From Closterium sp. NIES-65 (lineage: Eukaryota > Streptophyta > Zygnematophyceae > Desmidiales > Closteriaceae): a stretch of 64,000 bases of DNA. Below, one piece after another: positions 1 to 64,000 of the stretch. Location: the NCBI GenBank assembly GCA_948144175.1, contig CANXME010002096.1:1364001-1428000 (forward strand), read 5' to 3'. The notes beneath the pieces were generated by a model. It ran no database searches, had not been told where the DNA came from, and worked only from the letters and a program-made list of their open reading frames with translations. Within the stretch, counting starts at the first letter, position 1. Each line of letters opens with the position of its first letter. The position numbers were made by a program, and so were the translations under genes.

Positions 1-3000
1 TCAGCAACTAGGGCAGACGCAGCAGCGGACTCAAATGAAGGGTCAGTGACAAGAGAAGACGCATGACAGTAGGACTGGTAGCACGGCGAGAGTCCGACTC
101 CGGGTCGGCAAGTGTAGGAAGAGAAGACTGAGGAGGAGAAGGCAAAGGGGCACGCAGAGGAGCAGTGGACGGACGCAGAGACATCTGGTGTGTGCCAGGG
201 ACAGGAGGAGGACGCTGACGCGAACCGCGACCACTAGTGCGAGCAGCTCGGACTGGGGACGCAGGGCGGGACGCAGGCTCACGACGCTCAGCAAGACCTC
301 CAGTAGGACCAGCGTAGGGAGAAGGAGAAGGCAGGGGAGAGGCGGGCTGTAACTGTGACTGTGACGGGACAGGCTGCGGACACTCGACGGGAGGAGAAGG
401 ACCAGTGGAAGGCGGGAGACTAAGAACCTGGTGAAGGAGCGGAACGAAGTACGGCCGAGGCCGCGCAGCACCGCCAGAGACAGTAGGGACAGCACCAACA
501 CCTCCAGAGGCAGCACCAGCACCAGTAGCAGCTCCAACTCCAGCACCACCAGCAGCTGCAGATATACCCGCAGTAGGACCGACAGTCGTAGCCTCAACGC
601 CAGCACCCGCAGCAGCTCCAGCTCCAGAGGCACCCCCGGGCCCGGCAGCTCCAGTACCCTCAGTACGAGCACCTCCGGGACCCGTGGTACCAGCTCCCTC
701 GGCAGTAACGGAACCTCCAGCACCCACAGTACCCCCAGCTCTAGCTGCTCGCCTCCAGCGCCGGGCAAACCACTCACGCAGCTCCAGAGGAGAGAGCGGC
801 TCGCGGCGCGAAGAACGGTCTCGAGAACCACCAGGAACAGAAGCAGCAGGCGCAACACTCCCAGACGCAGTACCCCCAGGCTCAGCACCCCCAGGCACAG
901 CACCCCCAGGCTCAGCACCCCCAGGCTCAGTACCCCCAGGCTCAGCACCCCCAGGCTCAGCACCCCCAGTCTCAGCACCCCCAGGCTCAGTGCCCCCAGT
1001 CTCAGCACCCCCAGGCTCAGCACCCCCAGTCTCAGCACCCCCAGTCTCAGCACCCCGAGGCTCCGCACCCGCAGCAGCACCAGAGTCACCAGTGACCTCG
1101 ACAGGCTCGACCGCGTCTACCTGAGACACACCTGAAGGGGCAGGACCCTGAGGGGGGAGGGGGTCTACCGGGGAGGGACCTGGGACCAGGAAGAGGGACG
1201 GGGGGGGGAGGGATGGAGTGCGGTAGGGGAAGAGCCGGTAGAAGGGAACCGACTCGTCGAACGTGACGTCCTGAGAAGACAGAACACGACGAGAGGTGGG
1301 GTGGTAAAACTGCCACCCAGGTGCGTCAGGGGGGAAACCCTGAAAGACGCAAGGAGCAGCACGAGGGGACAGCTTGTCCGCAGACAAGTCGCGGACAAAC
1401 GCCCGAGATCCCCAGACACGGAACGCCAACGCATCGCCAACCTTCCCCGTCCACAGCAAAGCTGGGGAGGTCTCCGGTCTGGAGACCCTGGGGTGAAGGT
1501 TGATCTGATGCGCGGCGTACTGAACCGCAAACGGCCACAGAAAATGGGGGGCAGCCGCATGCACCATGGACGTACGGGCGACGTCCATGACAATGCCGAT
1601 GCGGCGCTCAGCAATCCCATTGTGCTGTGGAGAGTCCGGAAGCGTGAAGGTCTGGCGGATGCCTCGTGCCCGACAGTAGGCTCGCAGAAGGCCGGAGGAG
1701 AACTCTCCGCCTCTGTCCGAGTGCAGACGCAAAACAGGAAAGTCCGAGCCGAAGCTCCGCCTGAGCTGGAGACGAGCTGCGCGGATCTAGTCGATCAACA
1801 CCTCAGTGACCTCACCCTTGCTGCGCAAGGGGAAGACTGTGGTGTAACGCGAGTAGTCGTCAACCACCAGCAGGAAGTAGCGCTCGTGACCCTGTCCACG
1901 GACGCGGGCTGGGCCCCACACGTCCATGTGAAGCGTCTGCATCGGGGCCTCCGTCGGAGGAAACGGGGAGGAGTGAGGGGTAGCCCGCAGGCGACCCTCG
2001 ACACAGGGGACACAGGGAGGGCCAGGCCCCGGAGGAAGGGGAGGGAGGGACCGGGGAAGGCCAGAGACAAGAAGGCGAGAGGCCATGCCCCGGAGACGAG
2101 GCAGGGAGGGGTGACCCATCCTGTGGTGCCACAGGAGGGTCTCGTGGGACAGGAGGCGACACGAGCAAGGGGCAGACTCAGGACCAGACCTGGACGCTGC
2201 AGCAAACACCTAACCCGACGCAGCTACCTGACCTGACGCAGGAGGAGGAGACGGAACAATGAGTGTGTACAGGCTCGACCCCGGCCCACGTGTGAACGTG
2301 GTCAAGTGTCGACCCGTGTCCGCGTCCGTGCAGTGGGTGTCCCGTCGGCGTGCAGGGGTGAACTGGTCGACCCTTGCATCCTGGAGGTCAGCACCCGCCA
2401 CCAAGCTCGTAGAGAACGAGGGGAGGTAGAGACCTGACAGGGCGCCAGACGGGACCGCAGGGCACGGCAGGACAGTGGAGTAGCGAGCCAGAACAGGACC
2501 CTCAGAGGGGTCCGCCAGGGAGACCGCCACTGGCCGACTAAGCGGCGTGAGTGTGGTGCGGTCTCGAAAGAAGGAGCGAGACGCCCCTGAGTCAAGAGTG
2601 AAGGTGAGAGAGGGCGGAGCCGACGCAGTACCTGAGAGAGCAGACTCACCAGCACCTGAGGACACAGACTCACTGGCACCTAGAGCGACAGCCTCACCAG
2701 CACCTGGAGCAGCAGCCTCAACAGCACCTAGAGCCGCAGTACCAATGCCCGGGTCGGGCGGGAAACACCGGTAACAGTCACCCTCCTCACTAATAGTCAT
2801 AGCATACATGGCAGCAAGAATAGCATCAAGGTCAAGATCAAAGATAGCTACTCCTGCCCTAGACAGCTGGTCCCAGCGAGGGATCTCAGAGGCGTCAGGA
2901 AACTGGCGGCGCCAAGCGTCAGTCAGGCGGCCGAAGCAGCGCTGGACGGAGTGTGGACCACCACACGGCTCACCCGCACGGTCGCCAGTGCGCAAGACGT

Positions 3001-3702
3001 AGGTGCACGGACCAGTACCCCCACCCCTCTGACGTGCAGCGTACCACTCACGGAGCTGCTGCGGGGAGAGGGTCTCCTGACCACGCTGCTGCCGCTGCTG
3101 CCGGCGCTGGCCGCCACCGGAGCCACTCCTCAGCGACGAGCCACGACCTCCTCCGCCGCCTCTTCCGCCGCCGCCGCCACCACCTCCGCTGCCACCGCCA
3201 CTCCCACCGTCGCTGCCGCCACCGCCGCCTCCGCCTCCACTCCCACCACCACCGCCACTGCCACCCCCGCCTCCACTGCCGCCGCTGACACCTCCACTCC
3301 TGCCACCACTCCCGCTAACACCCCCACCTCCTCCGCTGCCTCCACCGCCGCCTCCACCGTCCCCGCCGCCTCCACCACCGCTCCTGCCCCCCTTGCCCTT
3401 GCCAGAGCGACGTCTCCCACTGGGGGCAGACGCCGCACCGACCGACTCAAAACCAACTAGGTCGGCCGTAGCAGCAGAGGCGACAGAGGGCAGGAGGGGG
3501 GAGGGGGAACACCCCTCAAAGATGGGGGTGCGCGGGTCACCACGAGAGGCCCCTACAGCGAGAATGCTCTTCTCGGCTGCTAGGAGGGACTTCTCGAGGA
3601 GGGCAACAGTGAGAGTGGTGGGGCAGACTGAGAGTAAGTCGTCCCTGACTCCGCGAAGGGAGTCAGGGAGGCGGGTGACAATGTAGTAGAGAGTGAAGTA
3701 CT
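1..3702 (-). pseudogene. copia pol (gag C-terminus, protease, integrase), broken
   Basis: One frame stays open from about 3702 down to 2213. It encodes a long Gly-rich stretch (about 3160-3400), then QLREWYAARQ and a Cys-containing segment, then the protease motif LDSGASRSFF (near 2560). After a TAG at 2210-2212 the same frame resumes with the GAG-pre-integrase HHCC motif (WHHRMGHPS, CVPC) and the integrase start (HMDVWGPA, VVDDYSRY). After a second TAG at 1787-1789 it resumes with LHSDRGGEFSS and the catalytic NGIAERR. Downstream is an integrase C-terminal domain and an acidic/Gly-rich linker. Near position 60 the frame shifts: the expected residues VTDPSFESAAAS are found in another frame up to the window edge. 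The two stops sit where relatives have Gln and Trp (recalled from the family). Confidence 0.85.
857..1062. repeat. 15-bp tandem repeat in integrase-RT linker
   Basis: The repeat CACCCCCAGGCTCAG and variants runs about 13 times. In the minus-strand frame it encodes alternating GGAEP and GGAET pentapeptides, a low-complexity acidic linker between integrase and reverse transcriptase. Confidence 0.85.
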
Positions 3703-4176
3703 GGGGGGGGGGGGGTTCTTGGCGCAGAACTCAGCAGGAAGCGCAGCGCGGAAGCGAGCGTCACTAGTGCGCAGGTGGGTCATGAGGTCGGCGACTGTGG
3801 CAAAAGAAGCAAGGTCGGGAAAGAGGTACGGTAGCATGAGGCGGCTCAGTGCAGCAGTGGCAGGGGTGGAGTAGCGTGCAATAACGGCGTCGTACAAGGT
3901 CTGAGCACTCTTGTACGACCCAAAGTGTGCACGCTCAGAGGGAGGGAGGTGGAGATGCACAGCAAGACGTGCACCAGCATCGCGTGTGGCCCACTGTGAG
4001 CAAACAGTGGCATCCTCAGTAGCAGCAGGGGCGGGAGAGGCACCAGAAGTGAGATCAAAGAGAGAGAGGCCGTCAGCTCTGTCGCACTGTAGGAAAAGCA
4101 GCAGGTCGTCTACCCACACGTCAAAGTCGATGGCTCTGCCCTCAGCGTCGAAGGTGAGGACACTAGGGGTAGCCAT
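3703..4176 (-). pseudogene. copia gag, N-terminal part, frameshifted at poly-G
   Basis: The likely start is the ATG at 4176-4174 (MATPSVLTFDAEG). The protein has the copia-type gag fold signature: FDVWVDDLLLFLQ, then LYDAVIARYSTPATAALSRL, then DLMTHLRTSDARFRAAL. It then enters a run of prolines encoded by 13 consecutive C on the sense strand (G at 3703-3715 on the given strand). Past that run the expected gag continuation (FTLYYIVTRLPDSL) is in a different frame, the one that continues into pol. The homopolymer is thus the frameshift; replication slippage or a sequencing error are both possible. Upstream in the same frame is a Pro/Leu-rich stretch that may be leader rather than protein. Confidence 0.8.
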
Positions 4177-4179
4177 GAC

Positions 4180-4940
4180 AGCAGTAGGGTGAGGGCAGTG
4201 CGCAGAGTAAAGCTGAGTGCTCACCAGACAGGGCAGTGTAGGCGGCTCGGGCGGCTCGGGCGGCTCGGCAGCTCGGGCGGCTCGGGCGGCTCGGCTGCTG
4301 GGGCGGCTCGGCTGCTGGGGCGGCTCGGCTGCTGGGGCGGCTCGGCTACTGGGGCGGCGCAGTTGCTGGGGCGGCGGGACCGGGAGATGCAGCTGCGGGG
4401 CTGGGAGATGCAGTGGCGGGGCCGTCAGGGGTAGTGGCGGGGCCGATAGGTGCAGTGGCGGGGCCGTCAGTTGCAGCAGCGGGGCCGTCTGAAGCAGCGG
4501 CGGGGCCGGAAGAGGGGACGGCGGGGCCGTCGGGTTCAGCGGCGGGGCCGGCAAAGGGGGACGGCGGGGCCGTCAGAAGGGGACGGCGGGGCCGTCAGGT
4601 GCAGCTGCGGGGCCGGCAGGTGCAGCGGCGGGGCCGGCAGGTGCGACGTCGGGGCCTGTAGAGGCAGGCGATGAGGCCGCGCGGGCGGCGCTAGGGGGGG
4701 CCGCGAGGGCGGCGCGACGCAGCAGAGCCGCGAAGGCGGCGCGACGCGGCCGTAAGGCCAGCGCGACGTGGCCCAGACCGCGCGCGCGAAAAAAAAAGAG
4801 TCGCGCGCGCGACTCGCGGGGGCCACAAGGGCAGCGCGAGAAGGACTAGGGGGAGCGCGCTTCGGGGAGAGAAGGGCGCGCTCCGGGCAGCGAAAATTTT
4901 GTGGGTGGGCCCTTAAAAAAACGGTCCTTAGGAAGGACCC
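4180..4940 (-). other. GC-rich untranslated leader of copia element
   Basis: This stretch between the primer-binding site and gag is built of imperfect GC-rich repeats (GGGGCGGCTCGGCTGCT type at 4240-4380, GCGGGGCCGTCAGG type at 4420-4640). It holds a hairpin-prone motif at 4780-4810, where CGCGCGCGA and TCGCGCGCG flank a poly-A run. I see no convincing separate gene. Confidence 0.5.
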
Positions 4941-4951
4941 GCTCTATACCA
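4941..4951 (-). promoter_or_regulatory. primer-binding site (tRNA-iMet type)
   Basis: On the minus strand the sequence directly after the LTR is TGGTATAGAGC. This matches the usual plant initiator-Met primer site TGGTATCAGAGC with one base missing. Confidence 0.75.
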
Positions 4952-5085
4952 TGTTGAGATTAGAGAGAGAATGAGTGCAGTATGAAATGAAACAAGTACA
5001 AGTACCAACCCTAATTGGGTTGTACCCCCTATGGGCTACCCCACTACAGCCTAAATATAAGCATCAGTAAAATAATCATCTGACA
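4952..5085 (-). repeat. 5' LTR of left copia element (134 bp)
   Basis: On the given strand it begins TGTTGAGA and ends TCTGACA, so it has the canonical TG...CA ends. It aligns over most of its length with the 131-bp LTRs at 5852 and 6879, sharing the GTACCCC..ATG.GCTACCCCACTA block. The flanking CAGCC (5086-5090) would be the target-site copy, but the partner end is outside the window. Confidence 0.8.
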
Positions 5086-5846
5086 CAGCCAACAGCCAAG
5101 GCATCTTGTGGTGGCAGTGGATTGCCAAACTTGTCCTTTTTTGGTGCTGCATTAACAGCAGCACCCTCTTGGGACTTGTTGTGAGTTGCCTCACAAGATT
5201 GGGCTGACTCTCCCCCATTTGTAATGAGAACGATGCCAATTGATAAGAAAAAGAAAGCAAGCTTTCTCAATCAAACCAACTCCGCCATCCGGACAAATAT
5301 CTTTGGACGTTAAAATTTATTCATACGTTTTCACAGACGGTCTTAAATATTTCATATGAAAATCAGATCACCCAGAATCCCTCATATGATGGTCAGACTA
5401 ATTTTTTTTTTATTTTATTTTTTTACTTTTTCATCAGACGGCCCAAATAGTTTGCAAGAGCCCTGCCGTACAGGGTCGCCAGACGGGCGCTTCCGTTAGT
5501 CTCATATGTTCCCCCTCGTCGGCCGCTCTTTCCCACGTCATACCGCTTTCCTCGTCGCCCGCAATTTCCCTCATCTCCCTCGCCGACCCTCGCCGCCCTC
5601 GCCTCTGCTTGTCGCCCGCGCTTCCCGTCGTCGCCCTTGCTTCCCCGTCACCCGTGCTTCCCGTCGTCGCCCTTGCTCTCCCGTCACCCGCGCTTCCCGT
5701 CGTCGCCCTTGCTTCCCCGTCACCCGCGCCTCTTCTCATCTCTCGCTCTCCTCCTCAACGTCTTCGTTTTCCTCATCGCCATAACGCCCTCGCTTTTGCC
5801 CGTCGCCCTCGCCTCCCCACATACCCGCCTCCATCTCCCCCACATA
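5086..5846. other. intergenic, AT-rich then CG-rich microrepeats
   Basis: There is no gene I can support. 5280-5430 is AT-rich with a T-run near 5403. About 5600-5740 is an imperfect 36-bp tandem repeat (CCCGTCGTCGCCCTTGCTTC type), about four units. Confidence 0.5.
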
Positions 5847-5851
5847 CTACC

Positions 5852-5982
5852 TGTGAAACTATGAGCAGAGGAATGAATTGACTAAGTCAGAGTTGGGTAC
5901 AAATACAACCCTAGCAAACTGTACCCCATATGTGCTACCCCACTATAGCCTACAAACATGCATCAGCTATAATAATCTGACA
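5852..5982 (-). repeat. 3' LTR of RNase H-only copia element
   Basis: It is 131 bp with TG...CA ends, and I read it as identical to 6879-7009. Confidence 0.92.
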
Positions 5983-6186
5983 CACCCCCATAGGCAAAGT
6001 GGGGGAGAACAAGGGGTCACAAGACCAGTCAAGCAAAGCAAAACAAGCTCAGGGTGGATCACAAAGTCACCACACAGTCCGAGCACAAGAGCAAGGCCAG
6101 AGGCCAGTTCACATGCAGGAGTAAAGACATATATATAAAACTAGACAAGCAAGAGCAGGTATATATATGTCAAAGTACAAGTAAAG

Positions 6187-6879
6187 TCAAGAAGAGAGCA
6201 AGTGAGGCAAGACAGGTACAAGACCCAGCTGGGTACAAAAGCGCTGATGGTCGCAAGGCGCAAGTGCCTTGGTGAACACATCAGCAGTGTTGGCCTCAGA
6301 GGCCACGTAAGCAAGTCGCAACTGACCACGCTGCTGCAGCTCACGAGCAAGGAAGTAGCGGAGAGCAATGTGCTTCGTTCTGTGCTCCAAGCGCTGCTCT
6401 CGACACAAGGCCAACATGGCCTTGTTGTCTACGTACAGCACTGGAGGAGAACGAGGCAGCTCTCCAAGGTCAGTCAGCAGGTAGGTGAGCCAGCGAAGCT
6501 CCTGTGCAGCCATGGCCCCGGCGTAGATCTCAGCCTCACAACTGGAGCCGAGAACCGAAGACGAGCGAGTAGACCGCCACGAGACAGAGCCGGAACCAAG
6601 GCTGAAGGTGTAACCCTGTGACGACCGCTGCGTAGCCTGGTCGTCAGCCCAAGAAGCGTCTGCGTGCCCAGTAAGGACCACTGGACTCCGCCCTCCAAGC
6701 ACTAGCCCCATGCCCGACGTACTGCACAGGTAGCGCAATACCCTCTTCGCTGCAGCCATGTGCTCTGGTCGGTGTCTCCCAGGAGCAACATAGCGTGCAA
6801 GGATGCTCAGAGGGTATGCAAGGTCAGGTCGAGTGCAGGTCATCAGGTACATGAGGCAGCCAACAAGCTCTGATACCAT
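6187..6879 (-). CDS. RNase H domain remnant of copia pol
   Basis: The frame opens at the PBS/LTR junction as MVSELVGCLMYLM. It encodes the end of RT (CTRPDLAYPLSILARY) and the Ty1/copia RNase H: DASWADDQATQRS, SVSWRSTRSSSV, SSCEAEIYAGAMAAQE, YVDNKAMLAL, LEHRTKHIALRYFLARE and ANTADVFTKAL. The catalytic acidic residues of the DASWADD, CEAE and VDNKA motifs are present. The first residues (V-S-E) come from the primer-binding site itself (TGGTATCAGAGC), so the deletion joined PBS and RT at the shared GAGC. The ATG is not the native gag start, and I cannot say whether it is translated. The stop is at 6187. Confidence 0.85.
   Translation of the reverse strand: MVSELVGCLMYLMTCTRPDLAYPLSILARYVAPGRHRPEHMAAAKRVLRYLCSTSGMGLVLGGRSPVVLTGHADASWADDQATQRSSQGYTFSLGSGSVSWRSTRSSSVLGSSCEAEIYAGAMAAQELRWLTYLLTDLGELPRSPPVLYVDNKAMLALCREQRLEHRTKHIALRYFLARELQQRGQLRLAYVASEANTADVFTKALAPCDHQRFCTQLGLVPVLPHLLSS
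6867..6878 (-). promoter_or_regulatory. primer-binding site TGGTATCAGAGC
   Basis: It is an exact match to the plant initiator-Met tRNA primer site, immediately 3' of the 5' LTR on the minus strand. Its last four bases also belong to the RT codon series. Confidence 0.9.
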
Positions 6880-7009
6880 GTGAAACTATGAGCAGAGGAA
6901 TGAATTGACTAAGTCAGAGTTGGGTACAAATACAACCCTAGCAAACTGTACCCCATATGTGCTACCCCACTATAGCCTACAAACATGCATCAGCTATAAT
7001 AATCTGACA
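6879..7009 (-). repeat. 5' LTR of RNase H-only copia element
   Basis: It is 131 bp, begins TGTGAAAC and ends CTGACA on the given strand, and is followed by the target duplication CTACC (7010-7014). Confidence 0.92.
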
Positions 7010-7014
7010 CTACC

Positions 7015-8338
7015 CGCCTTCCTCCCCACATTCTATTCCGCTTGTCATACACTCTTCTCCTCTTCCTCCCTTCCATCTCTCCCTCCCTCCCTCTCCCTCT
7101 CTCTATCTCTCTTTCTTCGAACCTCTCTCTCACCCTTTCTTCCACCCTTCTTCTTCCTGAGGGGAAGGGACTGAATGAGAGACACAGAGGGGATAGGACA
7201 GAAGGGTATGTAGATGTTCTTTTCCCCCACGCGCTTCCCCTCATCGCCCTCACTTCCCCCAAATTGTTGCCACCTGTCTCTGTTTTTGCCAACCACCCGT
7301 TCTCCCACCAGCTCTGCTTCCCCCTTTGCCCTGATTCCTTCCACCCTCTGCCCTGCTCCCCCCCATCCCCTTCCTTGCTTCCCCCCACCCTCTGCCCTGC
7401 TCCCCCCATCCCGTTCCCTGCTTCCCCCCACCCTCTGCCCTGCTCCCCCCCATCCCCTTCCCTGCTCCCCCCCACCCTCTACCCTGCTTCCCCTCATCCC
7501 ATTCCCTGCTTCTCCCCACCCCCTGCCCTGCTTCTCCCCATCCCCTTCCCTGCTTCCCCCCATCCCCTTCCTTGCTTCCCCCCATCCCCTTCCCTGCTTC
7601 CCCCCATCCCCTTCCCTGCTTCCCCCCACCCCCTTCCCTGCTTCTCCCCATCCGCTTCCCAGCTTCCCCCCATCCCCTTCCCTGCTTCCCCCTACCCTCT
7701 GCCCTCCTCCCCCCCATCCCCTTCCTTGCTTCCCCCCATCCCCTCCCCTACTTCTCCCCATCCCCTTCCTTGCTTCCCCCCATCCCCTTCCCTGCTTCCC
7801 CCCATCCCCTTCCCTGTCTCCGTATTACCTGTTTCCTTGTCCCTTTTCCTTGTGTCTCCCCACCCTCTGTTCTTATTCCTTCACCCTCGCACACCTTTCC
7901 GCCTGCCCACCTTACCGCCTGCCCACCTTACCACCTTCCCTTCTCATCCGCGCGCAAGTGTGCCCGGAAGGTGCACGTGCTGCCTTGTGCCCGCCGCTTG
8001 CTGTCCACGCCTTCCATCCCACCAATCCCAAACCACGTCTTTTCTATATGTGCCTCCCCTGCTGGCCCATACCCTCTGCTGATCTGCACCCTATGAGGCC
8101 GTGCCCTCTCTGTTCCCCGCCCCTGCATGTACCGAGGGATTGGGAGCCGCTTTGCCTAGCAGCCAGCCAGCACTGTGCAGGCAAGGATTCGAACTGGTGG
8201 ATCATGGGGCAAGGGTAAGGGAGTGTGTTGTGCGGCATGGTCTGTGCGGAGTGGCGTGGGAGGGAGGCAAAATGGCAAGCACAGGGTGAAGGCAGGCAAG
8301 GGCCGTGGCAAAAATATGGAGATTGGCAGTGTCAGCAG
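7015..8338. other. intergenic, pyrimidine-rich minisatellite
   Basis: About 7340-7830 is a tandem repeat with a 22-bp unit (CCTGCTTCCCCCCATCCCCTTC), about 20 imperfect copies, C/T-rich on the given strand. Because 22 is not a multiple of three, all three frames read a repeated Pro/Ser/Leu peptide; these are not genes. I see nothing else I can support up to the copia LTR at 8339. Confidence 0.7.
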
Positions 8339-8769
8339 TGTTGGGCTGAAGTGCCCTAGGATCTTTGTAGAGTTGAAGTCTGAGTAGAATTGTAATAGCG
8401 GAAGCTTTGAATGAAAGTACTTGAACCACCTTGCGCTAGTATGTGAGGGCAAAGTAAGTTTATTAAACAAGCAAATACAAAGGTTTATATAAGAGTACAA
8501 GGAATACGAATAGATAAGTTAAAACCGTTTTACTGTTGCGATTCGATACAGTGCGACTCGGGCAACTGCTCAATGTCGAGTCAGTTGTGTGTCCTTGCTG
8601 TCACGCTGTATTTGTCAAGTCAAAGGTCGCTGACCTTTGACCTTCTCGTAACCTCCAGGCGGTTACCCTAACCTCCGAGGGTTGACTCGCGATGCTTCGA
8701 TTCGGACTGCTTCGCTAGTGTCCTGAGTTTTGACACGACAGAGGCGCTTAAGACTTATTATTCCCAACA
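8339..8769 (-). repeat. 3' LTR of 6-kb copia element
   Basis: It begins TGTTGGGC and ends TCCCAACA on the given strand. The C-terminus of pol (ending GNNKS) overlaps its last 22 bases. Confidence 0.93.
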
Positions 8770-10900
8770 CTCCCCTTCACTTCTGGAGTGTCGCTGATGG
8801 TGACGTGGCCTTGTCCGGTCAGCATCATGCAGTACTCGAACTTCTGTTTTCCGAGTTTCTTGGTCAAATAATCGGCTGACATCTCGGACGTGGGACAGTA
8901 GGATAATTCGAGTTTCCCTTTCTCAATCTCGTCCTTCACGAAGAAGTATCGCAGAGCGATAAGCTTCGTTCTGTTCGCAAATCCGCTTTTGTTGGCGATG
9001 CGAATTGCAGATTGGTTGTCGCAGAATAGGGTGAAGTTGGGTAACTCAGCTAACTTTGCTTCTTCCAGCAGCTCGCAAAGGTAGAGTCCTTCCTTGGTGG
9101 CTGAACAGAGGGCGATATATTCTGCTTCAGCTGAAGAGAGAGCGATTAGTTCCTGCTTACTCGACTGTCAGGAGATAGGTCCGATAGGCTCGAGACGATA
9201 GACGTAGCCAGTGCGAGAGCGCCTGTTATCAAAATCGCCGGCATGGTCAGCATCGACGTAGCCGATTAGTTTCGTCGTCGTAGCTTCGCCTTTGTAGTAA
9301 GTCAGGCCGATCGTCGATGTGCTCACGAAGTAGTGTAGTGCGCGATCGAGCTCCGCCAGATGCTCTGCTTCGGATTTCTTGAGATAGGTGGCGAGTTGGC
9401 TTGCGGAGTAGGATGGATCCGGGCGGGAGGTGACAGCTGCGAAGAGAAGGCAGCCCAGTTTCCTTTGGTAGTCTCGTATTCCGGCAGCTTTGAGTGGAGC
9501 GGAATTTCCCTTGTCGTTTCCTGCCATGTAGCGGTATGGTGTGGCGATGGCGGTAGGTGTGAGTGAAAAACGTTTGGCGATGATGTCGGCGTATTTCTCG
9601 GCGCTTAGGTAGATCGCATTTTCTTCTTCGCGGATGTTGAGCCCGAGGTACTGGGTCACGGTAGAAGAGACCGTGAGCGTGAGGTCTTTCTGCAGCTCCC
9701 CTTCGAACCAGGTGGTGACGTCGCCGGTAGAGCCGATGTAGAGCAAGTCGTCGACATAGACGATCAGTAGGATGTAGTCTGCGCCTTTGGTGAGGCGGTA
9801 CATTCCTTGGTCGTGAGGCAGTTGGCGGAATCCGATGCGAGTGAGGCGGGTGTGTAGGTGCTGTTGCCACAGTCTCGGGGCTTGTTTGATTACGTAGAGC
9901 GATTTCAGTAGTTGGCAGATCTGATTAGGATTTCCGTGAGTGCCGTGTGGGAGTTCGACGAAGATTTCGGCGTCGACGGGTGCGTAGAGGAATGCGCTGG
10001 CAACATCGATTTGTCGCAGCTTCTTCTTCTTCATGGCGGCGACGGCGAGAAGGATTCGGAGAGAGGTATGTCGACTGACTGGGGCGAATGTTTCGGTGAA
10101 GTCTTGTCCTTGCTCCTGGTCGAATCCACGCACGACCCAGCGTGCTTTGAACTTCTCGATTGTGCCGTCAGCTTTCGTCTTGATGCGGAAGACCCATTTC
10201 CCGGTGAGAATGGTCTTGTTCCGTGCCACGCTTGCGGGAACGACCTTCGAGGTGTTGCGTTCCTCTAATGCCTTTAATTCCCTGTCCATGGCTTCACGCC
10301 ATTTCTCCCTGTGCTCCCCACCCAGAGCCTGCTGAATCGTAGCAGGCTCTTTAGGAAGCGTGCTGCCTGTGTTCCCGTGGACTGCGGTGACGAGACCAAG
10401 GATTTGCAGCCCAGTCTCTGAGTATCGGGGGAGTGTTGTATCCTCGGAATAAGCTGCTTCGTCTCCTGCTTCTGGATCGGGTATGAAATTTGGCCCTATC
10501 CTTTCTGCTTCATTTGTGTTGACTGTCGCAGGTGTTACGTAACCGTTGTCGGCGAAGTGATAGAAGACTTCGGCGTTGTTACTGTCGCGAGGATTTTCTT
10601 CGTCCATGGGCACGTCGACGGAGCAGTACGGGAGAGGTCCGGCTTCTTCCGATGCGTTGTCGACGTTCTGTTCATCCCAGTCAGCTTCGTCCGCTGCTGA
10701 GGCGAAGGCTCGGTCACCACGAAAGCCACCTGTGAGGTCCCGATTCTCGTGCAAGTTGGCGAGGTACGTCTGAATGGTGAGTCGCTCGTAGAAGATCACA
10801 TCACGTGCTGCTACTGTTTCCTTTGTGCGGACGTCGAAGATTTTCCATGCGTTGTAATTTTTCCCGATGCCGAGGTGTAGTCCCCACTGTGGGGTCTGTA
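8748..10900 (-). pseudogene. copia reverse transcriptase and RNase H with internal TGA
   Basis: RT motifs are present in order: WREAMDRELKALEE, KWVFRIKTKADG, KARWVVRGFDQEQG, DFTETFAPVSRH, the catalytic QIDVASAFLYA, LKSLYVIKQAPRLWQ and YVDDLLYIG. The connection and RNase H follow (GYVDADHAGDFDNRRSRTGY). A TGA at 9168-9170 replaces the Trp expected in PIS-W-QSSKQELIAL. The frame continues unchanged with SSAEAEYIALC, FCDNQSAIRIA and SADYLTKKLG to the stop at 8748, inside the 3' LTR. At about 10890-10905 the RT frame and the upstream integrase frame are offset, so there is a frameshift there (CMVQYR in one frame, PQWGLHLGIG in the other). Confidence 0.88.
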
Positions 10901-13885
10901 CTGTACCATGCATCCGAAAACTCGTAACATTCTTGTGCTGCCCAGCTTCCCTGTCTACAGCAGATGCGGTGAGGCGTTGTTCGGGAGTGACGACGACGAC
11001 AACAAGTTGTGCAGCATGACAGCATGGTCCATTGCTGCAGGCCACTGGTGGTTGGGTAGCCGCATGCCACGTAGCAGTTTGCGCATGCTGTTCTGCAGAG
11101 TCCTGTTCATTCTTTCTGCTACACCTTGCTGTTGATGTGTGTAGGGAAGGGAGAGGAGTTGCTTGATCCCTCTTTCCGCCAGGTACTGCTTGAAGCGCTG
11201 AGAGGTGTACTCTCCTCCTCCGTCTGACTGGAAGCTTTTCAGTTGTGTTCCTGATTCCCTCTCTGCTACCGGTAGCCATGCGGCGAATGCTGCGAGTGCC
11301 ATGTCGCGGCTGGGTAGGTTGCGATGCCAGACTTATCGAGTGGCGGCGTCGATGAAGATGATCGTGTAATTGTAGGTGACTTGTCCTGGTTCTCGATTGT
11401 AGAGGATGTCGCTGTAAACTTTCTCGAGTGGTGCGTATGCAGGTGCGCTCGGGTTGTGGTGAGAGGAAAACGGTCAATGGGGTAAGTCGGCTTCGGGGCA
11501 GATGAGACAAGTCCCTCGTGCACGTTGAAGTTCTCTGCCATCGAGTAGTAGTAGCGAATCCTTGTCTAGAACTCCTGCTTGTATTGTGTTGTTTAACAGC
11601 GTATTGCTTGGATGTCCTGTGCGTGCGTGCCAGATGTCTTCAAGAGCGCGATGTCCGGGTGAGCGTTGATACGCGTCAGAGTTGGAGTAGAAGCTGGCGA
11701 CGATGTTTGCGCTTCGGTGGACTTCTCGTTGAGTCGGTTTCAGCTGTTGTGCGGGTGTTGGTGGTGTTTCGATGACTGGTGTCGTTGGTCGTGCTGCTGC
11801 CGATGATGGTTCTGCTGCTGCCAATGTTGTCTCTGCTGCTGCCAATGTTGTTTCTGCTGCTGTCGATGTTGTCTCTGCTGCTGTCGATGTTGTCTCTGCT
11901 GCTGCCGTTTGTTGAATCGTTGCTAATGCTCGTGTTCGTTCTGCTTCAGGGATGGTGTGCGAGTACCAGAAACCTCCTGGGCTGAAGTCGGGATCGAGAT
12001 CCGGAGGATGAGTCCAGTCGGTGAAGTTGACGATGGCGTCGCTGTCTGCAGTGCCCAGGTCGGGGACGAAATCGAGGACGAAGACGTTATTCTTCAACAC
12101 TGCTTTTCCGATGTAGAGGCAGCCCTTCCCGTGGTATAACTTAAACTCCTGGGTGGTGCTGTCGGCTTCCAAGTGGATGCCTTTCGCCATCAACTGGCTG
12201 ACACTCAGTAAGTTGTAGCCTAGTCCCTCCGCGATAAGTACCTTTGACATGTGTAATATGACATTTGTCTCTCGTGACTGAAGCTGTACCGCTCCTTGTC
12301 GTCGTGTGCGCAGGTTCTGATTGTTGGCGACTGTGATGACTACTTCTCGCTGGAGTCGATGTTCGCGTTGAACGAAGCGCCCGGAGGAGCACATGTGTTG
12401 TCCGCAGCAACTATCCAAGAACCAAGTGTCTTGGCCGGATGGTTCGCTTTGAGCGATGGCGGCGTACGTCGGATTCGGCTGGAGTGATTCGCGGCGAGGC
12501 GTCCTGTTGTCGAGCTCTTCTTCCGGTGAGTAGTGGGGTGGTGACTTGGTTGTGCACGAATCAGTTATCTTCACCATGCAATTGACGATGCTTCTTGTTC
12601 CTTGTGCAGGTTGTCCAGTTGAAGTCGTTGAAGCTTGGATTGTGGTCGTCGGACTTGCTTGCGTTGAAGCAACTTGGGAGCTTGAAGGCCGGAGTTGTCG
12701 CTGTGGTGTTGTCTGACGAGACGGGCAGTGCGTGCGAGGATAGCCCGAAGTCTTGCAGATGTGGCAGAACGGAGGTACTGTCTTTACTTGTTGTTGACGG
12801 CTGTTGTTGCCGTTGTATCGTCGCTGAGTGTGAAACGCAAACTCTGGTGCTAATGCTTTCTTCTTGTGTCTTTCTTCTTGCAGGTCCATGTCTTGCTGCT
12901 CAGCATGAATTTCGGCGCAGAGTGCCACTTCGTAAATCCTCCCGTGTGCTCGTAATATGGCGCGAGTGGAGCGCCAGTGGGGGCCGAGACCGCCCATGAC
13001 CACTGTGAAAAAGGCGTCTTCTGAAATCGACCCGCCGCATCGAAGAAGCTTGTCACGCAGTTCGCGACAGCGGCTGATATAAGCCATGCCTTTCTCGCCT
13101 GGTTTCATTTCAATCGTTGTCAGCTGCGCCATTAACCTGCTTTGATTTACGCTGTCTGTTGCTTGATACAGGTTCTTCAGGTGGTTGTACGCGAGCTCCG
13201 CGGAGTTGCCGTAGCCTCGGTAAGTCCTGATGTTCTGCTGCTGGGTCGGGGTGATGTTCCTCAGCAGTATCGTGTACGCCATCGTCGATTGATAAGTATA
13301 TTGCTGCTTCTCATATTGCGTCCCGTTTGTTGGATATGGTAGGGACCCGTTGAAGAAGCCGAGAATCTGTGCTCCTTCCATCATCAGTTCGAACTCGAAC
13401 GACCAGGTGAAGAAATCTTTGCCGTCGAAAGGCTTTGTCGTTTGTAGTTTTAAGACATGCGCGAATTGCGATTGAACTTGTAACGCATCCAATGCCCTTT
13501 CTTGTCCTGGTGCAGGTTGCGGTTGCGGCATGAAGCTGACGGAGTCACGCTGGGGCTCGTATGGCGCAAAGGTAGGCTGTTGTTGTTGTTGTTGAATCCC
13601 GCGTGCGTAGGATGAGCCATCGAGACTCATAGGCGTCACGTTGTTGTTGTTGTTGTTGCTGTTGTTTGATTGCGCAGGTGCTCCTTGCTGGTGCTGCTCG
13701 TAGAAGGACATGAAGGAGAAGAACTTCTCTATCATGCTTGGATCGAAGCCAGCGGGCGTTTCCGTAGACCCAGCTGCTGGTCTCGTGGTAGTCCCTTCCT
13801 CTGTCTGTAGACCAGAGACAGGAGGTGGAGTAGGAGTAGTGCCTGGAGAGCCGTTGGAGGAGCTCCTCTCCTTCCTTGCAGACAT
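10900..13885 (-). pseudogene. copia gag, protease and integrase, with three stops
   Basis: The start is ATG at 13885 (MSARKERSS). The gag domain includes KPFDGKDFFTWSFEFELMME and LTTIEMKPGEKGMAYISRC. The zinc knuckle reads CHICKTSGYPRTHC: the metal-binding His of CX2CX4HX4C is Tyr (codon at 12742-12740). The protease has WFLDSCCGQHMCSS, where the usual Gly after Asp-Ser is Cys. GAG-pre-integrase (WHARTGHPS, CLIC) follows. In the same frame there is TGA at 11476-11474, TAA at 11335-11333 and TAG at 10957-10955. Integrase acidic residues are recognisable (YSDILYN, FQSDGGGEYTSQ, GVAERMNRTL). Simple Gln and Asn runs lie near the N-terminus, and a TTSTAAE repeat lies before the pre-integrase. Confidence 0.88.
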
Positions 13886-13934
13886 GTCTTCTTGTATTGA
13901 GTGTTAAAAGGAAAACAACTTTAAAACTCTAACT

Positions 13935-13946
13935 GCTCTCATACCA
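13935..13946 (-). promoter_or_regulatory. primer-binding site, TGGTATGAGAGC
   Basis: It adjoins the 5' LTR on the minus strand. It is one base off the standard initiator-Met primer site. Confidence 0.85.
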
Positions 13947-14378
13947 TGTTGGGCTGAAGTGCCCTAGAATCTTTGTAGAGTTTAAGTCTGACTAGAATTG
14001 TAATAGCGGAAGCGTTTGAATGAAAGTACTTGAACCACCTTGCGCTAGTATGTGAGGGCAAAGTAAGTTTATTAAACAAGCAAATACAAAGGTTTATATA
14101 AGAGTACAAGGAATACGAATAGATAAGTTAAAACCGTTTTACTGTTGCGATTCGATACAGTGCGACTCGGGCAACTGCTCAATGTCGAGTCAGTTGTGTG
14201 TCCTTGCTGTCACGCTGTATTTGTCAAGTCAAAGGTCGCTGACCTTTGACCTTCCGGTAACCTCCAGGCGGTTACCCTAACCTCCGAGGGTTGACTCGCG
14301 ATGCTTCGATTCGGACTGCTTCGCTAGTGTCCTGAGTTTCGACACAACAGAGGCGCTTAAGACTTATTATTCCCAACA
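13947..14378 (-). repeat. 5' LTR of 6-kb copia element
   Basis: It is 432 bp and TG...CA bounded, and is followed by target copy AGCAG (14379-14383). Confidence 0.93.
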
Positions 14379-14522
14379 AGCAGGATGTGCGGCAGGATGC
14401 TGGCGGCAGTGCACGTCAGGGCATGTGCGGTGGGGCAAGGCTGGTCTGCGCTGCGGTGGGCCGGGGGAGTTCAGATTGGTGCAGGGAAAGGCACGACATG
14501 TTCCTATGTGGCCGACCGAGAC

Positions 14523-17500
14523 CAGGGCAAATTTTTGGATTTGACATACCCTTAAGATCAGTGTACCCCTATCTCAAAAAACTGATTATCAGTGTGACCC
14601 CCTACAGAAAAACTTTCACATCAGGGTATTGTTAACTTTTTAAAAATTTACCCTGTCGCATCAGTGTAACATTTTTGTAAAGCCTGGTCATTTTATTTTA
14701 ATGCTGCACGCAATACAGATCCTACTCATCATCAGACATGGCCCAAGGGTGTTCATCGTGGTCACTTCCCTCCTCTGGCTCTGGTGCCTTCTGCTTCCCC
14801 TTCCGATCCACAGGTATCGGGGGCGCAACTGATTTCGCAGGCTTGCGCGTTTTCTGCTTGCGCCAGATGTCCACCACGTCTGGCCAGACGTAGGGGTACT
14901 TCAGCATGTGCAGCGTCATCAGGTCGCCAAGGCGTGCATCGCACAGCGATGTACGCATCCAGCTCTTTATGATATTCTGGCGACTGAACCCTCTCTCACA
15001 CTCCACTGTGCTCAGTGGCAGCACAGCGAGGGCCTGCCAGAGTGTCATTAGGTTCGGATAGCTGCGTCGCCAATCCCGGCTCTTCAACATGCTGTGAAGA
15101 CCCTGGTGAAAATTTTCTCCCGCGTGATGGCGTGGCATGATGTGACAAAAGCTCCTCAGCTCCTTCTTGGCGGCCTTGAAATCGAATCCTGACGGAGAAG
15201 GGGTTTGGGGCGGGGGAAGTAGTTAGCGGTGGTTGTCCGATGTTGGATGACATGCATGAGACAATACGTGTGAAAGGAAATGAAACATCACAGCTCACCT
15301 GGTAGCATGCCGCCAAACAACTCGTCGTTTGCGGCCAGCCACTCGAGGGTCTTCAATTCGCGCTGGTCATCTCTGCTCGGCCACGATTCAACTTGAAACA
15401 GCTTAGCGCCGCCCAACTGCTGCAAGTCCCACATGCGGTACTTCATGCGTGCGACAATTTCCTTCGCGAACCCTGTGCAGAGCTTCTCGCAGTCAGCAAG
15501 CGTGCCCCCAAACTTGTGCTTCTTGATTGGGGTCTCGCTCAGCTCGAACTTGTGTGATGTCTGCCGCCCCTCCGAGTCAATGCCTTCAACCACCACCGTC
15601 CGGTTGTCACCACCGTGCTGCTTAATGAACTTGGACAGGTGCTTGCTGGCCCCGCCGCCAAAGGTGTCTTCGTACTGTATGTAACGGTGAGTGATGATGG
15701 TGATCGTGTGGTCGACTTCTTTGGCCACTAGTGTGATGTCCACCTGAACACAACGGGCACGTGAAACATGTTAGTCGAGGAACAATTTAGTGTTACCACA
15801 ATAACGACCGGTACAAATGGAACTTGCCTTGCGGTGCTGGAAGAAGCGGTTGAGAGAGTTGAGCACAGCAAGAATGTCTGCGAGGAAGTACAAACAGAAG
15901 TGAAATTTGAAGGTCTGTACTGTTGCAGCAATTTTGTGGCGGTACTCAACAATCATGACGATCGCCGCCCCAAGTACTCTGCATAGCCTCGCTATAGCAT
16001 CTCCGCGTGATAGCCAACGGACGTTGAAAATTCCCTGGTGTTCAAGATTTGTCTTGTGTATCTCTTGTTGCAGCTCCTTGAATCTGTCGTACCAAATGTT
16101 GGAACGGCAGATGATCTCTCCCACGGCTCGCACTGCAGCGTCGATCATGTTCAGGTCGGGGAAAGCCTTCGCAGCATCCTTGACCACGAGTGCTTCCCTG
16201 CAACACATCCAAGTGGTAGATTAGTTAAGCTTAACGATGAACGGTTTTACAGCATTGCATGCGATGATTCTCGGAAACGCTTAAGCGAAGCTCACCGATG
16301 CGCGACGCAGTGACATCCGACGAGATGCGGCACGTGCTCTTGCAAACGGCTAACCAGACCGTTCTTCTCCCCCGTCATCACAGAAGCTCCGTCGGTGCCG
16401 ATGCCGGAAACCCGCTTGATGTCCACCCCAACAGACTCCAGGTGGCTTGTGAGCACAGTGAAAAGCGAGGATGCGTCGCACTTGTGCACCGTCAGTAGCG
16501 ACAGAAATTCCGTGACGGACACGCCATTTTTGAGGAAGGTGGCAAACACGATCAAATGTTTGCCGCGAGCGCGATCGGTGCTCTCGTCGCAAGTAATGCC
16601 GATGAATGGTGAAGCGAGAAGATGCTGCAGCTGCTATGTTTTCTGGTACTTAGCCATCGCCGAGGCCATTTCGTTGAATCCGTACCTGCCACAAGCCGAG
16701 GTGAAAGCGCTTAGACACAAATGGAATGCGGAAACATTCGTTGCGGTCTGGCTATTTTGGCACACGCTTACTGTGTGATGTACACGCCATAGGACTGAAG
16801 CGGTATGTCCTCTACTCCCTCCTCTACGAGGAAGCCTATGAGCTTCTGAAACATCGCGATCGGTGCGTCGTTGTTGCAGATAAACTCCACGCCGCGCATG
16901 AGACGAGTCAGCCGCGCCCCCTCCTTGTCGGTATTGGCGAAGTCGTCGATCCTCTTCTGGTGCTCGATCTCCGCCATGAGCGTCCGCTGCCGCTTCATCG
17001 CTTCCTCGTGGCGGCCGCTCAGCTCGTGGCATCGCATTGATCCGAGCTGCAGATCACGGCCCCCCGTTCCGTTCCGTCCGAATTTTGCATCGTCCTTTCC
17101 ATGCTCCACGCAGATGCTGCATCGCAGAATGGGCAGGCCGTCGGCGTTCTTGTCCAGCAGCAGCCAGCCAAATTTCGGCAGCCACTGCGTGATGTATAGC
17201 TGCTGCGCCTTCAAAAATTTCTCTTCAGCCTTCTCGGCGTCGGTGAGTTCACGGGAGACTGGCTTCGGAACTTGGAGTGGAGCGGGCGGCGGAATCGGTT
17301 TCGCTGGTGGCGTGCCGAACGGTAGAACGGCCTGCGCGTAGCGACGCCTCTTCTTCGAGGCTGCAGACGATGATTCGCCCACCTCTGACACGCTAACAGT
17401 GGCGGGAGCACTGTCTGGCGTGACGGCATTGGAAGCAGGCGGGGGTGACAGACTCTGTTTCCCTTTGCTGCAAGAAGACGGGCCTGGAGTGAGGACAAGC

Positions 17501-18237
17501 GGAGGGTTCGCATGCACCGCGCGCAGGAAATAAAGGCCTGTTCGTGCGGGCACATCCTTCGATGGCTCGTCAGCAGCTTCTCCGTCACTGTCCTCTGCAG
17601 GAGCCATGGCTGCTTAAGGACAGCAGGAGAACCGCCAACGTTGCTCTACTTGGCGTGAGTGCTGTGTTCTTGTGAGAGGAAACCTCGCATGTGTTCATGA
17701 CCCCTGTCATTTCGTGCCTCTGTTTCCTAATGTGCACGCAAACAAGCAGCGGAGCCTGCCTCAGTCGTGCAAGGAACGCGGTGCCCAGTGGGCTAGTGGG
17801 CATCGAATTGTTGCTGCATTCAGCCAAGTTTCCAGCCAACCCGGCCTTGTTGTCAAGTCTGACAAACAGACCAACTAGCGGAGGTGGCGGTGCCAGCAAA
17901 GAAACTGTAAACCTGGCCAATAGTGGCCCTCTGTGTGCCAGCACAGGAGTTGACAAGGCCGAAATTCCAGCCTCAGTGGCCTTGGTGGAATCCCAGGTTA
18001 CGGGAAAGGGGGGGTGGGTGAACCGGGGGGAGGGGGGGTGTAGGGTACGCGTTACAGGGTAAAACTTGTTACGGGATCCGTAAACCCTTGGCCATCAGTG
18101 TGCCTTACAAAAAAAACCTGACACATCAGGGTAAATCTACCTCCACAAAAAAAAACCCTAGCCCATCAGTGTGACCATAAAAAACCACCCTGATTATCAG
18201 GGTATCAGGGTGATTTACACTGATAAAATTAGGCCTG
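14523..18237 (-). mobile_element. hAT-superfamily DNA transposon with TIRs and 8-bp target duplication
   Basis: The element is bounded by ACCGAGAC at 14515-14522 and 18238-18245, an exact 8-bp duplication as hAT elements make. The left terminus is CAGGGCAAATTTTT; the right terminus, read inward, is CAGGCCTAATTTTA (11 of 14 match). Subterminal regions on both sides carry repeated ATCAGTGT(G)A and TATCAGGGT motifs (14550-14680 and 18090-18220), the kind of motifs hAT transposases bind. The single gene inside is a five-exon transposase on the minus strand. Length is 3,715 bp, normal for an autonomous hAT element. Confidence 0.93.
14722..17607 (-). pseudogene. hAT transposase (ZNF862/DUF4371-like), five exons, one premature stop
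   Basis: Exons: 17607-16772, 16685-16296, 16197-15828, 15743-15299, 15188-14722. All phases agree and the sum is 836 codons. Exon 1 has a basic KKRRR stretch and a Cys/His zinc finger (CSICVEHGKDD... MRCHELSGRHEEAM), the TTF/BED-like DNA-binding part. Exon 2 holds the first catalytic Asp region (GITCDESTDRARGKH), the DUF4371-type GIGTDGASVMTG, and CHCVAHR. Exon 3 has FNVRWLSRGDAIARL. Exon 5 has the C-terminal dimerisation motif LSTVECERGFSRQNIIK. The third intron uses a GC donor (AAG|GCAAGT). In exon 2 a TAG at 16636-16634 interrupts MAKYQKT-stop-QLQHLLASPF, probably a former CAG. Apart from this the gene looks intact. Confidence 0.88.
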
Positions 18238-18245
18238 ACCGAGAC

Positions 18246-19381
18246 CCTTATGAGTTGCGGGATCTGAGCTTGAGAGTGTACGCTTGGAAATGTATTGCTA
18301 ATGTGTTTCTTGATATGTAATTTTCATGATTCACAATTTGCTTTTCTATGCCAATCCAGCACTTGAATTTTTTACCGGTATGTTATTCTGAAGTGAAGTC
18401 TCTAACTTATCCAAATATTTTAGTCGACTAGTAATCACAGGAAATATTGTTCAGTGTACTGCCTCACTCTTACTCGCGTGAGTTTGGCGTTCCCCACCAT
18501 TTCAACCCCAAGAGAAGCGCAGTGTGCCCCACCAGTGCTGGGGCGGGAGCAGTGCTCTGTCGCACACTGGGTCGTTCGGCCCTCCCATATCCTCGGGGAC
18601 AGCTGTCGCATAGTATCGTGGCGAAGACTGTTCTTCCCGCCTCCTGAATTCGGTTTCGCCCCACACACATTTTCGAAATTCACGATTATCAGGTTTTCGC
18701 CTAACTTTTTCAACCCCACATAACTTGAAAAAATACCATGCTGGCCTCGGGCTTTAAGCACAAGCGCTACAACTTTCAACTGCAGAGCGCTACCGACCCA
18801 GTGCCCGAGGACTACGTACGCCAAATTAGTCCATCAGACCATCAGACCAAATTAGTCTGATAACGAGAGCCCTGGTGTTATCTAGCTGGAACATTTGCGA
18901 CTGGACCTGGTAGCTGGCTTCAAGTACGTAGTCAGGCTGTCACCAGCTTCTTTTACCATCGGGTTGGCGTAAGGACAAGAGTAGTGCCCAGTGTTTTGTG
19001 TGTGTTTTGTCCGTGTGACTGGAGAGAGTGGTAGGTTATGGGCATCAGTAGTCAGCAAAGAAATGTGGACTTTTTCAGAACCGATGCTTATTCTTCAGCC
19101 TATTATTCCTCAGGAAATTAAAATGAAATCTAGAAGGATTTCCAAATTACGGTAGCCCAAAACCAATCTGAGGCCCTGGTTTTGACACTGATGTGGAGTG
19201 ACATTCACCCTCATGGACATGGGTTGAAAGTTCATTTGTTCGGCACATGTGGACAAGGTTGTGAGGCTGGTCATAATAGAACACACATGAAGCGGGTGAC
19301 ATCAGTGAAGCTTGAGGTGGGACGAGTGACTGCACACAGGGTGATATGCGGTAGGCCCGTAGGGTGGTGACAAGTGCAAGG
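18246..19381. other. intergenic between hAT element and C2-LysM gene
   Basis: This is the 3' side of the minus-strand gene that ends at 19382. I find no further gene, RNA or repeat that I can support. A short duplicated CTGATGGACTAAT-type motif lies near 18835-18860. Confidence 0.4.
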
Positions 19382-22300
19382 TTACGGGAGGACAAGGCGC
19401 TGGCCGGAGTAGATTCTATTGATGTCACAGACCTGCAGCCAGGCAGAAGGAATGCGGAACGAGTAATGATTATACAGAATAATAATTAACATGCAGCGTA
19501 TGAGCAACCAGCTACGAGACTACATGGAGCGAAGGGTGTGATGGAAGAAATGTGACGCAAACATATCAGTGAGGACCACGAGGGTAGCAATGCAAAAGCA
19601 AATAGAAAGAGAAAAGGGCTTCGTGCGATTATCAGGCGGGTGGTTGGGGAGGGCAGTGGTACCTCTGGGTTGAGCTCAAAGAACTTTGAGGAGGGATTGC
19701 AGTAGACTTCGCGCGGGAGGATAGAGCTGAGAGTTTCGCCCGGCTTCACCACCCACACCCTACGTGCGTGGCGTGGAAGGGTGGTAAGCAAGGGAGTGCA
19801 AGGTACAGGAAACGAATGAAATTCAGGAGGGGATTGGGGATGTTAAAAGTTCTTACAGGTGGGAGGATAGACTGCAGATGAATGCGCATGGTAAAAATTG
19901 TGATGGAGTGGAGGGAAGGGCATGCAAGCAAGAGGGCAACAGAACCAAGGTGTGAATAAAGCCGGAAACGGATAGGGAAGAAGGCAGTGTGGTGGGGGAG
20001 GGAGGGAAGGTAGAGCACCACTCACTTGCCATCAGCATCAGTTCTGCAAGTTGGGATTCGAAGATTTGAAGATAGGGATCAGCCAGAGCGTGCAGATTAC
20101 GATGCCACGATCGCAGCATAGCCAGTGGCCATCGAGCATCCAGAGCCAAATCGAAGTCCATGCAAAGCAGGGTGCAATTGCGAGAAATCGAAGTGATTTA
20201 GGATATGGGGTCAATACTCACTCAGCTCACGCTGGGCAACATGAAAGCAATTGATGACCAAAAAGAAGCGATGTGAGGCCATGAAATTCCAACAGAAAAT
20301 GGGGGCAGCAGTGGTGGTCAGGAAATGCCTATGTGAGATGACATGCCCTGCAGGAATGGGGCCTGTTGGCAGTGCGAAATGCGTGACAGCATGCCATTTG
20401 TGGTGGGAGCACGAATCACGCGACTCACTCCAGCTGGACTCGGCTCTGCTTCTGTGGGCGCGGCCAGAGCGCAACCATAGCCAGCATGAACGCGCCCGTC
20501 CCCAGCACCTGCTTCATCACCGGCGTGAGCCCATCGCCAACCCGCAACACCTGCCCCAGCAGCCCTCCATTGCGATTCCGCCCCTTGCCAGACAACCCCC
20601 TGCCCCTCTTAACCACCTGCCTGTCCGTCATCCCTGATACTGACGACCCTTCCATGCTCTCCACCTCATCCCCGCTCTCCCAGCTGCTCTCTGCGGCTTC
20701 GCTGTCTGCCATCGCTGGCTGTCGGCTGCTGCTGCCAACACGGCCATTGAGGTCAGCAGCACCGCCACCGCCTCCTCGCACAGTAGACTGCTCGCTCGCC
20801 CTGCCTGTCGTGCTGCTCATAGTGGCCTGCACGGAAGCCCCTGCAGATGCGGCTGCTGCTGAGGCGGCAGCCTTGGTTGAGGTTGAAACTGAGGCAACCT
20901 TTGCTGATGTCATGGTTGTGGCTTCACTGGCGACCTGCGTGGCGGTCTTGATGATGGTGACGTCAGTCTTGGTGGTGGTCGCTGATGCCATTTGCTGCAA
21001 GCCACATGATCACCAACAAACATGGACGCACAGAGAACGAATCTGTTGACCTAGAAATCACAGCTGGGATATGCTTTGCTACAAAAAAAAATAAAAAAAA
21101 TTCAGCATATGCATCACAACCCCAAACAACGCAGCCAGCTGCACACGTCTGCCAAACCATGACAATTGCACACACGAGTTTGCACGCACCTGTGCTGATG
21201 TGGCCTGAACCTCCTTCTGCACCTCTTTCACCACCTCTACTGTTGCAGTTGCAATCGAGTCAGGACCCTGAACCTGCACCACCTGAGCAGCTTGAGAAAC
21301 CGAAGCAGCAACAACCTCAGGAACAGAATCCGGGACACCAGTGGAAACCACAGGCGAGGCAGCAGCAGGGACAACAGCTGCAGCGACAGGTGCAGCAGGA
21401 GCAACCTGCGCACTGACAGACTCTTCTAGAGACGACTCAGTATAGCCAGACTCGTCATCACTGCCATCAAACACCAGCATCACGTTGGACATATCCACAG
21501 GAGCCCCAGCAGCTGCACTCCCTGCAAGCGCTGTAGTCACAGCCACGCTTTCCTTCTGGGCTGCAGCTGAAACGGTACTGGTCGCTGTAGACGCTGTGAC
21601 TGTGGCGGCTGCAGCGGTTTCAGTTGTCGCAGTTGTGCTAGTAGTGACGGTGGCGGTCGTCGTTGTTGTTGTTGTAGTGGCAGCAGTCACCTCTGTGGTG
21701 CTCGCTGCTGCTGTTTCGGTCGCTGTTGAAGCCTTGGAGGCTGCTGGAGCAGTGGACGCAACGGGAGAGGCGAGCACTGCACTGACAGTGTGGGGTGTCA
21801 CGGTGCCACTGGCGATGGGAGTCACAGTGCCGCTGCTGCTGCCATCCTTGCGCTTGCTCATCGATCTGGCACGCTGTTAACAGGTCACGATTTAAAGCGA
21901 GGGGTCAATGGAGAGTGCTGGGACCAATAAGGAATAACGTTACAGATTCCCCTGGAAGGTAGTGCAAAGTAATGGATGAGGAGGAGGGCACTATATATTA
22001 TATTCGCTCCTCGCATTTGCGAACGGCCTTATTGCTCCATCATGCACCTCGCTATGTTTTGTTGTTTCATGACTAGTGATTACAGTGGAGGACCTGATTT
22101 GCTTCAATTGGGATTGACTCACCATAGCCGCAATCTTGGCTCGTTCCTCATCACTGAGCATGAAGTTGGACTTGACATGCACTTGGCCTCCGTTGCTCCA
22201 TGGAAGCATGTCATCACGAAAGCCTTTTTCCACCACGGAAGGTACAGACAGAGCTGCACGACCACAGTAAGTGCGGAAAAATGAAGAAGAAGAATATGTT

Positions 22301-23267
22301 ACACTTGCTTCGTCTGTTTTCTCAACCTGTCACAACTCCTATACATCTCACCTAGGACTGAGAAGCATGGCAAAAATGTGGGTCTGAAAGCACTCACAAG
22401 TCTTGCAAACAGCTACACCACGGGCGTCAAGGAGTGTGAAGACCACAGGATCAGTGAGGTTGAGCACCGCACTGCATCAGAAACGGCATTGTGCAACGTG
22501 TAAGAAAAGACACCGTGAACAGACGCAAAGATGATATTCGTTTTCGTTCACACGGCATCAAGAACAGCGTGGGCTCGCAGACATGAAGAGAGGGCGAATA
22601 TAAACTGGCCGTCTACGCGGAAATATATGCGATCATGAAGAAATAGAGTCAGGAAGTGTTGGGGAATCGTACAAAGCGAAATCTGAGTTGAAAGCCTTGA
22701 TCGATGACGTTCCTGATCCTGAGGACGTCGACGCTTGCTCATCCGTGGAAAATGATCGCGCTCCGACGGAGACTGCAACATCTCAAATGAATAGTCAGCA
22801 CCGAAGCTGACCAGCAAATGCAAAACTTTGTGTAAAAGCCGTGTCTTCTTCAGCTCACCTTGAATAGCATACTTCTTTCCTATAATGGTGTTTCGGGTTT
22901 GTCGAGACACACAAAGGGAGAAAGCAGAACGTTAGACAGAGCTCGATGGAAGAACTCAGGTCACAATGCTTCCGACAGAAGAGCGACGGAGGTAGAGTCG
23001 AAGGATCAGAATAAGAGCTATTGAGTACCTGATGGCCCTGGAAGATCGACGACCTCCAACACTGCAGAATCCCGACAGATGAAAGAACGAAAGAGGTAAA
23101 TACTATTGATATCACATGACACTACCGCGTCAACAAGAATGCTGGGTGACAGGACAAGGTAACGTTCGCACGCCATAGCGTAAGTGATGGCACTGAAGAA
23201 TGTCAATCAACTGATAAAGCTTATTTCGGCAACTATGCGTACCTGTGATTCGCACGGTGCCAGGCAT
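19382..23267 (-). CDS. C2-like domain plus C-terminal LysM protein, 10 exons, 592 aa
   Basis: Exons: 23267-23243, 23061-23029, 22772-22673, 22471-22398, 22253-22123, 21873-21190, 20994-20429, 20043-20026, 19759-19663, 19432-19382. Every junction has AG/GT and the phases sum to 593 codons. Residues 1-121 resemble a plant C2-like family (MPGTVRITVLEVVDLPGPS, VFTLLDARGVAVC, SVVEKGFRDDMLPWSNGG, FMLSDEERAKIAAM). Residues 122-510 are Ser/Thr/Ala-rich and probably disordered. A hydrophobic segment near 517-533 (VLGTGAFMLAMVALW) looks like one membrane span. Residues 545-592 form a LysM module split over two exons (VWVVKPGETLSSIL..., FFELNP, INRIYSGQRLVLP). LysM binds GlcNAc-containing glycans; the substrate here is unknown. 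The start ATG follows no upstream in-frame coding that I can see. Tiny exons of 25, 33 and 18 nt are unusual but phase-consistent. Confidence 0.8.
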
Positions 23268-24039
23268 GGCTGATTGCAGCTGTCACTAGAGCTTCTCTAA
23301 CTAAAGCGAGGGTTCAGCCAGAGATGTCACGTGCAGCTTCGGCAATGGTACCAAAAGAAACGACCGCTACAAACAGGTCCCGAGAACGCGCGAAACGTAA
23401 TCCTCACTGTGAAGCAATGCTTATTTCATAGCACATGACAAGGAGCTCTAAGAGCGTCAGCCCTACAAGCATCAGAATCACTACGCCTGAAGGCTAATGA
23501 ATCCGAGCTAAAATTATGACTAACACAAATCCAACAGCCGTGACAAACTACCTCAGGGAATATCTGGGAGCACCACAGAAATTAGCGGCAGCGGAAGAGG
23601 GTGCCTTTCGAATTGGACGATTACCGTTTGAAAGTTGAGAATTGAAGCTCATGTTTTCGATCGTTGTCAGTGTCACCGTCAACTTTCCTCACGTGTCAGC
23701 GGATTTCGCCTGTGCCTTTGACGTTTGCAATCGTGTTTGTGCCAGTCCTAGATGTTTCCGCAATCCCAATGTCCACGTCAGCAAATAGCGATTCGGCATG
23801 TGAGCTTTTCTTGTGGGACCACAAATTTGTTTCCCGCCAGCACTTTTCAAACGACCTGTTTCCACATGAGTACTGCAGGAAGAACCTGCAGCAGCAGTAT
23901 TGGCATCCGTAGTGGGAGCCCTCATTGTCAGTACAAGAATGTAGCCATGTACAGGTGAAAGTATACATCCGCCACGTAGTTATCTCACATTTTTTTGCGA
24001 ACTAAAACTCCACACCTTCAGCCTGTACAAAGCATGTCT
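23268..24039. other. intergenic
   Basis: This is 5' flank of the C2-LysM gene and 3' flank of the acyl-CoA ligase, both on the minus strand. I see no gene, repeat or RNA in it. Confidence 0.4.
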
Positions 24040-27000
24040 TCATAGTCGTGCTTTCAGGTCCTTGCGCAACACCTTGCCAGAAGCGGTCTTCGGAATTGCA
24101 TCTACAAAAATCACATCATGTAGCCTCTTATATGTCGCCACCTGCATCAAAACCAAATAACATGACATCCTTGTGCGATCCCTGCATGAATACGTGAAAT
24201 GAACTGTGCATTTACTAGTCGCGCTCACCTGCTTGCTGATGAAATCCTTGACTTCTTTGACTGACAGCTTGGCACCACCTTGACTTAACACAACAAATGC
24301 CACCGGCACCTCCCCACTCTCTTCACTTGGGGCACTGTGAAAGGTGGAAAGGAGAAAAAAGGTGCAGGGTTTGATGCAAATCGACCCATAAAACAATCGA
24401 AGGCATGATACCGCCATACTGCCGAAAAAATATAGCAGCCACAGCTATAATGCAGAAGAAAACGAGCCAGTGAGAGAGCGGCAAGCAGGGCAAGAGAAGC
24501 GAGAGCATGGAAGCCTATGGAACAACTGCAGCACTGGCAATGTCAGGATGGCTTTTGAGGCGCCTAAAAAAACCTCAAAATTTTTTAGGCGCTTTAGAAG
24601 GGCAAGAGAGGGAATAGCATGGAAGCGTACGGAACAACTGCAGCATCTGCAATGTCGGGATGGGCAATGAGCAGGCCCTCCAGCTCCGCAGGAGGCACCT
24701 GGAGAGCAAGAACTAGAATGAAGAGAGACAAGTCAGAAATGCATTGTAGCCAGCATAAACTCCCAAGCAATACAAATAGCACCTCAAAAGGACCAACCAG
24801 TAAGTCGGTTCCAAAAAGCCGTGCACCGGTGGCACATCCGATGCCTTATTTATCCTTGTCCGCCTACGGTGCAGGTACGTACAACAGTCACACATTGCAT
24901 CCCATCTGGAAGTCCTCACCTGGGAGCCCTGGACTTTGATGCGCTCCTTGACTCGATCCACCACAAATATCTTCCCCCGGCCATCCACATAAACCACGTA
25001 CCCCTTCAAAACAAACGCACTCACTACAGTCACACCTCATTAGAGCACCATTCTCTACAGCCACATCCCACCTGGAAGCCCTTGACTTTGATGAGCTCCT
25101 TGACCCGGTCAACCACAAAGATCTCCCCTGCCCAATCCACGTAGGCCACGTCCCCATTCGAAACACATTTTCTACAGCGCCACTCGCTACAGTCACACCC
25201 CACCTGAAAGCCTTTCACTTTGATGAGCTCTTTGACCCTGTCCACCACAAAGATCTCCCCCATCTTGTCCACATATGCCACGTCCCCCGTGCGCAGCCAG
25301 CCGTCCGGCGTGATTGTGGCTGCTGTCGCCTCGGGATTGTTCAGATAGCCTTGTGGAGAGAAGCAGGCAGAATGGAGGGCATGAGGGATATGGGGGAAAT
25401 TTTGATTGGGGGGGATATAGAGATAGGGTGGAGAGGGGTGAGGGGGGGGGGGGGGGAGGAGAAGGGGATCGCTGAAATGGCCATTGGTTGAAAAGGGGAC
25501 TGGTGGTTGAAGGGAGGTGAAGCGTTGAAAAGGGAAAACAGTAATGGGAAAGATTCAGACTCACGTCTGAACCTGTGGAGCTAAGGAACCGCACCCTTCA
25601 AGACCTGCACCCAACTTCCAAGCCATCACACCCACAGACAACCACACCTACACACGCTCACTCCATACAACCACCCATCTAAACCCACCCACCACCCTCT
25701 TCGCTCCCCCACACCTGCCTTTCATGACCTGTGGCCCTCGCACCCAGAGCTCTCTCTTTCATTTGGCGGCATCGACTCCCCTGTGCTTGTGTCCACCACC
25801 TCTCTCGTGGCCCCTTCACCTCCACCAGCAGCAGCACCCACCCACACGCCCCTGGCGCGGACCACACTCCCCTGAATTTCTGGATGCCTGGGGGTGCTCC
25901 TGAACTCGCACGACTCAGACACACAGGCACACACACGCACAGAGACACACAAGCGCACCCACCTTTCATGACCTGCGGCCCTCGCACCCGAGTTACCCTC
26001 TCTCTCATTTTGAGGCAGCGACTGTGGCAGCCCCGACCCACACGAGCCTCTCTCGCACCCGTGCTCGTGTGCACCACTTTGACTTCCGTCAGTGGCAGCA
26101 CCCACCCACACGACCCGGGAGCAGGCGGGGTACCTGAAAGCACAAATCCACACCCACAGACGCGTGCACCTACCTTTCATGACCTGTGGCCCTCGCACCC
26201 AGAGCTCCCCTCTCTCATTCGGCGGCAGCGACTCCCCCGTGCCCGTGTGCACCACCTTCACCTCCGTCAGCGGCAACACTGACCCACACGACCCGGGAGC
26301 GGGTGGGTGGGGCACGCGGGCAAAGAGGCGCGAGGCAGTGACGGTGGGTGAGGCCTCTGTCATGCCATAGCCCTGAGGGGCGGGAAGGAGAAATGGAAGG
26401 AGAGGAGGAGAAGAAGGAGTTTCTGAGTCACCCATTTTGAAAGGGGGGCGCCTCAGTCATCATTGCTGTGAGGGGCGAGAGGGGAGGCGAGAGTGGAAAT
26501 TGGAGGATGAATGGGGAGTTAGAGGCTAGAGGAAGGGAGGACTGGATTGAAGGGGAGACGGTGGGGAGGGACTCTGTCATGCTGTAGCCCTGGGGCGAGA
26601 GGGGAAGAGCACTACACTTACCCCAGCTGCACCCTCCCCAGCTGCAGTTACCCCATATCTACCCATTCCTGCCCCAGGCATATCTGCCCCATATCTACCT
26701 GACGCCGTGTCCCCGGCCCACCTGCCCCAGCTGCACGGTGGGAAACTTTGCTCTGAAGGCGGTCTCAAGCTCCGCCCCCAGGGGAGCCGCGCCTGACACG
26801 ACCCGGCGCAGCGAGGAGAGGTCAAAGGAGTCGACGAGGGGCAGCTTGGCCATGGCTAGGATGATGGGCGGCACGATGGGCGCGACGGTTATTTTGTATT
26901 CCTGCAGTGTTCGCAGGTACTGGTGCAGGTCGAACCTGGGGGGGGGGAGGGGCAGGGGTAGGGAGGGCAGGGAGGGAGGGGAGTTGAATGTTCATTCTCT

Positions 27001-30000
27001 GGCTTTCCGTTCTCATGCACCAGAGCTCGCAGGTACTCCAAGCAGGGGATCGGACCGAACCTGCGGAGGGGAGAATGACGACCCGGCGTAGGGAAGAGAG
27101 GTCAACGGAGTCAAGGGAGTCAAAGGAGTCAACGAGGGGCAGCTTGGCCATGGCGAGGATGATGGGCGGCACGATGGGCGGCACTGTGACTTTGTAATCC
27201 TGCAGTGTTTGCAGGTACTGGTGCAGGTCGAACCTGGGGCGGGGGGGCGTGAGGCAAGGGTAGGGAGGGCGGGGAGGGTGGCAACCTGGGGCGGGGTGAC
27301 AATGACAACGCAATTTCATTCTCAGGGTTCTCAGTTTCACCAACCAGGTTTGTTCTCCGGGGAAACTCAAAGATCGTCCCCGACAGGATATGTGAAGGCA
27401 GGAGAGGTCAAAGGAGTCAAGGGAGTCAACGAGGGGCAGCTTGGCCATTGCCAGGATGATGGGCAGGTGGGGAGAGTGGGCAGGGTGGGACGGGTGGGAA
27501 GGGAAAAGGCCCTGACTCAATTCGCAGCAGCCCAAGCACTGTGCGTGGGGGGCCCAAGTCCACCTGGGGAGGGTGACTGTCTGTCAGTAGCTGCTGTTGC
27601 AGGTGTTGTTGCAGGTGTTGTTGCAGGTGTTGTTGCAGGTGTTGTTGCAGGTGCAGGAGGGTTTAGCTGGGGAGGGTGACTGAAACGCACCTGGGGAGGG
27701 TGACTGAAACGCACCTGGGGAGGGTGACTGAAACGCACCTGGGGAGGGTGACTGAAACACACCTGGGGAGGGTGACTGAAACGCACCTGGGGAGGGTGAC
27801 GACACATGACCCCCCACGGAGCGAGAGGAGGTTGACGAGGGTGATGGCGAGAGGTCGTGAGCAGCAGCCCCAACACCACATCGTGAGGAGACAGGTCCAA
27901 CTGCGGGTTGGTCCCTGCCAGCGGCTGCTGGTGCAGCAGGTGCAGGAAGGTTTACCAGATGAGGGTCGGGTGCAACATACCTGGGGAGGGTGACGACACA
28001 GGCCCCCCCACGGAGGGAGAGGAGGTTGACGAGGGTGATGGCGTAGATGTGGAACATGGGCAGCAGCCCCAGCACCACGTCCTCCCCACACAGGTCCAGT
28101 CGCGGGTTAGTCCCCGCCAGCAGCTGCTGTACGTTGGCTATGAGGTTGCGGTGGGAGAGCATGACGCCTTTAGACACGCCCGTAGTGCCTGATGAGTAGG
28201 GCAGTGCGCACGTGTCGTGCTGGGAGGGTACCACTGCTGCTGTTGGTGGTGCTTTTGGTGCTGTGACAGAGGGGTGGTGTTGCTGTTGCTGATGGGTCGT
28301 GTGAAGGTGTTGTCGCTGTGATCGGATCTTGGACCCGTTGCCATGGAGCAAGCGGTCGATGCTCATGGTGCCCGGGGGGTTGGAGCTGCTGCTGCTGCTA
28401 TCATTATTGATGACGACAAAGACAATGGACTGGCCTGTCTTGACGTGATGCACCTTCTCTGGAGGGTCATGGAAGAGGGGTCATGGAGGAGGGGTCATGG
28501 AGGAGGGGTCATGGAGGAGGGGTCATGGAAGAGGGGTCATGGAAGAGGGGTCATGGAAGAGGGGTCATGGAGGGGGTGAGAATGGAGGGGGTGAGAATGG
28601 AGGGGGTGAGGGTGGAAGGGTGTGAAGGTAGAGTGGAGGGGTGTGATGTGAGTGATTAATGCTGCAGCAGATACATCATACATGGCATTGCAGCAGTCGC
28701 ACACGTGGGGTGGCATGGCATTTCAGAACGTTGCGTAGCGTCACCTGTCCTCACACACACTCTGCCAAGCAGCTCTCGCAAACGTACCCAACCCAGCAGA
28801 TTGATGATTATGACCAGACCATCCATGTAACCAGCAGTTGTAGTCAATTTAAGTCAAGTCAAGTCAATTCGCACCTAACAGCTCTGGCGAGGTGATGACC
28901 ATTCGTGCCCCTGGTGGGACACCATCCGGTGGGACACCATCCGGTGGGACACCATCTGGTGGGACACCATCTGGTGGGACACCTCGCGAGGATTGGAGAC
29001 CTGTCTGGCGAGACACCCTCCTGTCCTGACCACCGTAAAGCACATGCACCTACTAATGAAGCAGAGTCGTACGCACCTAGCAGCTCTGGCGACGTGATGA
29101 CCATGCGTGCCCCTGCGTCCACCATCTGGTGTGCCAGCTCGCGAGCGCTGTAGGCGGGGTTGGCGGTGGTTACCACTGCACCCGCTGCGATGATCCCGAG
29201 GAAGAGCACCACGTACTCTGGCATGTTGGGGAGCAGCAGTAGGACGGACTCGCCGGGACTGCATGGGGAGGGAGATAGGGATCGAGTGGGGTAGAGTGGA
29301 GGAGGGAGGACAGCAGGAGATGGGAGTAAGGTGCTGCGATGATCCCGAGGAAGAGCACGGCATACTCGGGCATGTTGGGGAGCAGCAGTAGGACAGACTC
29401 GCCGGGACTGCATGGGGAGGGAGATAGGGGTCGAGTGGGGTAGAGTGGAGGAGGGAGGACAGCAGGAATGGGAGTAAGGTGCTGCGATGATCCCGAGGAA
29501 GAGCACGGCATACTCGGGCATGTTGGGGAGCAGCAGTAGGACGGACTCGCCAGGAATGCATGGGGGAAAGCAGGAGGGATACGGGGGGTGGGGAGAAAGA
29601 GTGGGACATGGTGGGTTTGACTTAAGGAGGGTTGCCGCCGGTGGTTACCACCGCACCCGCTGCGATGATCCCGAGGAAGAGCACTGCGTACTAGGGCATG
29701 TTGGAGTGGAGCAGCAGCACAGACTCGCCGGGCCTGGTAGGGGGTAAACATGGGTCGGGGGGATTTGGATGGCAGGGGGGGGTAGTAGCAGGAGATGGAA
29801 GTAAGGTGCTGCGATGATCCCAAGGAAGGGAACGGCGTACTCTGGCATGATGGGGAGGAGCAACATCACAGACTCGCCGGGACTGCATGGGAAAAGGTAG
29901 GGGTGGGTGGGTGGTAAAGTATGGAGGACCAGAAGGAGGGGATGGATGGGTATATTTGTGACAAGTTTCGAGGGACAGTGGCTGGTGGGTATTATTAAGT

Positions 30001-31940
30001 TGAATCAAGAATGCCCTCAGACGGGAAAAATGGATGCCAAGAGCCTTTACAAAAACCTTATTCATTGTTGTCAACGGCTTTATAAACGGGAAGGTGGTTC
30101 TACTCAAACATGTTAAGCTGCCATGCGATTCTGTATTCCTTGTTTGTTTCTATGACTTTAATCGTTCAGTTGCTTCCATTTTCTTGTCAAGAAAAGAACA
30201 ACAGAGGAACGGGTGATTGATTAGCGGACGAGTGACAGAGAGTGCAAGACAGAGGATCCACGGATCAGAAAGGAAAATGGCTGGAAGGACGACTGAGGAG
30301 GAGGGAGGGATAGAGCCGAAGATGTTCCTTCTTATGTTCAACCACGTTTGCACGACGAAGAGAGAGGATCAGAGGAGAGGACAGTACCGGATGCCGAGAT
30401 CGATGATGCCAGCAGCCACGTTGTACACGAGCTCGTCCACCTGCTCGCACACAGGAAATAGGAAGGCTAATGTGAGTGTGACATGCCATGGCTGCATGTC
30501 AGTTGCACTACGAGCCTTGAGGCGATTCAGAGAGCAGCCACGTTGGTCGGACCGACAACGCGCTAGTCGACCATTTTGGTCCGACCATGCGCGGACCCTA
30601 GCTTGTTAGCCTTCCTGTTTCCTGGGTTCAGCTTGTTAGCTCGGACCAACAAGCTAGTTGTTAGCTCGTGTGCAACAAGCTAGTTGGTCCACCTGTTCGC
30701 ACACAGGAAACAGGAAGGCTAACACATTTGAAAATTCTCAGAAGTGATTCCCAAATGTGTGACATGTCCATGCGAGTCACATGCAGTACGAGCCTTGTCG
30801 CATTTCAACGAGCAGCCACGAACGAAATACACACGGCTCGTACTGCATCTGACTCACGCACGAACGAAGTACACGAGCTCCTCCTCGTGCAAGCACACGG
30901 GAGAGGACATAGATGCCACTTGCATTGTCGTCGAACAATTGATAAGTGATTGTTCGTTGTCCCCTCGTGTGATCAACTAATGATTGATGATCCGAGGGAA
31001 TTCGACCGTTTTGGTGGAGCGAGAAAGCTCTCTCATTTCATGATCACCTGCAGAACAGATTGAGGGAAGAAAGCTCTCTCATTTCATGATCACCTGCAGA
31101 ACAGATTGAGGGAAGAAAATACTGAATGCACCTAGGGAGTGTCGCCTGAATGCACCTAGGGAGTGTCGCCTGAATGCACCTAGGGAGTGTTGCCTGAATG
31201 CACCTAGGGAGTGTCGCCTGAATGCACCTTGGGAGTGTCGCCTGAATGCACCTAGGGAGAGTCGCCTGAATGCACCTACTAGGAGAATTCAACTGGAGTA
31301 ATCTGGGCAATAAGCCACTAAGAACACGTCATTTGAGCGTAAGTCGTCTGAAAACACGTCATTGAACACGCCATTTGAGTGTAAGTCATCTGAAAGCACG
31401 TCATTGAACACGTTGAGTGTAAGTCATCTGAAAACACGTCATTGAACACGTCATTTGAGTGTAAGTCATCTGAAAGCACGTCATTGAACACGTCATTTGA
31501 GTGTAAGTCATCTGATAACACGTCATTGAACACGTCATTTGAGCGTAAGTCATCTGAAAACACGTCATTGAACACGTCATTTGAGCGTAAGTCATTGAAA
31601 ACACGAAACTGGGGAGCGACTCATGAGGATACATCATCAGAGCAGACTTGAATGCACCTAGTGATTTTCGAGTGAAATTACCTAGAGATGGTCGGCTGAG
31701 CATACGCGAATTCACCTATCGAGTGTCATCTGTGCGTGAATTCACCTAGGGAGTGACGACTGAACCTACCGAGGGAGGGAGAGTCACCTGAGCGAACGTG
31801 AGCGCGCGGCCCGTGACTCCGTCGACGAACGCGCGTCTGTCGGCCCATCGCGACGCATTCTCGAGCGCGAATTCCGGGAGGAGAACGTCATTCGGGACAG
31901 TCACGCCCGCCTCGTCTGGACAACGATAGATGATCTCCAT
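24040..31940 (-). CDS. 4CL-like acyl-CoA synthetase (AMP-forming), 10 exons, 566 aa
   Basis: Exons: 31940-31788, 30440-30388, 29258-29077, 28458-27981, 26935-26722, 26372-26174, 25349-25204, 24698-24631, 24334-24229, 24141-24040. The phases are consistent. The enzyme adenylates a carboxylic acid and transfers it to CoA. Motifs: AMP-binding box [12 protein letters not shown] (about 216-227), GYGMTE (361-366), GELWVRG (415-421), LRTGD with the AMP-ribose Asp (449), and PKTASGK with the catalytic Lys (556). Length is normal for 4CL/ACS-like ligases, despite a Ser/His/Gln-rich insertion (about 150-210) before the first box. The C-terminus ARL fits a weak PTS1 signal, so peroxisomal location is possible. 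The substrate (cinnamate, fatty acid, OPC-type) cannot be told from sequence. Its introns carry many partial copies of its own exons. Confidence 0.9.
24500..24562 (-). repeat. partial copy of ligase exon 8 (donor side)
   Basis: It reads [11 protein letters not shown] then a stop, matching exon 8 [11 protein letters not shown], and lies downstream of the real exon 8 in the intron. An inverted repeat around GGCGCC (24551-24595) is next to it. Confidence 0.75.
24910..25170 (-). repeat. two partial copies of ligase exon 7 (donor side)
   Basis: The copies end near 25060 and 24915. Both encode versions of [19 protein letters not shown] and keep a GT after the Gln codon, but lack the exon's acceptor half. 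They lie downstream of the real exon 7 (25349-25204). Confidence 0.85.
25730..26125 (-). repeat. two partial copies of ligase exon 6 (donor side)
   Basis: Copies at about 26125-25965 and 25875-25725 encode degenerate [18 protein letters not shown] and VRGPQVMKG, matching the second half of exon 6. They include the donor boundary and carry frameshifts. Confidence 0.85.
27085..27490 (-). repeat. two partial copies of ligase exon 5 (acceptor side)
   Basis: 27240-27085 encodes [17 protein letters not shown], then [15 protein letters not shown] and SSLRRVV, with an AG before it. 27480-27390 is a shorter copy around [10 protein letters not shown]. Both lie upstream of the real exon 5 (26935-26722). 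Confidence 0.85.
27667..27800 (-). repeat. 24-bp tandem array of the exon 4 splice donor
   Basis: The given-strand unit CTGGGGAGGGTGACTGAAACGCAC repeats five times, plus a partial sixth. Read on the minus strand each unit is the exon 4 end and donor: TCACCCTCCCCAG|GTGCGT. The array therefore offers several equivalent 5' splice sites downstream of the real one at 27981/27980. Confidence 0.85.
27790..27960 (-). repeat. partial copy of ligase exon 4 (donor side), frameshifted
   Basis: It encodes [14 protein letters not shown]..., and then, in another frame, [18 protein letters not shown]. This corresponds to exon 4 [30 protein letters not shown] with an internal deletion. Confidence 0.8.
28460..28640. 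repeat. 14-bp minisatellite in ligase intron 3
   Basis: GGAGGGGTCATGGA-type units repeat about eight times upstream (minus strand) of exon 4. A GGAGGGGGTGAGAAT repeat follows. Confidence 0.7.
28868..28985 (-). repeat. partial copy of ligase exon 3 donor side plus 17-bp repeat
   Basis: MVITSPELL is encoded again, followed by TAG|GTGCG like the true exon 3 end at 29077. A GGTGGGACACCATCCG repeat (five units) precedes it on the minus strand. Confidence 0.8.
29333..29887 (-). repeat. four truncated upstream copies of ligase exon 3 (acceptor side)
   Basis: Copies at about 29885-29810, 29737-29657, 29555-29482 and 29408-29333 each encode versions of [25 protein letters not shown]. Most are preceded by a CAG acceptor and are cut soon after ATCGCAG. 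Only the last copy (29258-29077) continues into [20 protein letters not shown] and ends with a donor. The second copy has a TAG after NMP and continues a little further (GAVVTT). Unit length is about 145-180 bp including flanking intron. Confidence 0.9.
31127..31290. repeat. 24-bp tandem repeat in ligase intron 1
   Basis: GCACCTAGGGAGTGTCGCCTGAAT repeats about seven times. On the minus strand each unit contains CTAG|GTGCAT, a possible acceptor-donor AGGT. Confidence 0.85.
31318..31600. repeat. 42-bp tandem repeat in ligase intron 1
   Basis: Units of GTCATTTGAGCGTAAGTCAT followed by CTGAAAACACGTCATTGAACAC repeat about six to seven times with a few changes. Confidence 0.85.
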
Positions 31941-32056
31941 GCTCGGAGAAAAATGGAGGCCACCTGGAGAGATACAGTCCCTACGACACTCCAGTAATGT
32001 TAGCTATTATTTTTGTATTTTTTTGGCTCACAACTTTTTTGTTTAAGCTTCGACGC

Positions 32057-32124
32057 GCGCATCTAGTGTAGTGGTATCATACCCTCCCACGGTACTGACC
32101 GGGGTTCGATTCTCCGGATGCGCA
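32057..32124 (+). tRNA. tRNA-Gly (CCC) or close derivative
   Basis: The acceptor stem GCGCATC/GATGCGC pairs perfectly. The A box TAGTGTAGTGG and B box GGTTCGATTCT are near consensus. The T-stem CGGGG/CTCCG closes a TTCGATT loop. The anticodon loop CTCCCAC has T33 and anticodon CCC, giving Gly. The anticodon stem is only four pairs (TACC/GGTA) and total length is 68 nt, about three short, so it could be a divergent or decayed copy. A T-run (32139-32144) fits a Pol III terminator. Confidence 0.6.
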
Positions 32125-32138
32125 GATATCGCCTCCTG

Positions 32139-32144
32139 TTTTTT
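32139..32144 (+). terminator. Pol III T-run after tRNA-like gene
   Basis: Six T residues lie 15 bases after the tRNA 3' end. Confidence 0.45.
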
Positions 32145-32314
32145 CCGTCGAGTTCTTGAGCAGCATTCTCAACCCATTCTCATCTTCTCCGTTTCCCGCG
32201 CGCCAGTCCCCGTCATTCCGTTTCCCAGCGACCCGCTTTTTTTAATCGCCAACCTCGCTCCACAGCCTTGCCGCTCCGTCCGCATCGCAGCAGCAGCCTA
32301 TTTCACACCGTCGC

Positions 32315-35300
32315 ATGGCGTCGTGAGTGAACCCTAATTCGCCTCGCCTGCTGTCACTGCCGCTTATACACTAGCTGCTTTTTGGAGTCGACTAGAAATC
32401 GATTCTACCCTCGCTGTCTGTCCGAGACTCTCGTCTCCCCCGCGTGCCAACGTTAATGCCTCAACCTCTTACTTACCCGTCCTTAGTCTCCTTCCCAGGC
32501 ATCCGCTTGCCCCGCACCCGGTCACCTGCGAGCCGCCCGCCGGCCAACATTTCCCATCTTCCCCCCCATCCCTCCAACACTCCCCTGCCAACACTCCCCT
32601 GCCAACACTCCCCTGCCTCCACACCCCTCAAACTCACCTGCCCTTCCCCCCACCCTCCCCCCTGCAGGCGGTCGTCTGTGAACCGCCCGCCGACCCCCCC
32701 CTCCCCCCGTACCCCTCAACCCCCTCTAAACTCACCTGCCCTTCCCCCCACCCTCCCCCCTGCAGGCGGTCTTCAGTCAACCGCCCGCCAACGCCTGAGC
32801 CAGAGGGGCGGGTGGGGGGAGGAGGGGAGCCCACGTCGCTGCGACAAGTGGTGGACGCTAAAGTACGGTGTGTGTCTGTGTGAGGGTGTGTCTGTGTGAG
32901 GTTGTGTCTGTGTGAGGGTGTGTCTGTGTGAGGTTGTGTCTGTGTGAGGTTGTGTCTGTGTGAGGTTGTGTCTGAGTGAGGTTTGGGACTTTAGCGAGGT
33001 GTGCGACTCTTTAACAAAGTGTGGGACTTTAACAAGGTGAGTGACTCTCTAGCGAGGTTTGTTGGTGACCCCAGAGGGGTGTGTGACTGCAGCAGGCTGT
33101 GTGGTGAAACGTCGCGATTGAGTCAAAAAGAGAGTCCGACGACTGACAAACCCCCTTTCTTCTTCGCTCTCGAATGTCCCTCCTCCCTCCCCTCTTCGCC
33201 ACACACAGCTGTGGGAGATTGGAGAGAAGGAGCAGCTAAAGACGTTGCCAAGAGACGGGCTGGAGGAGTGCGGGTGGGCTGATGGCCTCGCTTCCTTACC
33301 TTCTCCTTATCCCTCCCTCCTCCTTCCTCCTTCCTCGCTTGCTTATGCCTCCCTCCGCTCGCTTGCTTATGCCTCCCTCCGCTCCTCCCTTATGCCTTCC
33401 ATCTCTCTTACCGCCCCACACAGCTATTAGAGAGAGTGGGGAGAAGGAGCGACTCAAGAGCTGCCGAGAAGCAGGCTGGAAGAGTGCGGGTGGACAGACG
33501 ACCTTCCTCCCTTTCGCTCCCTTCTTGATCCCTCCCTTCTCGCTCCTTTCTCCTTCCTCATGCCTCCCTCCTCCTTCACCTCTCACCACACAGCTGTTGG
33601 AGAGTGGGGAGAAGGAGCGATTAAAGACCCTGTTGGAGGACAGACTGGAGGAGTGTGGGTGGACAGACGACCTGCTGGTCTACGCCAGGTGAGTGGGTAG
33701 CCCGGTGGGTGGGTGGTGGGCAGGGTGCAGGTTGTTTCTGAGAATTCTCAAAAACAACCTGCAACATCATGGGTGGGTGGTGGGCAGGGTGCGTGGGTGC
33801 TATGCCAAGCTCAAGGCACTACTGAGGGGCAGACTGGAGGAGTGTGGGTGGGCGGACGACCTTCTGGTCTACTACGCCAGGTGAGTTAGTGGCTGGGTGG
33901 GTGATTGCCAGGTGGGTGTTTAGCCGGGTGGGAGTTTAGCCGGGTGGGTGTTTAGCCGGGTGGGTGTTTAGCCGGGTGGGTGTTTAGCCGGGTGGGTGTT
34001 TAGCCGGGTGGGTGTTTAGCCGGGTGGGTGTTTAGCCGGGTGGGTGTTTAGCCAGGTGGGTGTTTAGCCAGGTGGGTGTAGCCGGGTGGGTGTTTAGCCG
34101 GGTGGGTGTTTAGCCGGGTGGGTGTTTAGCCGGGTGGGTGTTTAGCCAGGTGGGTGTAGCCGGGTGGGTGTTTAGCCGGGTGGGTGTTTAGCCGGGTGGG
34201 TGTTTAGCCGGGTGGGTGTTTAGCCGGGTGGGTGTTTAGCCGGGTGGGTGTTTAGCCAGGTGGGTGTAGCCGGGTGGGTGTTTAGCCGGGTGGGTGTTTA
34301 GCCGGGTGGGTGTTTAGCCGGGTGGGTGTTTAGCCGGGTGGGTGTTTAGCCGGGTGGGTGTTTAGCCGGTTGGGTGTTTAGCCGGGTGGGTGTTTCGCCG
34401 GGTGGGTGTTTAGCCGGGTGGGTGTTTGGCTTGGTTAACTCATGTGCAGACGTCCTCTGGAGGTGCCTATTGGCAATGTTTTTCCACCGGGCGTTTGTAA
34501 TTCTCCGTGTGGCATGTGGATGGTGCAATTCAGTGCAGTGGCCTGCACGCATGCATGCATGCCTCCCCTCTGACCCTTACCCTCTCTCTCCCTCTCTTGT
34601 CTGTTGGTCCGGCCATCTATCAGAGCATATGTGAGCAAGGTTGGGTGTCCACGTGTATGAAGATTTGTTTTGAGACGTCTCAAAACAAATTCTCTGTGTG
34701 GCATGTGGATGGTGCAATTCAGTGCAGTGACCTGCACGCATGCATGCCTCCCCACTGACCCTTACCCTCTCTCTCCCTCCCTTGCCTCGTGATCCGGCCA
34801 TCCATCAGAGCATATGTGAGCAAGGTTGGCCGTGAAAACTTCTTATTGCATGAACTCATGTGGGCGTGTGGAATGTGGCTCGTGCTGTGCAGTGACCCGC
34901 ACGCATGCATGCCTCCACACTTACGCTTACCCTCTCTCTCCCTCTCTTGTCTGTTGGTCCGCCCGTCCATCAGAGCATATGTGAGCAAGGTGGGACGTGA
35001 AAACGTCTCATTGGAGGAGGTGATACGGGCCATCACACCCAAAGGCCGAGGTGTGTGGAAGGGAGGAGGGGTGTGTGCCTCGTTTCTCTCTACTATGCGA
35101 TTGAAGGAGTGTTTTTAGACGTCTCAAAACACTCCTTCAATCACGTGGTGTGTGCCTCGATTCTCTTTACTATGCGATTGAAGGAGTGTTTTTAGACGTC
35201 TCAAAACACTCCTTCAATCACGTGGTGTGTGCCTCGATTCTCTTTACTATGCGTGCGCATGGTGTGTGGAGGGCAGGGGTGTGTGTGTGCTTGATTCCTT

Positions 35301-35685
35301 GACTTCTATTATACTGGTATTAGTTTTCCTCTTCTTGTGAGCAACTTATGTTTTCTCTGCTCGTCATCCACATGTGTTTCAATAGAATGGCTTTATCAAA
35401 GCATCTACAGTACGGTAGGTGGTATCCTGAGTGTCACCCTGACTGAACTTATGAGTGGCTTTGTGAACGACTTCTCTGGCGGGACTTACTGTACCTACTG
35501 CAACCATCCACACCACACACCCGATGTTCTCTAAATGCTGACCTGCATGTGTGTTGGATTTCATGTGCTGCCATGTGCTGCCATGTGGCGCCATGTGGTG
35601 CCATGTGCTGACATCAGCATCTGTGCCAGGACCAGTGAAGGCGGAGCTGCTTCAACGCATTCAGTCCTTCCTCACTACCAAGTGA
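32315..35685 (+). CDS. ENY2: ENY2/Sus1-type subunit of SAGA and TREX-2, 5 exons, 110 aa
   Basis: Exons: 32315-32322, 32766-32862, 33594-33688, 34974-35050, 35630-35685. Phases agree and total 111 codons. The product is a small helical protein that joins the SAGA deubiquitinating module and the TREX-2 mRNA-export complex in the nucleus. Diagnostic stretches are LLESGEKERLKTLLEDRLEE followed by CGWTDDLLVYAR, then VSLEEVIRAITPKGR, then VKAELLQRIQSFL. The N-terminus adds about 20 residues of Pro/Gly-rich sequence to the usual length of about 100. The first coding exon is only 8 nt (ATGGCGTC|GTGAGT). Introns hold partial copies of exons 2, 3 and 4 and several minisatellites. The tRNA-like gene is about 190 bp upstream. 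Confidence 0.92.
32627..32727 (+). repeat. partial copy of ENY2 exon 2 (acceptor side)
   Basis: The block AACTCACCTGCCCTTCCCCC, its polypyrimidine tract, and CTGCAG|GCGGTC plus the start of exon 2 (encoding VNRPPTP) occur here and again at 32728-32800. This is a tandem duplication of about 100 bp across the intron-exon junction. Confidence 0.85.
32867..33020 (+). repeat. GTGTGTCTGTGTGAG repeat in ENY2 intron 2
   Basis: A 15-bp unit repeats about seven times just after the exon 2 donor, decaying to GACTTTAACAAGGTGT-like units. Confidence 0.7.
33209..33515 (+). repeat. two upstream copies of ENY2 exon 3 (acceptor side)
   Basis: Copies begin at 33209 and 33424 after CACACAG. Both encode degenerate (L)LE.GEKE.L..L, with EECGW.D(D/G)L following. 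Neither keeps the donor. The real exon 3 starts at 33594. Confidence 0.9.
33726..33763. repeat. 38-bp palindrome centred on GAATTC
   Basis: Arms TGCAGGTTGTTT and AAACAACCTGCA flank CTGAGAATTCTCA, with one mismatch. It lies in ENY2 intron 3. Confidence 0.85.
33809..33880 (+). repeat. downstream copy of ENY2 exon 3 (donor side)
   Basis: It encodes LLRGRLEECGWADDLLVYYAR and keeps AG|GTGAGT at 33880. The acceptor half is absent. Confidence 0.88.
33893..34433 (+). repeat. 16-bp minisatellite in ENY2 intron 3
   Basis: GTTTAGCCGGGTGGGT repeats about 33 times, with a recurrent short variant (TGTAGCC) roughly every seven units. Confidence 0.95.
34616..34870 (+). repeat. two upstream copies of ENY2 exon 4 (acceptor side)
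   Basis: CATCAGAGCATATGTGAGCAAGGT occurs at about 34617 and 34804 and in the real exon 4 (34971 on). The copies degrade after VSKVGRE. The preceding intron (GCATGCATGCCTCC..CTCTCTCC) is duplicated with each copy. Confidence 0.88.
34662..34689. repeat. 28-bp perfect palindrome with TTTTGAGACGTCTCAAAA core
   Basis: ATTTG arms extend the 18-bp core on both sides. Confidence 0.9.
35099..35219. repeat. two identical 44-bp palindromes (35099-35142, 35176-35219)
   Basis: Arms GATTGAAGGAGTG and CACTCCTTCAATC flank TTTTTAGACGTCTCAAAA. The whole cassette with its GTGGTGTGTGCCTCG flank is tandemly duplicated, in ENY2 intron 4. Confidence 0.9.
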
Positions 35686-36328
35686 CTCGCTACAAAGAAA
35701 CTCACTAAAAATTGACCATCTTTTATATGGTGACTCGTTATTACGGTAACCAATCTGACAGACTTCTAACGGAGCTTCATGTTGTATTATAGGGGCTATA
35801 ACAATGTTTCTTTCAGCAGTGTTGAGTGCAAACAGTTTTTTTTGGAAACAAGAACAATGAAGATTACTTGAAATAACATTTGTGCATATTATACGAGTGT
35901 AACCATCCAAACTGCTACTTTGCACAGAAATCCCTTGACGTGTTTTAGAGAGGAGCACATGCTGCATTGGTACAGAAGTCACTTGTACGAACACAGCCAA
36001 AGGCAGAAGTGGGAACCAATAAGCAGGATAGCCAAGAGAGACAAGTGAAAGGCTGTTTGGTTCGACATGGTAGGAAACAATTGCTCCAGTTGCTGTTGCT
36101 TTGCAGTTATGAGGCAGCTTATAAGTTGCCTTAAAAAAACTGATTGGTGCTACCTATGCGTACGAATTACTCTGGTTGCTGTAGGTCTGCACTCTGCAGT
36201 TACAGCAGAGTTGCGCGTTTTGAGACGTCTCAATACAGCAGAGCCTGCTGATGCCATGGATGGAGCTGGGGAAGGGAGGGGGAGAGAGAGGGAGGAGGAG
36301 AAGGCGGGGCAAGTGGCGGGGCGGCAGA
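35686..36328. other. intergenic between convergent ENY2 and GH127 genes
   Basis: It contains the 3' flank of both genes. The only structured element I see is a palindrome TTTTGAGACGTCTCAATA at 36218-36235. Confidence 0.5.
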
Positions 36329-36625
36329 GACATTGAAGTAGGAGGTGTAGCGCTCGTCTCTCAGTTCTGAGATGGGCTACAACAGGAACTCCTGTGAGGC
36401 TCCCCTTGCAATGAAGGAGCAGCGCTCTCAGTATGAGGGGGATGGAGCAGGCGAGGGTGGTGAGGGAGGAGGAGCGGGAGAGGGAGGGGGGGAGGGTGGG
36501 GGCGAGGGTGGGGCAGGAGGCGGGGCGGTGGTGACATTGAAGTAGGAGGTGTAGCGCTCATCTCAGCTCCGATATCGGTTACAGCAGGAAATCCCGCGTG
36601 GCTCCCTTTGCAATGAAATTTCGGT
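36329..36625 (-). repeat. two downstream copies of the GH127 last exon segment
   Basis: Blocks at 36329-36420 and 36530-36625 repeat the coding segment for VAKGATRDFLLQPISELRDE followed by RYTSYFNV (real copy about 36735-36835). They include the Pro-rich GGAGAGGGAGG-type tail. Confidence 0.85.
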
Positions 36626-36629
36626 GCTT

Positions 36630-39600
36630 TCAGTACGAATGGGATGGAGCAGGAGAGGGTGGTGAGGGAGAAGGAGCGGGAGAGGGAGGAGATGGGGGAG
36701 GCGAGGGCGGAGCGGTAGGAGTAGTAGCAGAGACATTGAAGTAGGAGGTGTAGCGCTCATCTCTCAGCTCTGAGATGGGCTGCAGCAGGAAGTCCCGCGT
36801 GGCTCCCTTGGCAACGAAGCTCATGGCGCTGCCTGCTGCCAGGCCCTCATGGACAGAGAAGAGCACCGAGGGAGAAGAAAGCGGGAGAGGAGGGGCCAAG
36901 GAAATGGACGGTTTTCCTGCGTGTTGAACCATGAGGCTGGCTGCTGTGCTGCCACTGGCAAGACTGCTGGCACTTCCACGGCTGCTGCCACCGTCCAGAG
37001 AAATAACCCACTCGGGGCAGTCTGCCAGCTCCAACCTCACCACTTCCACTCTCGGCCCTTCCAGCTGCAACCCTTCCCTGCTGCCCTCCTCCTCCCCGGC
37101 AACGAGTCGGAAGACAGAAGCCCGCCCATCCTGGCATGCACCCATTACTCCAGTCGTCTCAGCCTTGCCTCCCTGCAGCATGTCACTCCGGCACGCATCC
37201 ATCTCACTCCTCGTCTGCCACACCACCCTCCACGTCTCTCCACCTGACCCTGACGCTGCTGCTGCTGCTGCTGCTCCCTCACCCACCTCCCCCTCCCCCT
37301 CTGTGCGCCCCGCACTACCCACACCGCACCAGTCCACGGCCAGGAAGCTTCCAGGAATCTCCAGCGGCTCGAGAGAGATCTCCCGGCCAATCAGAGCAGC
37401 CATACCGCCGCTGTCCCACCGCCACTCCTCATCCTCCTTCTCTCCTTGCTCCCACCGCTCTCCCTGTTCTCCATTCCCTGCCTCTTCCTCCTCACCTCTT
37501 CCCTTCAGAATCAAACCATTGTCCCCTCCCTTTCTTTCCACCGGCCTTCTCACTCTGAACGTTGCTGACATGGCCTCCTCTGTTCCCTCTCCTGGCCTGC
37601 CACCTGTCAGCCCAGCCACTAAGGGATTGCCACGTGTGCCACCTGCCATTGGCTGCGTCTCATTGCTCCGTCGCCAGACAACATACATCTCAGCGCTCTC
37701 ATCACTGCCACTGGCACTCTCATCGCCGTCTTGCCCCTGCTGACGTGGCAGCTGATCTGGCAGCTGACGTGGTGGTGCGAACAGCGACAGGGAGATCAGC
37801 TGCTGGTTGAGCACCTCAGGGTCCACAGGCCGGATCCACGTGGCAGGGTGTGACGGGTCGAAGCCCGGAATGAGCTGGCGATCGCCGTCCGTTAGGCCGA
37901 CTAGTAGATGCGGACCAAAGAGGATGGAGTGGAGTGAAGCGTATTGGGGGCGGTCGTCTGGGGCATGGGAGGAATGGGGAAAAAACAGGGGAAGAGAGAA
38001 CGGGAGGGTGGATGGGGTTTGGCGATCGCCGTCCGTTAGGCCGTCTAGGAGATGCGGACCAAAGAGGATGGAGTGGAGGGAGGCGTACCGGGGGCGGTCG
38101 TCTGTGGTAAGGGTGGAAGGGGTGGAAGGTAGAATGGGGGAATACAGGTTTCAGTGAGGAAGGGAAGGTGGATGGGGTTTGGCAATCGCCGTCTGTTAAG
38201 CTGAAGAGGACGGAGTGGAGCGAAGAGTACTGGGGCCGGTCGTCTGTGGCGAAGAGTACTGGGGCCGGTCGTCTGTGGCGAAGAGTACTGGGGCCGGTCG
38301 TCTGTGGCGAAGAGTACTGGGGCCGGTCGTCTGTGGCGAAGAGTACTGGGGCCGGTCGTCTGTGGCATGGAAGCAACGGAAATGGGGTAGACGGGAGGGT
38401 GGGTGGGATCAGGGAAAGCCCTGGCGATTCCCGTCTGTTAGGCCGACTAAGAGATGTGGGCCGGAGAGAATGGAGTGAAGCGAGACGTACTGGGAGCGGT
38501 CGTCTGTGGCAGGGAGAAGGAGGCAAGTGGAAGAGGGCAACAATATGGGGGGGGAGTGAGGTGGATGAGCAGATCGTGTGTTAGGTTGATTAGATGTTGA
38601 GGGGTGAAGGGGATGGCGTGGAGCGAGGCGTATTTGGGACGGTCGTCTGTAGCATGGGAGAGGAGAAAGGTGACGGGGATGACAACAGGAGAGTCTGCGT
38701 TGAGTTGAGAATAAGGGGTGTGAGTGAGTATGTTGAGATGAGGCGAATGCCATCTGGTAGTCTGTGAGTGAAGGTGGAAGGGGAGGAAGTGGAACAATGC
38801 GTGTGAGGGAGGGAGGTGGTGTGAGTGTGTGTGTGTTTAAGTGGTCCACACTTGAATCCCTGCTTCGAGCCTGTTGCATTGTGCTTGCAGTGCAGGGCAC
38901 AGGTGATGGTGCGGGAGATGGCATGGAACGGTTTTTGAGGCGCCTCAGAGATGGCATGGATGGTCAAGATGTGCACGGGTGAATCTTCATCGCCAATGCA
39001 GACCGCTCGCTGCATGAGGGAGGTGGCGCCCGGATGTTCAAGAAGGTCATCCTTGAAAATCACTTTTGAAAACTCTCAGGAGTGATTTCCTTCCATGCGT
39101 CCAGATGTTCAAGAAGGTCATCCTTGAAAATCACTTGTGAAAACTCTCAGAAGTGATTTCCTTCCATGCGTCCGGATGTTCCAGAAGGTCATCCTTGAAA
39201 ATACTTTTGAAAACTCTCAGAAGTGATTTCCTTCCATGCGTCCGGATGTTCAAGAAGGTCATCCTTGAAAATCGCTTTTGAAAACTCTCAGAAGTGATTT
39301 CCTTCCATGCGTCCGGATGTTCAAGAAGGCCATCTCCCTCACGCCGCAAAGGGGAGAAGGCCATTCCTAAATCTCAGCTCACCTTGAATGCGCTCCACAC
39401 GGAGCGTGAAGGAGATGTTGAGAGCGATGACGTCACCCTCCCTCCACCCCCTCCGCACTCGCAGGAACTTTCCTGGAAGAGACGGGGATTGAGGAATTGC
39501 AGAGGGGTCAGAATACAGAAGAAGCAGCAGAAAGCAGGGGCGGCAAGGGGGGTGGCAGAACAAAGACATAGGGGACAACACGGGAAGGGAGTGGTGGGCA

Positions 39601-42600
39601 CAAATTGGTGGGCCAAGAAGGGATGGTAGTGGCAGCACATAGGGCGGCGACGAAAAAAAAATAATAAAAAACAAAAAACAAAAAGCAAAACAAAACTTGA
39701 GACATGCCAAAACATCTTTATCGTCATGCGCATGGGTGACCCTTGAGTCGACTCAAAAGCCACTTCCCAAAACATCTTCATCGTCACGCACGTTGGTGGG
39801 CACAGAAGGGATGGTGATGTCAGCAAATAGGACGGCGATGCAACACATGATTGAAGTGTTGACTGAGGAAGGTGGTACCAGCTCTCAAACAAAGGAAACG
39901 GATAGAAAGCTGCAAGCTCGGTTCGACCGACCAACTTGGGTTTGGAAGGTGGTACCTGGCTTGGGGCATGGCAGCCTGGCGCCATTGAGAGTGGCTGCGC
40001 AGTGTGGGGTGGAACCGGAAGCAGAGGTAGCGGCAGCAGCCCATGAGGGGATGCGGAGAAACACCTCTGCTGCTGCACCGTCTGCTACCGCACTGCCTGC
40101 CGTTGCACCGTTTGCTACCACACTGCCTGCTGCTGCCGCCACTCCTTCTGCTTCCTCTACCCCTTCCCCCGTTGCCTGTCCACTCTCTCCCTCCCCTCCC
40201 CCTGATGCTGCCCCCTCTGCTTCTGCTCCCTCTGCTCTCCCTGTTGCCGCTCGACCACCCTCCTCGTTCCCCCCCTTCCAAGGAATCACTGCCAGCTGGA
40301 CCTCCAGGATCGGTCGGATGGAGGAGGGCCACGTGGCAGTCATCTGGAGAGCCAGCTGTGCGGACTGCCACGTCAGCACGCTGGAGACGAACTGGGCCAC
40401 GTACAGGCGAGGAACGGAGGAGGATCTTGACGTGGCAGAAGAAGAAAAGACACGCTGCCTGTCGGTGTTATTCCGCCAGCTGTCCTTGACTGGAGACTCA
40501 AAGTAAATAGAATCTCCAAGCTTTGCAAAGGACTCGATGCCTGCATGGGTGTGAGGCAGGAAAAGACAAGAGAGCACACAAATCAAATAAATGAACAGCG
40601 CATGAATCAACTCTTCTGTGCCACCCTGCCTATATTGGAGTCACCTTTAACAATTTAGAACAGAACCTTAAAAGGGTCTAATGCAAATCATCTCTCTTAT
40701 GCCATCCATACAAGCACCACACAGCACCCACACCCACACCCACCCACCACACCCCATCCCACCCCACCCCACACCACCACACCCCACACCACCACAGTGC
40801 ATGAAACCCATGAAAGCTCCAGCGTAGCCCCTCTCACCCGTGCCGTAGCAGCACCAGAAGGAGTCGAAAGGCGTGCCCCAGCCGTGGTAACCGCGTGCCT
40901 TGCTGTTCCCTGGTCCGTGCGGTAGCATGTATGTCATCACTCCTGTAGGAATTGGGGGGGAGGGGAGGGGAAGAGGCAGAGATAAGGTTGCGTCAGGGGA
41001 GAACAAGGGTGTCTAAGGCTTGCCCCATCCGTGGTAACCACGTGCCTTGCTATTACCTGCTCCGTACGGTAGCATGTTGTCATCACGTCTATAAAGTGTT
41101 TACGAAGTGTCCATGATGCGCACTGAACGTGCCCAGCGCCCCATGCACCATGCACCATGCCCCATGCACCATGCACCATGCCCCATGCACCATGCACCAT
41201 GCACCATGCCCTATGCACCATGCACCATGCCCCATGCACCATGCACCATGCACCATGCACCATGCACCATGCCCCATGCACCATGCACCATGCACCATGC
41301 CCTATGCACCATGCACCATGCACCATGCCCTATGCACCATGCACCATGCCCCATGCACCATGCACCATGCACCATGCACCATGCCCTATGCACCATGCAC
41401 CATGCCTCTGCACCATGCACCATGCACCATGCCCTATGCACCATGCACCATGCACCATGCACCATGCCCCATGCACCATGCACCATGCACCATGCCCTAT
41501 GCACCATGCACCATGAACCATGCACCATGCCCTATGCACCATGCACCATGCCCTATGCACCATGCACCATGCCCCATGCACCATGCCCCATGCACCATGC
41601 ATCATGCCCTATGCACCATGCACCATGCACCATGCACCATGCCCTACGCACCATCCACCATGCACCATGCACCATGCACCATGCACCATGCCCTATGCAC
41701 CATGCACCATGCACCATGCCCTATGCACCATGCACCATGCACCATGCACCATGCCCCATGCACCATGCACCATCCACCATGCCCTATGCAAAATGCACCA
41801 TGCACCATGCACCATGCACCATGCCCTATGCACCATGCACCATGCACCATGCCCCATGCACCATGCACCATGCACCATGCCCTATGCACCATGCACCATG
41901 CCCCATGCACCATGCACCATGCACCATGCCCTATGCACCATGCACCATGCACCATGCCCTATGCACCATGCACCATGCACCATGCACCATGCTCTATGCA
42001 CCACGCACCATGCACCATGCCCTACGCACCATGCACCATGCACCATGCCCCATGCCCCATGCACCATGCCCTATGCACCATGCACCATGCACCAAGCCCT
42101 ATGCACCATGCACCATGCACTATGCACCATGCACCATGCACCATCCACCATGCACCATGCACCATGCACCATGCCCCATGCACCATGCCCCATGCCCCAT
42201 GCCCCATGCACCATGCACCATGCACCATACAGCACCATGCACCATGCACCATGCCCTATGCACCATGCACCATGCACCATGCACCATGCCCTATGCACCA
42301 TGCACCATGCACCATGCCCCATGCACCATGCACCATGCACCATGCACCATGCACCATGCCCTATGCACCATGCACCATGCACCATGCACCATGCACCATG
42401 CCCCATGCACCATGCCCCATGCACCATGCCCCATGCACCATGCCCCATGCACCATGCACCATGCCCTATGCACCATGCACCATGCACCATGCCCCATGCA
42501 CCATGCACCATGCACCATGCCCTATGCACCATGCACCATGCACCATGCCCTATGCACCATGCACCATGCACCATGCACTATGCACCATGCACCATGCCCC

Positions 42601-45600
42601 ATGCACCATGCACTATGCACCATGCACCATGCACCATGCACCATGCCCTATGCACCATGCACCATGCACAATGCCCTATGCACCATGCACCATGCACCAT
42701 GCCTCTGCACCATGCACCATTCACCATGCCCTATGCACCATGCACCATGCACCATGCACCATGCCCCATGCACCATGCACCATGCACCATGCCCTATACA
42801 CCATGCACCATGCACCATGCCCCATGCACCATGCACCATGCACCATGCACCATGCACCATGCCCTGTGCACCATGCACCATGCACCATGCCCTATGCACC
42901 ATGCACCATGCCCTATGCACCATGCACCATGCACCATGCACCATGCACTATGCACCATGCACCATGCCCCATGCACCATGCACTATGCACGATGCACGAT
43001 GCACCATGCACCATGCACCATGCCCTATGCACCATGCACCATGCACCATGCACCATGCCCTATACACCATGCACCATGCACCATGCCTCTGCACCATGCA
43101 CCATGCACCATGCCCTATGCACCATGCACAATGCACCATGCCCCATGCACCATGCACCATGCCCCATGCCCTATGCACCATGCACCATGCACCATGCACC
43201 ATGCCCTATGCACCATGCACCATGCATGCACCATGCACCATGCCCTATGCACCATGCACCATGCACCATGCACCATGCCCCATGCACCATGCCCCATGCC
43301 CCATGCCCCATGCACCATGCACCATACAGCACCATGCACCATGCACCATGCCCTATGATTATGCACCATGCACCATGCACCATGCCCTTTGCACCATGCA
43401 CCATGCACCATGCACCATGCACCATGCCCTATGCACCATTCACCATGCACCATGCCCTACGCACCATGCACCATGCACCATGCCCCATGCACCATGCCCC
43501 ATGCACCATGCCCCATGCACCATGCCCCATGCACCATGCACCATGCCCTATGCACCATGCACCATGCCCCATGCACCATGCACCATGCACCATGCCCTAT
43601 GCACCATGCACCATGCACCATGCACCATGCACCATGCCCTATGCACCATGCACCATGCACCATGCCCTATGCACCATGCACCATGCACCATGCACTATGC
43701 ACCATGCACCATGCCCCATGCACCATGCACTATGCACCATGCACCATGCACCATGCACCATGCACCATGCACCATGCCCTATGCACCATGCACCATGCAC
43801 CATGCACCATGCCCTATGCACTATGCACCATGCCTCTGCACCATGCACCATGCACCATGCCCTATGCACCATGCACCATGCACCATGCCCCATGCACCAT
43901 GCACCATGCCCCATGCACCATGCACCATGCCCCATGCCCTATGCACCATGCACCATGCACCATGCACCATGCACCATGCCCTATGCACCATGCACCATGC
44001 ATGCACCATGCACCATGCCCTATGCACCATGCACCATGCCCCATGCACCATGCCCTATGCACCATCCACCATGCACCATGCACCATGCCCTATGCACCAT
44101 GCACCATGCACCATGCCCCATGCCCGATGCACCATGCACCATGCACCATGCCCTATGCACCATGCACCATGCACCATGCACCATGCACCATGCCCCATGC
44201 ACCATGCACCATGCACCATGCACCATGCACCATGCCCTATGCACCATGCACCATGCCCCATGCACCATGCACCATGCACCATGCCCTATGCACCATGCAC
44301 CATGCACCATGCACCATGCACCATGCCCTATGCACCATGCACCATGCACCATGCCCAATGATTATGCACCATGCACCATGCACCATGCCCTTTGCACCAT
44401 GCACCATGCACCATGCACCATGCCCTTAGCACCATGCACCATGCACCATGCCCCATGCACCATGCACCATGCACCATGCCCTATGCACCATTCACCATGC
44501 ACCATGCCCTACGCACCATGCACCATGCACCATGCCCCATGCACCATGCCCCATGCACCATGCCCCATGCACCATGCCCCATGCACCATGCACCATGCAC
44601 CATGCCCTATGCACCATGCACCATGCCCCATGCACCATGCACCATGCACCATGCCCTATGCACCATGCACCATGCACCATGCACCATGCACCATGCCCTA
44701 TGCACCATGCACCATGCCCTATGGACCATGCACCATGCACCATGCACTATGCACCATGCACCATGCCCCATGCACCATGCACTATGCACCATGCACCATG
44801 CACCATGCACCATGCACCATGCACCATGCCCTATGCACCATGCACCATGCACCATGCCCTATGCACTATGCACCATGCCTCTGCACCATGCACCATGCAC
44901 CATGCCCTATGCACCATGCACCATGCACCATGCCCCATGCACCATGCACCATGCCCCATGCACCATGCACCATGCCCCATGCCCTATGCACCATGCACCA
45001 TGCACCATGCACCATGCACCATGCCCTATGCACCATGCACCATGCATGCACCATGCACCATGCCCTATGCACCATGCACCATGCCCCATGCACCATGCCC
45101 CATGCACCATGCACCATGCCCTATGCACCATGCACCATGCACCATGCACCATGCCGTATGCACCATCCACCATGCACCATGCACCATGCCCTATGCACCA
45201 TGCACCATGCACCATGCCCCATGCCCGATGCACCATGCACCATGCACCATGCCCTATGCACCATGCACCATGCACCATGCACCATGCACCATGCCCCATG
45301 CACCATGCACCATGCACCATGCCCCATGCACCATGCACCATGCATCATGCCCCATGCACCATGGTGAGCGCACTCATATTGCCCTATGGCCCCTCTCTCA
45401 GGGCGTATCCCTGGGTGGTGGTAGGGCCACTGTAGATGGCAGAGTTGGTGGCATGCGGGAAAACCGCATGCCACCAACATTTTTACCGAGGCGCGCGCGA
45501 CTCGTATTTGGTGGCATTGAAGTGACATTTTTGGGACATTGCCCAATCACGCACCTGTATTCGCGCGCCAAATTTCCTGACACCAACCTGGCGTTTTATG

Positions 45601-48600
45601 TGTTCGTGGCAGGCTGCCATCTACAGTGGCCCTGCCACCACCCAGGGATACGCCCTCATATGACCCCTCTCTCATATGACCCCTCTCTCACACTCACCCG
45701 GCTGTGTGCCGCGCTGAATGCCCATGACCCCATTCATCATGGCGCGCTCATAGTAGTCCATGAAGCGCACTGAGCGCGTCCAGCGGAAAGCATTGCGCGC
45801 CATCTATGAGTGGGTTCATGGTGAAGGGGGGAGAGGGATAGGGAGAAAAGAGGGCGGGTGCACAAGGCTGGGCTAGGTGATAGCTCCTGCGCCAGTAGGG
45901 TATGATCAAGCACACAGCACTGACCTGCGTTGACACACATTAACCTGCGTTGACCCACATTGACCTGCGTTGACCCACATTGACCTGCGTTGACCCACAT
46001 TGACCTGCGTTGACTCACCTTGAGCATGATGTACGTGGTGCACGATTCCTGGTCCTCCTGTGCCAGTGCTTATGGCATGACCTAACCGCACACCACTCAC
46101 CTGCATTGACCTGCGTTGACCAGATTGACTTGCCTTCAGCATGTTGTAAGTGGTGCAGGACTCCTGGTCCTCCTGTGCCAGTATATGCCCACTCCGATGC
46201 GGCTCCTGCCTGCCCGTGACAGATGAAGAAGAAAGACAGACAGAATGCCACAGGTGGGAAATTTCTGAGGCGCCTCGAAAGACAGAATGCCACAGGTGGG
46301 AAATCGTGGCACCCACAAGATTCATGTGCTTATCACAAATCATCAAACCCCACCAGACCCCAGCATGACCACACCCAACCGGAGTGAGCCACAGCAGACC
46401 CCAGCAAACGGCACTCACCAGAACTCGAAGGCGGAGGTGCCTCCAGAGGTGAAGCAGTGCGAGGTGTTGACAATACAGCAGTTTTGAGACATCTCAAAAC
46501 CTGGTTATCATGTCACCACAGCGCACCCCAGCAAACGGTGCACCCCAGCAAAGAGGTGACTTTTGAGTCGACTCAAAAACCACAGCGCACCCCAGCAAAC
46601 GGCAACACTGACCGGAAACTCCAAGGTAGAGGTGCCTCCAGAGGTGAAGGAGTGTGAGGTGTTGATGAGAGTAAAAAAGTGGTGGGAGAGGTCACCAGGC
46701 CCCACCAGATGTGACCCACTACACCACATCACACCTCACCAGACCACAGCAAGCCATACCAGATCTCACACTAGATCACAGCAGCAGATGGCACTGACCA
46801 GAACTCGAAGGCAGAGGTGCCTCCAGAGGTGAAGGAGTGCGAGGTGTTGACGAGGGAGAGGAAGTGGTGTGAGAGGTGCTGGCGGGGGGGGAGTTGAGGG
46901 GAGGGGATTGGGGGAGTGGTGAGGGAGGTTGAGGCGCCTTAAAAGGTGCCTCCAGAGGTGAAGGAGTGCGAGGTGTTGACGAGGGACTCTGGGAGTGCTG
47001 TACATGCCCATTTCATAAACACATAAGCTTGTTTTTGAGTCGACTTTTTTTTAGTCGACTCAAAAACAGACTCCGGGAGTGCTGTACATGCCCATTTCAT
47101 AAACATGTAAGCTGTTAAACCAATCGATACCCGATGTTAACTGCTCACAATGATCTATGCTTATTAGAAACTGTTGAATCCGATTCATACATACCCAATA
47201 CCCCGTATAAGCTGCTACAATAGGTTCATACCCAGTATAAGCTGCTACAACAGGTTCATACCCGGTATAAGCTGCTACAATAGGTTCATACCCGGTATAA
47301 GCTGCTACAACAGGTTCATACCCAGTATTAGCTGCTACAATAGGTTCATACCTGGTATAAGCTGCTACAACAGGTTCATACCCGGTAAAGGCTATCCCCT
47401 GTGGCCTCGTAGCGCATCTGAGCGCCGATGGCGATGGGGATGTGCGTGTTGGCGTGCAGCCCCGGCAGGTCGTCTGCGCCCACCGCTAGTGGACCCAAGA
47501 AGCACGGCTTGTCGAATAGATGGGCCAGCTCCAAGTGGTGGGGGTCTCTCTAGTGGGGTTGTGGGAAGGGCAGGAAGGGGTTGAGAGCGGAGTGAAGGGG
47601 GCTGGTTGCCATGCAGCCATGGCTGGTCGTCCGCGCCCACCACTAACGGGCCCAGGAAACATGGCTTGGGTGGTGGGGGTCGCGCTGGGGGAGCGGGGCA
47701 GAAAGAAAACGAGTGAAAGAGGTTGTGCGTGGGGTGAAGGAGGCTAGCTGCCGTGCAGCCCTGGCAGGTCGTCCGCCCCCACCGCCAAGGGGCCCAGGAA
47801 GCATGGCAGAGTCGAGATGCGCCAACTCTAGGTGGTTGGGGTCTTTCTGGGGCGGTTGTGGGAAGTGCGGGAAGAGGAGGGACGTGCAAGAGGAGGGACG
47901 TGCAAGAGGAGGGGAGTGCAAGAGGAGGGGAGTGCAAGAGGAGGGGAGTGCAAGAGGAGGGGAGTGCAAGAGGAGGGGAGTGCAAGAGGAGGGGAGTGCA
48001 AGAGGAGGGGAGTGCAAGAGGAGGGGAGTGCAAGAGGAGGGGAGTGCAAGAGGAGCGGAGTGCAAGAGGAGGGGAGTGCAAGAGGAGGGAAGTGCAAGAG
48101 GAGGGGAGTGCAAGAGGAGGGGAGTGGGGTAAGGAAGGAAACGGGAGCAGATCAACGACGGACCCCCACCCACTGCCAACAACGGACCCAAGACTGCTGC
48201 GAATGCAATCAGAGAGCGCATAGAGTCCCCATCACTTACAGCCTATGGCGTGCCACGCACGCCATCACTTGCCACGCCACTGTGTGGAGCTCACTGGCTC
48301 GCATGCCAATGCCAGCCATGAAGACTAGGGTGAGCAGCAGTTAGGAAGATACTTGTAGCAAAAGAGAGACAGTGATACTCTCTGTGCGTTGTACCCTGCT
48401 CAAAAGTTGTGTGCAGCTCATTGGCTCGCATGCAGTGAGCACGGCTTACTATCGCACACAGCTGAGGTGACTTTTGAGTCGACTCAAAAGACACACAGCC
48501 GCTTTCAATGCACACAGTCACATACAGTCATCATCACTTATAGGCTCACGCAATGCTTACAGTGATGGCATATAGGCGGTACAGCAGGTCGTTCATGCCT

Positions 48601-51600
48601 CCAAACTCCTCGTTGAGCGACAGCCAATGGCGCGCCACCGTGTGGCGCTCGATGACTCGCTGCACGCGCCCCCGGAAGTACTCCACCATCCACGTCAGCA
48701 TGCGCAGCGCCGCCCGGCTGCCGCCCAGCTGGTATTGGTCCAACAGGCCAGCCATGATCTGAGGGGGGAGAGCGGAGGAGAGACAAGGTGGGAGGGCGAA
48801 GTGGGAGAGAAGGGGTGAGCGGGTCCATCCCATCCAGTGTGATGCCATCCGGATCCATCCCATCCAGTGAGATGCCATCCGGATCCATCCCATCCAGTGA
48901 GATGCCATCCGGATCCATCCCATCCAGTGAGATGCCATCCGGATCCATCCCACACGTGAAAGAGGAGTGTTTTTGAGACGTCTCAAAAACACTCTTCTTT
49001 CACGTGGAGAAGAGGTGATCCCCATCCATCCCAAACCGTGGTGGTGTGATTTCGGATGTATCCCATCCCGGGTGGGGTGATTCGGATCCCATCACTGACA
49101 GTGGGTCAGCATGCGTTGGTGTTGGTTCGCTCCAAGCTCGTACAACAGCTGGGAGGACTTTTGCCTCCACACGGTCAAAGAACTTACATGCGCCCCCTCC
49201 TCTTGCCCACCCCTACCATCTCCCCCCTCCCCCACCCCACCTTATGCACGGTGTAGTAGGGCGCCCACACGGGCTTGATTGCCTCCACACGGTCAAAGAA
49301 CTCCTCGGGAAACGCAGAGAGGTACCCTGAGCCAATGCGCTGCTGACACGTGTCCAGCTCTCCCACCAGATACTCCATGCGGGCTTTAAGGGTTGTGTTG
49401 CCCGTTGACGCCCACGCCAGGGCTGATGCGCTCAGGTAGTGCCCTGGAGCATGTGAAGGGACGTAAAGGGAGAAGGGAAGAGGGAAGACCAACGGATACA
49501 GTCCGGTTTGTGTCATTCCCTGCGACTGCTGACACGTGCCCAGCTGCCCTGCCCACACCTAGTCCATACTCCATGCAGGCCTTGAGCGTTGTGTTGCCAG
49601 TTAATGCCCACGCCAGGGCTGGTGCACTCAGGTAGTGGCCTGGATGGTTAAGAGGGAAGTGAAAGGAGGAGTGAAGGGAGAGGGGAAGAGAGCGAAGAAA
49701 CAAAGGGGTACAGTCCGGTTCATGTCATTCTCTGCGACCTGGTGCTGACACGTGTGCTGTTGCCCCAGCCACCATGCGTGTACAGTCCAGTTCATGTCAT
49801 ACACTACACGGGCTTTAAGGGTGGTGTTGCCTGTAGATGCCCACACCAGGACTGATGCGCTTCAGTAGTGCCCTGGATGGTTAGAAAGAGTACAGGTCGA
49901 GAGTTCACGAGACAAGTCGAAAGAGTGCACTCTCACCTCACACGAGACAAGTCGAAAGAGTGCACTCTCACTCCCCCACCCCCTCCCTCTCCCCACTTCC
50001 CCACTCACACACGAAATGCCCCCTCAATTCGCTATGAGGGTTTAGGGTTCCCCCACCGCCCATACAGCTTCCCTTTTGGCTCCTCCCCCCCTGCCGTCTG
50101 CCGTCAAGCCATTCACTCATCACCTCCCTCACTCCCTCCCTCGCTCCTTCACTCCCTCAACCCCTCTCTCTCCTAATCCATCTCTCTACCTTCGCTTCCC
50201 CCCATTTCCCCCCACTTCCCCCCACTTCCCCCCACTCACCCACGAAGTGTCCCCTCAGTTCACTATTAGGGTTCTCCCATCCCCCATACGGCTTCCCTAT
50301 TGGCTCCTCTCCCGCCGTCCGCCGGAACGACCACAGCAAGCGGTCGGCGTCGAGCGTCAGGAGGTACTCGAGGTTGGCGCTCTGGGCGGCAAACTGACGC
50401 GTGGATGGCGACAGGCGGACGGCATGCAGCGGCAGTGGGGAGAGGAAGTGAGGGTGCTGCCACGTGGGGAGAAGGAGAAGGGGGGAAGGGAGATGGGGGG
50501 ACAGGGGGAGTACGGGAAAGGGGAAGGGGGAGGGGGAGAAGGAAGAGTGGTAAGGGGGGGAGGAATAGGGGGAAAAGGGGAAGGGGGGATGAGAGGAAAG
50601 AATGAACGACCACAGCAGGCGGTCGGCGTCGAGCGTCAGGAGGTACTCGAGGTTGGTGCTCTGGGCGGCAAACTGCCGCGTGGCCGGCGGCAGGCGGACG
50701 GCGTGCAGCGGCAGGGGCGAGAGGAAGTGCAGCCGCTGCTATGCACGGGGGGAAGGGGATGGGGGAAAAGGGGGAAAAGGGGAAGGGGGAAAGGGGAAAT
50801 GTGGAAAGGCCAGCGGCGAGAGGAAGTGCGGGCGCTGCTATGCACGGGGGGACAACTGGAAAGAAGGGAAAGGGGGAGGGGAGGGATGGGGAGAGGGAGT
50901 GCGCACGCTGCTATGGACCAGGGGAAGAGGGGGGAGTCCCACCCGCCCACCCTCGCAACCCCCCCCCACCCGCACCCTCTTCTCACCCACTCCCGCATGG
51001 CTCGCTGCTTTCCGCTTCCCCCGTTTCCCCCCGCGTCCGCAGCGCCCGCAGTGTCTGCAGCGTCCGCAGCGTCCCCCTCCGCGTCCGCAGCGCCCCTTGC
51101 AGCGCCCGCAGTGTCTGCAGCGTCCGCGGAGCGGCGGGAAGTTCTCCCCGCCAGCGCGTCCGCGGCTGCGCGGCTGTCCGCGTGGTGGCTCAGTACGCGC
51201 AGGTGCTCGCGCACGGAGGGACTGGGGGAAAAGGCAGGGGGGGAAAGGAAGAGGTGGGAAATGGAATGAGGAGGGAGAGGAGGAAAGGACGGGGGAGCAT
51301 GATCGAGTGCGGGGGACAAGGGGATGCGGAAGGATTGGGGAGCCGCTGCGCATTGCCAGGTGGAAAGCAAGCATCCGGGAAGAATCTGCCAATCCTTTTC
51401 CCGGGCATGTTTGTAACGAACCGCCGCGTTGCAAGCGAAAATGCCTTATCCGTTGAAACCTGGTACCTGAGGTGCTGTCGTGGGGTTGCGAAAGGGCGCG
51501 TCCGTCCCTGATACCTGTGGAACATTTTGTCGTTTTTCGCAAGCGCGAGATGTCTCTACCTGTAACGGTGCTAGTACCTGTTAAAAAACTCGTGCGGCTG

Positions 51601-51816
51601 TGATGGGATGTTGGTGCACTCCCACGCCGCTGCGCGCCGAGCAGGGGAAAGAAGCAGCGCGCACGCGCACGCCCACGCGAACACCCACACGGACACGCGG
51701 ACGCGGAGCGACACACGCGGCCACAGCGCGGCGCCGAGTGCCGCAACACGCGGTGAGACTATCCGCTGCCCCATCCGACGGCGAATATCTGCGGAAGAAC
51801 GGCTCGCCGCCGCCAT
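36630..51816 (-). CDS. GH127/DUF1680-type glycosidase (beta-L-arabinofuranosidase-like), 13 exons, 1209 aa
   Basis: Exons: 51816-51578, 51221-50987, 50456-50240, 49443-49241, 48758-48561, 47549-47382, 46878-46799, 46209-46134, 45803-45698, 40942-40838, 40540-39956, 39472-39383, 37957-36630; the phases sum to 1210 codons. GH127 enzymes remove beta-L-arabinofuranose from glycans or hydroxyproline-rich glycoproteins. A basic N-terminus and hydrophobic segment (about 41-57) suggest secretion. Plant-family blocks: ECTNIPSQP, EYLLTLDADRLLWSFRRTAG, PYGGWENPNSELRGHFVGHY, AIKPVWAPYYTVHKIMAGLL, RHWLSLNEEFGGMNDLLYRL, LAHLFDKPCFLGPLAVGADD, QESCTTYNMLK, YHGWGTPFDSFWCCYGTG and SFAKLGDSIYFESPVK. The Zn-site residues of characterised GH127 have counterparts in E463, C465, C538 and C539. 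Ala/Gly-rich insertions in exons 2, 11 and 13 make it longer than the usual roughly 850 aa. Intron 8 uses a GC donor (AAG|GCAAGT). Intron 9 holds a 4.2-kb satellite. Confidence 0.9.
38038..38652 (-). repeat. four upstream copies of GH127 exon 13 start (acceptor side)
   Basis: Copies at about 38652-38583, 38512-38440, 38366-38197 and 38105-38038 encode versions of DDRPQYASLHSILFGPHLLV. Each is preceded by a CAG acceptor. The real exon begins at 37957. Confidence 0.9.
38222..38366 (-). repeat. 29-bp tandem array of the exon 13 splice acceptor
   Basis: The given-strand unit GAAGAGTACTGGGGCCGGTC + GTCTGTGGC repeats five times. On the minus strand each unit is CCACAG|ACGACCGGCCCCAG, so it presents five tandem 3' splice sites. 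Confidence 0.88.
39030..39330. repeat. 70-bp tandem repeat in GH127 intron 12
   Basis: Units containing CGGATGTTCAAGAAGGTCAT then CCTTGAAAATCACTTTTGAA then CTCTCAGAAGTGATTTCC repeat about four times. Confidence 0.85.
41008..41130 (-). repeat. partial copies of GH127 exons 10 and 9 beside the satellite
   Basis: 41008-41080 repeats exon 10 coding (MLPYGAGNSKARGYHGWG). 41090-41130 repeats part of exon 9 around RSVR(F/I)MD (GTCCATGATGCGCACTGAAC on the given strand), and the heptamer array starts right after it. Confidence 0.8.
41143..45363. repeat. 4.2-kb heptamer satellite (CACCATG)n
   Basis: About 600 tandem 7-bp units, mainly CACCATG with CCCCATG and CCCTATG variants. Rare marker variants recur at spacings of about 1.0-1.1 kb: GCCTCTGCACC at 43832 and 44877, a CATGCATGCACC junction at 43998 and 45046, ATACAGCACC at 42230 and 43325, and ATGATTATGCACC at 43350 and 44353. 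This shows higher-order duplication. No frame contains stops over long distances on either strand, so very long HHAPCTM or MVHGAWC reading frames appear; they are not genes. It fills most of GH127 intron 9. Confidence 0.97.
45401..45655. mobile_element. MITE with 42-bp TIRs and TCA target duplication
   Basis: The left end GGGCGTATCCCTGGGTGGTGG (45401 on) and the right end (inverted, ending 45655) match over 42 bp with one mismatch. TCA flanks both sides (45398-45400, 45656-45658). No coding content. A nested hairpin lies at about 45446-45479 (GTTGGTGGCATGCGG inverted). A 3-bp TNA duplication and a GGG-start TIR suggest a PIF/Harbinger-type MITE. Confidence 0.85.
45915..46075 (-). repeat. 20-bp repeat and copy of GH127 exon 8
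   Basis: TTGACCTGCGTTGACCCACA repeats about five times at 45920-46015. 46022-46075 is a donor-side copy of exon 8 (encoding AQEDQESCTTY(I)MLK, frame-shifted in part), which ends CAAG|GTGAGT. Confidence 0.8.
46390..46985 (-). repeat. three partial copies of GH127 exon 7 around the real exon
   Basis: Copies at about 46475-46390 and 46690-46610 carry (F/C)TSGGTSAFEF-type coding and a donor, and lie downstream of the real exon (46878-46799). One at 46985-46925 (VNTSHSFTSGGT) lies upstream and is cut. Palindromes TTTTGAGACATCTCAAAA (46482-46499) and TTTTGAGTCGACTCAAAA (46561-46578) sit between copies. Confidence 0.85.
46985..47115. repeat. inverted repeat GTTTTTGAGTCGACT with duplicated flanks
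   Basis: Arms at 47031-47045 and 47053-47067 are separated by a T-run. The flanking block GGGAGTGCTGTACATGCCCA occurs on both sides (46991 and 47075), so the palindrome is part of, or sits at the junction of, a direct duplication. Confidence 0.85.
47170..47400 (-). repeat. 30-bp tandem array containing the GH127 exon 6 donor
   Basis: Given-strand units of AGGTTCATACCCGGTATAAG + CTGCTACAAC repeat about six times, right up to the exon 6 end. The minus strand of each unit resembles the donor TACCGG|GTATGAACC. Confidence 0.85.
47585..47830 (-). repeat. two upstream partial copies of GH127 exon 6
   Basis: Both encode degenerate forms of CFLGPLAVGADD.PGLHGN (about 47680-47595 and 47815-47745). 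The second also keeps a HLELAHLD-like start. Confidence 0.85.
47875..48127. repeat. 16-bp minisatellite GTGCAAGAGGAGGGGA
   Basis: About 16 near-identical copies in GH127 intron 5. Confidence 0.95.
48235..48325 (-). repeat. partial copy of GH127 exon 5 end
   Basis: ACTTACAGCCTATGGCGTGC...GCCACTGTGTGGAGCTCACTG resembles the RHTVARHW segment of exon 5 at 48600-48660. Confidence 0.55.
48825..49006. repeat. 30-bp minisatellite and 54-bp palindrome
   Basis: GATGCCATCCGGATCCATCC + CATCCAGTGA repeats about four to five times (48828-48950). 48953-49006 is a palindrome: arms CACGTGAAAGAGGAGTG and its inverse flank TTTTTGAGACGTCTCAAAAA, with one mismatch. Confidence 0.92.
49545..49875 (-). repeat. two upstream copies of GH127 exon 4 (acceptor side)
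   Basis: Both encode HYLSA.ALAWA.TGNTTLKA.(M/V).Y, then diverge. The first keeps CCAG|GCCACTACCTGAG. The real exon starts at 49443. Confidence 0.88.
50010..50110 (-). repeat. downstream partial copy of GH127 exon 3 (donor side)
   Basis: It repeats the end of exon 3 (PYG/NSELRGHFV region) with changes. It lies downstream of the real exon (50456-50240). Confidence 0.65.
50600..50745 (-). repeat. upstream copy of GH127 exon 3 (acceptor side)
   Basis: It encodes LHFLSPLPLHAVRLPPATRQ followed by FAAQSTNLEYLLTLDADRLLWSF and then stops matching. It has an AG before it but no donor. Confidence 0.88.
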
Positions 51817-52421
51817 GCTCGCGAATTCGCGCGCAGAGTGTATTTCGAGGTTCGGGTACTTTCCGTGTACTTTCCGGAGCCCAACGAGAATGGCTGCCCT
51901 GAGCTGCAGCAGGTTGCAGGCAGGCAGGCCCCCTCGTTACGACCTGCACCTGGATTTTGGAATCAGCGCCTGCGGAATGAAGTTACTCTTCTCGCGCGTA
52001 CGATGCTTTCGCGCCCCAAATCTTTTTCCTGCCACCTCCACAAGCTCCTCACTTCCCTCTCAATTCAAACGTGTTTGCACAATTGCGATTCCAAACCATG
52101 ACAGCTTGGCGCCTGACAAAACGGTTGACCCTCAATTGACCGTACTGTACCATATTTCAACGTTTTCCGCTTAGCGCAAACCGAATTGAACCCTTTTACA
52201 GAGTCGCCGTTCCGAGGTTTCCGTGGTGGTGTTGCCACGGCTTTCCAAATCTCATAATACTGGTCCACCTGGAGCTCTCCACGTCAGAGAAACTATCCAA
52301 GCTTGTAAGATCCACGAATTTACAAGTCACACTCGTATGCTACGTAGAAATTGATTCATTTAGCTGTCAATGACTAATACATAGGGAAACGAGGGAAAAC
52401 AGCATTATGCCGTTCTTCACT
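51817..52421. other. intergenic upstream of GH127
   Basis: This is the putative promoter region of the minus-strand GH127 gene and 3' flank of the next minus-strand gene. I see no gene or repeat that I can support. Confidence 0.4.
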
Positions 52422-54974
52422 TATTTCAGACCAATACATATATTGCACCGTTCTACATTGCTGCTCCTGTTGCCTTTTTCAGTAAAAAAAATGGCTGGTG
52501 CTTTACGACGTTGCTCAGCGTATTGGGAGGATATGGGTTGCAAGCTGAAGATTTGGTCGAAGCGGGAGAGGCGGCATTCTTGTGTTTATTCCTGGAAAGG
52601 ATGGCAAGCTGCAAGCAGGAAGAAAAAACATAAGGGGCATGGGGACAATTGGGAAAAATGGGCAACCACAAATCTCGTAAAAGCTGGTGGCATACGGTGG
52701 AAACAACATCTGGACGTCTGTTCCTGATCCCGCTGTACAGCTCACCTTTCCACGGACAATGCTAGATTGCGCTTCAGCTGCTGCAACATGTGGCTGGAGT
52801 CGTGTAACTGCATACACAAGGAACAGCACACACACGTGTTATTCGGATGCTGCTGTGTTTCATGCCACAGAATGCCATGCGGCATAGCATGGTACATGAC
52901 ATACCATGGTATACAGCAGAGTATGGTGGTACATAGCAGAGTTTGATTCATGTGATGTATTGTATCAAATGGGACATAGCAATGCATGGAGGAAAAAAAA
53001 CGGAACAATCATTGGGAAAGCATCACAGGTCAATAAAAATACACACCTTTTGCAGACGAAGTGCCTCCTTAATCTTCTCAATAAGCACAGTGCTGTGCGC
53101 CAGCCGCGCCTCCTGCTCCACCGGCACACTCCACGGTACCGCAGACACCAATAAAGGGGACGACGGCTGCATGGCTACAGGTGGTGATGCCATGGCTGTG
53201 AGCACTGACGTGGGTGACACTGACGAGCCGGGTGATTCAAACGACCCTCGTGCTGCCTGCGATGTTTTTGACTCAAACAGGAATGGGGCTTTGACCCCTT
53301 TATTGTGAGGCGCTCCATGTGCTTTTAATTTCTGCTTTGATCGTTGTGCCACCCCATGCTGCACGCCCTGCATCAGCAAGGGCTGTGCCTGTGCATCGGC
53401 GGTGTCTGCAGCAACAGAAGCATCAGCGCGACCTGCATCCTTGTCGCAACCAGCAGCACCGCTCACGCCACCACTCTTGATGTCTATTCCAAGAACCGTG
53501 CCCTCTAGAAAAGCTAAATCTGCTGCAGCAGCACCACCATCAGCAACACTAGCAGCAGCACCATTATCAACGGCAGCAGCATCACTGGGAGAACCAGGAG
53601 CGATGGCTGATGGAGCAGGAGCAGCAGGGGCAGCAGGCGTATTAGTGGCTAGTAAGCAGTCAAGCGTCATTGAGAGTGCATCACAGAACTCACTAGCTGG
53701 AGCACCACTCGCGCCCATACCCGCATCCCCATCCCCCCTCACGCCCCCATCCCCCCATGCGCCCCCATCCCCCCACCCGGCCCCTTCCCCCCCGCTCCCT
53801 CCAACACCGTCCTCCGCTTTCACTGGCGGCGATTCGCCCAGACCCTGCGCCAGCAGCCTGTCCTCCTCATTGACTGCCTCGTTATGCGCTGCGTCCGCTG
53901 CTGCTGCTGCTCCGCGCACTTCTGTGCTGCGCGATGCCTTCTTCCGCGGCGAAGTGGCCTGCGGGCTTCCGAGCTTCCGCTTGTGCGGCTCTGGAGCCTG
54001 GGAAGGGGAGGAGCGGAGGGGGCGGGCGAAGGGGGCGCGCGAAGGGGAAGAGCGGAAAAGGGGAAGAGGAGAAAGGGAAAGTATCTGGCTTCCGAGTTCC
54101 GCTTATGCAGCTTTTGAGGCTGGGGAGGGGGCGCGCGGATGGGGCGGCCGGAGATGTCACACGGGAATTTATTCTCCATCCGTCGGGTGTGTAAGCCTAG
54201 ATTCGGTTGCGCTGCTGAGTTCGTCGCGTTGCTCGCATCGCGCGCCTCGAGGACGCGTCGCCAATAACGCCAAATGCAATGCCGGCGGCCGTGCCCTTTC
54301 CGAATGGGCTCGTGTGGTTTTTGCCGCACAATGCGGCCTCTGCGTCGCGCTTTAGCGGTTTCAGAGGCGGTTGCGTCTTGACCGAATGGGGTTGTAGTAA
54401 GGCTTTGGTGTTTCTTACGAGTCAAGCACAAGTGCGGATCTTTAGCAAGGGGTTATACCTTGTCGCGCCATCTGCAGCGAATTGCCACGTCTCTAGCCGT
54501 CTTGCTCGGCATACACGCGGCCACTAGCAGGTACCTCTGTAACGGAGACAGCTTGCTATCCGCATGCCTGGTTTGGTAGGGAGTGGATCGAAAGGAAGGC
54601 AGGGAGGAAAGCCACGGGCGAAAGGTTGAGTAAATCAAAATTACTACTTGGGAACGGGGCTCTTGAAGGAGGGGCTGAGCAGATTTCGGGGAAAGGGGGA
54701 TCGGGGAAAGCGGCCTGCGTGAGATGTTGGAAAGGATATGCAGAAAGGAGCGCTGAGATACCAAATGTCTCCTTTTCGCGACAAGAGAGGAGTCTGGTGG
54801 GCATAAAAGTGTGCGGGATAGCATTTCGCGAGCGAATTTTGCGAACCTCGCCAATGCTCGCTCTAGCTCGCGATCTTCCTCCGGCGACCACGACTGCGAC
54901 AGCAGCGGGAGATGCAGCAGCTCCGCAATCGGCGCTGAACTCGCCCGGGCACTCCGCGTGCATGTCTCCGCCAT
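52422..54974 (-). CDS. SANT/MYB-like nuclear protein of the plant DUF3755 type (3' end uncertain)
   Basis: The best start is ATG 54974 (MAETCTRSARASS, context GCCATGG); an upstream in-frame ATG at 55325 is possible. Exon 1 gives SWSPEEDRELERALARF; its donor is unclear because the intron to 54537 is itself open in frame. Exon 2 is 54536-54459 (RYLLVAACMPSKTARDVAIR + CRWRDK), the second half of the SANT-like domain. Exon 3 is 53997-53047: basic segment HKRKLGSPQATSPRKKASRS, a long Ala/Gly/Ser-rich part, then a helical segment LAHSTVLIEKIKEALRLQK. Exon 4 is 52807-52746 (LHDSSHMLQQLKRNLALSVE). A possible exon 5 is 52544-52422. The layout matches plant DUF3755 proteins (SANT-like domain, KR-rich stretch, C-terminal helices) as I remember them. 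The function is unknown, probably chromatin-linked. Confidence 0.65.
54085..54118 (-). repeat. partial upstream copy of SANT gene exon 3 start
   Basis: CCCAG followed by coding for PQKLHKRNSEA mirrors the true exon 3 start APEPHKRKLGSPQ at 53997, about 115 bp upstream. Confidence 0.75.
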
Positions 54975-55325
54975 GGCAATCGTCCCCGGCGCTGCCGCGG
55001 ACGCCGTTGCAAAATCTCCTCCCGCTGCGGAAGGGCGCAAGGGGTTTTCCGCGCTCGTGCCGAATTGTGAGGCGGCTCCACGTGCGCTTTCTTGCGCGGT
55101 CCCTCGCACCGCGGCGGTCGTTCGCGCGGCGGACCTTGCTCCAGTCTTTTCAGGCGACAATGGCGAGCGGTTCGGCTTGTGCTCTACCGAGAGAGGGCTG
55201 GGATGGGGAGAGGGAGTCAGGACGAAGTGAAACGGGGAGCGATTCGCGGCTCGGTCGGGAAGTTCACACGGCGTGAAGGGCGCGGAGAAGCCGTCGACAA
55301 GGCACGGACCGCCGTTTGACGGCAT

Positions 55326-57201
55326 CCCGACTCACGACAATATCGAAGCGAAGTATAGAATAGCTGACGAACGTATGCCGCACCTGAGTCCGCTAGACTT
55401 TCACATATTTAATTTAATTAAGGCACACCACTAGCGGAAGTCGAGCGCACCGCCGAGGGCCCCAGCAGGTGGCGGGACAGCAAGATTAACAATTCACGAA
55501 GCAAATGAGGATGATTTGGAGAGATGCAAGAGCAGCCTTGGGAAGAGCTCTCAGGCTGCTGAACAGACACTGCGAGATTGAAGAAGAGGGGAACGATCGA
55601 TCTGTCAGCTCCTCCGTCCGTGCGATTTTGTCTAGCAGAGCCACAACCGGTACGTGTGGAAGTAGCTATTGATCACCTTGTTTCTGCCTTGCCTTGAGAT
55701 TTGTCCAGCTTTGTTTGAATTGCCTCGAAATTTGTGGCGTTCTGCCCCACCTTGGGGATTGTGTGGGTGCTGGGGGGAACGACGGGGGGGAGGGAGGGGG
55801 GGGAAACTGTATTTGCGGGGGGGCACGGGAAGGGAGGAGAAGAGGAGGGGAGAGAGGGGGGCAGATGATGCGAGCGGTGCGGAAGAACCTGGAAGAGAAA
55901 CTCGATGGCTGCTCCGCGCGCGCGAGAGAGCGCGATAAGGGGGGGAAAATGAGGGAAGGGGAACGAGTGAGGGGGGGTCCAGCTCGTACATTTGCTGTTC
56001 GTAAACCCCCTCAGTTACCACATTCTTTGTGGTAGCCCTTTATTGAACGTGTCCAGCGGACACAATCAGCTTCTGTTCGCAAGACGGAACGCCCCATGCA
56101 CGTACCTAGAGTCGTCTGACTCACGTTACTGGAATCAGCAGGGACGCGAACAAGGGTACAGCACCGCGTCCTGGCCACTACAGTTCGTTTCCCTTGTATC
56201 GCTTGCACGATTTCGTCAGTGGTTCGCTCTGCTCGCCAGCGCCCCCTGCGCCTGCACAAAAATTTTCAAGCTATGATTGACGAGGGAAACTGTTACCTCG
56301 TTTTCAACGTGGTCAGAGAACTGTTGATTCGTGTGGCGGGGAATGTGTCCGCGCTTCTGAAATTACAGGATGGTTGGACTCCACTCACAATGCATTCGTT
56401 TCTAGGTACGGTATTTGAACCTCGATACGTGCGTTGGCACGAAAAATCCTGAAATGAACGAACTGGACACGCCCTGAGGGAGGGGTCCTCCTCAGTGAAG
56501 GGGAGAAGAAGGGTGCGGTGCGGAAGAAAAATGTCCGCAGCGCCAGCGGAGATTTCAGCATGAAATGCAAACAGTCAGCAACGGACGGTCCGATGTCGAC
56601 GAAATCCGAAACGGACTGCTTCGATGGAATTCTGCTTCCAGCGAAGGAGGAGGGCTTCCCGAAGGTCATGGTCCCGGGAGCATCGTTCTTGTCGGGGCGG
56701 GGAACCAGACGGGATTTGGAGCGTGAACAGTTGTGTCGGATCGAATCAATCCACGTGCAATCCGCGTTTGTTCTGTTCACTCAGTTTCTCAAATTCTGCC
56801 CGACCATAAGATGCTACGTGTATTTTAGAAACCACCCCACTGCAATTAAGACCAGACAATCCCTAAGCACCGACTGTAAGGGGACATTGCAATCTGTGAA
56901 ATCCCTGCAAGAGACCTGGTTCCTCTGTGCTGATGAGCGAGCTATCCGCAACCATCATGATTGAGAGGCACCATAAATATCGTTGGTAAAATCGTAACAC
57001 CTAGACAAACCGCACTTCCCCTTGCAGCATTGTCGCACACGGACCAACGGCCAGGTCCACTTTCCACCCGTTGCCACGCTGAATCTCCTCAGAATGACGT
57101 GTCAATGAGCTGTTCCGAGTAGCAGAACATTTTCGCGTATTGGAAGAACCGTTACTCAATGGATGACTAGATGTGGACTCGAACTATTCCTCAAACTTAC
57201 A
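55326..57201. other. intergenic
   Basis: It has G-rich low-complexity sequence at 55770-55990. I find no domain, tRNA or splice-consistent reading frame that I would defend. Confidence 0.4.
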
Positions 57202-57732
57202 TTAAAAAAAAAAATGACCATGCATCCACTTTGCAAATGAACTAAACCTTGTAACCAGCTGACCTTTATTGTCTCTGTCGACCCTAAACGGAGAATTCAT
57301 GTCAGCCAACAACTGCTCCACACGACTTCTTACCACCGAAGCTCCTTGCTTCCGACTATGCTTCCCCCATCCAGTCACAATGGAAACTCTACCTGACAAT
57401 TTCCCCGCACTCTTAGTACCATCTCCTTGATCCCATTCCAGTCTCCAACCCCCATATCCCGCATCTCGTGCACCCCCACAGACCAAATCTAAGCCCGTCG
57501 AGCCAATGCCACTCCCTGCTGCCTCCAAACTACGGCCGCTGTCCCTTCCCGCTGTCTCATCCATAGTTCTCTCCCACTGGTTCATGATGAGCCAGGCCAG
57601 CAGCACCACAGCAGCGGCTTCAGAGTGCAACCCATGCAAGTCAACCAACAATTCAACTCTGTCAGTTGCACTCACACCACTTCTGCTGGTAACCGCAGCG
57701 ACGCACCTATCGCCATTTGCACGAGAACTACA

Positions 57733-57809
<77 letters not shown>

Positions 57810-60800
57810 TGGTAACCGCAGCCACATAGCGCCAGAGCAGGGCAGTCAAAGCACGGACCAGTGCTCGGCTGTCCTCACCAGAGAGTGCTCGTAACTGCTG
57901 CTGCTGTTGCTGCTGATGCTGCTGCTGGTGCTGCTGCTGCTGAGACGGTGGTTCGGAACGTGTTGGGGGAAGATTGAGAACAATTCTGCATCCTGCAAAA
58001 CACCCAACTTCTGCTTCTGCACTTGACGAGCTTGCTGCCAGATGTGGTGCCGCCTGCGCTGCCGCCTGTGGTGCCGCCTGCGCTGCCGCCTGTGGTGCCG
58101 CCTGTGGTGCCGCCTGTGGTGCCGCCTGTGGTGCCGCCCACGGGACCTCAGCCAACCGTGGGGCGACAGCTGGCTGCAGCGGTGGAACTACAGCTGGCGG
58201 CACCATTGGGACGACAGAAGCACCCAGGAGGCGCACTGCCAGGTTCACAGTGGTTGCTGGTGGCGGGGATCGCACAGCTGGTTCTGGTGCCATCGATCCA
58301 TTGCTGCGTGCCACATCAGCAGTGGTTGACACGTCAGCAGAAAGTGACACGTCAGCAGCCATGTGATGGAGCATGGACGCGACCTGCTGCCACTGCCCTC
58401 TCTCCCATGAGGCTCGCAGAAGCAGCTCCCTTCTCCTCCACTCACCCGCACTTCCTCCCCCTCCTCCTCTGGCTGCAACTGATAATGCTGCTGCTGCTGC
58501 TGCTGCCTGTGGTGCTCCTGCTCCTGCTTCTACTGCTTCTGCTCGTGGTGCTGCTGCTGTTGCTTGTGTTTCTGCTGGTGCTGCTGTTGATGCCCCTGCT
58601 GCTTGTGATGCCCCTGCTCCTGCTTCTACTGCTTCTGCTCGTGGTGCTGCTGCTGTTGCTTGTGTTTCTGCTGGTGCTGCTGTTGATGCCCCTGCTGCTT
58701 GTGATGCCCCTGCTCCTGCTTCTACTGCTTCTGCTCGTGGTGCTGCTGCTGTTGCTTGTGTTTCTGCTGGTGCTGCTGTTGATGCCCCTGCTGCTTGTGA
58801 TGCTCCTGCTCCTGCTGCTGCTGCTGCTTGTGGTTCTGCTGTCGCTGTTGCGTCTGTTACGGGTGCTTTCAACCAGCTCATCACCCCCACCCTCTCCTCC
58901 ATCTCCGCTCCAACCTCCTCCATCTCCCCCCACCGCTTCTCCCTCGCCAGCGCCACCATCACCGCCTCGCCCGCCTCTCTCGCCGCCACGGCCACCTGAC
59001 CCCTCCCACCCCGCCATGTGGCAGCTCCCGATTGGAGCACAAAGCGCAGCAGCGCAAGGGCGTCGTCGGGGCGACTGCAGCGGGCGAGGGCGGCTGCAAG
59101 CAGCAGCACTGCGTGTGCCTCCCTCTTTAAAGCCCGAGTCGGGATCCTCCTTTCACAGCCCAAGGTGGATTCATCCAAACCCCACATCGCACACAGCAGC
59201 ATGGCAACTGCCCCGTCGACCACTCCCACTTCTCCAAACGCCTCTATCAGGGCACAACCCGAGGCATAGGAGAGGGGGCGAGACAATTCCTGAGGTGCCT
59301 CAAGAATCGCGGCCGCCCCGTCCGCCACTCCCACCTCTCCAAACGCCTCTATCAGTGCACAGCCCGACACATCGGAGAGGGGGCGAGTGGGAACGGTGAT
59401 TGTGTGGGAGGGGTGAGAGGAACGAGAAGAGAGACTGGTCAGTGAGAGGCGCTGCTCTTCTACGGTCGATGGCTCCTCTGCTGCTGTCTGTTGCTCTGGT
59501 GTGGTCAGTCTTTCTGCCGTTGCCAGCTGATTTGAAGGGATTAACTGCTGTGACATGAGAGCGTTCCAGAGTGGCGGTGCGGGCGACAGAAGCAAGGGAA
59601 GCCTGCCCAGAATAGGGAGAGAAACAGAGGCTGACTGCACTGCTGCTGCTGGAACTTCTGCTTTGAGTTCCCTGCTTCTTTTGTCCTTTGTGCCTGAATC
59701 AATAGCCTGCTGAAACACCCCTTGCTGCTTCGTGTTTGAATCAGTGACCTGTGTATGCACTCGCGGCATCTGACCAATCAGCTGCACTCCCCTCTCCACC
59801 TGATTCGCTGACACCAGCCCCGCTGCCACACGGGCGTGCAATCGCAGTGCGCCACCTGTCCACCGCTGGCCGCCACATGTCCTCTGCTGACGTGTCATCT
59901 CGCGCTCAGGGCTGCTGCCACTGCGAGCAGGAAAATCAGCCTCTTCAGAATCCTCAGACTCTTCAGAATCCTCAGACTCTGATTTTTTTGATATATCCGA
60001 TGAATCTGATCGCCTGTTATAAGAGCACACGGCTGGCGGGACTGATTCAAAGACCTGGAAATAGAGAGGGAGGAGAAAGGGGGGAGAAAACAGGGAACGA
60101 CGAGAGGGAATTCTCAACAACAATGAGACTGACTAAAGGCCGAGGGAATACAGAGGGAAAAGAGAGTGGGGACTGGGGAGACAGGGTTGAGAAGGGGGAG
60201 ATACAAGAGTGAATTCTCAACAACAAAGTGACTGACTCAAGGCCGAGGGAATACAGAGGGAAAAGAGAGTGGGGACTGGGGAGACAGGGTTGAGAAGGGG
60301 GAGATACAAGAGTGAATTCTCAACAACAAAGTGACTGACTCAAGGCCGAGGGAATACAGAGGGAAAAGAGAGTGGGGACTGGGGAGACAGGGTTGAGAAG
60401 GGGGAGATACAAGAGTGAATTCTCAACAACAAAGTGACTGACTCAAGGCCGAGGGAATACAGAGGGAAAAGAGAGTGGGGACTGGGGAGACAGGGTTGAG
60501 AAGGGGGAGATACAAGAGTGAATTCTCAACAACAAAGTGACTGACTCAAGGCCGAGGGAGTACAGAGGGAAAAGAGAGTGGGGACTGGGGAGATAGGGTT
60601 GAGAAGGGGGAGATACAAGAGTGAATTCTCAACAACAAAGTGACTGACTCAAGGCCGAGGGAATACAGAGGGAAAAGAGAGTGGGGACTGGGGAGACAGG
60701 GTTGAGAAGGGGGAGATACAAGAGTGAATTCTCAACAACAAAGTGACTGACTCAAGGCCGAGGGAATACAGAGGGAAAAGAGAGTGGGGACTGGGGAGAC

Positions 60801-62265
60801 AGGGTTGAGAAGGGGGAGATACAAGAGTGAATTCTCAACAACAATGAGACTGACTCAAGGCCGAGGGGCCACAGCAGGACAAGGGACGGGTTAGGGTGCA
60901 GGTACCTGATTTCATATTAAATGGAAAAACCCAGTTCATCAAACAAGTGTTTTGAGCCAACTACACACCCTGATCACGCTGCAGCTCCTGTACAGCGGTA
61001 TTTACACCACTACTTCTGCTGGTTAGCAGTTCAGTTTTGACAACATATCTTGCACACACCAAACATCTTCGCCACAGCAAGTAACACACGTTTAAGATAG
61101 ATCTTCTGCTATCAACACAGAACCTTTCAAACCTGAGCTCTCCACAAGGGAAAAAAAACCACTTCTCCCTCCTCCCCCACCCCCACCAAAAGAAAGAAAA
61201 TAACAAACAAATATTTTGTCTTCTCATTAGACTCACATCTGCTGCCAGTTCGAACTCCTGCAGGCGCCACAGCTCCTCTGCAAGGGATCTCAGGAAACCC
61301 GCAGGAAGCTTCTTCAGCCTGCGAAGTTCACCCAGCAGTGCTTTTCCCCGCCTGTTGTCCGATCGGGTGTGAGATCTTGTGTCAGATCTGGCAGCCAATA
61401 GCAGCGCGTGCACGCCTCTCGCCACCCGATTGGTCACTGTTCGAGACATGCGCTTGCGGCCGCCCAGCCCAGTGCGCAAGGGGCGGAAGCCAATGTCGCC
61501 GGGCGCGCTGGCGGCGGAAGGCGAAGCGCGTGTTGCGGAAGCTGAAGCGGGAGAAGAGGAAAGTGAACCGAGGGTGGCGGAGGCTGTAGGGGGAGCGGCG
61601 GAACTTGAAGCGCGGGCGGCGGAAGCTGCGCTCAAACCGTGGCCCATATTGGGGACTGAAAGCACATTTTGACGCGACCTCGTCTGATGCCTGATTGCTC
61701 TCGAGCCAGCCTCGATGTTGCCGTGAGTTCCGTGGCTGGCACTGGGCCTCGCGAGAGTTTCACGATTGCTGTGATTTTCGCGACCGTTACTATTCTCAAC
61801 GCCATTCTTGGCTGCAGAAATTGCCGAGCAGTTTCCTCCTGGCGGTTCAGGCGCTACCGCTGAACCTAAGAACGTAAACGGCTCTCGGGAAAAACTATCT
61901 GAGGTTGGTGGTTCTAATCCCCCGACCCCTTGCGACAAGTTCTGAGAAACTAATAGCTCAGCGGCAAGATTCGAACGTGGGTCTCCTGGGTCACAGCCCC
62001 GTTTGCTCGTCCTGGAATTCCGCGTGTCCGAGCGGCGTCGATCACGGTTAGCGGGTCCGCCGAAACCCTTGGGCTTGCCGGTAGCAAGATCAGAAACCGG
62101 CGGACTAGGTCGCTCGCTCCTAACTGCGATTTGTCTTCTCTGGGGAGAGCTTTGCCGTACTGAAAGTTTAGTCCCCGTTTCGGTCGGAATTCGTGACGGA
62201 CTGACGGAGAAACGAGGCGAATTGACGGAGAGCGGAGGCGAAACCAGGTTCAGCAACGGGGACAT
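57202..62265 (-). CDS. PPR-SMR protein, probably plastid-targeted, 2 exons, 1293 aa
   Basis: Exons: 62265-61237 (343 codons) and 60054-57202, phase 0 at the junction (ELAAD|VFESVPP). The C-terminal roughly 150 residues are a Small MutS-Related domain: VDLHGLHSEAAAV and GRVSIVTGWGKHSRKQG, then PFRVDRDNKGQLV. Upstream are degenerate pentatricopeptide-like helices (FESVPPAVCSYN, RLHARVAAGLVSANQVERGV, CALIEAFGEVGVVDGAVAML, LLLAAALARCSRPDDALALL). PPR-SMR proteins (GUN1, pTAC2, SVR7 class) bind RNA in chloroplasts or mitochondria. The N-terminus is Ser/Arg/Pro-rich and nearly free of acidic residues for 35 residues, like a transit peptide. Oddities: a roughly 24-residue Ser run, a roughly 32-residue Ala-rich repeat in three to four copies, an AAPQ repeat, and a 33-residue duplication (RPLS..SGCALIEAFGEVGV). 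With so few PPR motifs it is an unusual member. Confidence 0.85.
57730..57806. repeat. (CTG)n trinucleotide repeat coding poly-Ser
   Basis: About 25 GCT/CTG units on the given strand encode consecutive Ser (AGC) codons in the PPR-SMR protein. Confidence 0.95.
58490..58850. repeat. 96-bp coding repeat in PPR-SMR gene
   Basis: Three near-perfect units plus edges encode ASQAAGASTAAPAETQATAA followed by APRAEAVEAGAG. Confidence 0.93.
60108..60855. repeat. 103-bp tandem repeat filling the PPR-SMR intron
   Basis: Units start with GAATTCTCAACAACAA at 60108, 60211, 60314 and so on every 103 bp, seven full units and a partial. They are almost identical, so recently amplified or homogenised. Confidence 0.97.
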
Positions 62266-63056
62266 GACGGTTGAATCCTACCACATAACTGACAGATTGC
62301 CGAGTAACCAAACCAACCTCGACAACTAAACCTAGATGTCGCCGAGCAAAAGGCAGGCAGCCAAACCTAGCTGATGCCGACCATCTCTGAATCATGCCGA
62401 GCCGAGCCTACATCGACACTGGTGAGACCCATGTTGTTGGATTGTCAGGCTCCTGGCTATTCCATCCAGACGCGACGCGGAGTATGCGTGTCGCGTTGCT
62501 GAATTCCATGATGCTGGACACTCCCAAGCAGGTGGAGTACAGGTGGGGAAGGGCATGAAACAGGGTAAATTACCCGCTGAAACACGTCCTTTATAGTGTA
62601 CTTCCATCTACAGTTTGGGGCACATCCATCAGTGTCACAGAAACCATCAAGCACTAAACAATCTTGCCACACCTTGACTGTCTAGGGTTATCCTTTTTAC
62701 AGACCAAGACAGAGCTAAAGTTGTTCCTTAGGGCAAGCCATATGAGTTCAGTTCATTGTGGGGAATCGGATGATGTGCATGTCAGATTGCCTCATTTGCA
62801 GTTGTTTGTCTTTGCATAGGGTTTTGAACAATATTGAACTCCGTATGACACACCCTTATACATCTATTGAAAGTTCCACACTGCAAAGGTGCTCCTTTGA
62901 TTGCTGCCTGATTTTCTGTGTCTCTCCTTATAACATCGGCACAACTGGCCTCCTAACGATGGGACATGCTGCTGCTGCCATTGCAAGTGGTAGCAGTCCT
63001 GCATATGCTCCACCATGATAGCCTTGGAGTCACTCGCGTTACAATCCCTTTTCTTA
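62266..63056. other. intergenic between PPR-SMR gene and PIF/Harbinger element
   Basis: It holds the putative divergent 5' flank of the PPR-SMR gene. I see nothing else I can support. Confidence 0.4.
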
Positions 63057-64000
63057 GGGTGCATTCCTGTGGAGACATTTGTGTCTGAACCCCCGTTTTC
63101 CCGGGTCGCGCCTGTAAAATTGCCAAATGTTGTGTCACAAACAACCAATGTGTCGCGACTGTGAGCGACAGTTGGGCACGGCCAGGTGGTCGCTTTCTAT
63201 TGGTTGCGATGTACAGGATCGGGCCATCATCGTTTTCCCACCGGGCATCCTGGCTAAACACACCATCCAGCAGCGCAGATTGCGCTGGTGCTAGCCACAG
63301 TAGAGGAACTTGCAATTTGGTCGAGTCGGGAGGTGTGCACCAACCCACGCACAAAGGCATATACTCAACAACTCTGGCAAGTACAAAAACTCACGCATCA
63401 AAGACCCCAATGCACCACTCCTTCTAGCAACCATGGCACAGCCTCGGGAGGTGCCATTTCTCATGCGACTTCTGGTCGCATGGGTGACGTTTAACTACAG
63501 CATCTTCCTGGACGCCGTCGCCCAGTCGGTTGGAGGTTTGCTGGAGGCGAACGTCTTCACGGAAGACGAGTCCTCGGCCTCTAGCTCACACGGCTCCAAC
63601 CGAACAGCCGAGCGGAAGAGAAGGGCAGGGCTTCGCCAGAGGAGGTACCACCTGCTGTTAGAAGACCAGGAAGGCATGGGGGAGGACGAATTCAGAGACT
63701 TGTTCCGCATTAACCGCGCCATCCTCGATTACATTGTAGTCGGGATGGCGATCTACATGCAGCCGTACGTGGACAGGTATCTCATCAGCCACGAGGTGGC
63801 ATGCCTGGTCGCTATCAAATACCTGGCCACTGGCATGTCGTTCGTGGACTTGGCTTCCGTCTTCGGCCTCTCCAAGACCCTGTGCCACATGCTTGTTGAC
63901 GCTCTGCTCATGCACTTCCCCTCCGTCTTAAAGCAGCAATGGGTCCACTTCCCGACCCGTGACGACCTCGACGAGATGGCGGAGGAGTTCCGCGCCATCA
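63057..64000 (+). mobile_element. PIF/Harbinger DNA transposon, 5' part, cut by window end
   Basis: A transposase reading frame starts at 63433. Upstream, TTA (63054-63056) followed by GGGTGCATTCCTGTGGAGAC looks like the 3-bp target site and terminal repeat of this superfamily. The other end is outside the window, so this boundary is inferred. Confidence 0.6.
63433..64000 (+). CDS. PIF/Harbinger nuclease (transposase), N-terminal part
   Basis: It is open from ATG 63433 (MAQPREVPFLMRLLVAWVTF) to the window end, at least 189 codons. Features: a basic stretch RTAERKRRAGLRQRR, then DEFRDLFRINRAILDYIVVG, then KYLATGMSFVDLASVFGLSK followed by TLCHMLVDALL (helix-turn-helix-like), and FPTRDDLDEMAEEFR. 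This order is typical of Harbinger-type plant nucleases before the DDE domain, which lies beyond the edge. No stops or frameshifts so far, so the element may be intact. Confidence 0.85.
   Translation, partial: MAQPREVPFLMRLLVAWVTFNYSIFLDAVAQSVGGLLEANVFTEDESSASSSHGSNRTAERKRRAGLRQRRYHLLLEDQEGMGEDEFRDLFRINRAILDYIVVGMAIYMQPYVDRYLISHEVACLVAIKYLATGMSFVDLASVFGLSKTLCHMLVDALLMHFPSVLKQQWVHFPTRDDLDEMAEEFRAI

Follow-up and report, generated by a model that had tools for sequence, protein, structure and literature searches.

Gene models at the locus

The sequence analyzed here (the window) is a 64,000-nucleotide stretch of the genome of Closterium sp. NIES-65, a single-celled alga and a relative of the land plants, whose 874-Mb assembly contains the locus twice, in closely similar copies. 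A 4-coumarate-CoA-ligase-like (4CL) gene occupies 24040..31940 on the minus strand and was modeled with 10 exons (exons 1 to 5: 31940-31788, 30440-30388, 29258-29077, 28458-27981, and 26935-26722; exons 6 to 10: 26372-26174, 25349-25204, 24698-24631, 24334-24229, and 24141-24040). The product matched PF00501 and PF13193, and NIES-68 P0001 at 82%. On the plus strand, the ENY2 gene (32766..35050) was modeled with three exons (32766-32862, 33594-33688, and 34974-35050), the first ENY2 exon being left out; the 67-aa splice of these exons matched PF10163 (E = 1.5 × 10−16). The first modeled ENY2 exon ends at 32862, where GT follows, and the exon-copy search used 32863, one base further. The GH127 gene (36630..51221, minus strand) was modeled with 12 exons, the gene start left out, and all its junctions are canonical except one GC donor. 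The NIES-65 protein P0123, which carries PF07944, was 100% identical to this model over the aligned part and omits the end of model exon 10. A fourth gene is MYB-like, with a Pfam match under its cut-off.

Number and arrangement of partial exon copies

Each exon plus 120 bp was compared with its own gene by BLASTN (direct orientation only; E ≤ 1 × 10−4). The search recovered 46 partial exon copies (4CL, 17; GH127, 23, around 8 exons; ENY2, 6), touching 18 of the 25 modeled exons; the original prediction, at about 30 copies, was too low. All 23 copies that keep the acceptor lay upstream of their exon (none downstream), and all 15 that keep the donor lay downstream (none upstream). One further copy, also downstream, retains that end of the last GH127 exon which carries the stop codon; counted with the donors, it brings their total to 16. 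This polarity was therefore obeyed by 38/38 junction-spanning copies plus the last-exon-end copy, and the seven internal copies were divided between upstream (four) and downstream (three). The polarized copies predicted for three genes are thus real, as is the single case predicted for a fourth, an acceptor-side copy upstream of the MYB-like exon at 53997 (54153-54087, minus strand; 81%, E = 4 × 10−13). The predicted exon list was incomplete: ligase exons 2 (upstream), 3 (also downstream), and 6 (also upstream) were absent, as were several GH127 exons by our mapping of exon numbers. Copies were 70 to 100% identical to their exons (median, 82%). An intact in-frame exon set persists beside them, namely, clean frames of 566 aa (4CL) and 1129 aa (GH127) and the PF10163 match of ENY2. 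AG was retained in 21/23 acceptor copies and GT or GC in 14/15 donor copies, bearing out the expectation that the copies are a source of potential decoy splice sites. Shifts between copy and exon were often 90 to 220 bp, which is nucleosome sized.

In the 4CL gene (minus strand), four overlapping acceptor-side copies lie upstream of exon 3 (29333..29928; direct-repeat family D17), the nearest shifted by 148 bp. Donor-side copies follow exons 4 (27647..27930), 6 (25712..26129), and 7 (24914..25155), and a single one follows exon 8 (24484..24551), with a 44-bp gap to the exon end that contains a palindrome. In ENY2 (plus strand), two acceptor-side copies precede the second modeled exon (33154..33504) and two precede the third (34506-34644 and 34696-34848). 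In GH127 (minus strand), two donor-side copies lie downstream of exon 6 (46692-46606 and 46471-46341), and part of the same exon recurs as a 43-bp exact copy (46944..46986). Five acceptor-side copies, including a 29-bp sub-array, lie upstream of the last exon (38020..38660), and copies of that exon's end lie past the stop codon (36274..36617).

The polarity gives no support to a special process. It is automatic geometry, in that the exon is by definition whichever copy is complete, and any junction-crossing tandem duplication yields the same arrangement. Junctions were hit no more than the intron background (14/46 junctions wholly within duplications versus 45% of intronic 13-mers), and special targeting of junctions was rejected. 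With listed arrays masked, local duplication covered 47% of intron, 33% of exon, and 18% of other bases between 23.7 and 52.1 kb. Elsewhere in the window, with arrays unmasked, the duplicated share was 20% (1 to 8 kb), 1.5% (8 to 16 kb), 1.4% (16 to 23.7 kb), and 17% (55 to 64 kb). Nor do we claim confinement of duplications to genes: the share is low from 8 to 23.7 kb, yet 1 to 8 kb, where the sequence is also transposon-like, reaches its 20% unmasked. Ordinary minisatellites account for many of the tandem pieces in the window. The broader proposal, that junction-spanning tandem duplication is a route for intron growth, is supported.

Palindromes and their flanking direct repeats

Palindromic insertions form a second layer of the locus, one that the original prediction overlooked. 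Genome-wide, the pattern TTTTGAG-N4-CTCAAAA occurs 30,327 times, versus 4 for the reversed pattern; a TCGA-core palindrome occurs 13,080 times, an ACGT-core palindrome 5,047 times, and a 34-mer palindrome 163 times, each versus 0 reversed. Lengths range from 18 to about 52 bp, with some arms truncated asymmetrically, and the stems were perfect in the sampled palindromes, a form that an exact search favors. In hairpin size (within 10 to 100 nt) and in their many dispersed copies, these sequences agree with short palindromic repeats as a class. With regard to a foreign origin, exact-match searches were negative both for a 28-mer (IMG/VR) and for a 20-mer (a prokaryote genome collection).

Palindrome TTTTGAGGCGCCTAAAAA (24553..24570) lies between the end of ligase exon 8 and its copy, with a flanking repeat of 53 bp (46 identical), and another (34668-34685) lies between the two copies of the third modeled ENY2 exon; at both sites the repeats that flank the palindrome are the exon copies. 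Palindrome TTCTGAGAATTCTCAAAA (33736..33753) sits between the second ENY2 exon and its downstream copy (33827-33903), and those at 46482 and 46561 sit between the two donor-side copies of GH127 exon 6. The palindromes at 33736 and 46561 have their own shorter direct repeats (23 bp, perfect, and 24 bp, respectively), so the exon copy could have arisen without them. A decayed palindrome (46927-46944; 3 mismatches) abuts the 43-bp exon 6 copy. Two palindromes starting at 35112 and 35189 (35112..35206) lie within a 77-bp tandem array. Others are TTCTGAGGCGCCTCGAAA (46263..46280), between perfect 24-bp direct repeats; one at 47048..47065, between 49-bp direct repeats (45 identical); TTTTGAGTCGACTCAAAA (48472..48489), with an asymmetric left arm and a 9-bp target duplication (8 identical); and TTTTGAGACGTCTCAAAA (48971..48988), of the ACGT-core family, within a longer inverted repeat. 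Of the 46 exon-copy rows, only four have a palindrome in their gap, the decayed fifth abutting a copy; palindromes lie in or beside about five gaps, and most exon copies are therefore unexplained by them.

We quantified direct repeats around palindromes at fetched loci after dropping array members (39 of 77 unique palindromes), leaving 38. At an alignment score of at least 16, 32/38 palindromes lay between direct repeats, versus 20/220 control positions drawn from five of the same palindrome-bearing contigs; for directly adjacent repeats the counts were 22/38 versus 12/220. Of the loci with the 34-mer, 16/19 were situated in a direct duplication. Flanking duplication was not found at the other 6/38 and 3/19 sampled palindromes. 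Target duplications measured 13 to 94 bp among 19 directly adjacent cases. Random positions in 14 arbitrary 10-kb pieces gave a high repeat background (466/2,100 adjacent; 641/2,100 any), a poor control in that the pieces are full of arrays, and positions 120 to 140 bp beside palindromes, which overlap the same repeats, gave 8/148 adjacent and 44/148 any. An earlier comparison with other scoring (score of at least 40) found 11/21 palindromes versus 10% of 3,671 control positions. Among two-copy repeats, 9/66 had a palindromic spacer (arm of at least 6), all of the TTTTGAG-N4-CTCAAAA family; six of these nine came from motif-fetched loci, and other sequence gave 3/3.

These frequencies argue against the reading that all copies are products of ordinary replication slippage or unequal exchange, with the palindromes as bystanders, as does the presence of the same palindromic sequence at unrelated sites, where slippage cannot put it. 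That reading accords with the lack of a palindrome in the gap of most exon-copy pairs and with the array lengths, which differ between the two locus copies, but we consider it unlikely. The second locus copy also lacks both palindrome and target duplication at two sites.

Comparison with the second locus copy and other strains

In the second copy of the locus (G000:C1755), the sites of palindromes 46263 and 48472 are in the pre-insertion state expected of a mobile element, each site holding one copy of the target and lacking the palindrome. These are two of the six palindromes in the stretch aligned to that copy, and their target duplications are 24 to 28 bp (46263) and about 9 bp (48472). The palindrome at 47048 is found in both locus copies. 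At G000:C1755, the end of GH127 exon 5 is further repeated in additional plain copies, one of them with 98% identity. Because repeats flank most sampled palindromes and two pre-insertion sites exist, the palindromes are small hairpin insertions that duplicate their target. A regulatory or RNA role as their primary nature is not favored, since target duplications and pre-insertion sites are marks of insertions.

Differences among strains were read at the protein level, from automatic gene models. Yama58-4 P0129 reads AAHDEAVKEEDRLL-FESTENSALGV-AAHNEAVKEEDRLL, and the insert is missing in the seven other Closterium proteins covering the place, which would be compatible with a pre-insertion state at a third site. 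In NIES-53 P0165, translation runs through a comparable palindrome and an exon 6 copy, and translated exon copies also occur in Naga37s-1 P0005 and P0124. Their presence in separately named strains, the divergence of the copies (median identity as above), and the specific, sensible ways in which the two locus copies differ make an assembly artefact very improbable, even in an assembly rich in repeats.

Naga37s-1 P0124 uses a copy of the last exon, and this one automatic model makes it a candidate new intron. Such usage would be expected if exon copies were retained as regulated decoy splice sites, as would the splice dinucleotides kept in 35/38 copies versus 28.8 expected from exon-side identity (simulated P = 0.008), a small test, done once, in which detection bias is possible, as alignments must cross the site. 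However, the P0121 (NIES-65) and P0122 (NIES-64) models include the intact exons and leave the copies out, and intron interiors are also filled with duplications; we doubt that retention of this kind explains the copies.

Discussion

We directly observed the arrangement of the exon copies, the genome-wide abundance of the palindromes, two pre-insertion sites, and differences between locus copies and, in protein models, between strains. We think it highly probable that local tandem duplications, together with target-duplicating palindrome insertions, build the exon copies in introns. Genes of this strain would gather tandem duplications that are local and range from tens of bases to a few hundred; duplications spanning an exon edge would survive because one complete exon is left, and the truncated copy would turn into intron bearing a potential decoy splice site. 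Events may be of two types. One type would begin with the insertion of a perfect palindrome (18 to about 52 bp; core TTTTGAG-N4-CTCAAAA), which duplicates its target (X) and gives X-palindrome-X; where X carries an exon edge, an exon copy would be made, and X-palindrome units may then expand into minisatellites. The other would be plain tandem duplication without a palindrome, which accounts for most cases at exon edges here. X would arise when a staggered break is filled in, the palindrome may be a mobile or captured hairpin, and the plain duplications may stem from the same kind of break.

MITEs and other nonautonomous DNA transposons combine inverted repeats, high copy number, and target duplication. 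The Closterium palindromes share these features, but they measure 18 to about 52 bp in their entirety and have no interior. To our knowledge, known transposase families duplicate a target of fixed length, whereas the length here varies from case to case (n = 19, and the two pre-insertion sites). Bacterial REP elements and yeast mitochondrial GC clusters are likewise very small mobile palindromes, but of different genomes, and we know of no target duplications of such length in them. The palindromic selfish repeats of Volvox carteri organelles form hairpins of 10 to 100 nt and have spread in introns and spacers (PMC2670323); that text contains no word starting with "target" or "duplicat" and calls its nuclear copies inert. 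The Closterium palindromes are similarly short, dispersed hairpins in introns; unlike the Volvox repeats as described there, they are nuclear, their stems are perfect in sampled copies, and the target is duplicated. Our searches of open-licence papers listed no report of nuclear palindromes of this kind in Closterium, and PMC10407611 contains no word starting with "palindrom." The chances seem to us about even that they represent a previously undescribed class of nuclear mobile DNA. Such elements would be perfect hairpins (18 to about 52 bp) that lack an interior, fall into several core families, and number tens of thousands of copies; their target duplications would vary from about 9 to 150 bp and drive intron growth, decoy splice sites, and minisatellite birth.

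Patch-mediated repair in rice produces short direct duplications in one step. Small tandem duplications also arise at staggered DNA breaks via Pol alpha-primase/CST (PMC8355091). Repair of this kind could make the X copies in one step, but it predicts no single recurring palindrome between them. A related possibility, to which we give less than even weight, is that repair of long staggered breaks repeatedly captures the palindrome as filler, rather than the palindrome being moved by an enzyme of its own. The fill-in of protruding ends yields small tandem duplications (PMC8355091), and the variable duplication lengths (13 to 94, about 9, 24 to 28, and, for the ENY2 copies, about 140 to 150 bp) and asymmetric arm truncation are closer to break repair than to a fixed-stagger transposase. 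However, random filler would not recur as the same palindrome families thousands of times, and a source of free hairpin DNA would be needed.

In the AGGT model, introns are created by duplication inside an exon (Rogers; Hellsten 2011; both as described in PMC4974935), and in a potato RdRp case an intron-exon segment was duplicated (PMC4974935). As far as these cases are set out there, the tandem duplications reported here resemble them in including intron-exon structure. Unlike AGGT-type gain, in which an exonic segment provides a new intron with both of its splice sites, the duplications found here lengthen existing introns as copies become intron, and 38/46 copies span existing junctions; the predicted fit to AGGT intron creation is not supported.

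The locus offers a step-by-step, still datable record of intron lengthening and of a possible origin of decoy sites in streptophyte algae. Insertion of a palindrome whose target is able to carry an exon edge links three topics usually kept apart, namely, selfish hairpins, the repair of breaks, and how tandem repeats originate, and two similar locus copies in one assembly, together with several sequenced strains, make the proposal directly testable.

Exon copies and their polarity

Three genes in these 64 kb of the Closterium nuclear genome carry the finding: a 4-coumarate-CoA-ligase-like gene (the ligase, 4CL; minus strand), GH127 (minus strand), and ENY2 (plus strand). Every modeled exon, extended by 120 bp of flanking sequence, was searched against its own gene in direct orientation (E 1e-4), yielding 46 partial copies (17 in 4CL, 23 in GH127, and 6 in ENY2) that touched 18 of 25 modeled exons. 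The original observation that acceptor-keeping copies lie upstream of their exon and donor-keeping copies downstream was borne out (23/23 and 15/15, respectively, across the three genes). One copy retaining the last-exon end that carries the stop codon also lay downstream (scored by the script as a donor, for 16 donors), and 7 of 46 were internal, keeping neither junction. A fourth, MYB-like gene had one acceptor copy, upstream. Shifts between neighboring copies were often 90 to 220 bp, near nucleosome size (window 24040-51221).

A tandem duplication over an acceptor leaves a truncated copy upstream, and one over a donor leaves it downstream; the polarity is therefore a signature of tandem duplication and needs no further process. 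While the arrangement predicted for junction-spanning duplication thus held, a process aimed at junctions did not: 14 of 46 junctions lay wholly within a duplication, compared to 45% of intronic 13-mers, so junctions are not targets and junction targeting was rejected. Between 23.7 and 52.1 kb, with listed arrays masked, local duplications covered 47% of intronic, 33% of exonic, and 18% of remaining bases. Within exons, 13% of bases more than 90 bp away from either end were duplicated, compared to 41 to 54% closer to the ends. With arrays unmasked, the duplicated fraction was 20% at 1 to 8 kb, 1.5% at 8 to 16 kb, 1.4% at 16 to 23.7 kb, and 17% at 55 to 64 kb. Translated frames in window 1-23700 look like putative Copia-type retrotransposons and a putative transposase. 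The interval separating the ligase from ENY2 contains a tRNA-Gly (ccc) gene (32057-32124).

Identity between copies was 70 to 100% (median, 82%). Splice dinucleotides were retained in 21/23 acceptor and 14/15 donor copies (35/38 versus 28.8 expected from exon-side identity; simulated P = 0.008), which is weak evidence for retention of decoy splice dinucleotides, given a possible detection bias. GH127 exon 7 ends in a GC donor (AAG|GCAAGT; window 46134), and its downstream copy has GT. A GH127 intron also holds a 4.2-kb array of a 7-bp unit, CCATGCA (41141-45363). The modeled GH127 protein was 100% identical to NIES-65 protein P0123 where aligned (51% in the best local alignment); the end of modeled exon 10 is missing from P0123. 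In the annotated proteins P0121 to P0123 (NIES-64/65), GH127 is preceded by an MYB-like N-terminal segment (recognized in P0123, at a score under the Pfam cutoff); these models may represent two genes joined by annotation.

A recurrent palindrome family and its target duplications

Reading the introns revealed short palindromes with the core TTTTGAG-N4-CTCAAAA. The window holds 5 exact palindromes, 11 at ≤1 mismatch, and 17 at ≤2 mismatches; five simulated first-order sequences per mismatch level gave 0 at ≤2 mismatches. The NIES-65 assembly (874,075,685 bases; 2,400 contigs), in which the window occupies C1798:1364001-1428000, contains 30,327 exact matches, compared to 4 for the reversed pattern, including 13,080 with a TCGA core and 5,047 with an ACGT core (0 in either control). 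TCGA-family palindromes extend to ∼34 to 38 bp (34-mer, 163 exact versus 0 in the control), and an ACGT-core palindrome of 52 bp at locus L062 has arms differing from those of the TCGA family. No exact match was found to a TCGA-family 28-mer in the viral collection or to a 20-mer in the prokaryote collection, and we found no prior report of the palindrome family among the open-licence papers listed by our searches.

Loci fetched by motif (L015 to L062) contained 77 unique palindromes, of which 38 remained after exclusion of 39 array members. Direct repeats (score ≥ 16) flanked 32/38, directly adjacent in 22/38, compared to 20/220 and 12/220 mutually non-independent control positions from 20 arbitrary stretches drawn from five of the same contigs. 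In two less clean controls, 641/2,100 passed in 14 arbitrary array-rich 10-kb pieces (466 adjacent; laxer score of 12), as did 44/148 at 120 to 140 bp beside palindromes (8 adjacent). Among 34-mer loci, 16/19 lay within a direct duplication, and perfect flanking repeats included ones of 60 bp (L026), 29 bp (L009), and 23 bp (L034). Target-plus-palindrome units form arrays, such as the 37-bp units at C6:107990-108155; palindrome-bearing minisatellites also occur at C16:109897-110170 (64-bp period), C18:9243-9638 (63 bp), and C398:1205349-1206731, where palindromes recur regularly every 71 bp in what looks like a target-plus-palindrome array.

Pre-insertion sites and other strains

A second copy of the locus in the same assembly (C1755:128486-131154) aligned to the window over 3,390 columns at 92% identity (main blocks, 92 to 98%). 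At two of the six palindromes in the aligned stretch, of which 48971 was not judgeable, a target-palindrome-target arrangement in the window corresponds to a single target without palindrome in the second copy: 46263 (24-bp target, up to 28 bp with ambiguous bases) and 48472 (9 bp, 8 identical). Palindromes 46482 and 47048 were common to both copies, and 46561 occurred once in the window and as an array at C1755. The second copy has additional copies of the GH127 exon 5 end, one of which, at 98% identity to the exon, is by its sequence a recent duplication; no palindrome of the family was seen beside these in the portion of the alignment inspected. A second aligned stretch (L104; 98.8% identity, 3,019 columns) had two gaps of at least 8 bp, both array-length changes.

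Strains were compared through automatic gene models rather than RNA. Yama58-4 protein P0129 reads AAHDEAVKEEDRLL, then FESTENSALGV, then AAHNEAVKEEDRLL; TTTGAGTCGACTCAA would translate to FESTQ, one residue different from its FESTE. An insert of this type was absent from the other fetched Closterium proteins covering the place (P0121-P0124, P0126, P0130, and P0165), and proteins of Naga37s-1, NIES-53, and NIES-54 carry a different short repeat immediately before that position. NIES-53 protein P0165 has FEMSRNNCTVNASHSFTSGG, and its window counterpart, read across both palindrome 46482 and the copy of exon 6, is FEMSQNCCIVNTSHCFTSGG; this palindrome and copy therefore appear to be common to NIES-53 and NIES-65. 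In Naga37s-1, P0005 contains repeated GYGMTEAFCTVSSSP pieces resembling the copy upstream of ligase exon 6. The C terminus of P0124, also from Naga37s-1, holds a second RDERYTSYFN piece, like the copies downstream of the last GH127 exon, and is a candidate for an exon copy taken up as a new exon.

Origin of the copies

Most exon copies are plain, without a palindrome. A palindrome (≤3 mismatches) lay in the gap of 4/46 copies (ligase exon 8, GH127 exon 6, and the second and third ENY2 exons); a fifth copy is adjoined by a decayed palindrome (46927). The repeats flanking the palindrome are the exon copies themselves in just two cases, ligase exon 8 and the third ENY2 exon, the latter a duplication of ∼140 to 150 bp; palindromes 33736 and 46561 have their own shorter direct repeats.

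Insertion of the palindromes by a fixed-stagger transposase is disfavored because target length varies and arms are frequently truncated unequally at the two ends, and random filler is disfavored because identical palindromes recur. Our preferred reading is that a hairpin would insert at a staggered break, followed by fill-in of the broken ends. Plain copies could stem from breaks of this kind that captured no hairpin, or from old events that have since lost their palindrome. Tandem-duplication intron gain (PMC4974935), palindromic selfish repeats of Volvox organelles (PMC2670323), and fill-in duplication at breaks (PMC8355091) each share part of the Closterium pattern. The Closterium genome paper (PMC10407611) gives mean introns of 485 to 554 bp, ascribes genome size to copy number, and has no word starting "palindrom". 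The pattern in this window fits duplications that would arise throughout genes and be retained where one exon remains whole.
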